Shown: piece by piece, positions 1 to 64,000 of the stretch
How positions within the stretch are numbered: position 1 is the first letter of the stretch
Layout: each line of letters starts with the position of its first letter
Assembly (NCBI GenBank): GCA_008694505.1
Contig: VZDJ01007754.1
Location: forward strand, 47,023,509 to 47,087,508
Reading direction: 5' to 3'
Length of the DNA stretch: 64,000 bases
From: Cyanoderma ruficeps
Taxonomy: Eukaryota; Chordata; Aves; Passeriformes; Timaliidae
Notes under the pieces: generated by a model
Seen by the model: the letters and a program-made list of their open reading frames with translations, nothing else
Database searches by the model: none
Told to the model about the DNA's origin: nothing
Position numbers and translations under genes: made by a program

Positions 1-999
1 GTTCATCTGAATTAGTGCAGCAGGTCAATTACTGAAACAAAAGGTGAAGATCTGATGTGTGGAAATGTCAAGCAATTTCTATTTCAATTTCAAAATTTCA
101 AAACTCTCTATTTCCCTGAAGAAAGCTTAAAACTCAAATAAATGCAAGTGATTGAATGACATGAGGATATGTGTTCTATTTATTTACTTTTATGAAAGCA
201 ATGTAAGTTGTGGAGAGAAGGTGTGTAGGTGGACAGAAATAGAGGAGGTTTAGGATTGCAAATGTATTTCCTCAAGAAAGGAAGGAGTGGTTACCTACTG
301 CTAACTGGAGTACCTTGAGATACACTGTGAATGTGCAGATTTATTGCTCATTCTCCACCGTGTGTCTCTCTGACCAACAGGTTTCTGAGGGAGAATGGAA
401 ATCACTGTGCAAAATGGAATGGGTGTGGAGGGTGGTAAAGTGCCCCTGTGTGTGGGACATAAGGGGAGGTGGCTCCAGGAGTCACTGAAATGAAAAAGCC
501 TCAGTGCTGAGGTGCTCGTGACATGTGTGTCCTCACAGCACAGAGAAAATGCAGAAACGTATGCACACGTGAAATATAAATCACAAAGGCTGTTGGTGAG
601 TAATCTCCTTTTCTGTGATGTGACATGTATTACTGCATGGGAGATGTGTTACTGCATGGCATGGGAAAAAAACCCCTATAAATATTTCTTAGATCAGTGG
701 CAGGGTATTTTGCATGCAGTTTATTTCTCCCACTGTCATTTATTGCACTGTGATCTCCTTGGGAAAGGGACAGTCACATCCTACAAAGCACAAAGAACAG
801 GTACTCCACTGCCAACCCACCCTCCTCTGCTCTACTGTGGCACAAATCATTGAACCCACTTGCTTGGCATTCCTGCTGCCTTTGTCTCCCAGTTACTGCT
901 GAAGACACAAAAGGAGCTGTGAATTCAGCCTGGAGAAGTGAGAACTGGCTACAATCTGAATTAGTCTTGCAAGAAGCTGCTGAGAATTCAGCTTATGAG

Positions 1000-1868
1000 A
1001 AAGATGGAGAGAGACTATTTGTGGGGGCAGGTGGTGGCAGGGCAAAGGGGAATGGCTTCAAATTGGAAGAGGATAGGCTTAGATTAGATATTTAAAAGAA
1101 ATTCTTTATTTTGAGGGTGGTGAGGCCCTGGCACAGGTTGCCCAGAGAAGCTGTGGCTGCCCTGTCCCTGGAAGTGTCCAAGGCCAGGTAGGATGATGTG
1201 GGTTTTTATCTTCTTTTCTGTTGTTAGAGCCAGGATTAAATGCTTGAGTTCGTGTTCCGACTCAGATATTTATTAATTCTTATCTATGTCACAGTCTCAC
1301 AAACTGTGAGTTCTAGCTAACAAAGTGAAAAATGGCTCTGTCTCTATCTCTTTCCAAGGTCTTTTAAGCACAAATTGTCCAATTATGAAATGACACCTAA
1401 ATTATTTTTAATTTTAACCCAATAACCAAACACCCATGGTCTACAAAGTGTATTTTTCTACCCAAATACAAAATGCCACCCAGACCCATGAAAAAGAAGG
1501 TGAAAAAGAAGGACTAGCCTGTGCCCTAAAACCTCCATGCTGCTTTATATATATTACTATATTCTAAAACCTTAAACTCTAAGTTTTCCACCATGTGATA
1601 TCACGCACTCCTATTCAAACTCTACACCCATAATCCCAGTGCTGTCACTCAATTTTGGAAGCCTTTTCCAAGGCCTCAGGTCAAATGCAGTGTTTTCTTG
1701 AAGGTCTGTGTCTGTCAGCACAGAAAGTCTAAAATGCTCAGTGCCCAGGGTTCCAACAGGATGAGGCTCTGAGAGCAGAAGTGGTCCCTGCCCATGGCAG
1801 GGGTTGTAACTGGATGATCTTTAAGGTTCCTTCCAACTCAAACCCCGCAGTGATTCTCTGATTCTGTG
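1000..1868 (+). mobile_element. CR1 LINE 3' fragment, split by an LTR insertion
   Basis: The sense-strand CR1 3' region is readable: ggaatggcttcaaattggaag, then ttagattagatatt, gcacaggttgcccagag, ccctgtccctggaagtgtcc. It is interrupted at 1198 and resumes at 1759 with ctgcccatggcaggggttg and aactggatgatctttaaggt, ending near gattctctgattctg, the degenerate 3' repeat. The 5' limit is approximate. Confidence 0.85.
1198..1758 (-). mobile_element. Solo ERV LTR inserted in a CR1, 6-bp target duplication
   Basis: The 561-base element starts TGTGGG and ends CCAACA (plus strand) and is flanked by GGATGA at 1192-1197 and 1759-1764. Read on the minus strand it carries an AATAAATATCTG polyadenylation region (plus 1261-1281). 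It shares sequence with the LTR at 35656-36087 (gaaatgacacctaaattat versus gagatgacacctatattat). A 6-bp duplication fits class II (beta-like) avian ERVs. No internal region, so probably a solo LTR. Confidence 0.85.
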
Positions 1869-4236
1869 CCAACTTTCTGTTCAGCTCTGCTACGTAACAA
1901 GGAAGGGGGAAATTATACTGGTGGATGAGGTGAAAGGGAAGGGGGAAACAAGCCAAGGAAGGAGCCTCTCCTTTATTTGGCAATTCTGAATCCACACATT
2001 GCAATGTTAATAGTCAGGTGAAAACTGCCTTTTACCTAAGTGACTCAAACAGCAGGTGAATAAAATTTATGGGGAAGATGCAAGTGTAAAAAAAAAAAGT
2101 GCATGCCCTGGATATTTAAAGAAAAGCAATAATTCAAGTACTTTTGAAGTGTATTTCCCTGTAGATTTCTCATTTAACTGTGGGATTTGTTGGCTGAGTG
2201 AAAGTATATTCATAAATCTGACTCCAGTTTATGCTACAGGTGCTATCCAAACAAACAACACTGCCTGAAAGTTGGAGTCAAGTCTCTAAAATTAACCCAC
2301 AAAGGTCAGAACCTGTGTTCAGTTGAGGAGAACAAAAAATGCCCGTTGCCATTTTTGATCTTATCACTGCAGATCCGTGTTTGCTTTTTCTTCAGCACAT
2401 TCTTTTCTCCTTGTTCCTGGGTGTAAGTGCCTCATGGCCCAGCCTGAGAGCAGGATCAAGGGCTTTTCCCATTGTCCATTTCTGTGGGGGCACGTTGTGG
2501 CTGAATGCACTGGGGTAAGGAAAACCTGAGGGATGAAGGAGGGGACCAGGACTGCACTACCAGAGAGGAGGTTTGGGAAGAAAACCATGGCTTGGCCACA
2601 GCCCAACTCCTCTAAACACAAAAAGGCAGGTCCCAACTAGAGCGTGTCCCACTGGTATGTTCAGGTGATATGCTAAAATTTGTCTTAGCTCTAGTCACAT
2701 TGTAAACACTTTGGTTTGTACTGTGGTGTGCAGGCACTTAAAAGCAGCTTTCCCCTGTCCCAAATGTGGTTTTGTAAAACCCCTGCCCTCACTGCTGCAT
2801 GTGCAGCTTTGGGTCACCTGGGGACAGGTGAGCAGAGCAGCTCCCAGGAGTGGCAGATCTCTTGGTGAGCACGACAAAACAATCTCCAGGCTCAAGTTCA
2901 CAGCACAGCAGGTCTCCATAAGGTCAGGCTGGAAGGGAGTCTCGTTATCTGTTTATAGCTATAGACAGGTTTGTGGTTTTGCTTATTTCCTGCATAATGA
3001 CACTGGAAAGCAACATTTTCCCAAACTCATGCCACTTGAAATTAGAAGTTATTGTTATTGCTGCCAGTACAGAAATAGAGAAGGTGGAGGAAAGAGCACT
3101 TAGAGGTTCATTATCTGACTGGGAAAAAATATTTTCTCTCCTAGGCTGGTCTTCTCTCCACTAAATGATTCAGCCAAAGATATTCTTGCAGGATTCCAGA
3201 AATGATCCACTCTTATCCCATGAAGCCTGAGATTTGACTCACTGTGGTTGGCTCTCCAAACTCCCTTAATATCCCAAAAAATTTTCCTCCCTTCTCCAAG
3301 TAAACAATATCTTTGCTTTTCTTGTATAAAACTCTGGTTTCTTGACACTATGAGTAGGTAAATCTTGCTGGTGTAGTGAATTTACCAGATACACTCCAGC
3401 CTCACAAGAATTCAGTGTTATAGTTTTTCAAAGCATTTTCAGCCTAACTATTGTTGGCCGAAGAGGGAGAAGACTCTGTCTACCCCAGGTGAAAGGGGGA
3501 AGAAGGAGGACAGAGGAATTTTGAATGAGCAGGAATGAAAAAGCAGTTTTCAGTAACGATGCAATCACACAGCAAGATATGTCACAAAGGCACACCTATA
3601 GTGCACTTTTAATTAAGAACGTTTCTGTTCACCTTCTAGCTGGTCAAAACTGGTAAAAAAATGAGGAGGGGAAGGACAGAAACAATAACACACCTCACTT
3701 ATTGCTGTCCTTGACTTGTTCCTCTAGGCTGGGGAAATTCCCTGCAGCGATGTGAGCAGAGAGTCAACAGCTTCACCAGATCATTATCAACAGAAACGGG
3801 AACTATAAAAAGAGTAATTACGTCATCTCTAAGGATCAGTTGTAAATAAATTCATCATTGTATATAAATATGGGAATGTACAAAATGTGAGCTCATCCAC
3901 CTCTGTGAATGCAGCAGTTGGAAGAGCTGAAATATTGCCCACGTGCATCAGGTCTCAAATCCTCTTTAGGCCATGGGATGCCTTCCAGAGAGATGGGCTG
4001 GAATGTCTCCTGAGGGTGTGTTCAGTTGTGTTTCTGAGAGTAGATTCAAGTGCACAGCAGAGGAAAAGCTACATGAAGGAAGACTTGCACTCCCCTCCTC
4101 TCCAATCTCTGGACCTTGACTTCTACCAGAGGTCACCCTGTGAGCAACAGAGGGCTGCTTTTCCTCTTTGAGTTCAGCCCATCTGACCACGAACTTTTAA
4201 ATTGTGTCACTGGCTTCAATAAGAGATGAGTTATTT

Positions 4237-4540
4237 CGTAGAATCATGGAATGGTTTGGGTTGGAAGGGGCCTTAAAGTTCCAAAACCCTGCCATGAGCA
4301 GGGACACCTTCCACTATCCCAGGTTGCTCAAAGCCCTTTCCAACCTCATCTTGGACACTTCCAGGGACTCAGGGGCATCCACAGCTTCTTTGGGCAACCT
4401 GTTCCAGTGCCTTACCAACCTCACAGGGAAGAATTTCTTTCTAACATCTGACCTAAACCTACTGTCCTTCCCTTTGAAGGCCAGTAGGTTTAGATTCCCA
4501 TTCCCCCTTGTCCTATCACTGCATGCTTTTGTATAAAGCC
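4237..4540 (-). mobile_element. CR1 LINE 3' fragment
   Basis: Reverse-complement CR1: agaatcatggaatggtttgg, the ccctgccatgagcagggac block, cttggacacttccaggga, caacctgttccagtgcc, and an attcccccttgtcctatcac end. 5'-truncated, as usual for CR1. Confidence 0.88.
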
Positions 4541-5625
4541 CATTATTCACCTGAGTGATTCAAGCAAAAGAACAGGATCTGTGCCACAGAAGCCATTTCC
4601 ACTTGAAGAAGCATAGAAATAACTGAGCTTCCAGTTCTGTAAAGAAACTTGATTTCTATGGGAATGTGTTATTTGCCTCAGGACAAAGAAAAGAGAAATC
4701 CATAGTCAACGTGTATTTATCAGATAAAGATACACAGAGAGTAGCAACAAACTGTGAACAACTGAATCGTTGTACCTGTTGCTGTTTTAAAGGGAAAGCT
4801 TGAGAAAGGTGTGGAGAAACGAGTAAAAAAATTTCTGTCCTGTGGTCAGAACCACCTGCACAGACTTAAGAGGTAGTTAGAGGTCAGGCATCTAGGGAAA
4901 AATGCTCTTTATATGTTTTGTGTGATCTCTTTATCACACATAGATTTCTTCCACAGGGCTCTGCAAATCCCTTTGTCAGCTAAAACCACACATTGAGATT
5001 TACATATGTCTGTGGTACAAAAGAATATGATATATGGTGTGCAGTAATAAATGTACCCTGCCAAGACATGTCATCAAGCTTTAAAATATGGCGGAAATTA
5101 TAAAATACTTTAAGAAGTTTAAACTTGATGTATAAGTATAGTCACAACAGGAAAAAAAAAAACTATCAAAGCCCAAAATTACTTATTGTTTGTTGGGAAA
5201 GAATGTGAGAACCTGTGCTGTTCTTGGGACATGGTTTCAAACTATGTTTTGAACAGTTATTTATATGTCTTCTTCTGCTTGGTAGATAAACAGAATAATT
5301 TGCTGAACTCTTGCTGAAGAGTTCTCACTGCAGAATGAAACACTGCAGAACTGAAAACAAAACACTTTCGTTTCTGATCCTGAACAGCTTCCACCTTCTG
5401 CTGGGAAGCAAAATCCATCAGTGCCAAACCATGTGACAAGGAGGCAATGTGACAAAGGCACTTTGTCCACATGTAACTCAGTGCTGGCTCACCTTGGCAT
5501 GTGCAGTGCAGCTGCCTGCACCTGGTTTTGTGATTATGAAATCTGTGAAAGAGAAGGAGGAAATTGACTTTGCAGTGTTATAGAAGAGGGCAGGAATTAA
5601 ACAGAGGAGATTAGTTTTAGGACTT

Positions 5626-6265
5626 AGAATCATAGATTCATTCAATGTTGCAGGGAAACTCCCAAAAATAATGAGAGGCTGAGACGAGAGCAATGCAGAT
5701 CCAGCCAATACGGTTAATCACATATTCTCCGTTTATTCTGCCTAAAATGGCAGGTTATATACAGTTCTATATAGTTTACAGTTAAGGTGACACTTTCATT
5801 GGCATACAGCACAGAGAAAAATGCAAACACACACTGTTTAACTTATTCTTAAGGTGGCTAAAGCATGACCACTAATAATTGCACTCGGTGACCTCTAGAA
5901 AACCCACTATCTCACATTAATACCTTAAAATCTAATTTCTGATGTGCCACAAGTCATTTTAACTGCGCAACAGGCTTCAAGGCCTCAGGGTCAGGCCTCA
6001 GCCAGGTAGGCCTCAGCTGGGTAGTTCGCTGTCTTATTCTAAATACAGATCGTGCCCTCTTTCTCCCAGAAAATCTGCGACAATTTGGGTTGGAAGGGAA
6101 GTTAAAGATCATCTATTTCCAGCCCTCTGCCATGGGCAGGGAGGGACACCTTCCACTAGAAGTGGTTTCTGAGAGCTCCATTCAGCCTGGCCTTGGACAA
6201 TTCCAGGTGTGGAGAATCCACAGCTCCTCTAGGCACCCTGTGCCAGGGCCTCCTCACCCTCACAG
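5626..6265 (-). mobile_element. CR1 LINE 3' fragment, split by an LTR
   Basis: The CR1 end begins agaatcatagattcattcaa and continues after the LTR at 6083 with tttgggttggaagggaagtt, then ctgccatgggcagggaggga and ccttggacaattccagg. Limits are approximate. Confidence 0.82.
5646..6082 (-). mobile_element. Solo LTR nested in CR1
   Basis: 437 bases bounded by TGTTGCAG and CTGCGACA, near-perfect inverted repeats. On the minus strand it shows an AATAAA (plus tttatt near 5732) and an internal GAGGCCTGACCCTGAGGCCT repeat-like region. A CAAT is found at both edges (5643-5646 and 6081-6084) and could be the target duplication overlapping the LTR ends. It is different in sequence from the LTR at 1198-1758. 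Confidence 0.8.
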
Positions 6266-8085
6266 TATCCTCTGCCTGCCTTGGGTTCTCCCCTACCACT
6301 GGCAAAGCCATGGCAGGGTTAGCAAAAAAATAAAACCTAAACCCTGTTGGCAAGAGGGCAGAGTGTCTCTCTGTGAAAAGGCAGAGGAAGGGTTGCCCTC
6401 TCCCTTCAGCTGGAGGAGCCACTGCTGCCAGCCCAGGGGTCAGGGGCTGGATAGCTGATCCTCAACCAGGGCATCTCCAGGAGAAAGGTTTGGTCAGGTG
6501 TGGCCTCAGAGGATGGTGTTTTATCTGCTCCCACATTCCTCGTCTCTGCCTGTTCAAATCCCTCAGTCTATCTCTCCAAAACAGCTGCTTACAGCTGTCC
6601 AGCTGTGGGGGGCTGTTTCTGGTGACTGCAGATCCTCTCCCAGCAAAGCAGAGGTCAAAGGCACCACTGTGAGCTCCCAGGAGAGAGCTCAGAAAACTGG
6701 GAAACAGGTACAGAGCATTAACTCACCTGGTTGTGCTGAGTGAATTAGTCAAAGCTGCCTTGGCACGGAAAATGCAGTAAAGCTTTCCATGAGGTTTTAC
6801 TTGGGCAGGTTAATAATGTCACGTTGGTTTGCAAGGGCACCACAAAGCACTTATTGACCCCAGCAGCTGTAATTGCAGATTTTGTGTGTAACTAGACAGA
6901 AAACCTGAGAAAACCTGTGTCGGTAAATGTGCAGAGCATGGCTAAGGGATTCTGTCAGATGTAGGTTAGCAGGGTCCATCTGACTCCCCGAGGAAGTGCT
7001 AAAATAGAGACAGATTTGTTTGCATGTTTATGGAGTCTGGGAAAAAAAAAAACAACTCCAAACAGGTGGCTTTAGAGCACAGATACAGTTTGTTCAGCTG
7101 ACAGTCACTAATACCTGTTCCTAAAGAAACAAAAGCTGTACAGTCACAGAAACAATTTAGGGCCTGGTTTCATCCTTTTTTCAATCTCCTGCTTCATCCG
7201 TCATCTGTCAAACGCAGCAGGAATTCCAGCAAGAAGCTTCCATGAAGACTTACCTCAAATATCAGCAACTTGCACAAAGGGAAGTTGTATTTCCACTCAG
7301 CACCTCACTTTCAGAAAGCCCAGACACTGTCACATTAACTACAAACTGCATCTCTTACCCTTAATTTTGAATTTCCTTGAGAAAGCTGAGCAGATGCCTG
7401 CACAGGCCCGAATGAAGGCTGCTGTGAGGCAAACGTGTGTCACATCTTGCTCTCAGTGACAAGTGCCAGGGGCAGTCACAGCAGCTGAATGGATCTGAGT
7501 GGCACTGGGGAATTCAAAGCAGGAGGAGCAGAGATGCACCACACCAAGACATGGCACGAATATCAGCTGCTCACATGGATGGGAAGACACTTCCATCTTC
7601 CACTGCCAAAGGAAGGCAGTGAGTCAATAGCACAGGCCATCCCAGGTGTTCCTTTCTCTGCTGTGCATGGCTTTACCCATGAAAAAATCCCAGTATCAGT
7701 TTAAGAAATTAAATCTTGGTGGAAGTGCTAGAAATAACAAACCTGGAAGATGCCAAACGTGTATTTTTCTCAGGGAGGTCACACAGCCTCCAGTCTTTAC
7801 AGGGAGTACCACAAGAGGTACATAAGAAGTTTCATCTTTGGGAGTGCTCTCTCACAAGAGAAGTGCAGGACACAGGACATCCAAGATGTAGGACAAAGAC
7901 ACAACGTGGACATCCTGGAATACTGACTTTGGCTTTCTTAGAACTCAGGTGAGGGTTAGATGTCCTTTCAGGGAAGAGACTAGCCTTCACAAAGTCATGC
8001 TTCTCACAGATCTTTCAGGAAACAGAGGTGCCTTTCTCCTGTTCAAGAATTCGATGTCACAGCTGTAGCTGTGAAAAGGAGGAGG

Positions 8086-8128
8086 ACAGGTAGTCAAATA
8101 AATGCTAACAGGTAGTCAAATAAATGCC
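8086..8128. repeat. Two-copy 22-bp tandem duplication
   Basis: The unit acaggtagtcaaataaatgc occurs at 8086 and again at 8108, period 22 with almost no divergence, so it is recent. No function is apparent. Confidence 0.85.
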
Positions 8129-11100
8129 AAGAAACTCAGGAAATTTGCAGGAGTATCTACCATCTCCTGTGACTAAGCCAGCTGATTTTTATACGGGTTA
8201 CAAAATGTAGTCTCAAACAACTTATCAGCGGAAAATCTTTCTGGGACAATAAAAACATGCCCAGAAGCAAATAGCATCTTGCTCAGCTGTGACTCCTGAC
8301 GTATTCCTTACAGACACACACAAAGGTGGGGCCCCAGAGCTGCTCTGTAAAATTTAAAGTCGGATTCAGTAAACGTGACATTCCAAATTCCAGTTGTATT
8401 TTCACTTTTTTGGTTGAGTAACCCAGTGGACAACTTTGCTCACTGGGCAGGTATGATACACATATTACTGAGCACAATTAAATGTGCTGGAATAACCCTG
8501 AGAACACTATTCATATGTAACACTCAGTAATTAACCTCTCAAGGCTGGCACAAGAACAAACACACGACCCTTCTGTCTCCATGTACCAATAATAGCTGTA
8601 TTTGCTCAAAATATTCCTGTGAATCCCTTCCTTCATCTTTTCAAATTGCCAGATGCCAAAGGCAGCTAATAAATAAGAGCGTTGTTTGTGGCCAACATTC
8701 CATATCAAAGCTCCAGACACTCAGAGAGGCAAAGGCAGACATTTCCTGAGTGGATTTGCAGAGTTTCAGTATTTCTAAGCATAAGCCATGAAGAATCCAC
8801 ACTGTCAGTAGTGTAATTAGCTGCCAGCACATTCCCAAGGATGTAGTGATAATGTTTTATACCTAGATGAAAATTCTACCCAAATGTCTGTGTCATGAGG
8901 GCAGCCTCTTCTTGGAATTCAGAGTCACCTTCACAGTCCTGAAGGGAGCAAGGTTTTTTGGGATGGATTTGTGTCAGCCTGCTGATAATGCAGCTCCTCA
9001 TATCCTACTGAACCATGTCTGATCTGCCTCCAAATACCAGTGAAAGTAACCCCATACCTGGAGGTCCCAAGCACTCCTCAATGCTTATATCAATTTTTAC
9101 CTTGGATTTTCCCAAAGGCTTGATCCAGGTGAGGAAAGAGTAGAAGTCCCATGCAGCAATTTGCCAAATGTTCACTGCATCAGCAATAAAGTCACCAAAG
9201 CTTATTTTCTCTTCTCATTTTCCTGAGGTTCTGGTCCTCCTCACAGTTACCTGTAGCAAAACCAGACACAGAACAACCCAAAGAAAAGCAGATGCCAAGT
9301 GGTTGTGTTCTTTATGGGCTTAAACAGAAATACTGTGGAAGAGAAATGCCACTTACCTTTTATTGATTACTTCTGTAGTAAAACAGGAAAAGGAGAAAAG
9401 TGCTGTTTAAATAAAGTTTTGTTGCTTCACCTGTTCCTACAAATACTTATTTTCCAGAAAGTATTAAATATTTTTATAAGTGAGAAAATTACCTAGGAAT
9501 AAGAACTTTAACTATTATTTCCCCTGTAAGGACAGGGAGAGGAAAAGGAGAAAAGTGAGTTCAAATTGATCTCTCTGCACTGAAAAATTGCATATTCCTA
9601 ATTGTGCTTCACTTTCTCTAACACACACCTAAACACACAAAAAGATAAGTGGATAAAACTAATATTTCATTCCTTACATTTATTATTTCACCAAATCCAG
9701 TTTCTAGGCAGAAACACTCATTTACCCCGACCATCCTTAATTGTTTTAGCCTTCATCACAGAGAGAACTGAACACCAGCTGATTTAAAGAGAATGTTGTG
9801 AGTGGATGTTTTGAGACCTATTGCAAGCACTACACCAGTGTTCTATAAGTGAAATATTTTGAACTTCATGAATTTGAACTTCAGTGCTCTGATCTTTTCT
9901 TTGCCGTCTCCAGATGTTCTGCCTTTTTCTCTATTCTTCTTTTACACTTGCACTGTGATTGGTTTTAGTCTGTAAATATTTGTGTTAGGTCTCTGAAACT
10001 CTTCCTTCTGTGGATTTCAGAGGAAAAATCACTGGGGAAAGGAGGGCAGGAGAGGCAGGGAAGGGAATTTTCAGCCTGTGGATCAGGGCAGCCATTAGGT
10101 GGCTCTCTGCTCTAGGCTTTTGACTAAATCATAGTCAACATCATGGGTTTAGCTCAATTGCAGCCAATCCTCAGTTCGTTTCCTTCCGCAGCCTGCACGA
10201 AAACTTTCCAAACAGGCATTAAAAACCTGTCTTGCCTTTATTTGAATGGGTGAGGAAATTTTCCAATATCTCAGCCTTTTCCCAACCCCACAGGGACCAG
10301 AATTTGGCAGCACATTAATATGGGGGAAAGGAATAGTGATGAGTGTTTTGCATCATCAGGTGCAGTGTTGTGTTCTCATGAACAATGGAGACATGAAACA
10401 TGCACATCACTGGCCTGAAGTGGTTCTCAGGAAACACTGTGAGAAGTCAAAACTAAATCTTCATTTCTACGTACTTTTTGTCCATTTTTTAAAATAATTA
10501 TTTAGAGCCAGTGCTTCAATGAAAGAATAAAATATGTGCAATGCCAAATTGGAAAGGGGAAAAAGCAGCCCAGGGATCTGAAAGCAATCCATGAGGCTCT
10601 TGGACACAATGAGGTTAATTTCTTCATCCAGGTGATAATACAAAAAGAGAGGAAGCATTACTACACCTGTTGCTTACCAGCATAGATAAAATAAATGTTG
10701 GGGGCTTTGTTTTTATTTATTTATATGTTTATTTATTTAAGTTTATGTTTTTAAATGGTAGAGATGTCAATATTGGCAGCAGCCTGGGCTGCAATGATCA
10801 TACCCTGGTGGGTTTTGCAAGCCTGACACTTATAGGTTAGACAAAGAGTCAGAACATTGAATTTTAGATCAAACTTTCAGTTGTTTAAGGAATCAGTGGA
10901 TGGGACCCCCTGGACAACTTCTTCAGGGATAAAGGAGCTGTACAGAGCTGGCCACTCTTCTAAGAACCTATTTCTTCAAGCAAAGAGCACTCAATTCTTC
11001 TTTCGGAGCAGCTGTCAGAACTGTGCAAATTAAACACCTGGGGAGGCTGGTGTGACAGTAGTTTCAGACTGAATAACCACATTGTTGCAATAAATTGGGC

Positions 11101-11764
11101 TGGGAATGTTGAATGCTCTTTGGTTGTCTGTGCTGAAAAGGGTGAAACTAAAGTGTGTTTACCCTTTGTAAAGGAATGAAGAAAGAGACCCTTAGGAGGT
11201 ACAGGCATACAGCTGGTGGTGACTGCAGTCCACTGGGGTTTGGATTAGCTCCTGTGTCATGTTCTCAGTGATTTCTGAACATTATACTGATCTTGGAACA
11301 GTTCAGAAGCTGCCACATGCACCAAGAGCACATCTGTAATACCTGTGAGTAAACCACACAGGAAAACATCACAGTACAGAAGTCAACAATAAGTTACAAG
11401 GCTGCTTTTATTAAGATACCAAAATTCCTATAAACAGACTCAGTCACAAATAACAGTTTCTGCTGAGCATGCAAGGTATCAAATACAAGCTACTGGTTCA
11501 CATTTCATCCTGAGGAGAAGTGCTCAGCTGGTGAAAATGGCACAGCTCCACCAAAATCAACAGGCAGATCTCTAATCCTGTCACCTCCAAGAAGTTCAGG
11601 ATTGTAAGCAAAAACTAGAAAATTGTAACTAAATTGTAACTAAAAACTAGAAAAATATTTATAGTAAAATAGTAAAATAGCTGATCCTGCCACTGAGTGC
11701 AGAAGGCAAACACATTTCTCATTTGACAGCAAACTGAGCAAAATTAAGGCACTCCTACATAACA

Positions 11765-11950
11765 AGAACTGGTGGTTATGTTGTCCAAAGAAGTTGTGAA
11801 CTTCCCATCCCTAAAGGTGTCCAAGGCCAGGTTGGATGGGGCTCTGAGCAACGTGGGATAGTGGAAGGTGTCCCTGCCCATGGCAGGGGGTTGGAGCTAG
11901 ATGGTTTTTAAGGCCCCTTCCAACCCAAACCGTTCTATGATTCCATGTTC
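11765..11950 (+). mobile_element. CR1 LINE 3' fragment
   Basis: Sense CR1: gtccaaggccaggttggatg, gggatagtggaaggtgtccc, ctgcccatggcagggggttg, ending ccgttctatgattccatg. Confidence 0.88.
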
Positions 11951-12857
11951 ATCAGACTAAGACTGCAAAGATAATTTATAGTTTCACCACTTACAACTAA
12001 GTGGGTTTTTTTTTTAATATCAGGATCTGATAACTCTTATTTCTGTAAGCAAAAGACAAGTCAAAATGTCTTACTCCTTACAGAGTCACTTGAATCTAAA
12101 GCAGAATGCAAATGATTACTCTGAAATGTATTTAAAAGGTATATATAAAAGCTCTAAAATCAATCAGTACAACCTTTTGCAAAATGTGGAAGTCTTTTAC
12201 CCTATTACCTTACTACCTAATAGAAATTGCACTAGGAGGATATAAAAGCCACTTTCCTAAGCTATTCTGTACCCAAAAATCAGCACCTCAGTGCCATGGC
12301 TACTAGAAACATTCATGACTTCAAGCTAAGGACCTATTTCCACTAAGAGTTATTTATAGTGAGCTTAAGGAGGAATTATTTTGTTTATAAATTACTAAAT
12401 TAGATGTGACCCAGCAGATTATCAGTGTGTGGGAGGAGTGACTGCAGCAAACAGAACCCAGGGCTGGTGGGACAAGTTCTTGACACTTCTTTACCTCCCA
12501 TCTTCCAACACACTGAGGTGGAGATTTGAGGCAGCAGAGAAGAGCAGCCCAGGAAAGAGCCCTGCAGGAGATGCTGACTGTGTGGAAGGGATTTTTGCCC
12601 CAGTTTATCCAGCTGAACAGACTGTTGTTGTACCCAATGGACCGTGTAAACTGAGCTTTTGCTGTTGCGCTGACGGTCTTGCAGCCAGGCAAAATTCAGG
12701 TCAAATTTATAACTCTTCATTTGCAATTGGAGAGCTCTCAATTAGGTGGGAAGCACTTTGTGGCTTGACTGCACAATCATTAGGATCTAATGAAGCAGAA
12801 TACACAGGTACCAGTTGATTTATCAGGAAAAACTTGAGCTGCCAGCAACAAAAATAG

Positions 12858-12887
12858 TTTCTTTTTTTCTTTCTTTCTTTCTTTTTC
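12858..12887. repeat. T/C (TTTC)n tract
   Basis: Short TTTC-type low-complexity run. Confidence 0.8.
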
Positions 12888-13672
12888 ATTGAATTCTTGT
12901 CGATTACAGAATGAATCAAATTTAAAAGCTCATGCTGAAGAACACCCTGAGTGTGTCAAGCCCCGGATCCACAATGGCTTTCCTTTCTTGGTGGCAAATC
13001 CAATGCTTGTTCCCCAGCTTCTGTATACTCAAGGCGTTGCACAATTAGGTCTTCAAAGCTGTTGCAGCTCAAAGTTTCAACCTCACCCTGAGTAAACAGC
13101 GAATCACAAACTGAAAAAGAGATCTTTCTGAGGGTTTGCTGATTTACTTCCTTGAATATCAATGGAAACATGCAGCTTGTCAATGTTAATGGCACAAGGG
13201 ATGCTAAGGTGAGCATCAGATCATGGAACTTGAAGAGAGCTAGAGCTAGATGTCTTTGTTTTCTTCTCTTCTATTTTATCAATGGAAAAACTGCCACAAT
13301 TCCCTTCAACCTGGAGCTGTTGTCACAAAGAGTTCCTAGGACACCAGAGAAGAACTAGACTGCTAAGAAAGAAAGAGGTGGAGAAAAGAGTTGGAGGGGA
13401 GAAAGAGGGTATAGAAGCTTTTTATATATTACTTTAGTTTGAAAGAGACAGTGTTGAGTAGAGCCAGAAAAACCAAATGTTGAGTGAAGACAAACTTCAG
13501 TTCTCCATGTGATGAGATATGATTCCACTAGAAAAAAAAAATATATAAAAACCAAATTAATCAGGATTGAGTCAGGTAATCAACTCCCTTCCAAAGACAG
13601 TAAATACATAGGAAAGAAGAGCTGAGTAGTTCCAGCTCCACAAGGGAGCCATTAACTGAGACTCCATCATGT

Positions 13673-14148
13673 TGTTGAAGTGTTATGAGCCTGACAGTGA
13701 TGCCTTAAGTTTCAGCTTTCATGTTTTTCAGATTCTGTGCTGCCTAGGAGGGCAGTTCTGAGCCTCGTATTAAGTGTCAGTCAGCTCTCTTCACAGAGTA
13801 GGGAGACAAAACAAATCCTTTTCCAGATGGAGACCAAGGACAATGGTTACAAGTTTTCAGGCCCAAAAGCACAAACAATGGTGAACTGAAGAAAGAAGGA
13901 TGGGACCTCACAACCTGAAGCTGTAATTGGACAATTAAACCCCAATATGCAAATTGACCAAAACTTATAAAAGTGTAAGACCTTGTGACCGTTTGTCCAT
14001 TTTGTGACCATTTTGGGTCCACCTTGGGTGTAGCCCTGGCCAGGCTCTTGTCCTGCCCAAGGTGTATCCTTATTTTAATAAATATCTACTTTATTCTCCA
14101 GCTCTGTCCAGTCTCTGTTTCAGGTCAGCCTTCCCAAGGGCATCAACA
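13673..14148 (+). mobile_element. Solo LTR, 476 bp
   Basis: The element begins TGTTGA and ends TCAACA, exact inverted termini. In between are a TATAAAA box (13966-13972) and AATAAA (14077-14082) about 110 bases further on, in the order expected of U3-R on the plus strand. No gag/pol or second LTR is nearby and no clear target duplication was found. Confidence 0.75.
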
Positions 14149-15110
14149 ACATCCCTCATGCTACAACCTCTTTGCACAACTCTAGAATTCCCATTACTAT
14201 GAGGTATTACTCAGGGGAGCAGAATGGTGAGTGCAAGAGAAGCCATCCTGGCTCTGTGGGGAGACTCAGAGATTTAATCTGTAGGTTTTAATCCAATGAA
14301 CCTCGATATGCCCTTTATGTTGGGTTGTGGCTCCTGGTGGGATTTGTATCCCTGATGGAACTGCAGCTGCTGGAGTTGTACCAAGGAGTCCCAGGTACCT
14401 CCTCTTGGGACTCCTGACACATCCAGCCCTTGGAAAGCCACCAGAGCATCACCCTCACCTGCAGGCATCTCCCAGGAGCTGCCCAGAGATGTGTAAGAGG
14501 GTGGCCTGTGGGATGAAAGACAGGTAAATGCAGCTAAATGTGACCACTCGAGACTTACAAGCAGGAAGTCTTGTAACACTTGGGATAGTGTTCCCTGCCC
14601 CTTTGCCTGTGGTGGATATTAAACATTACTGTGCTCAGTGAATTAATTATCTGCAAATGCCATCAGGATGTGTCCAGTGCATTTACTGAGGCCATGGCAG
14701 TGTCCTGTGGGAGGCCTGCACCAGGGAAGGGTTACTGACTAACTCTGGCAATAATGGCAAATAAACCCGTTTCCAGGAACAGAATTCCATCCACAGCAAA
14801 CATCCTTGAGCTGTGAACTGGTGTTAGGTGCTGTTTCTCAGCCTGCCAGCTTTCTCACTTCTCTCTCCTCCCCTTAAAGAGACAAGCATGCAAATGATGC
14901 TGAGCTGCTAGAACAGACTAATGTTACATGGAAAGTGCTGAATCCTGTGGTATCCTGAAAAGCTGTATAATTCCCAAGTTTCAGAGGCAGACAGTGTGGC
15001 AGTGGTTAAGTCTCCTCAGAGCTGTTTTCAGACTCTGCAGGCACATGTGAGCAGTGCTTATGCATATCAATATTTCAAGGTCTTTATGTTTCCCATCCCA
15101 CTACTTTCTC

Positions 15111-15154
15111 AAAAAAAAAAAAAGCCCAAAAAAAAAAAAAACCTAAAAAAAAAA
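15111..15154. repeat. A-rich interrupted tract
   Basis: Poly-A runs separated by short interruptions about 0.4 kb beyond the UMODL1 stop; low complexity, no clear origin. Confidence 0.7.
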
Positions 15155-15590
15155 TTTCCACCCCAGCTTTTGCAGAAAGGGATCACTTCTGAGGAAAATT
15201 TATAAAGAGAGAGATAAAGCTTCTCTCCTTCATTGCACTAGACACTAATTTAAACCCAAAAATTATATGGCTGTTTTTGGGAAATGCTTATTGGTATTTT
15301 CTAAGGTGATGAGCCATTTACACTGACTGAGATCAAAGCCATGATGGGAGATGAAGGACACAACACTTTCTTCTTCCTCTTATAGTTTGCATCATTTGAA
15401 AACAGGGAAGAACAGTAGGAATTTCTTTCTTACTTATATGGCCTTTACCCATAGCAAAAAGGATAGCAGGTTCAAATATTCTCATAAAAAAGATGGTCAT
15501 CTACAGGTATTTCACCATTTCAGGAAGAGAGAAACGGCTAAAAAATGCAACTGATCATGATTGAGTACTCATGTGGTAGCCTGTGAATGA

Positions 15591-15778
15591 CTAATCATAG
15601 AACACTTGGTAGCTGAAGTTGTCAGACTTGATCCTGAGGTTGTATCTTCCTGTCTTCCTCTGGTACTGGAAAATGAGAAGGGTCACAACTCCCAGCACAA
15701 ACCCAAACACAGCAAGGGCTATGAGGATGATGTATCCAATTGCCATGCCAGCCTCCTTCTTTCTCTTCGAATCAGATG
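15591..15778 (-). CDS. UMODL1: UMODL1 last coding exon: transmembrane helix and cytoplasmic tail, open
   Basis: After a T-rich acceptor (tttttttag) in phase 1 the frame reads SDSKRKKEAGMA, then a hydrophobic helix IGYIILIALAVFGFVLGVVT plus LLIF, then QYQRKTGRYNLRIKSDNFSY, QVFYD and TAG at 15591-15593. The YQR..GRYN..I.S.NFSYQVFY tail is diagnostic for UMODL1. The exon is fully intact, with 61 complete sense codons plus stop. The dibasic KRKK just before the helix is a plausible ZP-family processing site; that is inference. Confidence 0.92.
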
Positions 15779-18254
15779 CTAAAAAAAATATAACAATAAA
15801 AAAGAAAATTAAAAATCAAGAGGTGAAAGAAAAAAAACTTTGAAATTCCTGAATCTTTTACTGGGAGGGAGGGGAAACAAGGCCTGAATATGAATTAGCC
15901 AAAATGCCAGTACAGAATTGTGCTACAGGAGTGTATCAGCCTTCTGGGGAGGGTGATTCTCATGGAGAGGGTGTGAGGACAGACCATGTTCTCTTTTTAC
16001 ATGCCAGAATAGAGTCCCTGCAGACATGAGTGTGACTTTTAGCTAAAGTAAGAATCAAAGAACTAGTACTGGTGACTTTTTAAAATGCTGCCTGACCTTC
16101 AGATATACTTTAGAGGTGAAGCATTCCCCTATCTTAATCCTGCCTCCATTCATCTGTGATTATAAAAATGCCTTGATTTGCTTTTATCATAGAAGTAACT
16201 GCTCTGCAGGCACAGAGTATTTGGGGAAGGATTCTCTGTGTGTGCTGGGTCTCTGAGCTCCCAGCTGAGCCAGCAGAGATGTGGCTGGGGTGGTCAGTGG
16301 AGTGACACTGGCTTGGTCACCACGGGCTCAGAGCTGCACCTGAGCAGTCCTTTAGAGCCAGCTGAGGTTGTCTGCAGTGTCTGCACAAGTCTGGCGGACA
16401 GGACCTGCAGGAGACCTGTGCTCTGCTGGAAGAGCACCCAGACTCAGAGGGGAAGAGAAAAACCAACACCAAATACCCCAGTGTGGGCAAGAGTCATGTC
16501 CCACATTGCCAGCTGTCTGCCAGGGCACCACAGATCACACACAGAAAATGTTCTCCTGGTTCCCTTTTAACCACTCCCATATATTTGTCCAAATCTGCAA
16601 GCAGAAACCCCTCTCCCTTTATTATTATGCCTCTCTTCATGTTTGTGCAAGTTTTTATCATTCCTTCCTGCAAAGGCTCCATGCACCTACAGAAACATGC
16701 ATTTGTTTGCTTACATTTTCAGGACAGCACTTGTTTTGCCAGGCACTTGTGTGGTACCTGAGGTACACAGAAGATAAATAAATACCACTGCACACATGCC
16801 TGCAATTAGAGACAAGGGTTTTGACCAAAGGACTCTGCTGGCAGCCACAGAGGTCAGTAAAAGCAGTGTTCAAGCTAGAGAACATCGTTCCAAGACAGGC
16901 CAAAGCAGTGCTGTGTAATATATTTAGTCTCATTTTTGAATTTCAGCATAAAACAAAGGAGTAAAGTAGAACATGCACAGTGGAAAAGGCAGCCTGTAGC
17001 CAGACACAGAGCTGAGGACGTGCAACAGTGGCTTTTGCCATCACATGTGACCAAGTGTTGGCAGAGCAGGTAAAGTTTTTCATGTTTCACTGCAGCACTT
17101 ACACCTGTTAGTACCTGACATCATAATTCATGTTAACCCCTTCAACACAGAGATGCAGACCACTGAAAATGTGGTGTGATTATCCAAACTAGAAATAAGA
17201 GACAGCATCCAAACATGTCACCTTTTCCTAGAAATCCACCTAGCACAACACAAAGAAAGCTCCCCTGACCAGAAGCTCTTTTGGGAAATGGCCATTTTTC
17301 AAAATTAGAAATGAATCAGGGTCTCCAGCAAAAATGGGAGTGAGAGCTACTTGTGGTAAGAGCTAAACAAAGAATTGCATTAATTGCTTTATTTTTTTTT
17401 TAAAGAACTAATTCAGAAATGAGCGCTGAGGACCTATTTGAATAGACCGTGTAATGGAAGAAAAATACATTCTTCTAAGTCAGAGTCAGTTCCTAGGTCC
17501 AAAAGAACATTATGGACTGTCTATTCACAGTAGCCACGAGTTAAGACTGATATTGGTGAGCCAAAACACTCTCAATGAGTGTTTTACATTAAGAAGTTAT
17601 AAATGTAAAGCTGGAGGGGGCCAAATGACTGAAAACATGACAGGGCACGGGTGCCCCTGTAAGCATCACTCAGGTTAAATGCAGAAAAAGCAGGTGCATA
17701 ACAAATTAGACCTTGCTTGCCCCCAGTGCTGGTGTTTGCCCTCAATTAACCTGTGCTGCACCAAATTAACAAAGGGTGCTGTGCATCAGCTGAGCTCTGC
17801 CACTTCCCCTCACTGTGGTAATGAAGTCAATGCCAGGGAGCCAAAGGAAACACAATTAAATCTCTTACATCCTCTGATTTGGGACTTCAGAGCCCCAAAC
17901 AATTGCAGACTAACAGCAGTGCAAACACTTGGGAAACCGACTGTGATCTGAAAGATCGACTCCGCTTTCACATTTTACAATTGAAATAATTGTTTGGTTT
18001 GGTGGTTGTTGCACTTGTTACCCTGTGCAAACAGCCACACAAAAGCACTTCATCTTCCTTTCTACATTCCCTTGACAACCTGATAGTCCCTGCTCCGAGG
18101 AGGGCACGTGCTTCTCCACGCTGCCACGTGGCTCCAGCAGGAATGCCTGCTCCCAAGGAATACAGAAGGGCACAAAAACCTTGTGTGCCACAGGCCTTCA
18201 GGTTCCTTTGCCTGTACAAAATAACCTCGGCATGATAGTCTGTTCACAACTCAC
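15779..18254 (-). other. UMODL1 intron before the last exon
   Basis: This intron separates ZP exon 5 from the transmembrane exon, with gtgagt donor and tttttttag acceptor. Several overlapping ORFs at 16238-16933 on both strands have no recognisable domain and are treated as chance. I see no RNA gene or mobile element. Confidence 0.6.
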
Positions 18255-18342
18255 CAGCTGATTTACACAGTGGTCCCCAGGATGTTCTGTGCAGGGAGAA
18301 GGTTTCTCCAGCCTTCAGGAGTCAAGCTCTTGCCTGGCATCT
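18255..18342 (-). pseudogene. UMODL1: UMODL1 ZP-module exon 5, with nonsense codon
   Basis: An 88-base exon, phase 0 to phase 1, follows cgttgcag and precedes gtgagt. It reads RCQARA, stop, LLKAGETFSLHRTSWGPLCK, SA. The family has C..FRLL.....T...H..SWGPL.RS at this place, so TGA (18322-18324) sits where Arg is expected, a likely CGA-to-TGA change. SWGPL and the splice phases make the assignment good although the first few residues are diverged and there is one extra codon. It links the ZP module to the transmembrane exon. Confidence 0.8.
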
Positions 18343-20923
18343 CTGCAACGATCAATTCAAACTCCAGCAAGTCATGTGGTTTACTAATTCAAAAGACAAA
18401 GCTTTCTGATGAGCTTGTGAAAGCCCAGGGCTGCTCTCACCGCTGGGCTTTTGTTCTTTAATGTTATGCTCTGTTAAACTGAAATTAGCACCAAAAGGAA
18501 GTCCAAAAGAAATGGCATCAGGGAAAAATCAGTATAAAATCTGTAATTAGTCACACCAGTACACGCTGCTGTGAACAGACATTTCACACAGACAACCTTT
18601 TCATTAACTTTCTGTTTATTTTAGAGAAACCTTATGGGAGAATAAGTTTATCACTAATGCCAGGGTTTTGGAAGCACTTTTGTTGAGATGCTTCTGCTGC
18701 CCATGGCAGGCACAGCAGATATTGCAACCAGCACCAGCAGAAGCAGCAGCAGCTTTCAGAGCCTGCTGAGCCATGTGTCATTCTGGAGAGACCCACAACC
18801 TCAGTGACCCGTGAACCATTAATCTGGGAACTACAATCCCTGTCCTGTGGGATGCTGGGGATCAGCTCTGTGTGAGCAGCACTTGCACAGGCATTTTCTG
18901 AGCACTTCTTTTTTGTTTGCTGCCTTTTTTAAGTCGCAGCCTAAAGGTCCCTGATGGGAACCAAAACCTACTGGCATTATTCAAGGGTACTGTGGCTCTC
19001 CTGGAAGGGCACAAAAACCCCCAGAGAAATGGCAGCATCATACCATGAGCAATAAAATCAGCAGGGTGTCTTAGCAGCTTGTTTACACCAGAATGTCTCA
19101 CCAGTGTTACCAGTTTGGCTGCACTGGAAAATCTACAATCCACTGCCTGCAACAGTGTCTTCAGCTGGGTCACCCCCCCAGAAATACCCATGTGGTTATT
19201 TATGACTTGGCTCTGCCCACAAATAGCTTTCCCAGGCAGGTGGATCTGTTAGAGAAGACATTTATGTAGTTGCTCCCTGATGACAATGAATTTTTGGTTC
19301 CACATGGCCATGGAGCAGCCACGTTTCACCAAATATCTGCATGGTGGTGGCACGTCACTCCTCTTCCCATTCAAAGGAATTTTTCCTTACTCATTTCTTA
19401 CTATTTTCTCCTTAGCCAGTCCATTTTTTTTTTTCAACTCTAAACTTTAGAGCACCTCACACTCTTCCACAGAGAAAACAAGGCATAAGTAGACTGAGTT
19501 AGAAGAAATAATACAAGATGTAAGTATCAAGTGTGTGGGTGAAGAGCTGAGTTAAATCTGCCCTGAAGCAAGTCACTATTCCCCTGAGAAACAGATCAGA
19601 GGGTCAGATACCAGACCTAAGCCACTTTCCCAGCCATCTTTCATTATTTACAAATATCCTCTGTTCTTGATCATCTTCCTGGGTCTTTGCACCCTCTGCA
19701 GCTCTTCCTCCCTTCTCTGTAAAAGCCATTGCTCACCCTGTGTAGATGGGGCTGGTACTTGTCTTACCCTCTTACCCACATCACAATTTAGCCTCAGTCG
19801 AAGATCCTGAATTCACTGACTTCTCGTAGGGGTGCAATTTGCATAGGAGAAAGAAAAATACATCCTATATATATATATCTTTTTNTTCATACTCAGCTGC
19901 CAAAACTGGAGCCATCTTACCATTGTCAGTCATGTTTCCTGTCCCTACTTTTTTTTGGTGTTTGTTTTTTTTTTAATCTGGAGGAAGCCTTAAACTTCGA
20001 GAAAGGAAACAAGCATCTTCTGGTAACCTTTTTAAATCCTTTAAGAAGAGATAATTTGCTTTATAATGGGTTTAAACCGTGTTATTTAGAGCTAGAGGAA
20101 AGTGTTAAACAATGGGGGAACACCAAACTGCTAATGAAAACATCCTCGATAGAAAAAGAGGCAGGAAGGTTGGCAGAGGAAGAGGAGAATTCCCAAGTGT
20201 CTGCTAGTAAGAAAAAAAAAAAGCCATCAGTTAAACGTATTTTTTCTTATTTCTATGGTAGCAACACATTTTTAGATAAAGCTGTGTATCACTCACTTGC
20301 AAGTAAAAAGAAACAATGCAATGCTTTGTAGCACAGACAATTAAAAACTGCAGTTCTTATCAGAACATGGCTTGGTTTATTGCTTTAAAAATCAATCAGC
20401 CTTTAAAAAGGCGTAATAAACTCTATTAAAGTCACAGCCCTAGAAGCTTAATGACATTGAGCTTCCTTTCCTGGCACCTAAACTCTCAGCTGAAGAAACA
20501 AATCTGTAGGGGATAAGAAAAAAATATATATAAATTTCCTCAGACATTCTTCTGACACTGCTACTCTGGGAGTTCCTATTTTGTGACACATCCATCTGAG
20601 CTGATACTTTTCTGACCAGACTAATTTCATTGCTTTTTAGTCATCCTTAAAATGAGTGAAAACTCCAGTTCTCAGGTTCCCCAGCTCTGCTCCACGCTTT
20701 TTTCTAGGAGGAAGAGCAACAGGAAAAAAAGCTGACACTTCCATATGGTTGTAGTGTTTCCCCACTCCTCTCTGCTCTCAGCAGAGAACAAAGGAAACCT
20801 CGAGAGTTATTTTAAATCTTGTTTGGAAACATTACTCCTTCCATTCCATTGCAGGACTCCAGATGGCACTGAGAAAAATATATTTTGGGGGTGGGGAATA
20901 GCGTATCAGAACAAAACACTTAG
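18343..20923 (-). other. UMODL1 intron between ZP exons 4 and 5
   Basis: The donor at 20923 is ctaagtg, so this intron probably would not be removed normally. It contains a single N in a TA/T-rich tract at 19885 and otherwise unremarkable sequence. A plus-strand 91-codon ORF at 20056-20331 rich in Lys/Glu has no family resemblance. Confidence 0.6.
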
Positions 20924-21085
20924 AGTCCTGCAGGTGCTTCCTGGTGACTCCAGACAAATACGAATTCTGCAGTGTAAGTAAACCACAGAGTTGTTGACAA
21001 AGGAAAAAAAAAATTCATCTTAAACTGAGCTTTGCTCGAATTCCCATTTTCCAGCAGCGTGGTGTAAGTATTTGGGATGGGACAG
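20924..21085 (-). pseudogene. UMODL1: UMODL1 ZP-module exon 4, poly-T frameshift and lost donor
   Basis: After cttctcag in phase 2 the exon reads CPIPNTYTTLLENGNSSKAQ, FKMN, then a run of ten T (21004-21013). Beyond the run the family match is in another frame: SFVNNSVVYLHCRIRICLES, PGSTCRT. Two extra T explain the shift (162 bases instead of 160). At the exon end the intron begins ctaagtg (20923 downward) instead of gtaagtg, a one-base change at donor +1. The cysteines of CPIPNTYT, YLHC, RIC and STC belong to the ZP-C part. The T-run length could be a sequencing error; the donor change is less easily explained that way. Confidence 0.87.
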
Positions 21086-21954
21086 CTGAGAAGAGAGACA
21101 GAAACCACACAGAGCAGCTAAGGCTAGAGAAAACAGGTTGTGGTTAGGGCACAGAACTTGGGTTTTAAGGTTTTCCTTCCTTTAGGAAGTCACAGCCAGA
21201 CCCTTCATGAAGCAGCTCTGGTGGTGATAAGGGGCTGCTTGCTGCTTTAATCTCACAGTAACCGAGTGGAACAGGAGATGTGTGAAGTGGTTGGAGATTT
21301 GGAAGAGTAACAGAAAGAAGGATTTTAACTTGGCTTCACCAAACACAAATTGAAATAAACCATGAAATTTAAAGGACTTGATTTTGTTACTGAGCAAAAT
21401 GACTATCCTGTATTTTAAGGTGGCAGGTGAACCTAAGAAATATGACATTGGGGTGAGATCAGGGATCCAGACAGGAACAAACCTCCTCTTTCACCAGAGA
21501 CTGCTTTAGTATCATGTGTGAGGAATTAAATTACCTATTTCTTCATTGACAAGAGGCACATAAGCTCTTGATAAAGCTGAAACCACAGAGAAACCTCTGA
21601 ACCACGGAGAAGAAGATAAAGCACCCACTTCTCAAATGCTCTTTCACTACTGACAGCCAAAATCACCTTCAAGTAACTTCTTCAGGTTAAAAGCACAATT
21701 CCATCACAAACCTCTACAGAAGACAACCAAACTCAAAAAACTTCCACAGGACCCTTTGAAATCCCTTTTCAGATCTACCTTTCTTGTTCAAAGAAGGTGT
21801 AACCAGGCCAAATAGAAAGGGACCATGGCTGTGAATGGTGAGAACATGCATGAAAGGCATTTAAAATACAACATATTATTAGTCAGTACTAATAATAATT
21901 AGTCAGTAAGACCGAAGGTATGGCTCATGGCATTTGCAAATGGCATTGCTGTAC
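21086..21954 (-). other. UMODL1 intron between ZP exons 3 and 4
   Basis: An ordinary short intron (gtacag donor, cttctcag acceptor). Nothing else recognised. Confidence 0.6.
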
Positions 21955-22189
21955 CTGCTGCTGATAAAAACAAATGACAGGGGATCCTGAATTATTGGTT
22001 GGAGTGGCCCAGCAGTCAGTGAGAAGCACCTTGAGCTTGCTGTCTGCTCTCTGCATCCCCACTGTGATCAGCACATCCTCACTGGCAGAGACACTGGAAT
22101 TTTGGGGGATTGGGGAATTTCCAATAAACAGCTGCATTTCTGTTCTGAAGTGTCCAGATCCATGCAAATCCTCAGAGATGGTGTAAAGT
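21955..22189 (-). pseudogene. UMODL1: UMODL1 ZP-module exon 3, 2-bp deletion
   Basis: Starting after gatttttcag in phase 2, the exon reads LYTISEDLHGSGHFRTEMQL, FIGNSPIPQNSSVSASEDVL, ITVGMQRADSKLKVLLTDCW, ATPTNNSGSPV. The FIG.SPIPQN.SVSAS motif and TxCWATP are diagnostic. After SPV the natural frame continues ICFYQQQ, while the frame two bases away gives TFVFISSS, matching the family's TFSFINNS and restoring the phase 2 end required by the next exon. This implies loss of two bases (CA) near 21974/21975. The length of 235 should be 237. The donor is gtacag. Confidence 0.87.
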
Positions 22190-23766
22190 CTGAAAAATCA
22201 ATTAGCCACCTTTAAAGACCACAAATTCGACTGTGAGTTTCTGCAAGTCTTAAATCAGTGCCTGTTTTCCCACGTGTTTAAACAGTGAAGGGTTATCTGC
22301 AGTCCAGGATGACAGGACACTGTTCAAAAGGAAAGGTGAAAATACATGGAGTTTTCAGCAGGGAAGGTAGAGAGCAGGGAAACACAGGTGGGAAAATCCA
22401 AAGGGTGGTTTCAGCAATTCAAACAGGACAGAGAGAAATACCTGAGTGGAGCAGAAGGGGAGCAAGACTATGAAAAGCTCAGAATAAGGACAGTAAGAGC
22501 TTAGTGCAGAAGAGCCAAAAAAAACAAAAAAAAAAAAGACAGGGAAAATCTGAACAGAAAGTGAAAGGCATGAGAAAATTATAGAGCTTAAAGAAAAGTG
22601 GCCTGACAAAGACTTTGCTGGGGAATAGGAAGGAAAATACAATCTCTGGGCAGGGCTAGGAAACAGAAACTGGATTTGGTGCCAATAGTTTAAGCACGAT
22701 GATAAGCAAGAGAGGAGGTGCACTTGTATGAAGGGAGGACACTCCCCATGAGAGAAAGGCTTGTGCTGTCACATCTTCTGTCAGCACAGCCTTGATTTTC
22801 TGTGAAGTGTGGCTCTGATTCCATTTCACTTGAAAATGGGGCCTTCCACAACAAAAAAAGGATTTGCATGATTTATCTTCTGGTTGTTCAAGTAGACCGA
22901 ATAAGGATTTGTGGGGGGTTAAAAACTGCCATTCTCAGGAGCCACACAGCAATCTGCAGGCCCATATCAGGTGGGAAGATATATGATCGATATGTTCCAA
23001 AAGCAGGAAAATGCTGTTATTGCTACAAGGGATTGCCCAGGAAGGCAATGAGGAGACAGGAATTCTGACTCCTGAACCAGCAGTTCCCAAAGGTTTATTT
23101 TCACCTGTGGTTTAACCAGCTAAAGGCCAAGCTTGTTGGACCTACTGGCACATTAGTTGGGGCAGGAGAGAAGCACAGAGGAGGGATCTCCTTGATGCCT
23201 TGGACTGGCTACCTAGAACAGAGGCTAGACAGAGAATAAAGTGGATATTTATTAAAGGCCTTTGACAAATGCCCCTTGGGCACTGCAGGAGCCTGGCAGA
23301 GGCTACAGCTGAGAGGGACGATGGTCAGGAGTTTTTCAGGCTGATAGAAGTTTGGTCTATTTGTATGTCAGAGGTTAATTGTTCAATTATAGCTTCAGGT
23401 AATGAAGTCATGTTCCCCTGGATTGCTTCTCCCCAGTTCACTTTTGTTTATACTTCTCAGGCCTGAGGCTGTGATGATGACCTTAGTTCGTAGGCCTGGA
23501 AGGATTGTTTGTCTGCCCAAACTGTGAAGAAAGCTTACTAACACTCTATATAATAGAGTTCAGAGTTATACACTAATGCAGTGCAGGATCTGAAAAACAT
23601 AAAAGCTAAAACTCAAGGCACCATTCTGAGCACAGGACTCCCAGGATGGCAGACTGCTCCCAGTGCTGTCACTGGATACAGCTACAGCCCCTGTGTTGGG
23701 GTTTTCCCAACACAGCAGCACTCAGCCACACAGCAGAATTTCAAAGCAGGAACAGTTGTTCCTCAC
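22190..23766 (-). other. UMODL1 intron between ZP exons 2 and 3
   Basis: Intron with gtgagg donor and gatttttcag acceptor. Purine-rich in 22300-22600. The minus-strand 122-codon ORF at 22355-22723 is a Ser/Phe/Leu-rich reflection of that purine tract, not a gene. No mobile element recognised. Confidence 0.55.
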
Positions 23767-23909
23767 CCTTCTGCAGTGTACCCACAGGAAGTCAAGACAC
23801 GGTTTTGAAACACACAGTGGATGGGACTGGCAATGTTCAAGTGGTGAATTATTCCCTGGGCAGAAGCATCATTCCGAAGGGTGGTTTTCACCACGGTAGT
23901 AGTCATGTT
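23767..23909 (-). CDS. UMODL1: UMODL1 ZP-module exon 2, open
   Basis: A 143-base exon, phase 0 to phase 2, follows tgtgctgcag. It reads NMTTTVVKTTLRNDASAQGI, IHHLNIASPIHCVFQNRVLT, SCGYTAEG before gtgagg. The TLRND....GIIHHL.I.SPI.C.FQN block is the strongly conserved UMODL1 ZP-N segment; IHCVF carries a ZP cysteine. There is one codon fewer than the mammalian form before the exon end (the Trp of EWG appears absent), but in frame. No lesion is seen. Confidence 0.9.
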
Positions 23910-24679
23910 CTGCAGCACAGAAAGGAGAGAACACATCAGCATTTCCAGGGTTGTATCAGAGCTTGGGTGTTCCCCATTCTCCTGACAGCAAAAATCAAAC
24001 AGATTAAACCTCCAGTATCTTTGTTCCTGTACAGGGAGGCAAAGAAAATACACCAGTCCTCCTTTTTTTACTTTTTGTCATATCATAGAATCATAGAATC
24101 ACAGAACAGCTTTGGCTGGAAGGGATCTTAAAAATCATTAAGTTCCAAACCCCCTGCCATGAGCAAGGACACCTTCCACTAGGCCAGGTTGCCCAGAGCC
24201 TCATCTAACCTGGTCTTGAACACTTCCAGGGATGGGGCAATGATCATTCCTTAGCAGTGGTCATTGCTCCAGAAGGGAGGTTCTGTACTTTGGCATGGCC
24301 TGAACATGACCATTGGTTTGGGATCCAAAGGGAGAGATCACTCTTTGTCCCCACTACTGGTAGCTGTTGAAGTATTTGTCAGCATGAGATGATGGAATTA
24401 CTTTAAAGAAAAGACAGCTGCAAAGGGAACCCAGAAGAGGCATGGGAAGTGACTCTCAGTTTGGAGAGGCCCTTGAGTTTTTCTGCCTGACCTCAAAGAT
24501 TCCCCTTCTCCCTGGTGCTTCCCATCGCACACTGAGAGGTAACTTTCCATCACAGGAAGGGGATTTCTTTCTCCAAAAGGCTGTACACCTAGCTAAGGAT
24601 CTGCCACTGCCTCTCCCCTCCTGGAAGAGAAATAAAGTGTTCCAGGGCTTGTTGGCATTCCCTTGATCAGAGGACTTAC
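23910..24679 (-). other. UMODL1 intron between ZP exons 1 and 2
   Basis: Holds a minus-strand CR1 3' end at about 24083-24245. The rest shows nothing recognisable. Confidence 0.6.
24083..24245 (-). mobile_element. CR1 LINE 3' end
   Basis: atcatagaatcatagaatca microsatellite end followed by ccctgccatgagcaaggaca and gaacacttccagggatgggg. It sits between ZP exons 1 and 2 without touching them. Confidence 0.88.
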
Positions 24680-25109
24680 CATCTCAACTCAGGTGCCACA
24701 GTTGCTCCAGCCCGCCTGCAGCACAACGTGGGTGCCACTGCTGGTGCTCACATTGCAGCCAGGCTCCCCCAGGAACAGGGAACTCTCTGGGATGGACTCC
24801 TGCTGCAAGAATCTCTTCTGGATTGCCAGATGATCCTCTCATTTTCACAAAACACACTCATTGAGTCTTTAATGGAAACCTCTTGGCTGGGTTTGGCAAA
24901 GGGGGCTGGAGATGCTGGAGGAGAAACATCAGGAATTGCCTTGGGATGTGTGGTGAGAGGAGTCAGCACTATGCTGGAGAACATGGTGCCCTCCAGAGCT
25001 CTGTGCTCAGCAGGAGAGAAGCCCAGTGAAGCAGGGGAGGAAACATGAGCTGGAGTTTGCAAAGATGTCACAGGTAAAATTGTGCTGTGCACAGGTTTCT
25101 TATCCATCA
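24680..25109 (-). pseudogene. UMODL1: UMODL1 ZP-module exon 1 (linker plus ZP-N start), frameshift and stop
   Basis: The exon opens with a Pro/Ser-rich linker (SPPASPAPFAKPSQEVS), then enters the ZP N-terminal part: SMSVFCENERII. The frame then shifts: the match resumes one frame over as IQKRFLQQESIPESSLFLGE, CNVSTSSGTHVVLQAGWSNC. This needs one restored base near 24828. At the end, CGT is followed by TGA (24689-24691) where the family has Leu, then a consensus gtaagt donor at phase 0. The length of 430 is one short of phase-consistent 431. ZP modules polymerise extracellular filaments. The upstream boundary at 25109 (acceptor gcaacag) is less sure than the rest. Confidence 0.87.
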
Positions 25110-27740
25110 CTGTTGCCTTCTGGCTGAAGGGAAGTGCTGAAGAGTGCCAAAAATAAAGGTACTGTTGTAATTTACATGCTCAGTTTGGTCTCACCAGGCA
25201 AAAGCAAATTCTTAGGAGGAAACTCACAGTTACTGGCAGGAAATCAGCTTCTTTTGTTCTTTTAACTTGCTCTACTTGCTGCCAAAGCTGGGGCTTTTTT
25301 TAGAAAGGAGTGAGCCCATGAGACACATACAGTGCCCATCAGTAAAGCTGAATTGCTTTATTTCCTGGCAGCTGCAATAATTGGTGTGTAACACATGTAC
25401 AAACAGCTTTTGGAAGATCAGTACTGGCACAATATCCCCCACTGGAAGTTGCTCAACAAGTGCTTGCATGTTTTTGCCTGGAGCTGTAGGAGACTGCCCA
25501 TTTCTGGCTGGGAGCATAAGCAGGAGTTTGATAAAGAAACAGGTCTCATTTGTGACCATTACTACCCAAAAGATGGGACCTTGAGCACTTTGGAAAACTC
25601 ATTTCTGGGGGATGAATGGGACAAACCTCATGCGGCAGCCCCATATTGCACTCAGTGTGTCCTGAGAGAAATGAATAAATGTGTCAGTGGCAATCTGTAA
25701 CGGTTCCAGGAAGAAAAAAGTGGGGGAAAAGGAAAGCACAGGTTCAGATCAATGTGTGTGTCAAACACCCAACAGCCAGCACAGGTCTGGGGTTACACCC
25801 TGAGTATTCACCCACCACTGACTGAGAGAGAATCAAGATAATAAATCTGTTTGCAGGGAAGCACAAACAATGTGTCTCATCTCACAAAACTGCTCTTAAA
25901 TAATTTTAGTGGGTTAACCCCCTAGTTCCCAAGCAATATATAAAATCTGTACACATCTATAAATCCTTATGGAACTGCCCAACTTCCAGAAATGCCCCAA
26001 ATGAAAAAGTCACTGATTTGCACAATAGAGGAAGGCAAATAAAAGTTGGGGTTCTTCCAGAGCTGGATTTCCCAAATCTTATTATCACATTAATATCTAA
26101 AACTGAACAAAGGTTGGTATTAATTGACAAATCATTGTGACTTCAGTAAAAAATGTTCCTTATCATTGTGGTTACAAAACCAAACATAAATTACTGAGGA
26201 AGCCCAAGAGAATTTAGCAAATTAAAGACCCATCATACATCAGCTAACAAACGACCTGAGGAAAGAGAGAAGCCAGATGAATCAGCTCATACAAAAATGT
26301 AGTTTGGAATACCAGCATTTCCTCCTTGCTGCCATACAGAGCTCAAGACACCTATCAAGTACTTTCTTTTACTTTCTCTATTACCTCTTCTGTCCCCTCT
26401 TCTTCTGCTGCTGCTAATGAAAATCACAGAGAATCTTGACAATCCTGTCTAATTTTTGTGGCAAATAGGAGAAACAGAACTGTTAAAAGAACTTTACAGG
26501 ATTAAATATTAATATAGTACATTCCCCACTCCTAAAGTGATCGGCTGCCCAAGGGGATGCTTCTAACCCCAGGGGCCTCCTCAGTTTTTCCCCCATTTCA
26601 CAGTTCTGAGGAGATGGTGAGTAAATGCCCAGCATGAGTGAAGCAGAAGGCTTGTGTGACTGATTCAGGCTGCAGTCTAGTTGCTGTCTTAATTTTTACC
26701 TGGCCAAAATTCTCATTTTTGAGAGAAAAAAAACATGCTTTTACTTCTCTTTCTCTTTCCAAAGTCTAAAACCCAGCTCAAACCAGATCACAGGTGGGAC
26801 TGAGAAAGCAGCACCAGCCACCTGCTCTGTGGGGACCTGTCCCTGAAAAAAACCCTTTATTTAGCCCAGGTTTTGCACTCTACAAAGCACTGCCACAAGA
26901 TTGTTGTGATCTTACTAATTACCAGGACATGTAACTTTCCAGATTTACAGCTGTGAGTGTAACAGGAAAAAAAATAAATAGAGCAGAGCATAAATATGTT
27001 TCTGAAGTAATTTTGCATGAGATTCTAATTGATAGCTTATAACAACATTCTTTGGACAAATGGATGTTGTCAGGGATACAATATTTGGGGTTTTTTTTCA
27101 GAGGTGACTTGTGAAACAGAATTCAGCTGCTCTTAGTCAGGAGATAGATGGGTTTTGTTAGTTACTTTAATTACATATAAAAGAAAAGAAGCTGTACAAT
27201 CAGCCATCCTGCTGGGTTTGGCAAAGCCTGAACTTCCACCTGAGCTCCAGACCCACAGGTGTGTGAGGAAAACAAATACTCCCAGTGAAGAAGAACTCAC
27301 ATGTTCATTTATTTCTTGGCATTTCTATTTCATGGATAAATTGTCACTGCAAAGCAGAGGGTAATGTGTTTTTAAATGATTTTAAGAAGTGCTAGTTATG
27401 GCTGTGTTCAGGGACTCATTTCCACTGGTAGCTTATAAACCCCTCAATCCATGACCTCTAACATCTCCTTACTTTTTTCTCTGTAAAAGGGATTCTAGAT
27501 ATTTTCAAAAAGAGCAGTTGGTTTTGTCCTTTTGGATCAGTGGTACCTCACTTCCTATGTCATCTGTGGGTGTTCTCTGAAAAACTTACTGGATGGACAA
27601 GCAGGAGCAATATAAGGAGTGAAAAAGGCTTTTCATCCATGTGTTTTACAGATATTTTCACCTCAGAAGGCACAGATTAATAACAGCTTTTATCATTTGC
27701 CTGGTTCTGAAGAATTCCTGGGGCACAAGCTGCTCCTCCC
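25110..27740 (-). other. UMODL1 intron where the third EGF exon is expected
   Basis: The family has a calcium-binding EGF exon here (DxDEC...C...C...C.C). No such cysteine pattern was found in any minus-strand frame, so it is lost, strongly decayed, or missed by eye. A plus-strand 101-codon ORF at 25395-25700 is Cys/Trp-rich at both ends but has no recognised domain; its antisense partner is also open, and both are likely chance. Confidence 0.5.
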
Positions 27741-27954
27741 CATGTATGGAGAGGCTACTCCTGTCGATGGTGAGGTAGGAGCTGTGTTCCAAGGCCTCAC
27801 AAGAAGTGGTGATGACATGGTGGACATACAGTTCTTCTGCAAGCAGCAAATTGAAACTTACCACTGTGCTCCCATTAGTGACACCCATTACCAGCACTTT
27901 AATCAGACCAGCATCCATCTGCTGGAGCACCTCAGAGGGCAGAGATTTATGCAC
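27741..27954 (-). pseudogene. UMODL1: UMODL1 SEA domain 3, second exon, donor GT changed to GG
   Basis: A 214-base exon, phase 0 to phase 1, follows ttattccag. It reads VHKSLPSEVLQQMDAGLIKV, LVMGVTNGSTVVSFNLLLAE, ELYVHHVITTSCEALEHSSY and ends SLSIH. The LP...QMDAG....V..VTNGS.VV pattern matches UMODL1, with NGSTVV at the SEA cleavage-type site. After SIH plus one base the intron should start with GT but reads gggagg (27740 downward), one base from gtgagg. A gt inside AGGAGTAG upstream is possible but poor. The open frame is therefore coupled to a probable donor loss. Confidence 0.82.
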
Positions 27955-29271
27955 CTGGAATAAAACCAAAATGTATGTGGGGATGGGCAGATGGAGCAAT
28001 TACATTTCAGGCTGTGTACACTGCTCAGAAATGAGTGTTGTGCTTCCTGCTCTGGAGGGAAGAAGCAGAAAATTGACCTTTTGCTTTGTAACATTTTCAT
28101 TCCAGAGCAGCTGAAGGATGTGGTGCATTATTTAACCATGAATATTAAACAAGCCAAACGATTAAGATACCTCATCTGTCATTTGGCACAAGACTTTGCC
28201 TCTGGTAGCAGAAAGGGAGGGAGGAGACTGCAGGGAAGCTCCCATGTTCTGCCTCTCAGAATGCCTCTGGGGAGAGGGGCAATCCCATATGAGGAATTGC
28301 TGGTGGAAGCGAAGGTGCTCCTGACACTCCACACTGCCTCAGAGGGCTCTCTCAGCCCAGGAACATTACAGCTTACAGCAGGTGACCTTCAAGCTTTGCT
28401 TTACAACTGATTTCTCACCAGAGCCAAGCAAAACCCACCTCTTCCTAAATGCCCAGACCAGATTAAGGGACCAGGTGGGGGCTACACTGGCCACCTCCAA
28501 CTGCTTCTTCCTCTCCCTGATTTCTGCAGGAAATATCTGGAGCAGCAGGGCTGGATTTGAGCCATGAGCTTAAGGCACAGTTTATTTCAGTGTGTAATGC
28601 TCTGGGATGCCAGCAGTGATTCCCACCAAGAAGAACCCAGGGAAGAGGCTGGGAGCCACCAGGAGGAGCAGCCTTGTTTGCCTTGCACCCACACACAGAG
28701 CTGGTGCATTTGGTGCTGGATTCTCACAGTTTGTGCTCTGCTTGCTGTGCATTGCCCAGCCCTGACTTCCCCACTCTGGCCCTGCAGACAGCCCCAGGAT
28801 TTGCAGGTGTCCTGCAGCCCTTTCCTGAGTCACCAGAGCTGGTGTGTTCCTTGTGCCAAGGCAAAATGACACAAATCCCCTCTGTGGCCCTGGAAATGGC
28901 TGCCATGTGCCTGCAAGGCCCACACAGCAAACCTTGGAGTGCCCCATGGAGCACTCAGGCAGAGCTGGGAGGATGGAGACAGCTGGATCCTCTCTAAAAA
29001 CCTGGGCAGAACATAAACTTTCCTTGTCAGACCCCAAGGCTCCCATTTCACCAAGACAGAGCCTCTTGGGTTTCTTCTACTCTCTCTTTCTGCTGTTTCA
29101 CAAGCAGGTACTGAAAAGTTGAAGGCTTGACCTAACTTTTCAGCGGTCACCATTTTTGTCTGAACTTCTCTGAACATTAAACACAGACACGTGTGACATT
29201 CTTTTAGCCCACCCTGATTTCATCCTCTTTGCTGTCTATTCCGAAAATTTTATTTTGTCAGTCCTTCTTTT

Positions 29272-29570
29272 TCACAGAATCACTGAGATTGGAAAGACCT
29301 CCAAGGTCATTAAGTCCAACCTGTGCCTGATCCCCACCTTGTCCCCAGCCCAGAGCACTGAGGGACTCATCCAGACCTTCCTTGGACACCTCCAGGGATG
29401 GGCACTCCAAACCTCCCTGGGCAGCTCCTTCCAAGTCCTGACCATCCTCTCCATGCAGAAATTCCTCCTGATGTCCAACCTGAACCTCCCCTGGAGCAGC
29501 TTGAGGCCGTTTCCTCTTGTCCTGTCCTTTTTTCCCTGCGACCAGAACCTGACCCTCACCTGGCTACAGT
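29272..29570 (-). mobile_element. CR1 LINE 3' fragment, a different subfamily
   Basis: cacagaatcactgagattgg, aaagacctccaaggtcatta, ttggacacctccagggatgg, ctgggcagctccttccaa and gaaattcctcctgatgtcca match the CR1 type with ggtcattaagtccaacc rather than the ccatgggcaggg form. Confidence 0.85.
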
Positions 29571-31614
29571 GTTTTTTTATTCGTTTTGTTTTGTTTCTGT
29601 CCCTTTTATTCCTATTTTTCCTCCCAAATCAGGACCTAGAGCTTGAATAGTATCAGGGCACATTCGCAGTATTTGTATTTAGCCACTAGGTGACACTACA
29701 AAACCCTTTATCCAAGAGACTCCAGGATTTCCCAACACGTACCACACCCTGGGTTATCAAAATAACGCTTGATGGAGCAGGGCTGGGGGGGAAAAAAAAG
29801 GGGCGAGGAAGAAACGGAACTTTTTTTTGAAAGAAATATTCAATATATAATACCCTTGAGCGTGGGGAGTTCTTACAAGAGAAATTATCTTCAGGTCTGT
29901 CATTGTATCTGCGATTTCTGTAGAACACAAAGGAAACCTAAGCAGGGAATGCACTGACAATCTGGAAACTGGGAATAAGTAAGTAAAAGGTACAATAATT
30001 TGAACAGAATATTGTTTGAAGACTGTTTTTTTCACTCAGAGAGAGGAAAAAAAAACAAACAAACACCCTCCCCACTGTCTGTGGTTTGGCTGCACCTTCG
30101 GGGAGAAGAGCACACATCTGCCCAGCCACCATCACCAGCAGCTTCCAGCGTGTGGAGGTGGATAAACTCCAGCTAAAAAAAGGGTGAAATTATACTGGAA
30201 TAGTGAAAATTCCTTAATATCTTTTCCTACACTCATTCCACATTCATATAGTTTCAACTACAATCACTTTAGGTGCATGCAGCTACACAAACACGGGTTA
30301 TGTGCCTTCCAAATGGGGGCGTCATAAGGCATCATCATTTATTAGTTTCACACCTTTTGTCACCCAGCTAAGTCTAACACACCCAGATTCAAAACAGGCT
30401 TTCCACCTGGGAATTTATTACACCTCAGTGAATGTATTTTCAGCTCAAACCTTTTGCTTTCCCAACTGATTTTCTTGGGGACAAGCCATGATATCCTTCC
30501 TGGGGTGTTGTAAAACACAAGCTGAACAAATCCCAAGACTTAAATACTTTTTTACCTTTAGCCATGTTGGTTTTAAGTTGCATTACAAGAAAGGTGGTGG
30601 AACTGGCCTGGACAATGACAGTGCAGGTTGTCACATCAAGTTTTTACCTCCTTCTCATTATTTAAAGGATGATATTTCCATTTGCTGTGCTGCCAATTTA
30701 ACCACATGGCACTTAAGTGCTGGGGCTAAAGACCATTATACACATTAGGATTTATAAATCCTCTGAATTGTAGATTGTGACTCCAAAGAGGTTTTAAAAA
30801 AATCTCTGGCAAACTGTATTTAACTGGAACCTGAGAGTGCTTTTAAAGCTCATAAAACTTTCCTCATTTACTTTAAAAGATCCATTTCTGGTCCTCATAA
30901 CCTGAAAAGAAAATATACAGATCTTTCTGGTCTCCAAAATTTTCTTTGGCATCTAGAAATACAATAGTTGGGATATTATTTACAGCAGTCATGCAATTAT
31001 AGCCCTTTTAGAGTGGGTGAAAGTGGGTGGCTCAGAGGTGGAAGGAATCAACACTAACACATTTCTCCAGCTGATCCACAAAACCAGAGTGCTGGGGAAA
31101 GGAGTGCTGGTTCCTTATAATCAAAGTGATCATTTTCTGCATGAAAATTTGAGATCCTGGTAAAACTGACACAAAACTTCATTTAGTTCCTTTATGCAAC
31201 CGTTTTACAATTTTTTCCTACATATATCAGTACCCATGGTTTTCTGGACTAAGGTATGTGACTGAATGAAGAAAACACATTAATTTCAGTCCATTTCAAT
31301 ACCGTGCTGCTCTGAAATAGCCTCGGGCAGAGCGTGGTGCTGAATGAGAGAGAGGTCAGTGGAGAATTGCTCCCTTTTCGCTTTGCTAATCACATCACTC
31401 TCGTTTTGTCACAGTTTTTCTGATGTGACAGCTTGGGGCCATAACAGCTCCGGGAAAGCTGTGCTCTGCTAACACACCCAGAAAGGTGCAAACCAGTCCA
31501 GTGACTAGTGGGAAACTGATTTGATGTCCAAGAAGGAGAAATGGATCACCCTCTTCCCTCTCTGCAGTTGTCTGTGACCCCAGGCTGGCCTGCCCTGTGC
31601 CCTATTTACAGAAC

Positions 31615-31820
31615 TTTATTACCCTTTTCACAGAAAGGGCAATAAAGTATTGGAATGGTCTACCTGGGGAGGTGGTGGATTCACCATCCCTGGATGTGTT
31701 TAAGAAAAGACTGGATGTGGCACTTGGTGTCATGGTTTAGTTGAGGTTAAGGTTGTGTTGGACTTGATGATCCTGGAGGTCTCTTCCAACCTGATGATTC
31801 TGATTCTGATTCTGATTCTA
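31615..31820 (+). mobile_element. CR1 LINE 3' end with (GATTCT)n tail
   Basis: Sense CR1: ggaggtggtggattcaccat, ccctggatgtgtttaagaaa, ttggacttgatgatcctgga, ggtctcttccaacctg, ending in about four GATTCT repeats, the typical CR1 3' terminus. Confidence 0.9.
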
Positions 31821-32634
31821 TGCCCCTGTGACAGCTGTGTTCCAGTGGCACTTTGTGACTCCCTCCCCAGTAAGTCTCAGGAGGCCTCTGCAGGGTTTGG
31901 GAATCCACCAAATTGCCAGTGAGGGATTTATCAGCACACTTCTCAAGGCCTCTGAAAGCACAGACACTGAAGGGGAGGTAAGGGAGGCACTAAAGCAGCC
32001 CAGCATAACCAGTGTTTTTCCAGGTATGGGCGTGTTTGAGGGAGCACCAGAAAGAACAAAGTTCTGACAAATTCACTGCAGTATTAGATACTGTCAAAGG
32101 CAGCACCTGAGAATTCTGAGAGGGTTAAAGGCACAGCAGATATCATGTTGTGCTTTGATATCCTGCACTCTAATTGGAAGTGAGGGCAGAGGTGACTTTT
32201 CAAGAAACCACTCCCTTTCCAGATATGGGGCTACAAAATCCAGGATGATTACAAGAACTGTCAGCCTTGAGGTACTGCTACAAAGGATAATAACAATCAT
32301 GCAGCTAATTAGGATAGTGCTGGTCAGGGCAAGGGTATCAGAGCACTTTGCTAACTCCATTAACTTTCCACCACACCCCTGGAGGAGATCAATAATTCAG
32401 TATAACCAGGCATGAGAAGGAGAGGACATGGAGGTACCAGAGAGTCCCACAATCCTGATCTTCCTCTAAAACACAGCTGCACACTTATCCTGCAGCCTCA
32501 GGCAGTCAGGGGAAGCCAAACCTTACAGGTATGTCAAGGGACACACATGAGTTATACAGGCTGTGGGGGTGAAAAGACCATACACAGTGTTTTATTGAGA
32601 CAGGTAACAGGTCACATCCTTCTTCACCACTTAC

Positions 32635-32747
32635 TTCATCAACAGAGAGCTGTGCAAAGGTTTGATATTCCTCACTGCTTGTATTGCTGAAGCCTGGAGA
32701 GTTTCCCCTGTTTGTTATCCAAACTGTGACACTAAATTTCTGGAAGG
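32635..32747 (-). CDS. UMODL1: UMODL1 SEA domain 3, first exon, open
   Basis: A 113-base exon, phase 1 to phase 0, follows ttccttgcag and ends at a consensus gtaagt donor. It reads AFQKFSVTVWITNRGNSPGF, SNTSSEEYQTFAQLSVDE. It has the same length and phase as the first exon of SEA domain 2 (43992-44104), as expected for duplicated SEA modules. The SNTSSEEY...F....DE pattern matches the third SEA block of UMODL1. It is intact. Confidence 0.88.
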
Positions 32748-35612
32748 CTGCAAGGAAAGAAAAAAGACAATTTCTATACATGTTTGATGGACTGCAGTCC
32801 ATGGACAGGTGTGTCACAGTGCCCAGCATTCCTGGCCACATGCATCAACTCACAGCAGCAGAAATGAAGCCCAAACCCCAAAAGTCTAAAAATAAATCAT
32901 CCAGCATCTTAGTCTGCCCTGTCTGAGCCCTAGATGGTTCTGAAGGAAGGCACTGACCTCCTGGAGGTCTCATACCTGCCAGCTCTGCCTTGGATGCTCA
33001 GGGATGTCTGGAATGTTGCTCCATTCAGGCACTGGAATAGCTCTCCCAGGCTCACCTGGTTGTTCCTCCAGCCCCACCAGAGGGAAACCATTGCAGCACC
33101 AAATCCTCCCTGCAGCCTCAGAGGAAGGCTGGGCGGCTGCCTGAGCTTAGACATCTACACTTTGGACAGCTGTGGTGGGATGAGATGAATCCCAGCAAGG
33201 TGGACACTTCCCCCCTAGCTCACCTCTGCTGAATGGCATTAAGGCAGACTCAAACATTTTAGTTTATTTCCTGATTTCTTGGTGTTTCCCAATACCTTTG
33301 GCATTGTTGCTACAGGCACTGAAGTGATCAGAGATCAGAGAAGTCAGGAAATGCTTCTCAAGGCATGATTTGTGCCCCTGGCATCCATTTAGTGATGACT
33401 GCAATCATCCAATGCTGTGACCATTGCCAGTAAATCACCTTCCCTCTGCCCCCAGCTCCTAACAAATCATCACTCCTGGCACAGCAAAACCTAATGATTC
33501 AATGGTTTATAAAAATACCGGATAGTCTTCACCAAAAACTTCAAGAACTTTATCATCTGGCTAAGGATTCAGTTTAAAAATTCTGAATCAAGTTACCAGT
33601 TTTTTACTTTCTGGTGTAGCAACCTGCTTTCCTCCCTGCACACACCTGACTGCACCTCCACAGGGTATCAGGCACCAGATTCCAGCTCTGTCACACTCCT
33701 ATGTTCAGTTTTAATCTGCCATTTCAGCTGCTTTCTTTGAAACAGGAGGAATTATAAAGCTCTGCATGAACTCTGTGGACCACTTTACATCCAAGTTCTA
33801 CTCACATTGGAAAAATCATCACTTCAACTAGGACAGGTACTGGAGGAAAAGAAATAGTAATCAGAAAGAAAGAAAGAAATAGTAAAGCTTTAGAGGGGAA
33901 GGGAGAAATGCCTGCTTGAAGCAAGCCACTGGAGGAGGGCTCCTTTATCCCAGCACAATTCTGATCCCAAAGGAATCCTCACTACCAACAGTCAGATCAA
34001 AGGATTTGGCCCTGCTTTTTGCCATGGCTTGTCCTGTCATGTGAACACAGGTATTTAGGGAATAAAACACATTCTGTTGTCTCAGGAGAGAGGGGAAAAT
34101 GCTCTGAACAATCCTCAAATAATAATTAAAAAGCCCCCGGTATTTAAAAGACCAGAGTATGAAGAGTTGGCTGAGGTTGAGCCTCCAGGTCAGAGATGAT
34201 ACCACAAGGAGGAGCTGCATATGAAATTTCACCAAAAATGGGCTTTTATCCTGTGAATTTCTTGTCCTGGCCACTCTAGTGGCTCTTGCTCTTGTTCCTT
34301 AGGAATAAGCCCTTCACAAGCTTCTTTCCCAGCAAAAGCACTTGGCTGAATATTTGATTCATCAGGAATATAAACCAAGTTTTTATAAATTGAACTTTTT
34401 TTTTTTTTTTGGAGAAATTTTCAGTTTGTTTTCCAGCTGGGAGAAAATTTATGGGGGGTTTTTTGGTCAGTTAAAAATAATTAATTTTATACTTAAAAAA
34501 ACCAACTTTGTTTTATTAAAAAAACCCAAACTGATTTTTTAGGAGGAGAGAAGACAGCAGCTGGACAGGACATCAGCACAGCTGCCCAAGGCAGAGCAGG
34601 ATGGCAGGAGGGGACATGTGGTGATTGGGGCTGGGGGACAAAAGAGGCTGGAGAAGCAGCAGAACTGGCCTTACACAGCTGAAAAAGACATTTTCCAGGG
34701 AGAAAGGAATGAGAGAGCACCAGAAGTGGGGTTGAATGAGGGGAGACCACCAGGAACAGGAGATGAGAGGGGAGGGAGAGAGAAAAGAGCAGAGGGAAGG
34801 GTGACTTGAGATCAGAGAGATGTGAAGGGCATGAGAGACAGAATAAAGACAAGCAGAAGCAAAACTGAAATAGCCAAACTGAATAGTGACACACTACAGA
34901 AAAAAAAAATTACATTTAGTGATAGGCAGAGACAGCAGCATTCCTATCCCAAACATAACTGTAATTTTAAGACCAAATCTGACTCTCTGAAACATGATTC
35001 ATCTCTAATCAACAGAAAAATCCCCTAATTAACTGCAACACATCTGCCCAAACGCAAACAGATTAAACCTTTGCCAGCTTTGTTGTTCTCAATTACAGCT
35101 CTTGAAGCAGTGTCTCTCAGGTTTCCAGGCAGCTCCTGCCTCACAGGGGATTTGTGGAGGACTCTGACTAATCATCCTCTGCTGAAAGGAAAGGGAAGGC
35201 AAGTCCTTTTCCTCCCCAGCTCCCTAAATTAACTCCACAGACAGCTGCTGCCGCCGTGTCCTGGTGCCAGAGGCTGCAGGAAAAATCAGGATGCGTGGGA
35301 AAAGGATGAGCAGCAAATGTTGCCATAAGCCACGCTCAGTGCTCTCCTTTATGCTCTTCCTCCTCCTGGAGCTGAAGAAATGTAACATCAATGAAAGCAA
35401 CTGCTAAATTGCCAGGAAGAGGAATTGCTTTCGCAAGCTGATTTAGCAAAGAGAAAGTGCCAATTCCTGCAGAAAATATTATCGATATAGAAAAAGTTGC
35501 AGACACCAAGAAAATAATTTTGACGTTGAAAAAATAAGTTTTAGATGCCCTTTTCCGAACTCTGAGTGAGGCTTTGCTTCTCCCACAGGTGAATTCCCAC
35601 ACGTGCAGATCC

Positions 35613-35652
35613 CATGGTGAAGGTCTTGAGTTTGACCCTCACATGGGGCACC
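35613..35652 (-). other. tRNA-Met-like primer-binding region of an ERV
   Basis: On the plus strand ggtgaaggtcttgagtttga and ccctcacatggggcacc closely follow the 3' half of elongator tRNA-Met (anticodon-arm end, T arm, acceptor arm). It abuts the LTR end at 35656 with a three-base gap, the place of a retroviral primer-binding site for a minus-strand element. The similarity spans roughly twice the usual 18 bases. It could instead be a tRNA pseudogene joined to the LTR. Confidence 0.6.
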
Positions 35653-35655
35653 GTT

Positions 35656-36087
35656 TGTGATGGTTCTGGCTTCCTTTTTTCCTTGCCAAGGTCGGGATTA
35701 ATACATGGGAAATGTAGGTTTCAAGTTCAGACTTGGATGTTTATTATGTTTTATCTATTTAGACTCACGAGCTGTGAGCTCCAACTAGCAAGTTAGGGAA
35801 CAGAGGTAAAAGGGAGTGCTTCTAACACTTTCCAAGGTTATTTAAGATCTAATTACCCAATAATGAGATGACACCTATATTATTTATATTTCTGACCCAA
35901 TAATGACTACCCAAGGCCTGCAGGGTGGACCTTTTTCACCAAATTACAGAAAACCACCCAAACCCATGAGGAGGAAGGTGAAGAAGAAAGAAGGTGAAGA
36001 AGAAAGACTTAGACAATGCCCAAAATCCTCCATCTTGAGTCACATGTATTACTATATACTAAAATCCCAAAAATCCAAGTTGTCGCC
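35656..36087 (-). mobile_element. ERV LTR, related to the copy at 1198-1758
   Basis: The plus-strand left edge is TGTGATGG. Shared blocks with the first copy include caaggt..gggattaat, ggatgtttatta, ctgtgagctccaactagcaa, tttccaaggt, gagatgacacctatattat and gtattactatata. The right edge is shorter than in the first copy and runs straight into another LTR-like sequence, so it is truncated there. Confidence 0.78.
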
Positions 36088-36400
36088 CTAGGTTTTCTTG
36101 CTTTTGAGTGCTTGTAACTTTGTACTGCAGATTCTCATGCAGCTTCATGCAAACAATGTGTATTTTTTGAATGTTTATGTATTTCTCCTCTGGGAGGAGA
36201 AATGTGATTGATGGTGATGTTCACCATCCAGGTTAAAGAGGTGGTCACCTGTGTAGCCAATCTCTTGACCTTTGTACAAATGTATATAAATGGAGTTAGC
36301 TTTTGAATAAAGAAGAAGGAAGTGTCCCTGAACCTCTGCTGTGCCTGCTCGTCCTTTGTGACCCTGTCCATGCCTTCATCGGGTGACCCTTTATCTGATT
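36088..36400 (+). mobile_element. Probable second LTR fragment
   Basis: A TATA-like tgtatataaatgg near 36280, AATAAA near 36306 and a following tgtccctgaacctctgctgt region resemble a U3-R-U5 order on the plus strand. The edges are unclear and no target duplication was found. Confidence 0.5.
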
Positions 36401-37108
36401 CACCCATCACCAAGTTTCCAGAATTCCAACACCACAAGATGTGTGCTCACTGCGGGCCGGGCTGGGGGCTGGAGAGGTGCCTGGAAAAGCTGGTGACCCC
36501 AAAGATCCAGGGTGTCCCTCAGACCAAGAGCTGTTCTCCCTTCCCACCTCTCCATCTGCTCCCAGAGCGGTGGCAATGTCAGTGCTCCCTGCGGCCACCA
36601 GAGCTCTGCCAGGGCCACCTCAAGAGCTGGCTCTGGGCACAGCAGAAGCTGCGTGAGCGCTGGTGGCTGTTTGATTTGGAAACAGCTGAACTGAAGTGAG
36701 TTGGTCTTGCCTGGCTGTGCCCAGGAGCGAGTTTGGGAGAGCAGCCTTGGCATCAGAGCTTTGCTGTGATGGACTTCCGTGCCCACGGCCTGTGCCCTGC
36801 TGGGGGGGACCCCCACGGCCATGGGGCTGCTGTCCCTGCTGAAACCCATCTGTAGGGTCAGACCTTTTCCCCAAGGGGTTAGAGGAGCACTGGTGGGACT
36901 GTGGGATGTTTGTCACCCAGGGCCAGTGCAGCAGGGAGGTGTGACTGTGCTCAAGCCGGAGCCTGCAGCAGCCACTGTCTCAATAATGGTGGCAGTGGCA
37001 GGGCTTCCTTCTTCAAGAGCTAACTCCTAGCTGGTTCTTCCTTCAGGAGGCATGGTTTCAGCCAGAAGATCCACAGTCTCACCTGCAACACAGTAAACAC
37101 ACCCTGAA

Positions 37109-37198
37109 AGCAGGTTGAGGAGGCCTCAGGGCCTGGCCTGAAATGGGGCCTGAAGCTGGATGAGGAGGCACCAGGGCCTGGCCCGAAAATGGTACTAA
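37109..37198. repeat. Two-copy 45-bp tandem repeat
   Basis: Two units containing tgaggaggc, cagggcctggcc and gaaa..tgg lie side by side (37109-37153, 37154-37198) with modest divergence. Confidence 0.75.
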
Positions 37199-37464
37199 GG
37201 CCACACAACCACTCGTGGCAGCATTACAAAAACAGGTCTTGGATGCTCATGGACACACTGTAGAACATGGGATTTTTATGGGATTGAATCTGGTTTGTGC
37301 CAACACAAAGAAGCAGATTTGATCCCTGGGCCTCCTGTTCTGGCTGGGGAGGCCAAGGGTCAACTCAGTGGGAGGAAATTAGCCACAGACATAGCAAGAG
37401 AGGGGAAAGTACTCCTTGCAGTTGTCAGGTTTATCAAGAAAGATCTTGGAGAGATTTCACCTGA

Positions 37465-37576
37465 ATATAAATATACAAATATATAAATATATAAATATAT
37501 ATTTATATAACTATATAAATATATAAATTATATATTTATATTTATATTTATATAAAAATTTATATATATATATTTA
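37465..37576. repeat. AT-rich palindromic tract
   Basis: About 110 bases of almost pure TATA/ATAAAT units, largely self-complementary and able to form hairpins. It lies about 155 bases past the donor end of the EGF-2 exon. Confidence 0.85.
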
Positions 37577-37731
37577 GAGACAGGCCATATATACCCCTCC
37601 AGCCACAGACTGCAAAGGTACAATTATATGAATTTTATATGCTATTAAAAGCAGATGTAAAACCCCACAACTTATTCCAACGTTTCATGGCAAAAAAAAA
37701 AAAAACCCTAGATGCCAGGCCTTTTTCTCAC

Positions 37732-37869
37732 CCTCACAGTTTTTTCCAGGTCGGGATGGATTGGTATCCGTGGCTGTCTTGCACCTGCACATGTAGGAGC
37801 GCATCAGATTGATGCACTCTGCAAACACAGAGCAGTCATTCTCAGTCTGGGAAGCACATTCATCCCAGT
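37732..37869 (-). CDS. UMODL1: UMODL1 EGF-like domain 2 exon, open
   Basis: A 138-base exon, phase 1 to phase 1, lies between tcccacag and gtgaga. It reads DWDECASQTENDCSVFAEC, INLMRSYMCRCKTATDTNPS, RPGKNCEG. All six EGF cysteines are present in the usual spacing and the D-x-D-E-C start is the calcium-binding form. The usual NxxGSY is NLMRSY here, so the conserved Gly before the aromatic residue is replaced by Arg. No stop or frameshift occurs. Confidence 0.9.
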
Positions 37870-40800
37870 CTGTGGGACCAAAACAAGAAAAAGGGTCAGA
37901 GAGCCTCCCTGCTGGCTGCAATAAGCTAGAAATTATCATTAAGTAGTCCTTTTTTAATTTACTTCTGTGGTCTTCCATTGTCATCATTTACCTGTCAGCC
38001 AAGCTCTGAGTGATGCAGAACACTGTTTTGTTATTCACTTGTTCTTTTACTCTGAAAAATATTTTCTTTGAGTAAAGACTTTCTAAATAATTGTTTTTAG
38101 AGGTAAACACATTTAAAGTGAAAAAAATGGTGTAGGATTGTACTGCAATTATATCAAAATCACTCACTATACCAAGTTCTGTGTACAGCACCTCCAGATA
38201 TATCTGGTAATTAATAGGTCTGTTACCACTAGCTACCAGTAGATACAACATTAAACAGAGACTTAATCCAAATAATCTTCTGCTTCAAATAAAAAGTAAA
38301 TGCTAGTAGCTCCCACGGGAAGCACTATTCTGTTCTTAACAGTGGAAGTGCTAAGGGCAAAATCTCTTTTTATACAATTTTTCTTCTCAAAAGTAATGCT
38401 GTAAAACTGTGACCCTCTTTCTGGTAGTGTCAGAAGAGACATCCTGATTCATCAATGCATGAAGATGCTTTAAGGGTGTCCCTTATGTCTGATTTCAGCG
38501 GCTCTGAATCAGTTAGAGATGCCTTTTCATGCACTTATAGACTTATTTTATTGCCGAGTCTCTTCTCTTTTGAGGGATTTATATCTGGATCCGTGTGTTG
38601 CCATTCACACCCTGTTCCAGCAAATCTGCAAGGGCTGAGTTAGTCCTTTGGACAGGAATAATTCCAGTGAATCTCAGGTGAGCCCTCCCTGTGTGACTGC
38701 GTTGTGCACTCACCTTCACTGCCTCAGGGCCCTGAGAGGGGGAGAGCAGCAAATGAGGCTAAAAACTGTGTCTTGGGACAAAGAATTCTGACCAGAGGCT
38801 AGTAAATTGTTTTGAACAGCAAATTAACATAAGTGCTTGTTCTGCAAACCTGCAGATTAATGATGGTGATTATTTCTCTGAAACAAAGGAGTATCCCATT
38901 CCGTGTGCATGCACATACATGCACTCATCTTTCTGCTTGCTTTTCCTTCCTTCTAGCTAATATTTCAATTATTTTGGGGTTTTTTTTGTCATTGGGTAAT
39001 TGCTGTGCCCATGATAGTCTCCATTAGACAGTTCCATGTGCCTGTGTTGCCTATTATGTTCCAGCCTAAGCCATTTAGAGGGAATGCAGAAGTGTGCAGG
39101 ACTGGCTGAACACCAGAGATGAAATCTCGTTAATTCCTAACCGTGCTATGAAATAATTGTGACCCTTGGTGGCCTCCAACGCCATCCGAGAGATGCTAAT
39201 TGCCAAATCACTTACATTCACTGCCTCCAGTGTCTCTGAGAGTTTCCTTTCTCCTCACTTAGCACGGCTTTTAAAGCAAATTCCTTCACCTCTGATGGCC
39301 ACATTCAATCATGCATTGGATCAAAACACTGGCACTGACTGGTGCATCACTTGTGCACATCTACACACACACACACACACNACACACACACACACTCTGC
39401 ACTTTTTTCCTCTCTAAACCATCACATCTCAGCCAAGGTCTGTTCTGAGCTCTCCTTCTGCACTCTTGGCACCTCTTTGGCCCTTCATATTTGGCACTTC
39501 CCTACACATGCCTCAACCAACAGTCCTAGCCCAAAAATTATTAACAAGCCACCTTTGTGTTCACTCTGATTACCCATTATACACCTGTAAGGTGTATCAT
39601 ACATGCAAAGGGTAAAAATCTGGGAAATTCCTTTGCCAAATGATGTTGCAGATGCTAAAGATTTATCGGATTTGATGGGGGAGTTTCATGGGGGATAAAC
39701 AAACCCTAAGAAATCCCTCTGGATTCAGGGAATCCTGGAGCTGAAAACAGTTGTTGGCTAAGGGTTTATTAGTGAGAGGTGATGCCTCCTCCAGGAGTTG
39801 GCTCCTGGCTGGTACTGAGGCAGTGACATTGTGCTAGAAGGATCTTGGGCCTGACTCGCCACACATCCCTTTCTCTTCTCTTTCCACGCTCCACAAAACA
39901 GATTTTATTGTCTCTATCCATCATGGCAATAAATTTAATAATTTATGGATCTTCGAGGCGATCTGGTCCACTCCCTTCAGCTGTGCTGTCCCTTCTGACT
40001 TCTCATCCCTGCTTTTCACAGTTGAACGGGCTGTCACTAAACCAAGCACAAAGCCTGGTTGGTGGTGGCCAGGCTGCAGGAAGGATCCAAGGGAAGGGAT
40101 GTGGGTGGGATTCTTGCCAAAGGTCCTGGGGCTCTTTGGGGTCAGGAAGCAAAACACCCCATTATACAAACCTTTCCTTTGTGTGTTTCACTCCTTATTT
40201 TCCACTTAGGAAAGTCATGTTGAAGAAACTCTTCTTTGGGTAGAGTTAAGAAATAAACCCTTTTCTCAGCCCCTAAGGAGGTGTTGCCTGTGCCCTGGGG
40301 TAAGTGTGGTGCTACTGGAAGCCACCTGGTTTTCTGCAGCTCAAGTGACAGTCCAGAGTTATCACCTTCTTCTTCCTCAGCCTTTTGGTCCCAGGATCAA
40401 TATAATTTACAAAGTATTTTAACACACATCGTCATCTCGCAATTCAGTCTCAGCTGCCACTGTGATATTTGTAGGCTTTGAGTGCAATCCTGGTTTTTTC
40501 CTGTCCTGTTCTCCTTAACCTCCATATGCTCTGCAGCTCCAAAGGGAGTTTTTCCTGCTCAGAAAGGCTCCATACTCCAAGAGAAAAGAATAACCCATTC
40601 TGTTGGCTTTAGCAACTTTCTGAACTCTGCTGTCTCTGCCAGCTGGGAAACCTGAGGACAAAACTCAGTCCTTTGAAGATAAAAGTGGTGATAACTGAAG
40701 ATCAAACAGAGACCTGGTTTAACATAAATTCCATGTGTGTTTCTTCAGTCCTAATCACCATAAGGACATTCAGGAATTCCTCTGGCTGGGTTTCTAGAGT

Positions 40801-41246
40801 GAAGATGTTAGATTTCTTAAACCTTGGTCCAAATACAGTCTCCCAGTCGTGGAGCACAAAACTGTCTAGAGGGTGTGTTTATCTAAAGGCTACAGATATT
40901 CCACAGTAATCCTGTCTGCCATGCAGCTGGAGAAAAATACTGGCAAACTTCCAGCTGGGGACAGAGAGGAGAGGGAGGAAAATGAATATGGAAACCAAGA
41001 GCTCCACTTGGGTTAAACACAGGGAGGAGAAGCAGTGCCTGCAGGTACCTGGGGACAGTCAGTGCTCCTAGGTCTGACCCTTCTGGGCTCATGGATAAAA
41101 CCCCTGGAAGAATTCTCACATCATGGTTTTCTCTCCAACAAACCACATCCTTTGTTTCTCTAGTTTGTGAAGAATATTGGTGATACTGCACATGATCAAA
41201 ACACAAACGCTGCTTTCTTCTTTGAAAAAATAAAAACAAAAATTAC
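37870..41246 (-). other. UMODL1 intron between SEA-2 and EGF-2
   Basis: Holds an interrupted (AC)n microsatellite at 39363-39395 with a single N. ORFs such as 39845-40243 (plus) have no domain. No mobile element recognised. Confidence 0.55.
39363..39395. repeat. (AC)n microsatellite with one N
   Basis: Dinucleotide AC repeat interrupted by the ambiguous base at 39381, so the true length is uncertain. Confidence 0.9.
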
Positions 41247-41466
41247 CTTTAACTGCAGTGTTTTGCTGTTCCACCACAAGCACAGAGCCCTTGTGCAGGT
41301 AGGAAAGCACTGGGGCAAACGTGGAGGTATCCACTGGAAACTCAGGATCCTGCATGGTGATCCTGAGTCTCACAATGAGGCTTCCTGCTGCCAGGGATTC
41401 AATCTGCACTTTCAGCTTCCCACATTTGTACAAGGCAGAAATGTTGGGTGCAAATGAATTTTCGAG
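41247..41466 (-). CDS. UMODL1: UMODL1 SEA domain 2, second exon, open
   Basis: A 220-base exon, phase 0 to phase 1, follows ttgctcag. It reads LENSFAPNISALYKCGKLKV, QIESLAAGSLIVRLRITMQD, PEFPVDTSTFAPVLSYLHKG, and ends NTAVK before gtaatt. The AGSLIV motif is at the place where SEA domains carry the G-S-V autoproteolysis-type sequence between two beta strands. QDPxFP.....LAP.L is UMODL1-like. The frame is intact. A CR1 copy lies about 130 bases upstream in the preceding intron. Confidence 0.88.
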
Positions 41467-43991
41467 CTGAGCAAAGGGAGAGAAGCATTGACAATTAGGG
41501 AGCCAACGGGTACATCTTTACATATTTATATAAAGCACAACATAGAAAATGCTGTAAAAAGAAAAGTTGCAAAGTGTTTCAGAAATCTTATTTTTCAGAG
41601 ATTGTCGTGGCACAAAGTAATGCCTTGGTGCAACCCAGCTGAGAAGGACTTGGGGGTGCTGGTGGATGAGGGGCTGGACACGCCCTGGCTGTGTGCACTG
41701 GGATCAGAAACCCTCTCTGTGCTGGGCTTCACCAAAAAGCAGCGTGGGCAGCAGGAGAGGGGGGAATTCTGCCCCTCTGCCCCTTCAGGTGAGACCCTCA
41801 CCTGCAAAGCTGCATCCAGCCCCAGCACAGGAAGGATGTGGAGCTGCTGGAGAGAGTCCAGAGGAGGCACCAAGATCAGAGCAGCTCTGCTGTCAGGAAA
41901 GGCTGAGAGAATTGGGATTGTTCAGCCTGGAAAGCAAAAGGCTCTGGGGAGACTTAATTGTGACCTTCCAGTACCTGAAGGGAACTTCTGGAAAGATGAG
42001 GCAAGACTATTTACAAGGGCCTGGAGTGACAGGACAAGGGGGAATGACTTCAAACTGACAGAGAGTAGGGTTAGATTAGATATTAGGAAAAACTTTTTTA
42101 CTGTGAGGGTGGTGTGGCCCTGGCACAGGTTGCCCAAACGAGCTGTGGTTGCCCCATCCCTGGAAGTGTCCAAGGCCAGGCTGGACAGGGCTTGGAGCAA
42201 CCTGGGATAGTGGAAGGTGTTCCTGCCCATGGCAGGGGGTAGGAACTGGATGATCTTCAAGGCCTCTTCCAATTCAGACCATTCTGTGATCATATAATTC
42301 TATGATACCTTTGAAAACTGTGTCCATCTGACCACTGGTTTTACAAACCAATTTCCAAATTTTGGCTCAAGGGAGCAGAATTCCCCCTGGCCCTCTTTGC
42401 CTGCAGCAGAGCTGCAGCAGCAGCTGCTGAACTGTCCTGGTCAGTGCATGCAGTAGATAGACCCTTGATGCTATCTCTATATGTCACATATGCATTTTGT
42501 TTTATTTACAAGTGTGGGCATGGCTTTAGTTCCCAGGGAGCATTTGAAACTCACCAGTTCAAGTTCAGCCTGCAGCCGAGCCCAATAACAAAGGAAACTC
42601 AGGATGAGAGACAAGAAAAATGGGGGTGGATAACTTCAAAAAATGTGTTTGAGACAGCCCAGCTTCAAGGCAGCATCACAATTTCATCAAGGTTAATTAC
42701 CAAAACCAGTGAGCAGTCACTTCAGCTGAACAAATGCATTACTCTGAACATTGAAGCTGGCACACTGCTGTCAATATTTGAGCTGTGCAGGAGCTGGCAG
42801 TTTTACCTTACATGTCTAGAAGGCTGCTCCTTGTTGGAGCCTTTTGTTCCTGCACACACCTCAAAGCTGCCTTTGAGCACGAGCAGAGCCATGAATCAGC
42901 ACAGCTTTGTTCCCATTCAGTCAGAGGATGCTCAAAAAGATTCCTACAAACAAGCTGTTTAGCTGCTCTAAGCTCACATCAGGGTAGAGAGGGAAGAAAA
43001 TGAGGAGAGAAGAAATGAGAGGGGGATGCTGTGCTCACACCCAAGGAGGCAGAAGCAACACAGGTGGGCAATGCTCCTTTTTCTTCCCAACCCGATGAAG
43101 CCGATCAGGTCTGCATAAATCTCAGAGAACATTCACTCACCAAAATCTTCCTACACAACAGAAGTGAACAATTTGCAACTGTGGGAAATAAAACCATGTG
43201 AGGAGGTTCAGCTAGGAATTTCTGTAGGGCAAATGCCTCCTCTCTGCTGCCCTTGAACGTCTAGCTCCTTTATTGTTTTGGGTTTTTCTCTTGCACTTAA
43301 ATTCACACATGATTATGAGTCACCCTTTGTTTTGGGGAAGCCTTGTTTGGGATGGAGATCCCAATTCCTCTGTATGGGCCCTGTTCTGTGCAGCAAAACT
43401 GTAGGAGATTGCTCCATCTGAAACCTCCACCTTTTACTCCCTTTTTTGGGAAGCTCAGAGCTGGGACTAGACTTCATGATTCAAGTTTTGTTTCTGGCTG
43501 ATTACACCTGACTGTGGACAGTGGCCACAATGTGTGCAGGGAAGGAATGGGGCTGGAAAAGAAAGCCTGATCCAGATACTTTTCCTGAAAGAAGAAAGAG
43601 CTTTGAGAGGAGTAAGGCATTTATTGAGTAGACTGTGCTGAAATGAATGCCAGGAATGCCATTTCAATAATCCATTTAAAAGCCTCAAGTTAATTTACTG
43701 AGTTTATTGCCAAATTAAAGATCCAAGGAAAGGAGCTCCTGTTGCATGCCTGCATTTATAACTCCTTCACTCTTCTGGAAAGGAAAATTCTCACTGGCTT
43801 CATTGCTAACAAGGCCAAGAGCTAGATCTGTCTAGTCAGTTGAATTTTGTTGTAATTATAAAGAAAGGTCACAGGAAATAGTATGCTGATTTTGAATGAA
43901 TATTTCATCCAGGCATAAAATCCTCTATTAGATTAAATAAACTTTACATTGAAATATATATATATATAATCCAGAGATATAGCCATTTTAG
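41467..43991 (-). other. UMODL1 intron between SEA-2 exons
   Basis: The donor end is damaged (ctaaaa at 43991). Contains the longest CR1 of the window at about 41600-42305 (plus). The long plus-strand ORF 41488-42210 falls in that CR1; the plus-strand ORF 42444-42962 (172 codons) has no recognised domain. Confidence 0.6.
41600..42305 (+). mobile_element. Longest CR1 LINE fragment in the window
   Basis: Sense CR1 reaching further 5' than the others: gagaaggacttgggggtgct, ggacacgccctggctgtg, agcccagcacaggaagga-like and gattgttcagcctggaaagc, then gggaatgacttcaaactgac, ttggaagtgtcc-type block and catggcagggggtaggaact, ending cattctgtgatcatataat. The plus ORF 41488-42210 includes decayed CR1 reverse-transcriptase-end and 3' sequence. 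Confidence 0.88.
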
Positions 43992-44104
43992 CTCTGTAAG
44001 TAACAGTCTTGAAAATTCCTCATATGTTGAGCTGCTGGAATTATGGAAATCATCAGTGAAGTTGTAGTTAAAAGTCCTCATAGTAACATCAAATATCTTG
44101 GCCT
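43992..44104 (-). pseudogene. UMODL1: UMODL1 SEA domain 2, first exon, splice donor lost
   Basis: A 113-base exon, phase 1 to phase 0, after tcctacag reads AKIFDVTMRTFNYNFTDD, FHNSSSSTYEEFSRLLLTE. This matches the family's pattern of F.VT....N.N.T, NSS..Y.EFSR.LL.E. At the position where the intron should begin with GT the sequence is ctaaaa (43991 downward), one base from a normal gtaaaa donor. No in-phase GT lies nearby. The coding frame is otherwise intact, but correct splicing to the next exon (41466) is not expected. Confidence 0.83.
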
Positions 44105-45537
44105 CTGTAGGACACAGCATTAAAACACACTGACAAAGTAGGAAAGGATTCAGTTAAAATTGATGTACCAGGACCAAAATTTCAGCTGATGGAAGAAAGG
44201 AGGACAAGATTGAGAGAGTTTGGTATTAAATTAAAAGAAAAAAAAAGGTAAAGCCAATAGACTCCTACAAGCTTCTGATATATTGAGAAGATGCATTTAT
44301 ATCAGGTCTAAAGAGGTATTTTGGTGCCTAATTGCAACTGCATGAGAACTGGGTGTACACACACTTTATGTGTGGGTCCCTACATAACTCCTGCCTTGAA
44401 GCTACACCCAGGGTGGAATTGCCTGTGGGCTCATCTCTGGCCCACCAGTCACAGTTCTTATTTATTTACTTTCCTGATCTTGGTAGAGGGGATAGTAAAC
44501 ATACTCTTAAACTGAAAACAGAACAAAAAGCTCTGCATGCCTCTTGTGTGTGTGGTGAGCCCTGACAGACACTGCACAGAGCACGGGAGCCAAAAGCAAG
44601 AGCCAAGGAATCTCTAACTGCTTTGTCCTGCATAAACACTCCGAGGCTGTTACTCCTTGGACTGATCCCTGGAAAACTTTTCTTTTTCTCAAGGGTTCCA
44701 ACTCCATACTCTGAAGGTCAGCCCTCTGTTTTCATTACCACTAGACCTCCTACTTTCCCTCCACAAAGGGAGTAATTTCTGACCCAAACTGGAGTCATCC
44801 CTCATCTCATCAAAGGGAAGGCTCTTAGGGATAAACATGAACAGCAGCATTCCCACTGTGGTCAGTAATAAATAGTTCACTGCCTGCTCTTTGAAAAAAG
44901 AGGGAGAGATTTATTTCTTTATTTGCATGGAGGCTTAGGAAATAATTTAAGGCTAGAGAAAAAGCAAAATTATGTTTGAGCAACACACTAGGGCCTCAGG
45001 AAGCTCCCAGCACTAGTTAATTGAACAGAATGGGCAGGTATTCTGCAGCTTTGTTACTCGGTGCTTGTAATGCTCTTTAATCCTTTATTCAGCAGAATCT
45101 GCCCCTCCTCTGGGCACTCTTGTTGGCTCAGCTGGGCCCTTGACAAACCAGTTACCTGGATTTCCCACTGGCCACAGCCACCAACCAGGAAAAAACGAGG
45201 CCTGCTGGGAAATGGGTGGCAGCAGAAAGCAGTGCCAGCCACCAAAGAAATAGGTTTTTTAAAAAGAATTATAGCTTAGCCAAAAATTTGTAATAGTCTA
45301 ATCAGCTCCAGCACTGCTCTATCAACTAAGGCCAAAGTTCTGCTGCCTGATAGTCTGGGTTGGATAAATGCTGGAGTAGATGAGATTAAAAGTGCTGAAG
45401 AAGGTGGGAATTGTTTGTCAGTGAGGACCAAAGGAACATTGCTGAACTGCAAGTGAGTGGGGATGGAAGGAGGAGAAGGGAGAAGATAGATATATACTAT
45501 ATTTTATATATATATGTATTTTAAGGGGTTTCTTTAC
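44105..45537 (-). other. UMODL1 intron between FN3-1 and SEA-2
   Basis: Ordinary intron sequence with a short TA-rich stretch near 45490-45520. No feature recognised. Confidence 0.6.
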
Positions 45538-45792
45538 CTGTTTTAACATTTTGATGGGAGATAATGGTCTTTCCACAAGTTTCATAGCTGATCTCTACTA
45601 AATACATCACACCTGCTTCCAGATGAGACACAACCACTTGCATTTCCTCTGTCTTCAGGTTTTGAACAGTTTTATTGCCCTTGGACACCCAGACTTGGAA
45701 AGCATGGTTCAGAGTGGGACTGACAAGCCAGGACATTTCAAAGCTGGTGCTGGTAACGCTGAGGACTTGATGGTTTGTAACTGCAGAGGGAT
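45538..45792 (-). CDS. UMODL1: UMODL1 fibronectin type III domain 1 exon, open
   Basis: A 255-base exon, phase 1 to phase 1, is bounded by gcaacag and gtaaag. It reads DPSAVTNHQVLSVTSTSFEM, SWLVSPTLNHAFQVWVSKGN, then SHLEAGVMYLVEISYETCGK and ends QNVKT. The pattern VLSVTSTSFEMSW (strand B with core Trp) and the L-EAG-Y-V motif are those of an FN3 domain, and the whole matches the first FN3 of UMODL1. No lesion is seen. The second residue is Pro where the family has the sixth EGF-1 cysteine. Confidence 0.9.
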
Positions 45793-46036
45793 CTGTTGCA
45801 GTCCCAGGAAGAGTTGGCACAGAAAAAAAGCAACATTTCACTTTTAAAGCCTTGTGCTGTTCTAAACCCACTACAGACAAGCACTTGGACAGTGAATAGG
45901 GGAAGGTTCTCTTTACATCAGGACAGAATCTGCCCCTCTCACACTAGCAGATCCCCTCATCCATGAACCATCCCACTAGAGTGATTGATTTAGTGTTAAA
46001 CCTATTTTTTTTCCTTTTACTATATGCACATCTGTT

Positions 46037-46215
46037 GAATCATAGAATCACAGAGTAGTTTGGGCTGGAAAGAACCTTAAAGATCATCCAGTTCCACCCC
46101 CTGCCATGGGCCAGGACACCTTCCACTAGACCAGGCTGCTCAGAGCCTTGTCCAACCTGGCCCTGAACACTTCCAGGGATGAGGCAGCCACAGCTCCTCT
46201 GGACAACCTAATCTC
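46037..46215 (-). mobile_element. CR1 LINE 3' end
   Basis: gaatcatagaatcacagagt, cttaaagatcatccagttcc, ccctgccatgggccaggaca, gaacacttccagggatgagg. Confidence 0.88.
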
Positions 46216-46580
46216 CAAATCTCCAGTCACATAAACAATCAGGCAGCGAGCTACAGGTGCAAGCAACAGGAATAAATTTGGAAGAGTGACTCTGGGCACT
46301 CTACATGTGTTGACACCTGCTTTGCCTCTTGTCACTTTAATCATCAAAATGCACGCGTTCATGCAAAGGTTGCCTGGATTTATCCTGGAAAACCCCCCCG
46401 ACCTCAGCTAAGAGAGGCTGGGGGAGAGTGGTGTGCAGCACTTCACCTGCTATTTCACTCCAGTGTCACATCAATGGGAAAAGACAGGGCCCTTCAGAGA
46501 TGATTCCTCTCCTGGGAGGTGGAGGTGTTTAAATTGGGTCGGGTGAGTTGCCCTGCAGCAGAGCCAGTCTGTCTGGCTTC

Positions 46581-46598
46581 AGAGAGAGAGAGAGAGAG
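46581..46598. repeat. (GA)n run
   Basis: Short AG dinucleotide run. Confidence 0.85.
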
Positions 46599-47953
46599 CC
46601 CAGACAAGGACCTCTGCTGGAGAAAGCTGGGCCAGGTGAGATGAGCATCATGCTCTGTGCTAACCCACAGACCATGACATGTTGCTGCCACAGCTTCAAG
46701 TCTTTCATGCTAGTGGTTAGACTGAGGAGGAAAAGGTTGTTTTCATAAATTGCTTCAATAGAACACAAATCGTTTTAGGCCAAACACCCTCAAAGCCACT
46801 TCCCCCCTGCACTAGAGGTGCCTCAGTTTAATTCCTCTGACTTCAGCTTCAATCAGAGGCTGTGGATGAAGATCAAGAACATCCAGCCTGTCTCTCTGAA
46901 CTCTCAAAGAGCAACTTAAATCTATTTGCTCTCACAGAAGAACAGGGTGTTGTTAAAAGGATTGTAATAACTCTTGCCTGAAAGGGCTGGATCACCATAT
47001 AAACACAAAGCTACTGAGGTTTGTTCCCATCACAAATCAAGAAAACATTTATTAAAACCCAAGGTTACTTACAGCACCCAGCATCTGTAGATTGGTTGGT
47101 TATGGACAAGGGGCTTGATTTCCTTACAGAAGGAGAGCTACTGCCAAGGTTAACAGCATTTACTGAACTTGGAGTAGATGCTACAATGCTTAGGGGAAAA
47201 TTATATTATCAAAGAGTTAGAGTATTTCTAAGAAAGCAAATCCAAAATAATACCATTCATGTTTTTCACAGGAAAAGCAGCAATAGAAGTAATAGAAATA
47301 GAAAATAAAAGTATTATCATATCACAAAAGCATGAAGTAATACATTATCTTAATTTTTGAGATTAAGGGATTGTAAAATTGTTTTCTAACTAAAGCATCA
47401 AATCTGCAAGCAGTTATTCATCTCATTATCTTAAAGCCTATTAGCAGGCCCATTGATGTCTGTGGGCTGTAAGTATATTTTGCTGAACTGGTACCACAAG
47501 GAATTATTTCAGCCAGAGCCAAACTCCAGCTGCTTGCAGCAGAGAGCTCAGCAGCAGTGCAACAGCTCAGGGTGGGATCATAAACCACTGAGTCTGGGCT
47601 GCAGTCAAAACAGGAAAAAAGAAAATTGTAGAAATAATGTCATGAATTGTTTCTCGAGAGGCTGGGGAGGTACACAGATAAGTGACTTGCTCTGAGAAGC
47701 AGGAGGGTCTGAAGTTTTAGGTTTTGGCAGGTGACTAAGCACGGCTGAGGGTGAAATAGAAGAAACAGCAAGGGAAATAAATACTCAGCATTTCCATCAG
47801 AAATAGGCAACAGGTTTGTGTGGCATTTTCTCCCAACAGGAGGAGAAGGGGCATTCATGCTCCAGAAATTCCTGCAGGTGACCCCTGCAAAGGAGCACAA
47901 AGTCCTGCAGGAACATCCTCAGCACTTCCCAAGGTGAGAACTTCATTTCCTAC

Positions 47954-48094
47954 CTTGTTTCCTTGGGCTCAGCCGGTGAGGGATGACATTGGCGTGTTCA
48001 TGCTGCGGGTGGCAGCTGTAATAACCCTCCAGGTTTACACAGCTGCTTCTCTCAGGGCAAGCATTGAATCCAGCATAGCAGCATTCATTGACAT
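47954..48094 (-). CDS. UMODL1: UMODL1 EGF-like domain 1 exon, open but missing the fifth cysteine
   Basis: A 141-base exon, phase 1 to phase 1, starts DVNECCYAGFNACPERSSC and continues VNLEGYYSCHPQHEHANV to HRLSPRKQ. DxNEC is the calcium-binding EGF signature. The first four cysteines are present. The second Cys of the usual CxC after the aromatic residue is absent (YSCH instead of a C-x-C-H pattern), and the sixth Cys, expected at the start of the next exon, is replaced by Pro. The frame is open and both splice sites (cctag acceptor, gtagga donor) are good. Confidence 0.87.
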
Positions 48095-48925
48095 CTAGGA
48101 AGAACAACACACCTTGCATGGATGTTGGGAGCAGCATCGAGATTGATCTGAACTGTCTGTAGACCAGGCTCTGGCTATGATAATTCAGTGTAAACAGCAG
48201 TGATGCTGTTAAAGCCATTCTGGATGTTATCACCCTTTCACTTTTTAACCCAATTCTTTGGAATTAGAGGACACTTAGGGGCAGCTCCTGCTTACACCTG
48301 TAGGATGCCATCCAAACCAGAGATGTCAGCACAGGAGGCAGGAGAACTACCCAGTGATTTCACTGAAAGCTGGACTGATTAAACACAGAATAAGAAGCAT
48401 TGAAAATGGTGCTTATGGGTGCATTTTAGGAGGGAAAATGTTCAGATGACTGCAGAACAATAAGTAGATTTACATAATTTAAAATTAATATATTGAAATG
48501 TTTATGTGACATTTAAAAATATGCAGTAATATGCTATCATAATTAATAGGCTAAATATTATTTGTTTCATACAAGCTACTGGAAGTAACATAGTAACAAT
48601 ATGGCAAGAAAACAGTTCTTTTAAGAGCCTGTTTAATACAACTAATGATTGTGCTACAAATATACACATATTTGCTTTTTCATCTGAACAGCTATGTTAC
48701 TGGGAGAAAATAAATTTGAGGGTTCAGAAGCATTCCCTTCCAAACTATTCACCCCAAAATAATCATTAACTCTCCATCCTATAGCAGAAAGATCAGGGCT
48801 GTGTTCACAACATCTGAAAAGATCCTCTGTGCCATCTTTGAAAGCAAATTAATGGTTACCTAAATGAGATCCCAAGTGAAAAGGGATGAAATCCCTTAAA
48901 AAGTGACAGGATTACAATCTGTGAC
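48095..48925 (-). other. UMODL1 intron before EGF-1
   Basis: AT-rich intron with no recognised element. Confidence 0.6.
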
Positions 48926-49121
48926 CTTGCACCTCCATGTCAATCACTTCATACACTCTCTGCACCATGGCCTTCAGGGAGGAGGAAACCTCTGCCAGAG
49001 GAGCTGGCTGATGGTGCATTCCCAGGAGCAGCTGGGAGGCCACTGTCCCAGTGTAGATGTCCCCACGGTGACTCTGGATGTGGTGCACAGAGACATTCAG
49101 GGGCTGCAGTGCACCAGTGAC
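48926..49121 (-). CDS. UMODL1: UMODL1 SEA-like block 1, second exon, open
   Basis: A 196-base exon, phase 0 to phase 1, follows a pyrimidine-rich acceptor (ttttccag). It reads VTGALQPLNVSVHHIQSHRG, then TVASQLLLGMHHQPAPLAEV, and ends MVQRVYEVIDMEVQ. The RVYEVI..EVQD ending just before the EGF exon is characteristic of UMODL1. The donor is gtcaca, weaker than consensus but with a valid GT. No stop or frameshift is present. It follows directly from the exon at 50316-50422. Confidence 0.87.
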
Positions 49122-50315
49122 CTGGAAAACAGGGCAGCAAACCCTGGAGCAAGCACCAGGTTCATTTCCCAGCACGTGAATTCATATTGTGATAATAACA
49201 ATAAGATGAATTATTATGGTTGTTATCATAACCTGAGTGTAGAGAGAAATTCGGAAACCACGGCAAAGTGGTAACTGTATTTATGCAAGGTGAGTTCTTA
49301 TCTTCACATTTCACAACAGATTTATCTTACAGAAAGGCCAAGCTGAGGGGGGTGTGGAGCTGATCTCAAAATGCTTTGGCAGAAGGTGTAACCCAGCAAG
49401 AGGTGGGAAAAGTCCTGCTCTGCAAAGTCTGGGTGGATTACAGTACATTACACAGGTCACTACAATTCACCTGCAATAAAGCTGTCCAACTCCTCTGGCT
49501 TCAAACAGCTAAATGGACTGCTGGCAAAGGGAACAGAAAGAAAAAGAGGAAAAGCAATAGACTCAGGATGAGGGGTGGGATTAAGAGCCACAGAGAGAGC
49601 CCAGAGACACCAAGCCATCCCAACAGAGAGTCAGGAAGGAGACAAGGGATCTGCTGCTGGGCTGAGCAATGAGTCAGTGGAACACACAGCAGCACTCTCT
49701 GAGTAGCAGCTCATTGAACAGCTTCACCTCAATTCCCCATTTCTTGAGTGTTTGACTTTCACATAGCTTGTTTTAGATCAAGATATAAAAGCCTTGGTGG
49801 ATCCTTGCCTCTACTCCCCACTACATATCAACAGAGCCCGGGTATCATGGCTTTTTAGGGTATGAGAAGGGGAAATCAGACAGGAGGAAGAATTACACTC
49901 ATGCTGTTGTTATCACTTCTATTTTGCTGCCCATCAATGCCAGCAGATTACAGCAGATAGGTTTGCCTTGGAAAGGCTTACCTTAAAATTCCATATCAGA
50001 AAACATCATCATGCTTTGAAGGTCTTGAAGTCTGGTCAGTCTGTCATAGGCCCAAAACTGAGCTGAGACAGAGCTGGGGCCAGCACTAATTAAGCAGGAA
50101 AACTCCCTTTATTTCAAAATGTTTTTAAATTGCCCTTGGAAGAGACCTGAAAAATTTTCAAAAGAATCTGATAAATCAATGTTACTTGCATTGCTTAAGG
50201 ATGCAGCTGACATTGAGAAATAGAGAAATAATCAGAAACAGGGCCAAAAAAAAAAAAAATCAATCTGGCAGAACAAAGGGGGAGCAAAGAGTGGCCCCTA
50301 AGTTTTTGTACATAC
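49122..50315 (-). other. UMODL1 intron within SEA-like block 1
   Basis: gtatgt donor and ttttccag acceptor. No element recognised. Confidence 0.6.
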
Positions 50316-50422
50316 CGTGGAGTGCAAAAGGCGGGAATGATTCAGAAGGTGGGAATCCACACGGGTTAATTCATTAAAAACCATTTTTGCCAGCACTGTC
50401 ACGTTGTACTAGAACGTCCTCC
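50316..50422 (-). pseudogene. UMODL1: UMODL1 SEA-like block 1, first exon, with nonsense codon
   Basis: A 107-base exon, phase 1 to phase 0, lies between ctgcag and a gtatgt donor. Its frame reads RTF, stop, then YNVTVLAKMVFNELTRVDSH and LLNHSRLLHST. In the family a Trp precedes YNVT; here that codon is TAG (50409-50411), a single base from TGG. Splice sites and the rest of the frame are well kept, so a single G-to-A change explains the stop. The peptide is the N-terminal half of the block between the WAP and first EGF domains. Confidence 0.85.
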
Positions 50423-50829
50423 CTGCAGCATAGGAAATAAAACAGCCAAGTCATCTGAGGTCTGGTGCTGCAGAAGGCAACAGAGCTCCAGGGAGACTCT
50501 GAGGAGACAAAGCAAGATTGAACTTGGCAAATGTGAGGGACCCACGAGCAGCCACCAGCAAGGGCCTCCTCTGCCATATGCCACAGGCAGAGGAGCCAGC
50601 CGAGGAAAAGGAGCCAAGGGAGCTTTGCTGGACCCACAGCACCCACACACCACTCAGTGCTCATGGGTGCAAGCACTGAAGCTGAATATCCTGGAATCCA
50701 TCCACGGCAGACTCCTGTATTTGTTTTAGGAAGAGCTATGGTAACAGTTTTCCTGCCCACTCCCACCCTCAGGAGGGAAAATTAAGGATATTTCTATTAG
50801 AAGCAGCGTTGAATTTATCAGTAACATAC
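50423..50829 (-). other. UMODL1 intron after the WAP exon
   Basis: Short intron of about 0.4 kb. Overlapping minus ORFs at 50374-50766 run through the neighbouring exon in wrong frames and are not real. Confidence 0.6.
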
Positions 50830-50991
50830 CCTCTGGCATGGGATCCACACAGCCTGCTCCTTTGGATGAGCTGCAGCATTTTTTCAGCCCTGGACATTCA
50901 GTATCGAACGTGCAAGGGCAATCAAATGTTTCCATATCCTTCACTGGACAAATACCAGGTCTTGAGGCAAATGCACTGGATCTATTGAGTG
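50830..50991 (-). CDS. UMODL1: UMODL1 WAP (four-disulfide core) exon, open
   Basis: The acceptor ttacttag and donor gtatgt bound a 162-base exon, phase 1 to phase 1. It reads LALNRSSAFASRPGICPV, then CPCTFDTECPGLKKCC, then GCVDPMPEG. The ECPG..KCC core and the following cysteines are the hallmark of the WAP four-disulfide core, a small fold often found in protease inhibitors. ASRPGICP just before it is strongly UMODL1-like. The reading frame is intact. Joined to the EMI exon, the split codon is G plus CA (Ala), matching the Pro/Ala-Leu-Asn junction expected for the family. Confidence 0.88.
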
Positions 50992-53900
50992 CTAAGTAAC
51001 AAAAACATTTCTGAGAACAAAAATGCAGAAAGTTGTTTCCATAAAATTGTGATATTTAATTTATACCAAACACCTCCTCCTCATTTTAGGAGAGTGTCTG
51101 TTCTGAGTTTTTAATGGGAAGAAAACAGCAGCCTAAAATATCATTATTTCATTTCAAGGCCTTAGATATTCTCAGATCTTTCTCTTGTCCATGACATTTC
51201 TGTTACAGAAATTTAGAGTTTCTAACATTCCATTAATAATTATGGATGGATGGGCTCATAGTTAAGTTTCTAAATGTGGAGACACTGAAGCACTGCGAAA
51301 CAGAAAATGTGCCTGATAGCAGCTGTGACTAATCCAAATAATATATAATGATCAAAGAAAACCAGGTACTGTGTAAGATAGAAATCGAGAACTTTCATTT
51401 AACATTTTGTGGCACAAATTGAACCTTAGCTGCAGTAATTCTGTTCCAACTGGCCACTCCAGGAGGTTGGTAGCCCAAGCCAGAGAGCCCTGCAGAGAGG
51501 GGAGCTGAGGCAGGAGGTTGCTGCTTCCCAAGCCAAGGGCAGACAGTGGTTCTGGGCCAGTGCCAGCACAAAACCTCTTCTATGGAGGAAAAAAGAAAAT
51601 ATTTCCAAGCCCTACAAACTCAAACTTGACCCACACTCTCAAAGTCAGCTCCAAGTAATGCTCAGCTCTGGCCTTCCTAAGCAACCTGAAAGAAATCTCT
51701 TTTCCATTTGTTTTGCACCTCCAGGTTCTTGATCCTTTACTGGACAATTAAAGTCAGCCAGGAGAAAAATGAACCTGATTGTTGCAATAGGAACAGTTGT
51801 GGCGCAGGAAAACCACATTTGACGTAATAAAGCCCATAGCAAACGAAAGGTCCACAGCAAACTATAAATCTGTCATAAACAGTCACTTCTGTGGGTTTAC
51901 AATTTCTGTTATCCCAAGGCTCTGCATGAGAGTAAATGTGAGGTTTCTGAGAAGCAGGAGTGGATATCAAATCCAGCACTTTTGGCCTCAGCAAAGTGAC
52001 CTTCTTAGGCAGGGAAATTATCTTGATTAACCAAGATTTAAATTGAATCTACGTAACTTGCTGCCACAAGCACATTCCAGGTCCTCCTCTCTCTGGGGCT
52101 GGCGCTACAGGTGGTTCCCTCAAACAGGTCCTTCTCCTAGAAATATCTCTCATGATTTTCAAAGCCTCATTAAGGTGTGACACAGCCTTGGTTGCCCTTA
52201 GCTGAGTCTCACACACACTCCCAGCCTCAAGTGATTGCTCCTTCTCAGCCTCCTGTGCAGGAGCTAAGCAGCCTCTCCCACTGGATTTTGTACAAACACA
52301 AGCACCAAGGGATTTATTTCCCTGTGTTAGAAAATTCCCTATTCACCAGTGCTCCTTACTGTTCAAACCAGGTGGATCCTGGTCAGCTGGACCCAGGCAT
52401 GGAAATTCCTCCAGCTCTGAGATTCAGGTGCAGTTCAAGCAGGTTTGAGGTTCAAAGCAGGGTTATTTTTCCCACCTGGATCTTTTTTTTTCTTTTTCTT
52501 TCTTTCTTCTTTTNCTTTTTTTTTTTTTTGGTGTGTTTAACTGCAGTGTAAATGGTTTAATGAGTCACATGCAATGTCAGAAAACACCATTGAATCCTGG
52601 CTGGGTGCCACAGCAGCCATTTATCTGAAATCAAAAGGTCATCGTTTTCAGATCAGCGGAAACCAGGGATGGATTCACTTCACATTTCTGCCTAATTGTA
52701 CCAGATGCACTTTGGAAATGCAATTTGTGCTCTCCTCTTCAATCATGCTGGGGACAGTCACCTACCAAGCAAGCAGTGAGGAGCAAGCCAGCCAACTCCT
52801 CTGCCATTTGGATGAAGTACAGGCTTTTCTCCTCCGTTATTTACATAAATGTATGGAAGCAGAACTGCAGCTTAGCAACCAAAGGTCGCCTGCCAGCCTG
52901 CCTCTGGCCAGCTGCTGCATCTGCCACGACTGCAGGATGGGGCATCCCCCAGGAGATTGGTGCTGAGGGACAACATTAGCTCAGCCACAACCCCTTTCCT
53001 CTCCCTCCTTCCATCTGCAAGGGATAGTTTCTTCCAGAGGGTGTGGCAGAGCCAGGGACCAGCACCCTGCGTTTGTCTCAGGTATCAGAAGGTGGAGACA
53101 AGTCTATGAAATTACAGAGAAAGCTCCTGGGAAAGTCTGTTCCAAAGGCAGGCTGGCAGTTTTCATCATACCACCTTACCACCCTGGTTTTGGGGTTGTT
53201 GAGCATTTGATAGGCTTTACTTGCTCAGGTGGATGTTTTCCATCCTGATTGCTTCTCCAGGGTTTAATTGGGATTTGTGTTGATCCAGCATCTGACAAAT
53301 ATTTAACACCCTTCCTGGGTGTTGTTTTTGCCTTGGAAGGGAGAGGGCTGAGGGGGATGAGATCAAGGTTTACAAAATCCCAAAGGTAGGGGGCAAGGTG
53401 AAGGCAGAGCTGGTTTTCACCAGAGCCCACAGTAATAAAATGGGTGAAAGAACTCCCTTCTTTACCCAAACAGGAGGGAATTTCTGCAATTTGTCAGCAC
53501 CGGGGGTGTGGAGACAGACAGCTTCAGTGGGCTTAAAAAGGGACAAGGCAATTCCCAGACAGGATTCCCATCAGCAGACACCGCGGGGAACAGGCAGGGA
53601 CGCTGATAATCCCATCTCTGCAGTTGCTGGGGGCACACAAGGGACACAAACTGCAGGGCAGCCAGAGCCACCTGCTTCTGGGTGAAGTCCCACAGGACAT
53701 TCTGGCACCTTCCCACCCCAGGCTGCTGCTGCAGTGCTCCCCATATGTGACATCACTGTCCCCTGGCTTTCCTGTGACAGCCGAGCACAGGGACAGCTGT
53801 GCCCCAGCTCCTGCTGCTCTGGTTTTGGCCAGCAGGGGAACATCTGCCTGCCAGCTCTGAAAGCTCCCAGCCCTGCTGAGGAGCTGCTTGCACACCTACA

Positions 53901-56900
53901 AGGAGCATTTTTTTCACTTTGTAGTTGTTTTTTTTTCTGAAAACCTTCAGAAGTTGTACACACAAGGCACACTGATTAAAGCACAGCTTTAACATGGCAA
54001 AGCAGGTGCTCTTAAGAAACTCCACAATTAAAGCTGTCTTGGGCCTTCTTATTTCAAGGTATTTTTGTACATGTGTGCTTAAAAACAAGCCTTCATCATG
54101 TGTGATGCACTCCTTCCCTCCCTAGCTGGGGATCAGGCAGGGTTAGATGGCAGATAAGCAGCTCTCTGGTTTCATCTCATGCTGGAAAGTGGGCAGCAAG
54201 CCAGCCACCAGGAGAAATAACCATACCATCCATCCAGGCAGCTGGAAACAAGCCTGGAGATCTAGATCCTAGCTCTACCTAAAAGACAAGATGCTGGGAG
54301 AAGTTTTGTATGGTGAAACAACCTTTCAGGGCCGTGGGTTTCACAGGCCCATGAGCCTGACCCTGCAGCCCTGTGCCCCAACCACACAAGTTGTTAAAAG
54401 CAGCACTAAGCACCATGAAAATCGGAATAAATTTATGAAAAAATTAAAACTGCACCCAAGGTGTCTGAAAGCAGGTCTGAAACCAACACAGAATGGTTTG
54501 ATCTCAGCTTCTCTGCAGCTCACTTGCCCATCTGTGAAAGACACAAGAAGCTCCCTCGCTTTCCACAGCCTTTGTGATGACAAATTGCTGCCTGTGAATC
54601 CCTCAGGATTCACCTTAAGAGGTGATAAATAATTCTTTACTCAGTGAGAAGCTGAGCAAAGCACTGAATGTGGAGGTCAGGATGGCACACTCCGGGCAGC
54701 TCCTCATCCCTGGGCACTGGGAAATGTGGTCCTTGGGGCACTGCAGAGCTGGATCGAAAAGAGTTCACTGATCTGCATGCATGGGCAAAAAGAGAGGAAA
54801 CAAAGATTGTTTTACTTAATTCTACCTTATTAATCAATTCCAGCACTTCCTAACTTTTAGATATTTAACTTTCCAGCTGTTATTTACAAATGTCAAAGTC
54901 ATTTGTGTGTGCACCTCTAACACTATCCCAATGGATAGACACACAACTAGTGAGAACTACCAGAGCAACGTGACCAGTGATCTAGACACTTTTTTCCCAA
55001 CAGTAAAGAAAAAATATAAGCAGGGCCTGCTGTATCCCAGGCAGGGCTAAATGTTTCCTTCTAGGAAGAGAAGGTGAGGAGTGGGCCAGGAACAGGCTGC
55101 TGTGAAAGGTCATGGAGACCTTTCCACTCCTGGCAGGATGGAGAGCACGCCAGCATGGATAACGTCAAGAAGAAAATAACAGTGGTTCAACAGCGAGCCG
55201 TGCAGTAATTTCTGCAGTTCCAGTTTCTCTTCTCATCATTTATTTAAGACTGTGTCTAGACACTGCATTACCATTCACAGAATTTATGACTAATGCCCTG
55301 AAAAGCAAAGATACCAGAATAATGTAAACATGGAATTCACCTAGAAGCCATACAAATCCTTAAATGGTTTTAAAAATTCCCAAATTAACTTTGACAGGAA
55401 AAAGTGTCAGGGTGACCACAGTATTTCATGGACAAACTTGCCCAGAGTGCCCATCAACAACATGGCAATGGCAGGGTGGAAATTCTGCAGCTAAGCTTTA
55501 CAAGAGATTTACAGATTTGTTCATGTTAGATGAAACAGAATCATCAACAGCTCTCAAGCCTAAAATATCCCTAGAGATGCTTTTAAGAGACAGAATTATA
55601 GTGGGAAAGAAATATTTCAAGTGTTACCAGGATTTTTTTTTCCTCCACACTAGAAGATGGTCTTGATTTTCAGAGGTTCAGAAACACCTGAATTTCTTGT
55701 GCAAACAGTGACAACCACGGTGACTTTTCCACATTTAGCTGGCACAGCTCTTTCCTTGTACTAGAGAATTTAAAAGCCATTTTCTCTGGTTGCCTCTCTG
55801 TCTTGCCATGTGACACCTACAGGCACACATGTATGCACATGTCTATATACCCAAAAGACTTCAGTGAAGTAACTTTTCAACCATAATTAGTTGTACTGGA
55901 GATTTTCCCCAGCATAGAACTGATGCTTGGAAAATAGAGATGATCAGCAGCAGATCCTTTGCCTGTCTGAGAAATCTGCTTGGGCACACAGTAATCTGCA
56001 GGTCAAATTCTGCTTTGCTGGGACTCCACAACAGCCATGGAGCCAAACAATAGCAGGATACAGTAAATTAGGAATTATGCTTTAATTTCTCTTCTCTAGC
56101 AAATCATTTTGGGGACAAGTAAAACACATTGACCATTTTTGCCTTCCCGTCCTTCTGTTAAAATCCTGCTAGACACAATATTCTACCTGTGACTGTGGAG
56201 AAAACGCCTGGGGGAAACGAAAATAAATTGGAAATTCTTTCTCAAATGCTCTGAAGCAACTTAAATGTGGGATGAACACATTGTTCTTGACAGATCCCAT
56301 GACAGGACATATGGCTCATCCCCCCCCTCGTGCCACGTTATATGATCCGGTGCAGGAGCAGGTTTGGGGACATTCCCACAGATCTGAGTCACCCAAGTCT
56401 TATGACCCAAAACGAGGGCCAGGACTGCAACAGAACCTTTCCTTTCAATCTGCTGTTCTTGTGTGTGATTATGGAAATGCCCAGGTTTATACTGAAAAGT
56501 GAAAATAGAGAAAATGCAATGTCATGCTGAAAATAGGAAACAAAACTATGTCCTGCAGAACTTTTCTGGATGACAGAATAGTTCAAAGCTGGTTTAGATA
56601 ACTCAAGATGCCTGTTCAGCTTAAAAACATCTAAATTTATCTATTGGAGAAAGAAAGTTCCTCTTCCCCAAGGAATTCCCTCCATCTGTGTCTTAAGTTC
56701 TGATAAAACTGGAAATTTCTGATTGACAGCTGGTAACCCTGATGGGGGAAGGGGAAAAAGCTTCCATCTTGAGACAAAGGTGATTAAGTCTTTCTGAGTA
56801 GAGTCTTATTAACACTCAAACGTTAGATCAGATCCACCAAAAAGTTCACCAGTTCTCAGACCTCCCACACAGCCAGAGGTAACCAAGGAAGTCCTAACAA

Positions 56901-57436
56901 AAATGGGTCCTGGTGTACTTTGGTTGGAAAGCATCTGGTACCAAGTTGCCCTGAGGTCACAGGTTGTTTTAAATTTGAACCAAAACTGGGTTTGCATTCT
57001 GGGAGCAGACCCTACTCCACATCAAAGGAGATGTTATCCCGAGTGCATCCTGAATTACTTTTGAGGAGAAAACTCCTGGTGTACATGCAGGCACCAGACA
57101 GTGAATTATTGCTCTTGGCCAGGGATAGTGGCCTGTACCTGGACAGGCAATGAGCCCTTGGAAGGCTAACAAGCAGGTACCTTCCCCAGGTTCCCCTGGA
57201 AGTTTAGTGAATTTGTGACTAGAGGTGACAAAGAGCAAGAATCAGGAGCTTTAATCTGCTATGTCTACTCCTTGCCATGTTGGACAAAGTTTACTGTACA
57301 TTATTTTAAACTCATTTATTTCAGTGAATAGGAACTTATGGCCGAGAACTGAATTCGCCCTTTACACATCTCAGCTGAAGTGAATCTTCTTCCATAAGAA
57401 GCATTTATTTCCTCTCTTAATCTGAGTAAAACTTAC
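50992..57436 (-). other. UMODL1 first large intron, EMI to WAP
   Basis: About 6.4 kb with no exon recognised. A pyrimidine-rich tract with one N is at 52481-52530. A cluster of overlapping ORFs on both strands at 53398-54088 reflects locally higher GC and has no recognised domain. Confidence 0.55.
52481..52530. repeat. T/C-rich tract with one N
   Basis: Pyrimidine low-complexity tract containing the ambiguous base at 52514. Confidence 0.85.
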
Positions 57437-57677
57437 CTAGAGAGCACTAGAGTCCAACTTGTTCGTATCCTTCACAGCAATCTGTGAGAGTGATGGTTTC
57501 AGGGACCTCAATGCTGTGAAACTGTCCTGTGGTGTGTCTGGGGACACACCATCCACGGGATCCACCCTCCACAGGAGATGTTCTTCTCACAGGACTTTTG
57601 GTAGGCAACCATTTTAAACACACTTCTGGTCAGGATGTAGTTGCACAGATGGTGCCCCAGCAGAGAGAGGCCTTTCT
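57437..57677 (-). pseudogene. UMODL1: UMODL1 EMI-domain exon, frameshifted and with a stop
   Basis: The exon starts after a polypyrimidine tract and tag, in phase 1, with EKGLSLLGHHLCNYILTRSV, continues through the diagnostic ISCGGWIPW and VCPQTHHRT, and ends at a strong gtaagt-type donor. After RT the frame slips: the match resumes one frame over as IEVPETITLTDCCEGYEQVGL. This is explained by loss of two bases (one CA unit) near 57524. Without correction, translation meets TGA at 57508-57510. In the resumed frame the conserved Tyr of GLYC is TAG (57447-57449). The length of 241 is two bases short of the 243 that would keep phase 1 to phase 1. EMI domains mediate multimerisation or protein contact. 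This exon cannot encode a complete EMI domain as written. Confidence 0.9.
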
Positions 57678-60600
57678 CTAGGAAACAGAAACAGGAAAGA
57701 AAGGGATCGGCATTAACTTGTCACCCCGGAGCAAAAGTTCCCTTCAGTATCCAGTGTTATAAGAAAGAGGTGACAGAACCAACACAGATGAATGAATTCC
57801 AGGGAAGGCTGACGTTGGGAAGAATATCACTTCAGAAAACAGACACAGGAAAGGATTGGTAGTGACTGCTTGTCACAGGCATCACTTTGGTCACAAAAGG
57901 ATGAAGATTGGCAGGAAATTCAAAGAGTTCTTGGTGCCTTCAGGTGCGAGGCGGAAAAAGGGCAATTTAACTCAAGTTACTATTAAGGAAATTTACATAT
58001 GTTAATATAAATTAACAGTGGAGCACAATAGGCACTTCCAGGGCAGAGTCATCCAAGTAGTTTAAAAGCCCACTCCAGTCTCCAGCTGCCAAAGCCTTCA
58101 TCACACTCCAATGACTATAAAGGGAACAAAGGTATGGGCAGATGAGTCACAGTAGATGTCTGGAACAAGACATCCTTCAGACATCACCCTAGGCTAAGAC
58201 TGGGGACTCATACATCACTGGGAAGCAATTCCAGGTGTCTGACACAAAAGGTGTTCCTGGAGATCCCACCCTGCCTCTCTGCATTTGCAGCAGACCTTGT
58301 TGATCATGCCACTGGAAACCTGCAGTGGCTCATTGACTTTGAGTACAAACAAAGTCAGTGATAAGGGCATTAACTGCATCATTTCACACAGGTCTGGGGA
58401 TGGGACTCAGCTTCCAGAGTTCTGAAACCATTCCTGATGAGGAACGAACTTGTTACGTGCTTTACTTAAAACTGAAATACTTCAGCAGGGATGGGGGAAA
58501 AAAAAACCCAACACCAAACACAAAACACATAGAAAACACAAAGAAACCCCACCAACAGCAACAAAAGCAGATGGAGTTCAAGAATTAGCAGTAAGCAACC
58601 TACAGTCACGTCACAGACATCAGGCTGGCTCCTAATGAGATGTTGTAGAAGCCAGAGGGGCTGAGTCACCCCGTGTCCCATTTGGGAAACGGATCGGATG
58701 GAATTAAAACGCCTGCATCATCCTCTAGCCAAAGCAGAAGAAACTTTAATGAGGATAAATATGAATTAGCTGCAGAGATTCAAATATAGCAGGGCTGGTG
58801 GTTTTTTTTCTGAGAGCTCTGAGGGCACCAGGGTCAGCCAACAGACAGACTGAAGCTAACACAATATACAGAACAGGCATACAATTAAAACATTTACAGC
58901 TTATCTTATTAGTACAACTTATCTCCTGTCTGAAAGGATGAAACACGTTAAAAACAATTCAAGAAGGAAAAAAAAAAAGGATTGTCAGGCTTTTAGGAAT
59001 CCTGTGCTTTTATCACATTTAGCATTAATTATTCCCAAACAAAAGGTGTGTTTCCAATATATTTTTTTCAGCTTTTCAAGCTGAACTTTCCAGCAAAGCA
59101 AAATATATTTGTGCAGTTTGAGCAGGACTAGAAAAAGAGCTTTGGAGAGGAGGATCCATTTGTAGTGCAGGGACAGTCCAGAAGAAAACATGGAGTAGAC
59201 CTGGTGTCTAGAAATGGCCTCTGGAAGCCCAGCCCTGTTCTGTTCCACTCATCTGTGCCTTCCTCCTGCAGCAAAGACAGAGTTGATGCCGGGTTGTGCT
59301 CCAGCCAGAGAGCTCCAGCAGGCTCCAGGGAATCTGTGCTGCTGCTTGGAGCAGGTCAGCAGGAAAATCCTGAGGGTGAGGGCATTGCTGGAAACCCCAG
59401 CCCCCGCTTCTTCCTCCTGGGCAGCCTCCAGCTGGGCACCTCTGTGTCCTCTCCCTGAAGCTCTGGGGACAGCAGCTGAGAGGTCTCCACATCCCCAAAG
59501 GCACCAGGGCTGCTCTTTGTCCCTAAGAGAGGATGGAAGGGGGTGGTCAAGGGGGACAGGAAGACACCCAGCCTGTCTCAAAGCCTGGCTCAAGCCCAGA
59601 CCTTGCCTAGGCCAGCAGAGGATCCCAAAGGTTGGGATGGAGCTCTCACCAGGATATGGCTGTGCAGAAGGAGATGGAAGGAGGAGTGAGCCAGAGAAAG
59701 CAAGGTGACCTCTCCCTCTGGCTAACTTTAGGATAACTCTCTGGAAGAATGGGAAAGGAGAACAAATGTGGATTCTGGAGCAAAAAATCACAGATCAAGG
59801 GTTGCCTCTTATTCAATGTATTTGATCCATTAACACCTCACACGAGGCACAAGTGCCTGACAAGAAGCAGGCAGCTGTCATTACAATTTGGAAAGCATTC
59901 CCTTGCCATGTGTTAAGACTGCTCCAAGAATACCTTTCTCTGCAAATGCTTCTAGGCATGTAGGTGTTGAGGGGCAAAAAAAATCTTGCTTCGACTTTTT
60001 TTTTGTTTGTTTTTTAATGAGTTTGTAACCTGAATGGCTAAATAACCAGAGTGGGACAGAATTAATACCTAAATAATTCTGGTTATAGCCTTTCCCTGGA
60101 GAAAGTGCACTAACATCTGTTGTGACCAGGGAAGGAGGCAGGAGCAGGAGAAATACTGTTCTATGAAAATGAGAAAGAGAAACTCCTCTATTAAAGAATC
60201 AGACTGTTATAGTATAAAATCAGGTTAGAGGGGAGTGGGGCAAGTAAAAAGCAAGAGCTCAGCCTTGTTCCTCATCCCTATGATCCCTCCTTTCCTCCAG
60301 AGCTCACGTAGAGCCTGGCAAGAGCAAAGCAGGGACTGGAAGGGAAAAACTGAGCAAGGAGAGCACTGAGGGTTCGTGTTGTCCGTGCAGAGCTGAGACT
60401 GCAGCGAGGACGTAGCACTGGAAAGCTAAAAATTCCAGTGTCAGCTGAGCTGGCTTAGTCTCTACAGCAATGTGCAACATAAATACAGGTATGAAACTGA
60501 GAATAAGATGGTGTGGAATTAGACACAGTTTATAATTGGAAGCTACAGCTGTCATAGCAGATATGAAGTCATATTTCATACTTAAACATTGATACTGCGT

Positions 60601-63600
60601 ACATATATATATATACACACACACTAGGTATAGAATGAGGCTGCCAAAGCCTAAAGAGAAGCTCTGAGATAAGGCTGTGGTGGTACAAAAAGATGTTCTC
60701 AGTGCAAGAAGTTGGACTGATGGTGTCAGGGAAAGGTGCAGCACCACCACCCTTTGCCCCATCCATCACTTCCACACCATTCAAAACAAGCTTTGACACT
60801 CACAGAGTTCAATTATTTTGCTGACAGCAGTTTGCTGCTGAGCAGTGTGGCTTGGATCAATTTGGGCTCTTTAGCAAATTGGCTTTCTGTTCTCTTTACT
60901 CCCATCTATGGGATTATGGCACGATCAAATGGAATTAAAATGCACTGCCTGTTGTTTTCAGCCACTCAAAGCTGAAGTCAATGGCACAGCAGAAGGCAGT
61001 CACCTGCCATTAGTATGGATATGTTACACATATCATTTCTGGATTCTAGAATTTTGTCTCAGAAACCACCAGCTTTCAGCACCATCAGGGAAAATACCTA
61101 TTTTATTTTTTTTTTAATGTTAAGCAAGAGCATAAACAATTAAAGCAAACCCTTTATTAATAGAAACAAACACTGAGAGGAAAGCCTGGAAGCAAAGGCT
61201 GCACAGGAACAGGCTCCTTGGAACTCAAGGTTAAACCCAGATCAGAACTGAGAGCATGACCAAAAAAACAGCAATAAAAAAAAATGCTTCATAGCATTTA
61301 TGCCACAGAGCTGCAGTTCTGGAAACTTCACCACTCAGGTGCCACAGCAGCCACTGTGAGCTGGGATCTGCAAAATCTTTTCTCACTGGAGAGTAGTATG
61401 ACTGAAAGATAAGCCCCTTCCTTGTCTTGACACAACCTTAGAAATAAACTGTTGGAACAGGTTCATGGGGGGCAGATTCAGGCTCAGTTTTGAAATGCAA
61501 ACACTCAAAAAAAACCCCACCACCCCCCCAAAAAAACCCAATCACAGACTTTCTACAAATTCCAAATTTTAATGTCAACACCATTTACTTTAAGTGGCAC
61601 TAAGATGGGATTTCTATTGGCCCTAATCTCTGCAAACCTCTTTTCAGCTGTGGCTTTGACAGAATAACAGAAATGTCCTCAAGGTTCTAAGAAATATGGT
61701 TTATATTTAACTGAGACTCACAAAACCACTTAAGTAAAGAAAAACAATGAAGAGCAGTCAAAAATCACGGTATTTTCCCATCTAAATGAATCAAACCAGA
61801 AATGAAGAGTAAGTTAGGGGTTCATTTAGCATTTACAGCTGGGTGAGGGTTTTTCAAAGTTACAGCCCATACCACAGATGAAATTTAAGCATGTTTTCTA
61901 CAACTTCATCTTATGCATCCATCCCTAGGAATTTGCCAGGCACATTACTACATCATTTCCTGCTAAAGCTTATTTTAAAGACAATTTTCATAAAAACTTG
62001 CACAATATTGAAGACAAAGCGGCAAATTTCCTTGTTCATTTCTGGCACAAAGGAAATGACAAGGATTCTTCCTGGGGATGAAAGGTCGGGGACAAAGGTT
62101 GTAGTTTTGCTTGGTTAGATTTTCCTGTGTTCAATTACAGACAGAGGATTCTTAAATGGTCACTAGGACATTGCCAGTTCTCCAGAGAGTGGCCACCTTG
62201 GCTGGTTTATTTCAAAGAAACGTCTATCCAACATCCAAACTAAGCTGTCCTCTGGCCAGGTTTGCATCACTCACCTGTAATTTCATCTCCCCTTCCCTGC
62301 TGTGTGGCAGAGGATGAGAATAGAAATAAGTGTGATCCTGTAGGGATCCATTGTAGGGCCCATCCTGGATAAACCTTCCTTGTCCCTTTGTTTCCAAGGG
62401 GACAGAGCTTGGCTGTCCTTACACAAAGGCTTTTGGATTAGGGGAAAAGGTGCTCTGGGTTTTTTACCTTTTGCAGGGAGGTGCTGACTGCTGGCAACAG
62501 AAACAAAGATGCTCCGATGGGAATTTTGCTGGTTTTCTCTCCTTTGTGTTCTCTCCAGAGATTGTGCTCTCCAGAGGTGAAATTTGCCTCTTCTGCCTCT
62601 TCAACTTGGCTCCCCTGGCCTGACTTTGAGAAAAAAGGCATTTTAACACTGTTGGTTTAGTCCCTGTTTATCCTTCAGAGCACTAATTCCCTCTCACAGT
62701 TAAAACACTCACCATCTCAAATATCAGGCTTACACTTCTCAAATATCAGGTATAAACATCTTGAATTCAGCTCCTGTCCACACATCAGGTGGTACTGCTT
62801 TGAAGGCCTTCAATTCTGTACCTTGAAAGCAAACTAAGAGTAAAAGCAAATATCTACGTGAATTTTGTCCATATATTGTTTATATATTTATCATAGGTTT
62901 ATTATGTTATTGTTCATATTGTTTGTTCCTGAGTTTAAGCTGTTTGTCCCGTTGCTGTCACTGTGCTCCTCATTTCACTGCAATTCCAGCATCCCCTAAG
63001 ACACAGCAATGCCAGGCGATCAAGAACCTTGTTAAGCAAGGTGTGAATCAGGTCTGAAAATCCAAAAATCCTTTTTTTTTTCACTGTCTAAATAATCAAG
63101 GCACATTCCCAAGATAGATGTGCCTCCAGCCTCACAACACGACAATAACTTCAGCGCAATGTCACTTGGCTCAGGCAAAGACAAGGAGCGAACACGGGGT
63201 GATATTTTATGAGGAGCTGACACTAAAGGATGGAAAATCACAGGTACAGCTCTTGGAGCTGAGGCAATATGTTCAGAGAAGCACTGAAATAGGTATCCCA
63301 GTGTCGCAGACAATTTCAAGGTGGATGAAAGGGATCTGGAAGCACAGACCCTCTCATTTGTGTATGTTCAGGCAGCAGAGCTGGGGCCTCGTGTAGCATT
63401 GAGGCACTTGTGAGCAGCTCTTCTGGCTTGGAAAATCAAATATTAAGCTCATCAAGGGGGGAAAAAAATTAAAAGGAAGAAAAACAAAGGAAAATTAAAG
63501 CTTGCCCAGGAAAAAAGAAATCCGTATTGTAGAATGCTTCAATTAAAAAGAAAAAAATGAAAAAGAAAAAAAAAAGAAAAATAAGAATTGATGTGGAAAC

Positions 63601-64000
63601 ATTTCTGCTCTAAGGAGAACGTGCACCTTAACACCAGGATGTCTTGCCAGGCTGCAGCCACAGATGCACCACTTACATCTCCTGTCAGGAAGACAAGAAG
63701 CCCCTGGCTGTAGGCTGGGCAGAGGATGCCATCTGACTTAAAAACCCCACTAATAAATAAATAATCATAAGAAAGAGAACTTAAGTCAGTGAAATTCAAT
63801 GTTCAAATATAAATATTTCTCTTCATGATCTGGATTTTTTTTTTTTAACTATCTAAATTTTCAGGAAAAATATCTTGGTTGAAACTTTTTGGTAAGCACT
63901 GACAAAAAACAGATCTTTAAACCTTAGAAATTATTTGGTCCCTCATATAAAGAAGTATATGTCTTGTCCAATTTCAAATATAATACCAGACTGGCATGTG
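57678..64000. other. DNA upstream of the UMODL1 EMI exon
   Basis: Apart from the tentative signal-peptide exon at 58829-58880, no exon was recognised. A GC-richer stretch at 59200-59800 is open on both strands (180 codons minus, 164 plus) but shows no known domain. Low-complexity tracts are at 60600-60625 (TA/CA) and 63546-63585 (A-rich). Confidence 0.5.
58829..58880 (-). pseudogene. UMODL1: Tentative UMODL1 first coding exon (signal peptide)
   Basis: A minus-strand ATG opens MPVLYIVLASVCLLADP, a hydrophobic signal-peptide-like stretch. It is followed by a GT (gtgccc) in phase 1, the phase needed to join the EMI exon at 57677, where G plus AG would make Glu. Length (17 codons plus one base) and position about 1.1 kb upstream of the EMI exon fit. 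Against it, the donor is weak, the ATG lacks a purine at -3, and there is no clear residue match to the mammalian signal peptide. It could be a chance ORF; the true first exon may lie outside the window. Confidence 0.25.

Follow-up and report, generated by a model that had tools for sequence, protein, structure and literature searches.

The UMODL1 (olfactorin) gene of Cyanoderma ruficeps is, with a probability that we put at about 0.95, a unitary pseudogene: the sole locus, in its orthologous place, whose function would have been lost in the lineage of this one sylvioid songbird and which then decayed. The window, by which we mean the whole stretch of 64,000 nucleotides that was analysed (positions 47023509-47087508 of contig VZDJ01007754.1, G000:C479 in our numbering, in an assembly of 1.025 Gb), holds this locus on its minus strand. 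Compared with bird proteins, the gene carries 6 in-frame stops, 8 frameshifts, and 3 lost GT donors (17 counted lesions). We envisage that the loss of function in the sylvioid lineage was followed by the accumulation of stops, frameshifts, and splice-donor losses along the length of the gene. Probably no UMODL1 protein is made, and the normal start would give a product of only ~22-26 residues.

The UMODL1 locus and its exons

A multi-exon gene is visible in the minus-strand reading frames of the window. We searched the window by tblastn with the UMODL1 proteins of three passerines: Parus major (P0006), Serinus canaria (P0003), and Donacobius (P0001, a query without E6, E18, and E19). This retrieved E1 to E19 in order from 57678 to 15594, with matches beyond chance (3e-62 for E14; 7e-41 for one exon in the search of the whole genome). 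With the signal-peptide exon, the gene has 20 coding exons in order, from the ATG at 62351 to the last codon at 15594, and spans ~46.8 kb with its introns retained. A sequence-only reading had placed sixteen exons between 15591 and 57677, with introns and exon order kept. The placement and the preserved structure are borne out by tblastn, on the minus strand; the count was too low, and E0 was missed together with its frame break.

Pfam searches of the minus strand (one frame of 14.8-29.8 kb excepted) recovered a WAP domain above the cut-off and pieces of FN3, EGF_CA, ZP-N, and ZP-C below it; between 15 and 30 kb, scans of two of the plus strand's three frames gave no domains. The modules outside Pfam were placed by alignment to named UMODL1 proteins, and together the two sources give the order EMI-WAP-FN3-EGF-SEA-ZP-TM known for UMODL1; the labels EMI, SEA, and TM on single exons are our own reading. 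When the readable pieces were used as a protein query against a collection clustered at 90%, they matched 69 proteins from birds, other reptiles, mammals, and a caecilian. Most of these are named uromodulin-like 1, UROL1, or UMODL1, and the remainder ZP- or SEA-domain, hypothetical, uncharacterized, or unnamed proteins. Two later searches were based on the best 120 of 427 and the best 120 of 401 matches, and a near-identical protein was absent from the matches listed in all three. The exons are as follows.

62275..62351, minus strand: E0, signal-peptide exon; ATG at 62351; halves of the signal peptide in different frames; donor GT present
57438..57677, minus strand: E1, EMI module; frame break at 57525; stop TAG at 57449
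50830..50991, minus strand: E2, WAP domain; open (Pfam, tblastn, and frameshift-aware alignment)
50314..50422, minus strand: E3; stop TAG at 50411
48926..49121, minus strand: E4; open; one-codon insertion
47952..48094, minus strand: E5, EGF-like; open; extra cysteine
47073..47188, minus strand: E6; open; acceptor AG one base out of phase
45538..45792, minus strand: E7, fibronectin type III; open (Pfam and tblastn)
43992..44104, minus strand: E8, first half of SEA 1; donor GT changed to CT at 43991-43990
41247..41466, minus strand: E9, second half of SEA 1; open; extra cysteine
37730..37869, minus strand: E10, EGF_CA; open (Pfam and tblastn)
36450..37082 (low end approximate), minus strand: E11, mucin-like; stops TAG at 37029 and TGA at 36622; frame breaks at ~36939, 36908, and 36774; soft, fast-evolving
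32635..32747, minus strand: E12, first half of SEA 2; open (tblastn)
27741..27954, minus strand: E13, second half of SEA 2; donor GT changed to GG at 27740-27739
24680..25136, minus strand: E14, ZP-N; frame break at 24831; stop TGA at 24691
23766..23909, minus strand: E15, end of ZP-N; open; extra cysteine
21955..22189, minus strand: E16, start of ZP-C; frame break at 21987
20924..21085, minus strand: E17, end of ZP-C; frame break at 21015 in a T run; donor GT changed to CT at 20923-20922
18255..18342, minus strand: E18; stop TGA at 18324
15591..15778, minus strand: E19, transmembrane segment, tail, and original stop TAG (15593-15591); open

The window also contains three isolated single N bases, at 19885, 39381, and 52514.

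Disabling lesions and amino-acid constraint

Stops and frame breaks were called by frameshift-aware alignment to five passerine reference proteins. The stops at 57449 (TAG), 50411 (TAG), and 24691 (TGA) appear in all five alignments, as do the frame breaks at 57525 (or placed at 57522), 24831, 21987, and 21015; the stop at 18324 (TGA) appears in the four that cover the site. The mucin-like exon E11 adds a stop at 37029 (TAG, 5/5 references), one at 36622 (TGA, 2/5, the two with an alignment in this part), and three approximately placed frame breaks, at ~36939 (3/5), ~36908 (3/5), and ~36774 (2/5). The aligned part of E11 is free of frame breaks when compared with Sylvia (P0088, the nearest of the five references), but has a stop at 36915. 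Because of this differing result and the fast evolution of the exon, the lesion counts of E11 are soft. In E0 the frame is broken, and translation from the ATG at 62351 terminates inside the exon. Donors, read by phase, have lost their GT at 3 of 19 sites (E8, E13, E17); the other 16 keep it in phase, including those of E3, E5, E10, and E15, with that of E11 read by eye. Once E0 and E11 are set aside, the four stops, four frameshifts, and three lost donors originally reported are reproduced exactly. Overall, there are 13 frame lesions in 1290 UMODL1 codons, plus the one in E0. Six stops correspond to a neutral divergence of ~0.05-0.06 (0.02-0.14 across the models tried), which at the songbird rates we assume would mean several to some tens of million years, a figure too rough to lean on.

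At the level of amino acids, the constraint on the gene is relaxed. Otherwise invariant sites are changed at 14 of 263 positions in the window, the highest value among 73 sequences, with 2/229 in Zosterops, 0/248 in Sylvia atricapilla, and 3/245 in Chamaea of the same clade (Fisher P 2e-5). The next-highest numbers are those of Emberiza (11), Apteryx (10), and Columba (8), the first of them from a model with artefacts: that of Emberiza fucata (P0110) has several TH-repeat insertions, which probably stem from dinucleotide repeats. In a tree of 26 taxa, the tip branch of the window measures 0.103, against 0.050 for Chamaea, 0.063 for Zosterops, and 0.024 + 0.035 for Sylvia atricapilla, i.e., 1.6-2.1 times the length of its sisters'. 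It is also, by a narrow margin, the longest oscine tip in the tree of 73 taxa (0.100, followed by Elachura at 0.098, Ptilonorhynchus at 0.093, and Drymodes at 0.092), where Columba (0.118) and Cuculus (0.101) have longer ones. Where Cettia, Hirundo, and Parus share the same residue, the window differs at 76/917 sites, compared with 42/917 in Sylvia, 44/879 in Chamaea, 41/832 in Zosterops, 53/914 in Cisticola, 53/879 in Prinia, and 30/831 in Donacobius. Five cysteines have been gained at sites that are never cysteine elsewhere, with at most two such gains in any other of the 73 sequences. None of the invariant cysteines in the 73-sequence alignment has been lost in the window, which suggests that the loss is not very old.

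These data bear on two other readings of the locus. A reduced but functional locus could still yield a short product or a non-coding transcript from open exons (e.g., E4-E5, E7, E9-E10). Nine exons are indeed free of lesions (E2, E4, E5, E7, E9, E10, E12, E15, and E19; the open frames of E5, E7, and E9 rest on tblastn, the frameshift-aware alignment being off for some references). The signal peptide is broken, however, stops or frame breaks lie in the EMI, ZP-N, and ZP-C regions, donors are lost in both SEA modules and the ZP module, and the amino-acid constraint is relaxed, all of which make such a locus very improbable. Errors of assembly or consensus in a living gene are also very improbable. 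The break at 21015 sits in a T homopolymer and, taken alone, could be a sequencing error, and the window has its three single Ns; but the stops and the altered donors are scattered and look like base substitutions, and the surplus of amino-acid changes and gained cysteines does not depend on the lesions. Moreover, three control genes of the same contig (~1900 codons) align without a stop or a frameshift: the ZBTB21-like frame described below, ~230 codons of ABCG1, and ~620 codons of ANOS1. The exons of ANOS1 are present and open at 30.97-31.10 Mb of the contig (G000:C479, L029-L038) and align in 14 pieces of 38-94% identity; the one flagged TAG near them that was inspected lies within an intron acceptor.

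Copy number, neighbours, and relatives

The decay of a unitary pseudogene affects the only copy. A search of the genome with the Sylvia atricapilla protein gave 25 matches with E <= 0.01 (36 of 37 candidates scored), of which 23 fall in the UMODL1 locus; the remaining two, on other contigs, cover the ZP region at 33-35% identity. Hence, no second copy was found in the 1.025 Gb assembly; an intact one had been named among the findings that would refute the claim. There are 19 ZP-C matches in the genome; loci are available for 8 of them, and these have a weak similarity to UMODL1 (best E 4e-7, 41% over 44 residues), the other 11 being left out of this comparison.

Upstream of UMODL1, head to head on the opposite strand, is an open frame of 1058 aa with BTB and C2H2 zinc-finger domains, which we take to be ZBTB21. 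Downstream, on the same strand, are seven matches of 82-98% identity to a fragment of human ABCG1, which we take to be ABCG1. With ZBTB21-UMODL1-ABCG1 as the human order, these apparent neighbours are those expected at the orthologous position. An EGF-like piece and a long Ser/Thr-rich open frame lie between UMODL1 and ABCG1, with the same orientation as both (L012:4113-4694 and 7795-9258, minus strand). The EGF-like piece has a Pfam EGF domain above the cut-off, and its SEA label is our reading; at 22-41% identity, we rejected this downstream SEA/EGF-like gene as a second UMODL1. That the locus arose by duplication or retroposition, while a working UMODL1 lies in another place, is thus as improbable as an assembly error: the introns are retained, the window locus is the only good match in the assembly, the neighbours fit, and the ZP-C matches with loci resemble UMODL1 weakly.

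Annotated UMODL1 proteins exist for mammals, reptiles, and numerous birds. We built an alignment of 1184 columns with the window and 72 relatives hand-picked from 180 proteins. The FastTree phylogeny of these 73 taxa groups the window with Zosterops, Sylvia, and Chamaea (support 0.88), and IQ-TREE recovers the same group with 26 taxa (SH-aLRT 94.9, bootstrap 93). The one-codon insertion in E4 is common to the window, two Sylvia, Chamaea, and Zosterops only (5 of the 58 rows, out of 73, in which the motif was found). The relatives are represented by predicted proteins, and indel sizes and ancestral splice sites were not taken from their DNA. All 20 exon probes matched in the predicted proteins of 6 out of 15 relatives, including Sylvia atricapilla and Chamaea. 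The Sylvia atricapilla model (P0088) is complete with all 20 exons, apart from shorter stretches in E11. In the Chamaea fasciata model (P0103), E9 stops 18 residues short and E13 begins 8 residues late, that of Zosterops borbonicus (P0144) is without E17 and E18, and a partial model of Sylvia borin misses more than either. Where the Chamaea and Zosterops proteins cover the lesion sites of the window they read through, so these lesions are not shared at the protein level. The gaps in the two models may be annotation gaps or early lesions.

Two other models deserve mention. The Prinia subflava model (P0127) is labelled LOW QUALITY PROTEIN, is partial and without the WAP exon, and is possibly another eroding copy. 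The Donacobius model ends at E17, where the window has lost a donor that Donacobius may lack as well. The idea that Donacobius shares the lost E13 donor, as its model runs past E13, was rejected, since the models of Cettia and Hirundo run past E13 likewise.

Overall, the sequence-only reading of a lost sole copy, as opposed to retroposition or a few assembly errors, is upheld, and the complete model of a bird of the same clade, Sylvia atricapilla, adds to the case. Besides the exon count, we refine its scope: UMODL1 was lost inside a single sylvioid clade and not across passerines generally.

Comparison with known systems

The locus combines an orthologous position with introns and exon order kept, several independent lesions, no other copy in the assembly, intact orthologues among the predicted proteins of relatives, and relaxed constraint at the protein level, as unitary pseudogenes do. 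Processed pseudogenes have no introns, and here there are 20 exons over 46.8 kb; duplicated pseudogenes have a parent copy, and the assembly search found none. The event is thus of a familiar type: a gene with annotated proteins in many birds has very probably become a unitary pseudogene. No report of UMODL1 loss in a bird was found among the titles and abstract beginnings that our searches of the open-licence PMC literature brought up; a turtle paper mentions UMODL1 and gene loss (PMC13221643). The function of UMODL1 is little known. In the chicken, the gene is among 25 pituitary-enriched genes tabled, at 1.3-2.55 FPKM (PMC5148799). Another paper (PMC8874799) describes olfactorin as anosmin-1-like: in mouse cells it acts on the migration of GnRH neurons, and in zebrafish, where the orthologue has been studied, on olfactory axons. 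The same paper reports expression of UMODL1 in mouse oocytes, early infertility in mice overexpressing it, and the lack of any identified ANOS1 orthologue in mouse and rat (PMC8874799).

A wild bird without UMODL1 would be a natural knockout, raising the question of whether the gene is dispensable or covered by anosmin-1. The loss may have been tolerated because anosmin-1, the gene for which this bird retains, shares in the role of olfactorin, and there may be a trade-off between UMODL1 and ANOS1. A bolder version, which we consider unlikely, is that the loss or its first steps are shared by the wider babbler clade, the gaps in Chamaea and Zosterops being lesions, and that it is reciprocal to the absence of ANOS1 in mouse and rat; olfactorin and anosmin-1 would then be mutually replaceable, either being losable while the other remains.

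Three known systems frame these results. Sylvia atricapilla UMODL1 (P0088) has the same exon order and modules as the window, with 87% identity over 1144 compared sites, but its model has all 20 exons, whereas the window has 17 counted lesions. Unitary pseudogenes such as primate GULO are sole copies that decay in place with introns and neighbours kept; UMODL1 in the window is alike in this in-place decay of the sole copy, in a different gene and lineage. The case of mouse and rat is similar in that one of a pair of structurally related WAP/FN3 proteins, linked to the development of GnRH neurons and the olfactory system, is absent, but it is the mirror image in detail: there, an ANOS1 orthologue was not found and Umodl1 is present (PMC8874799), whereas in this bird UMODL1 is broken and ANOS1 is present.
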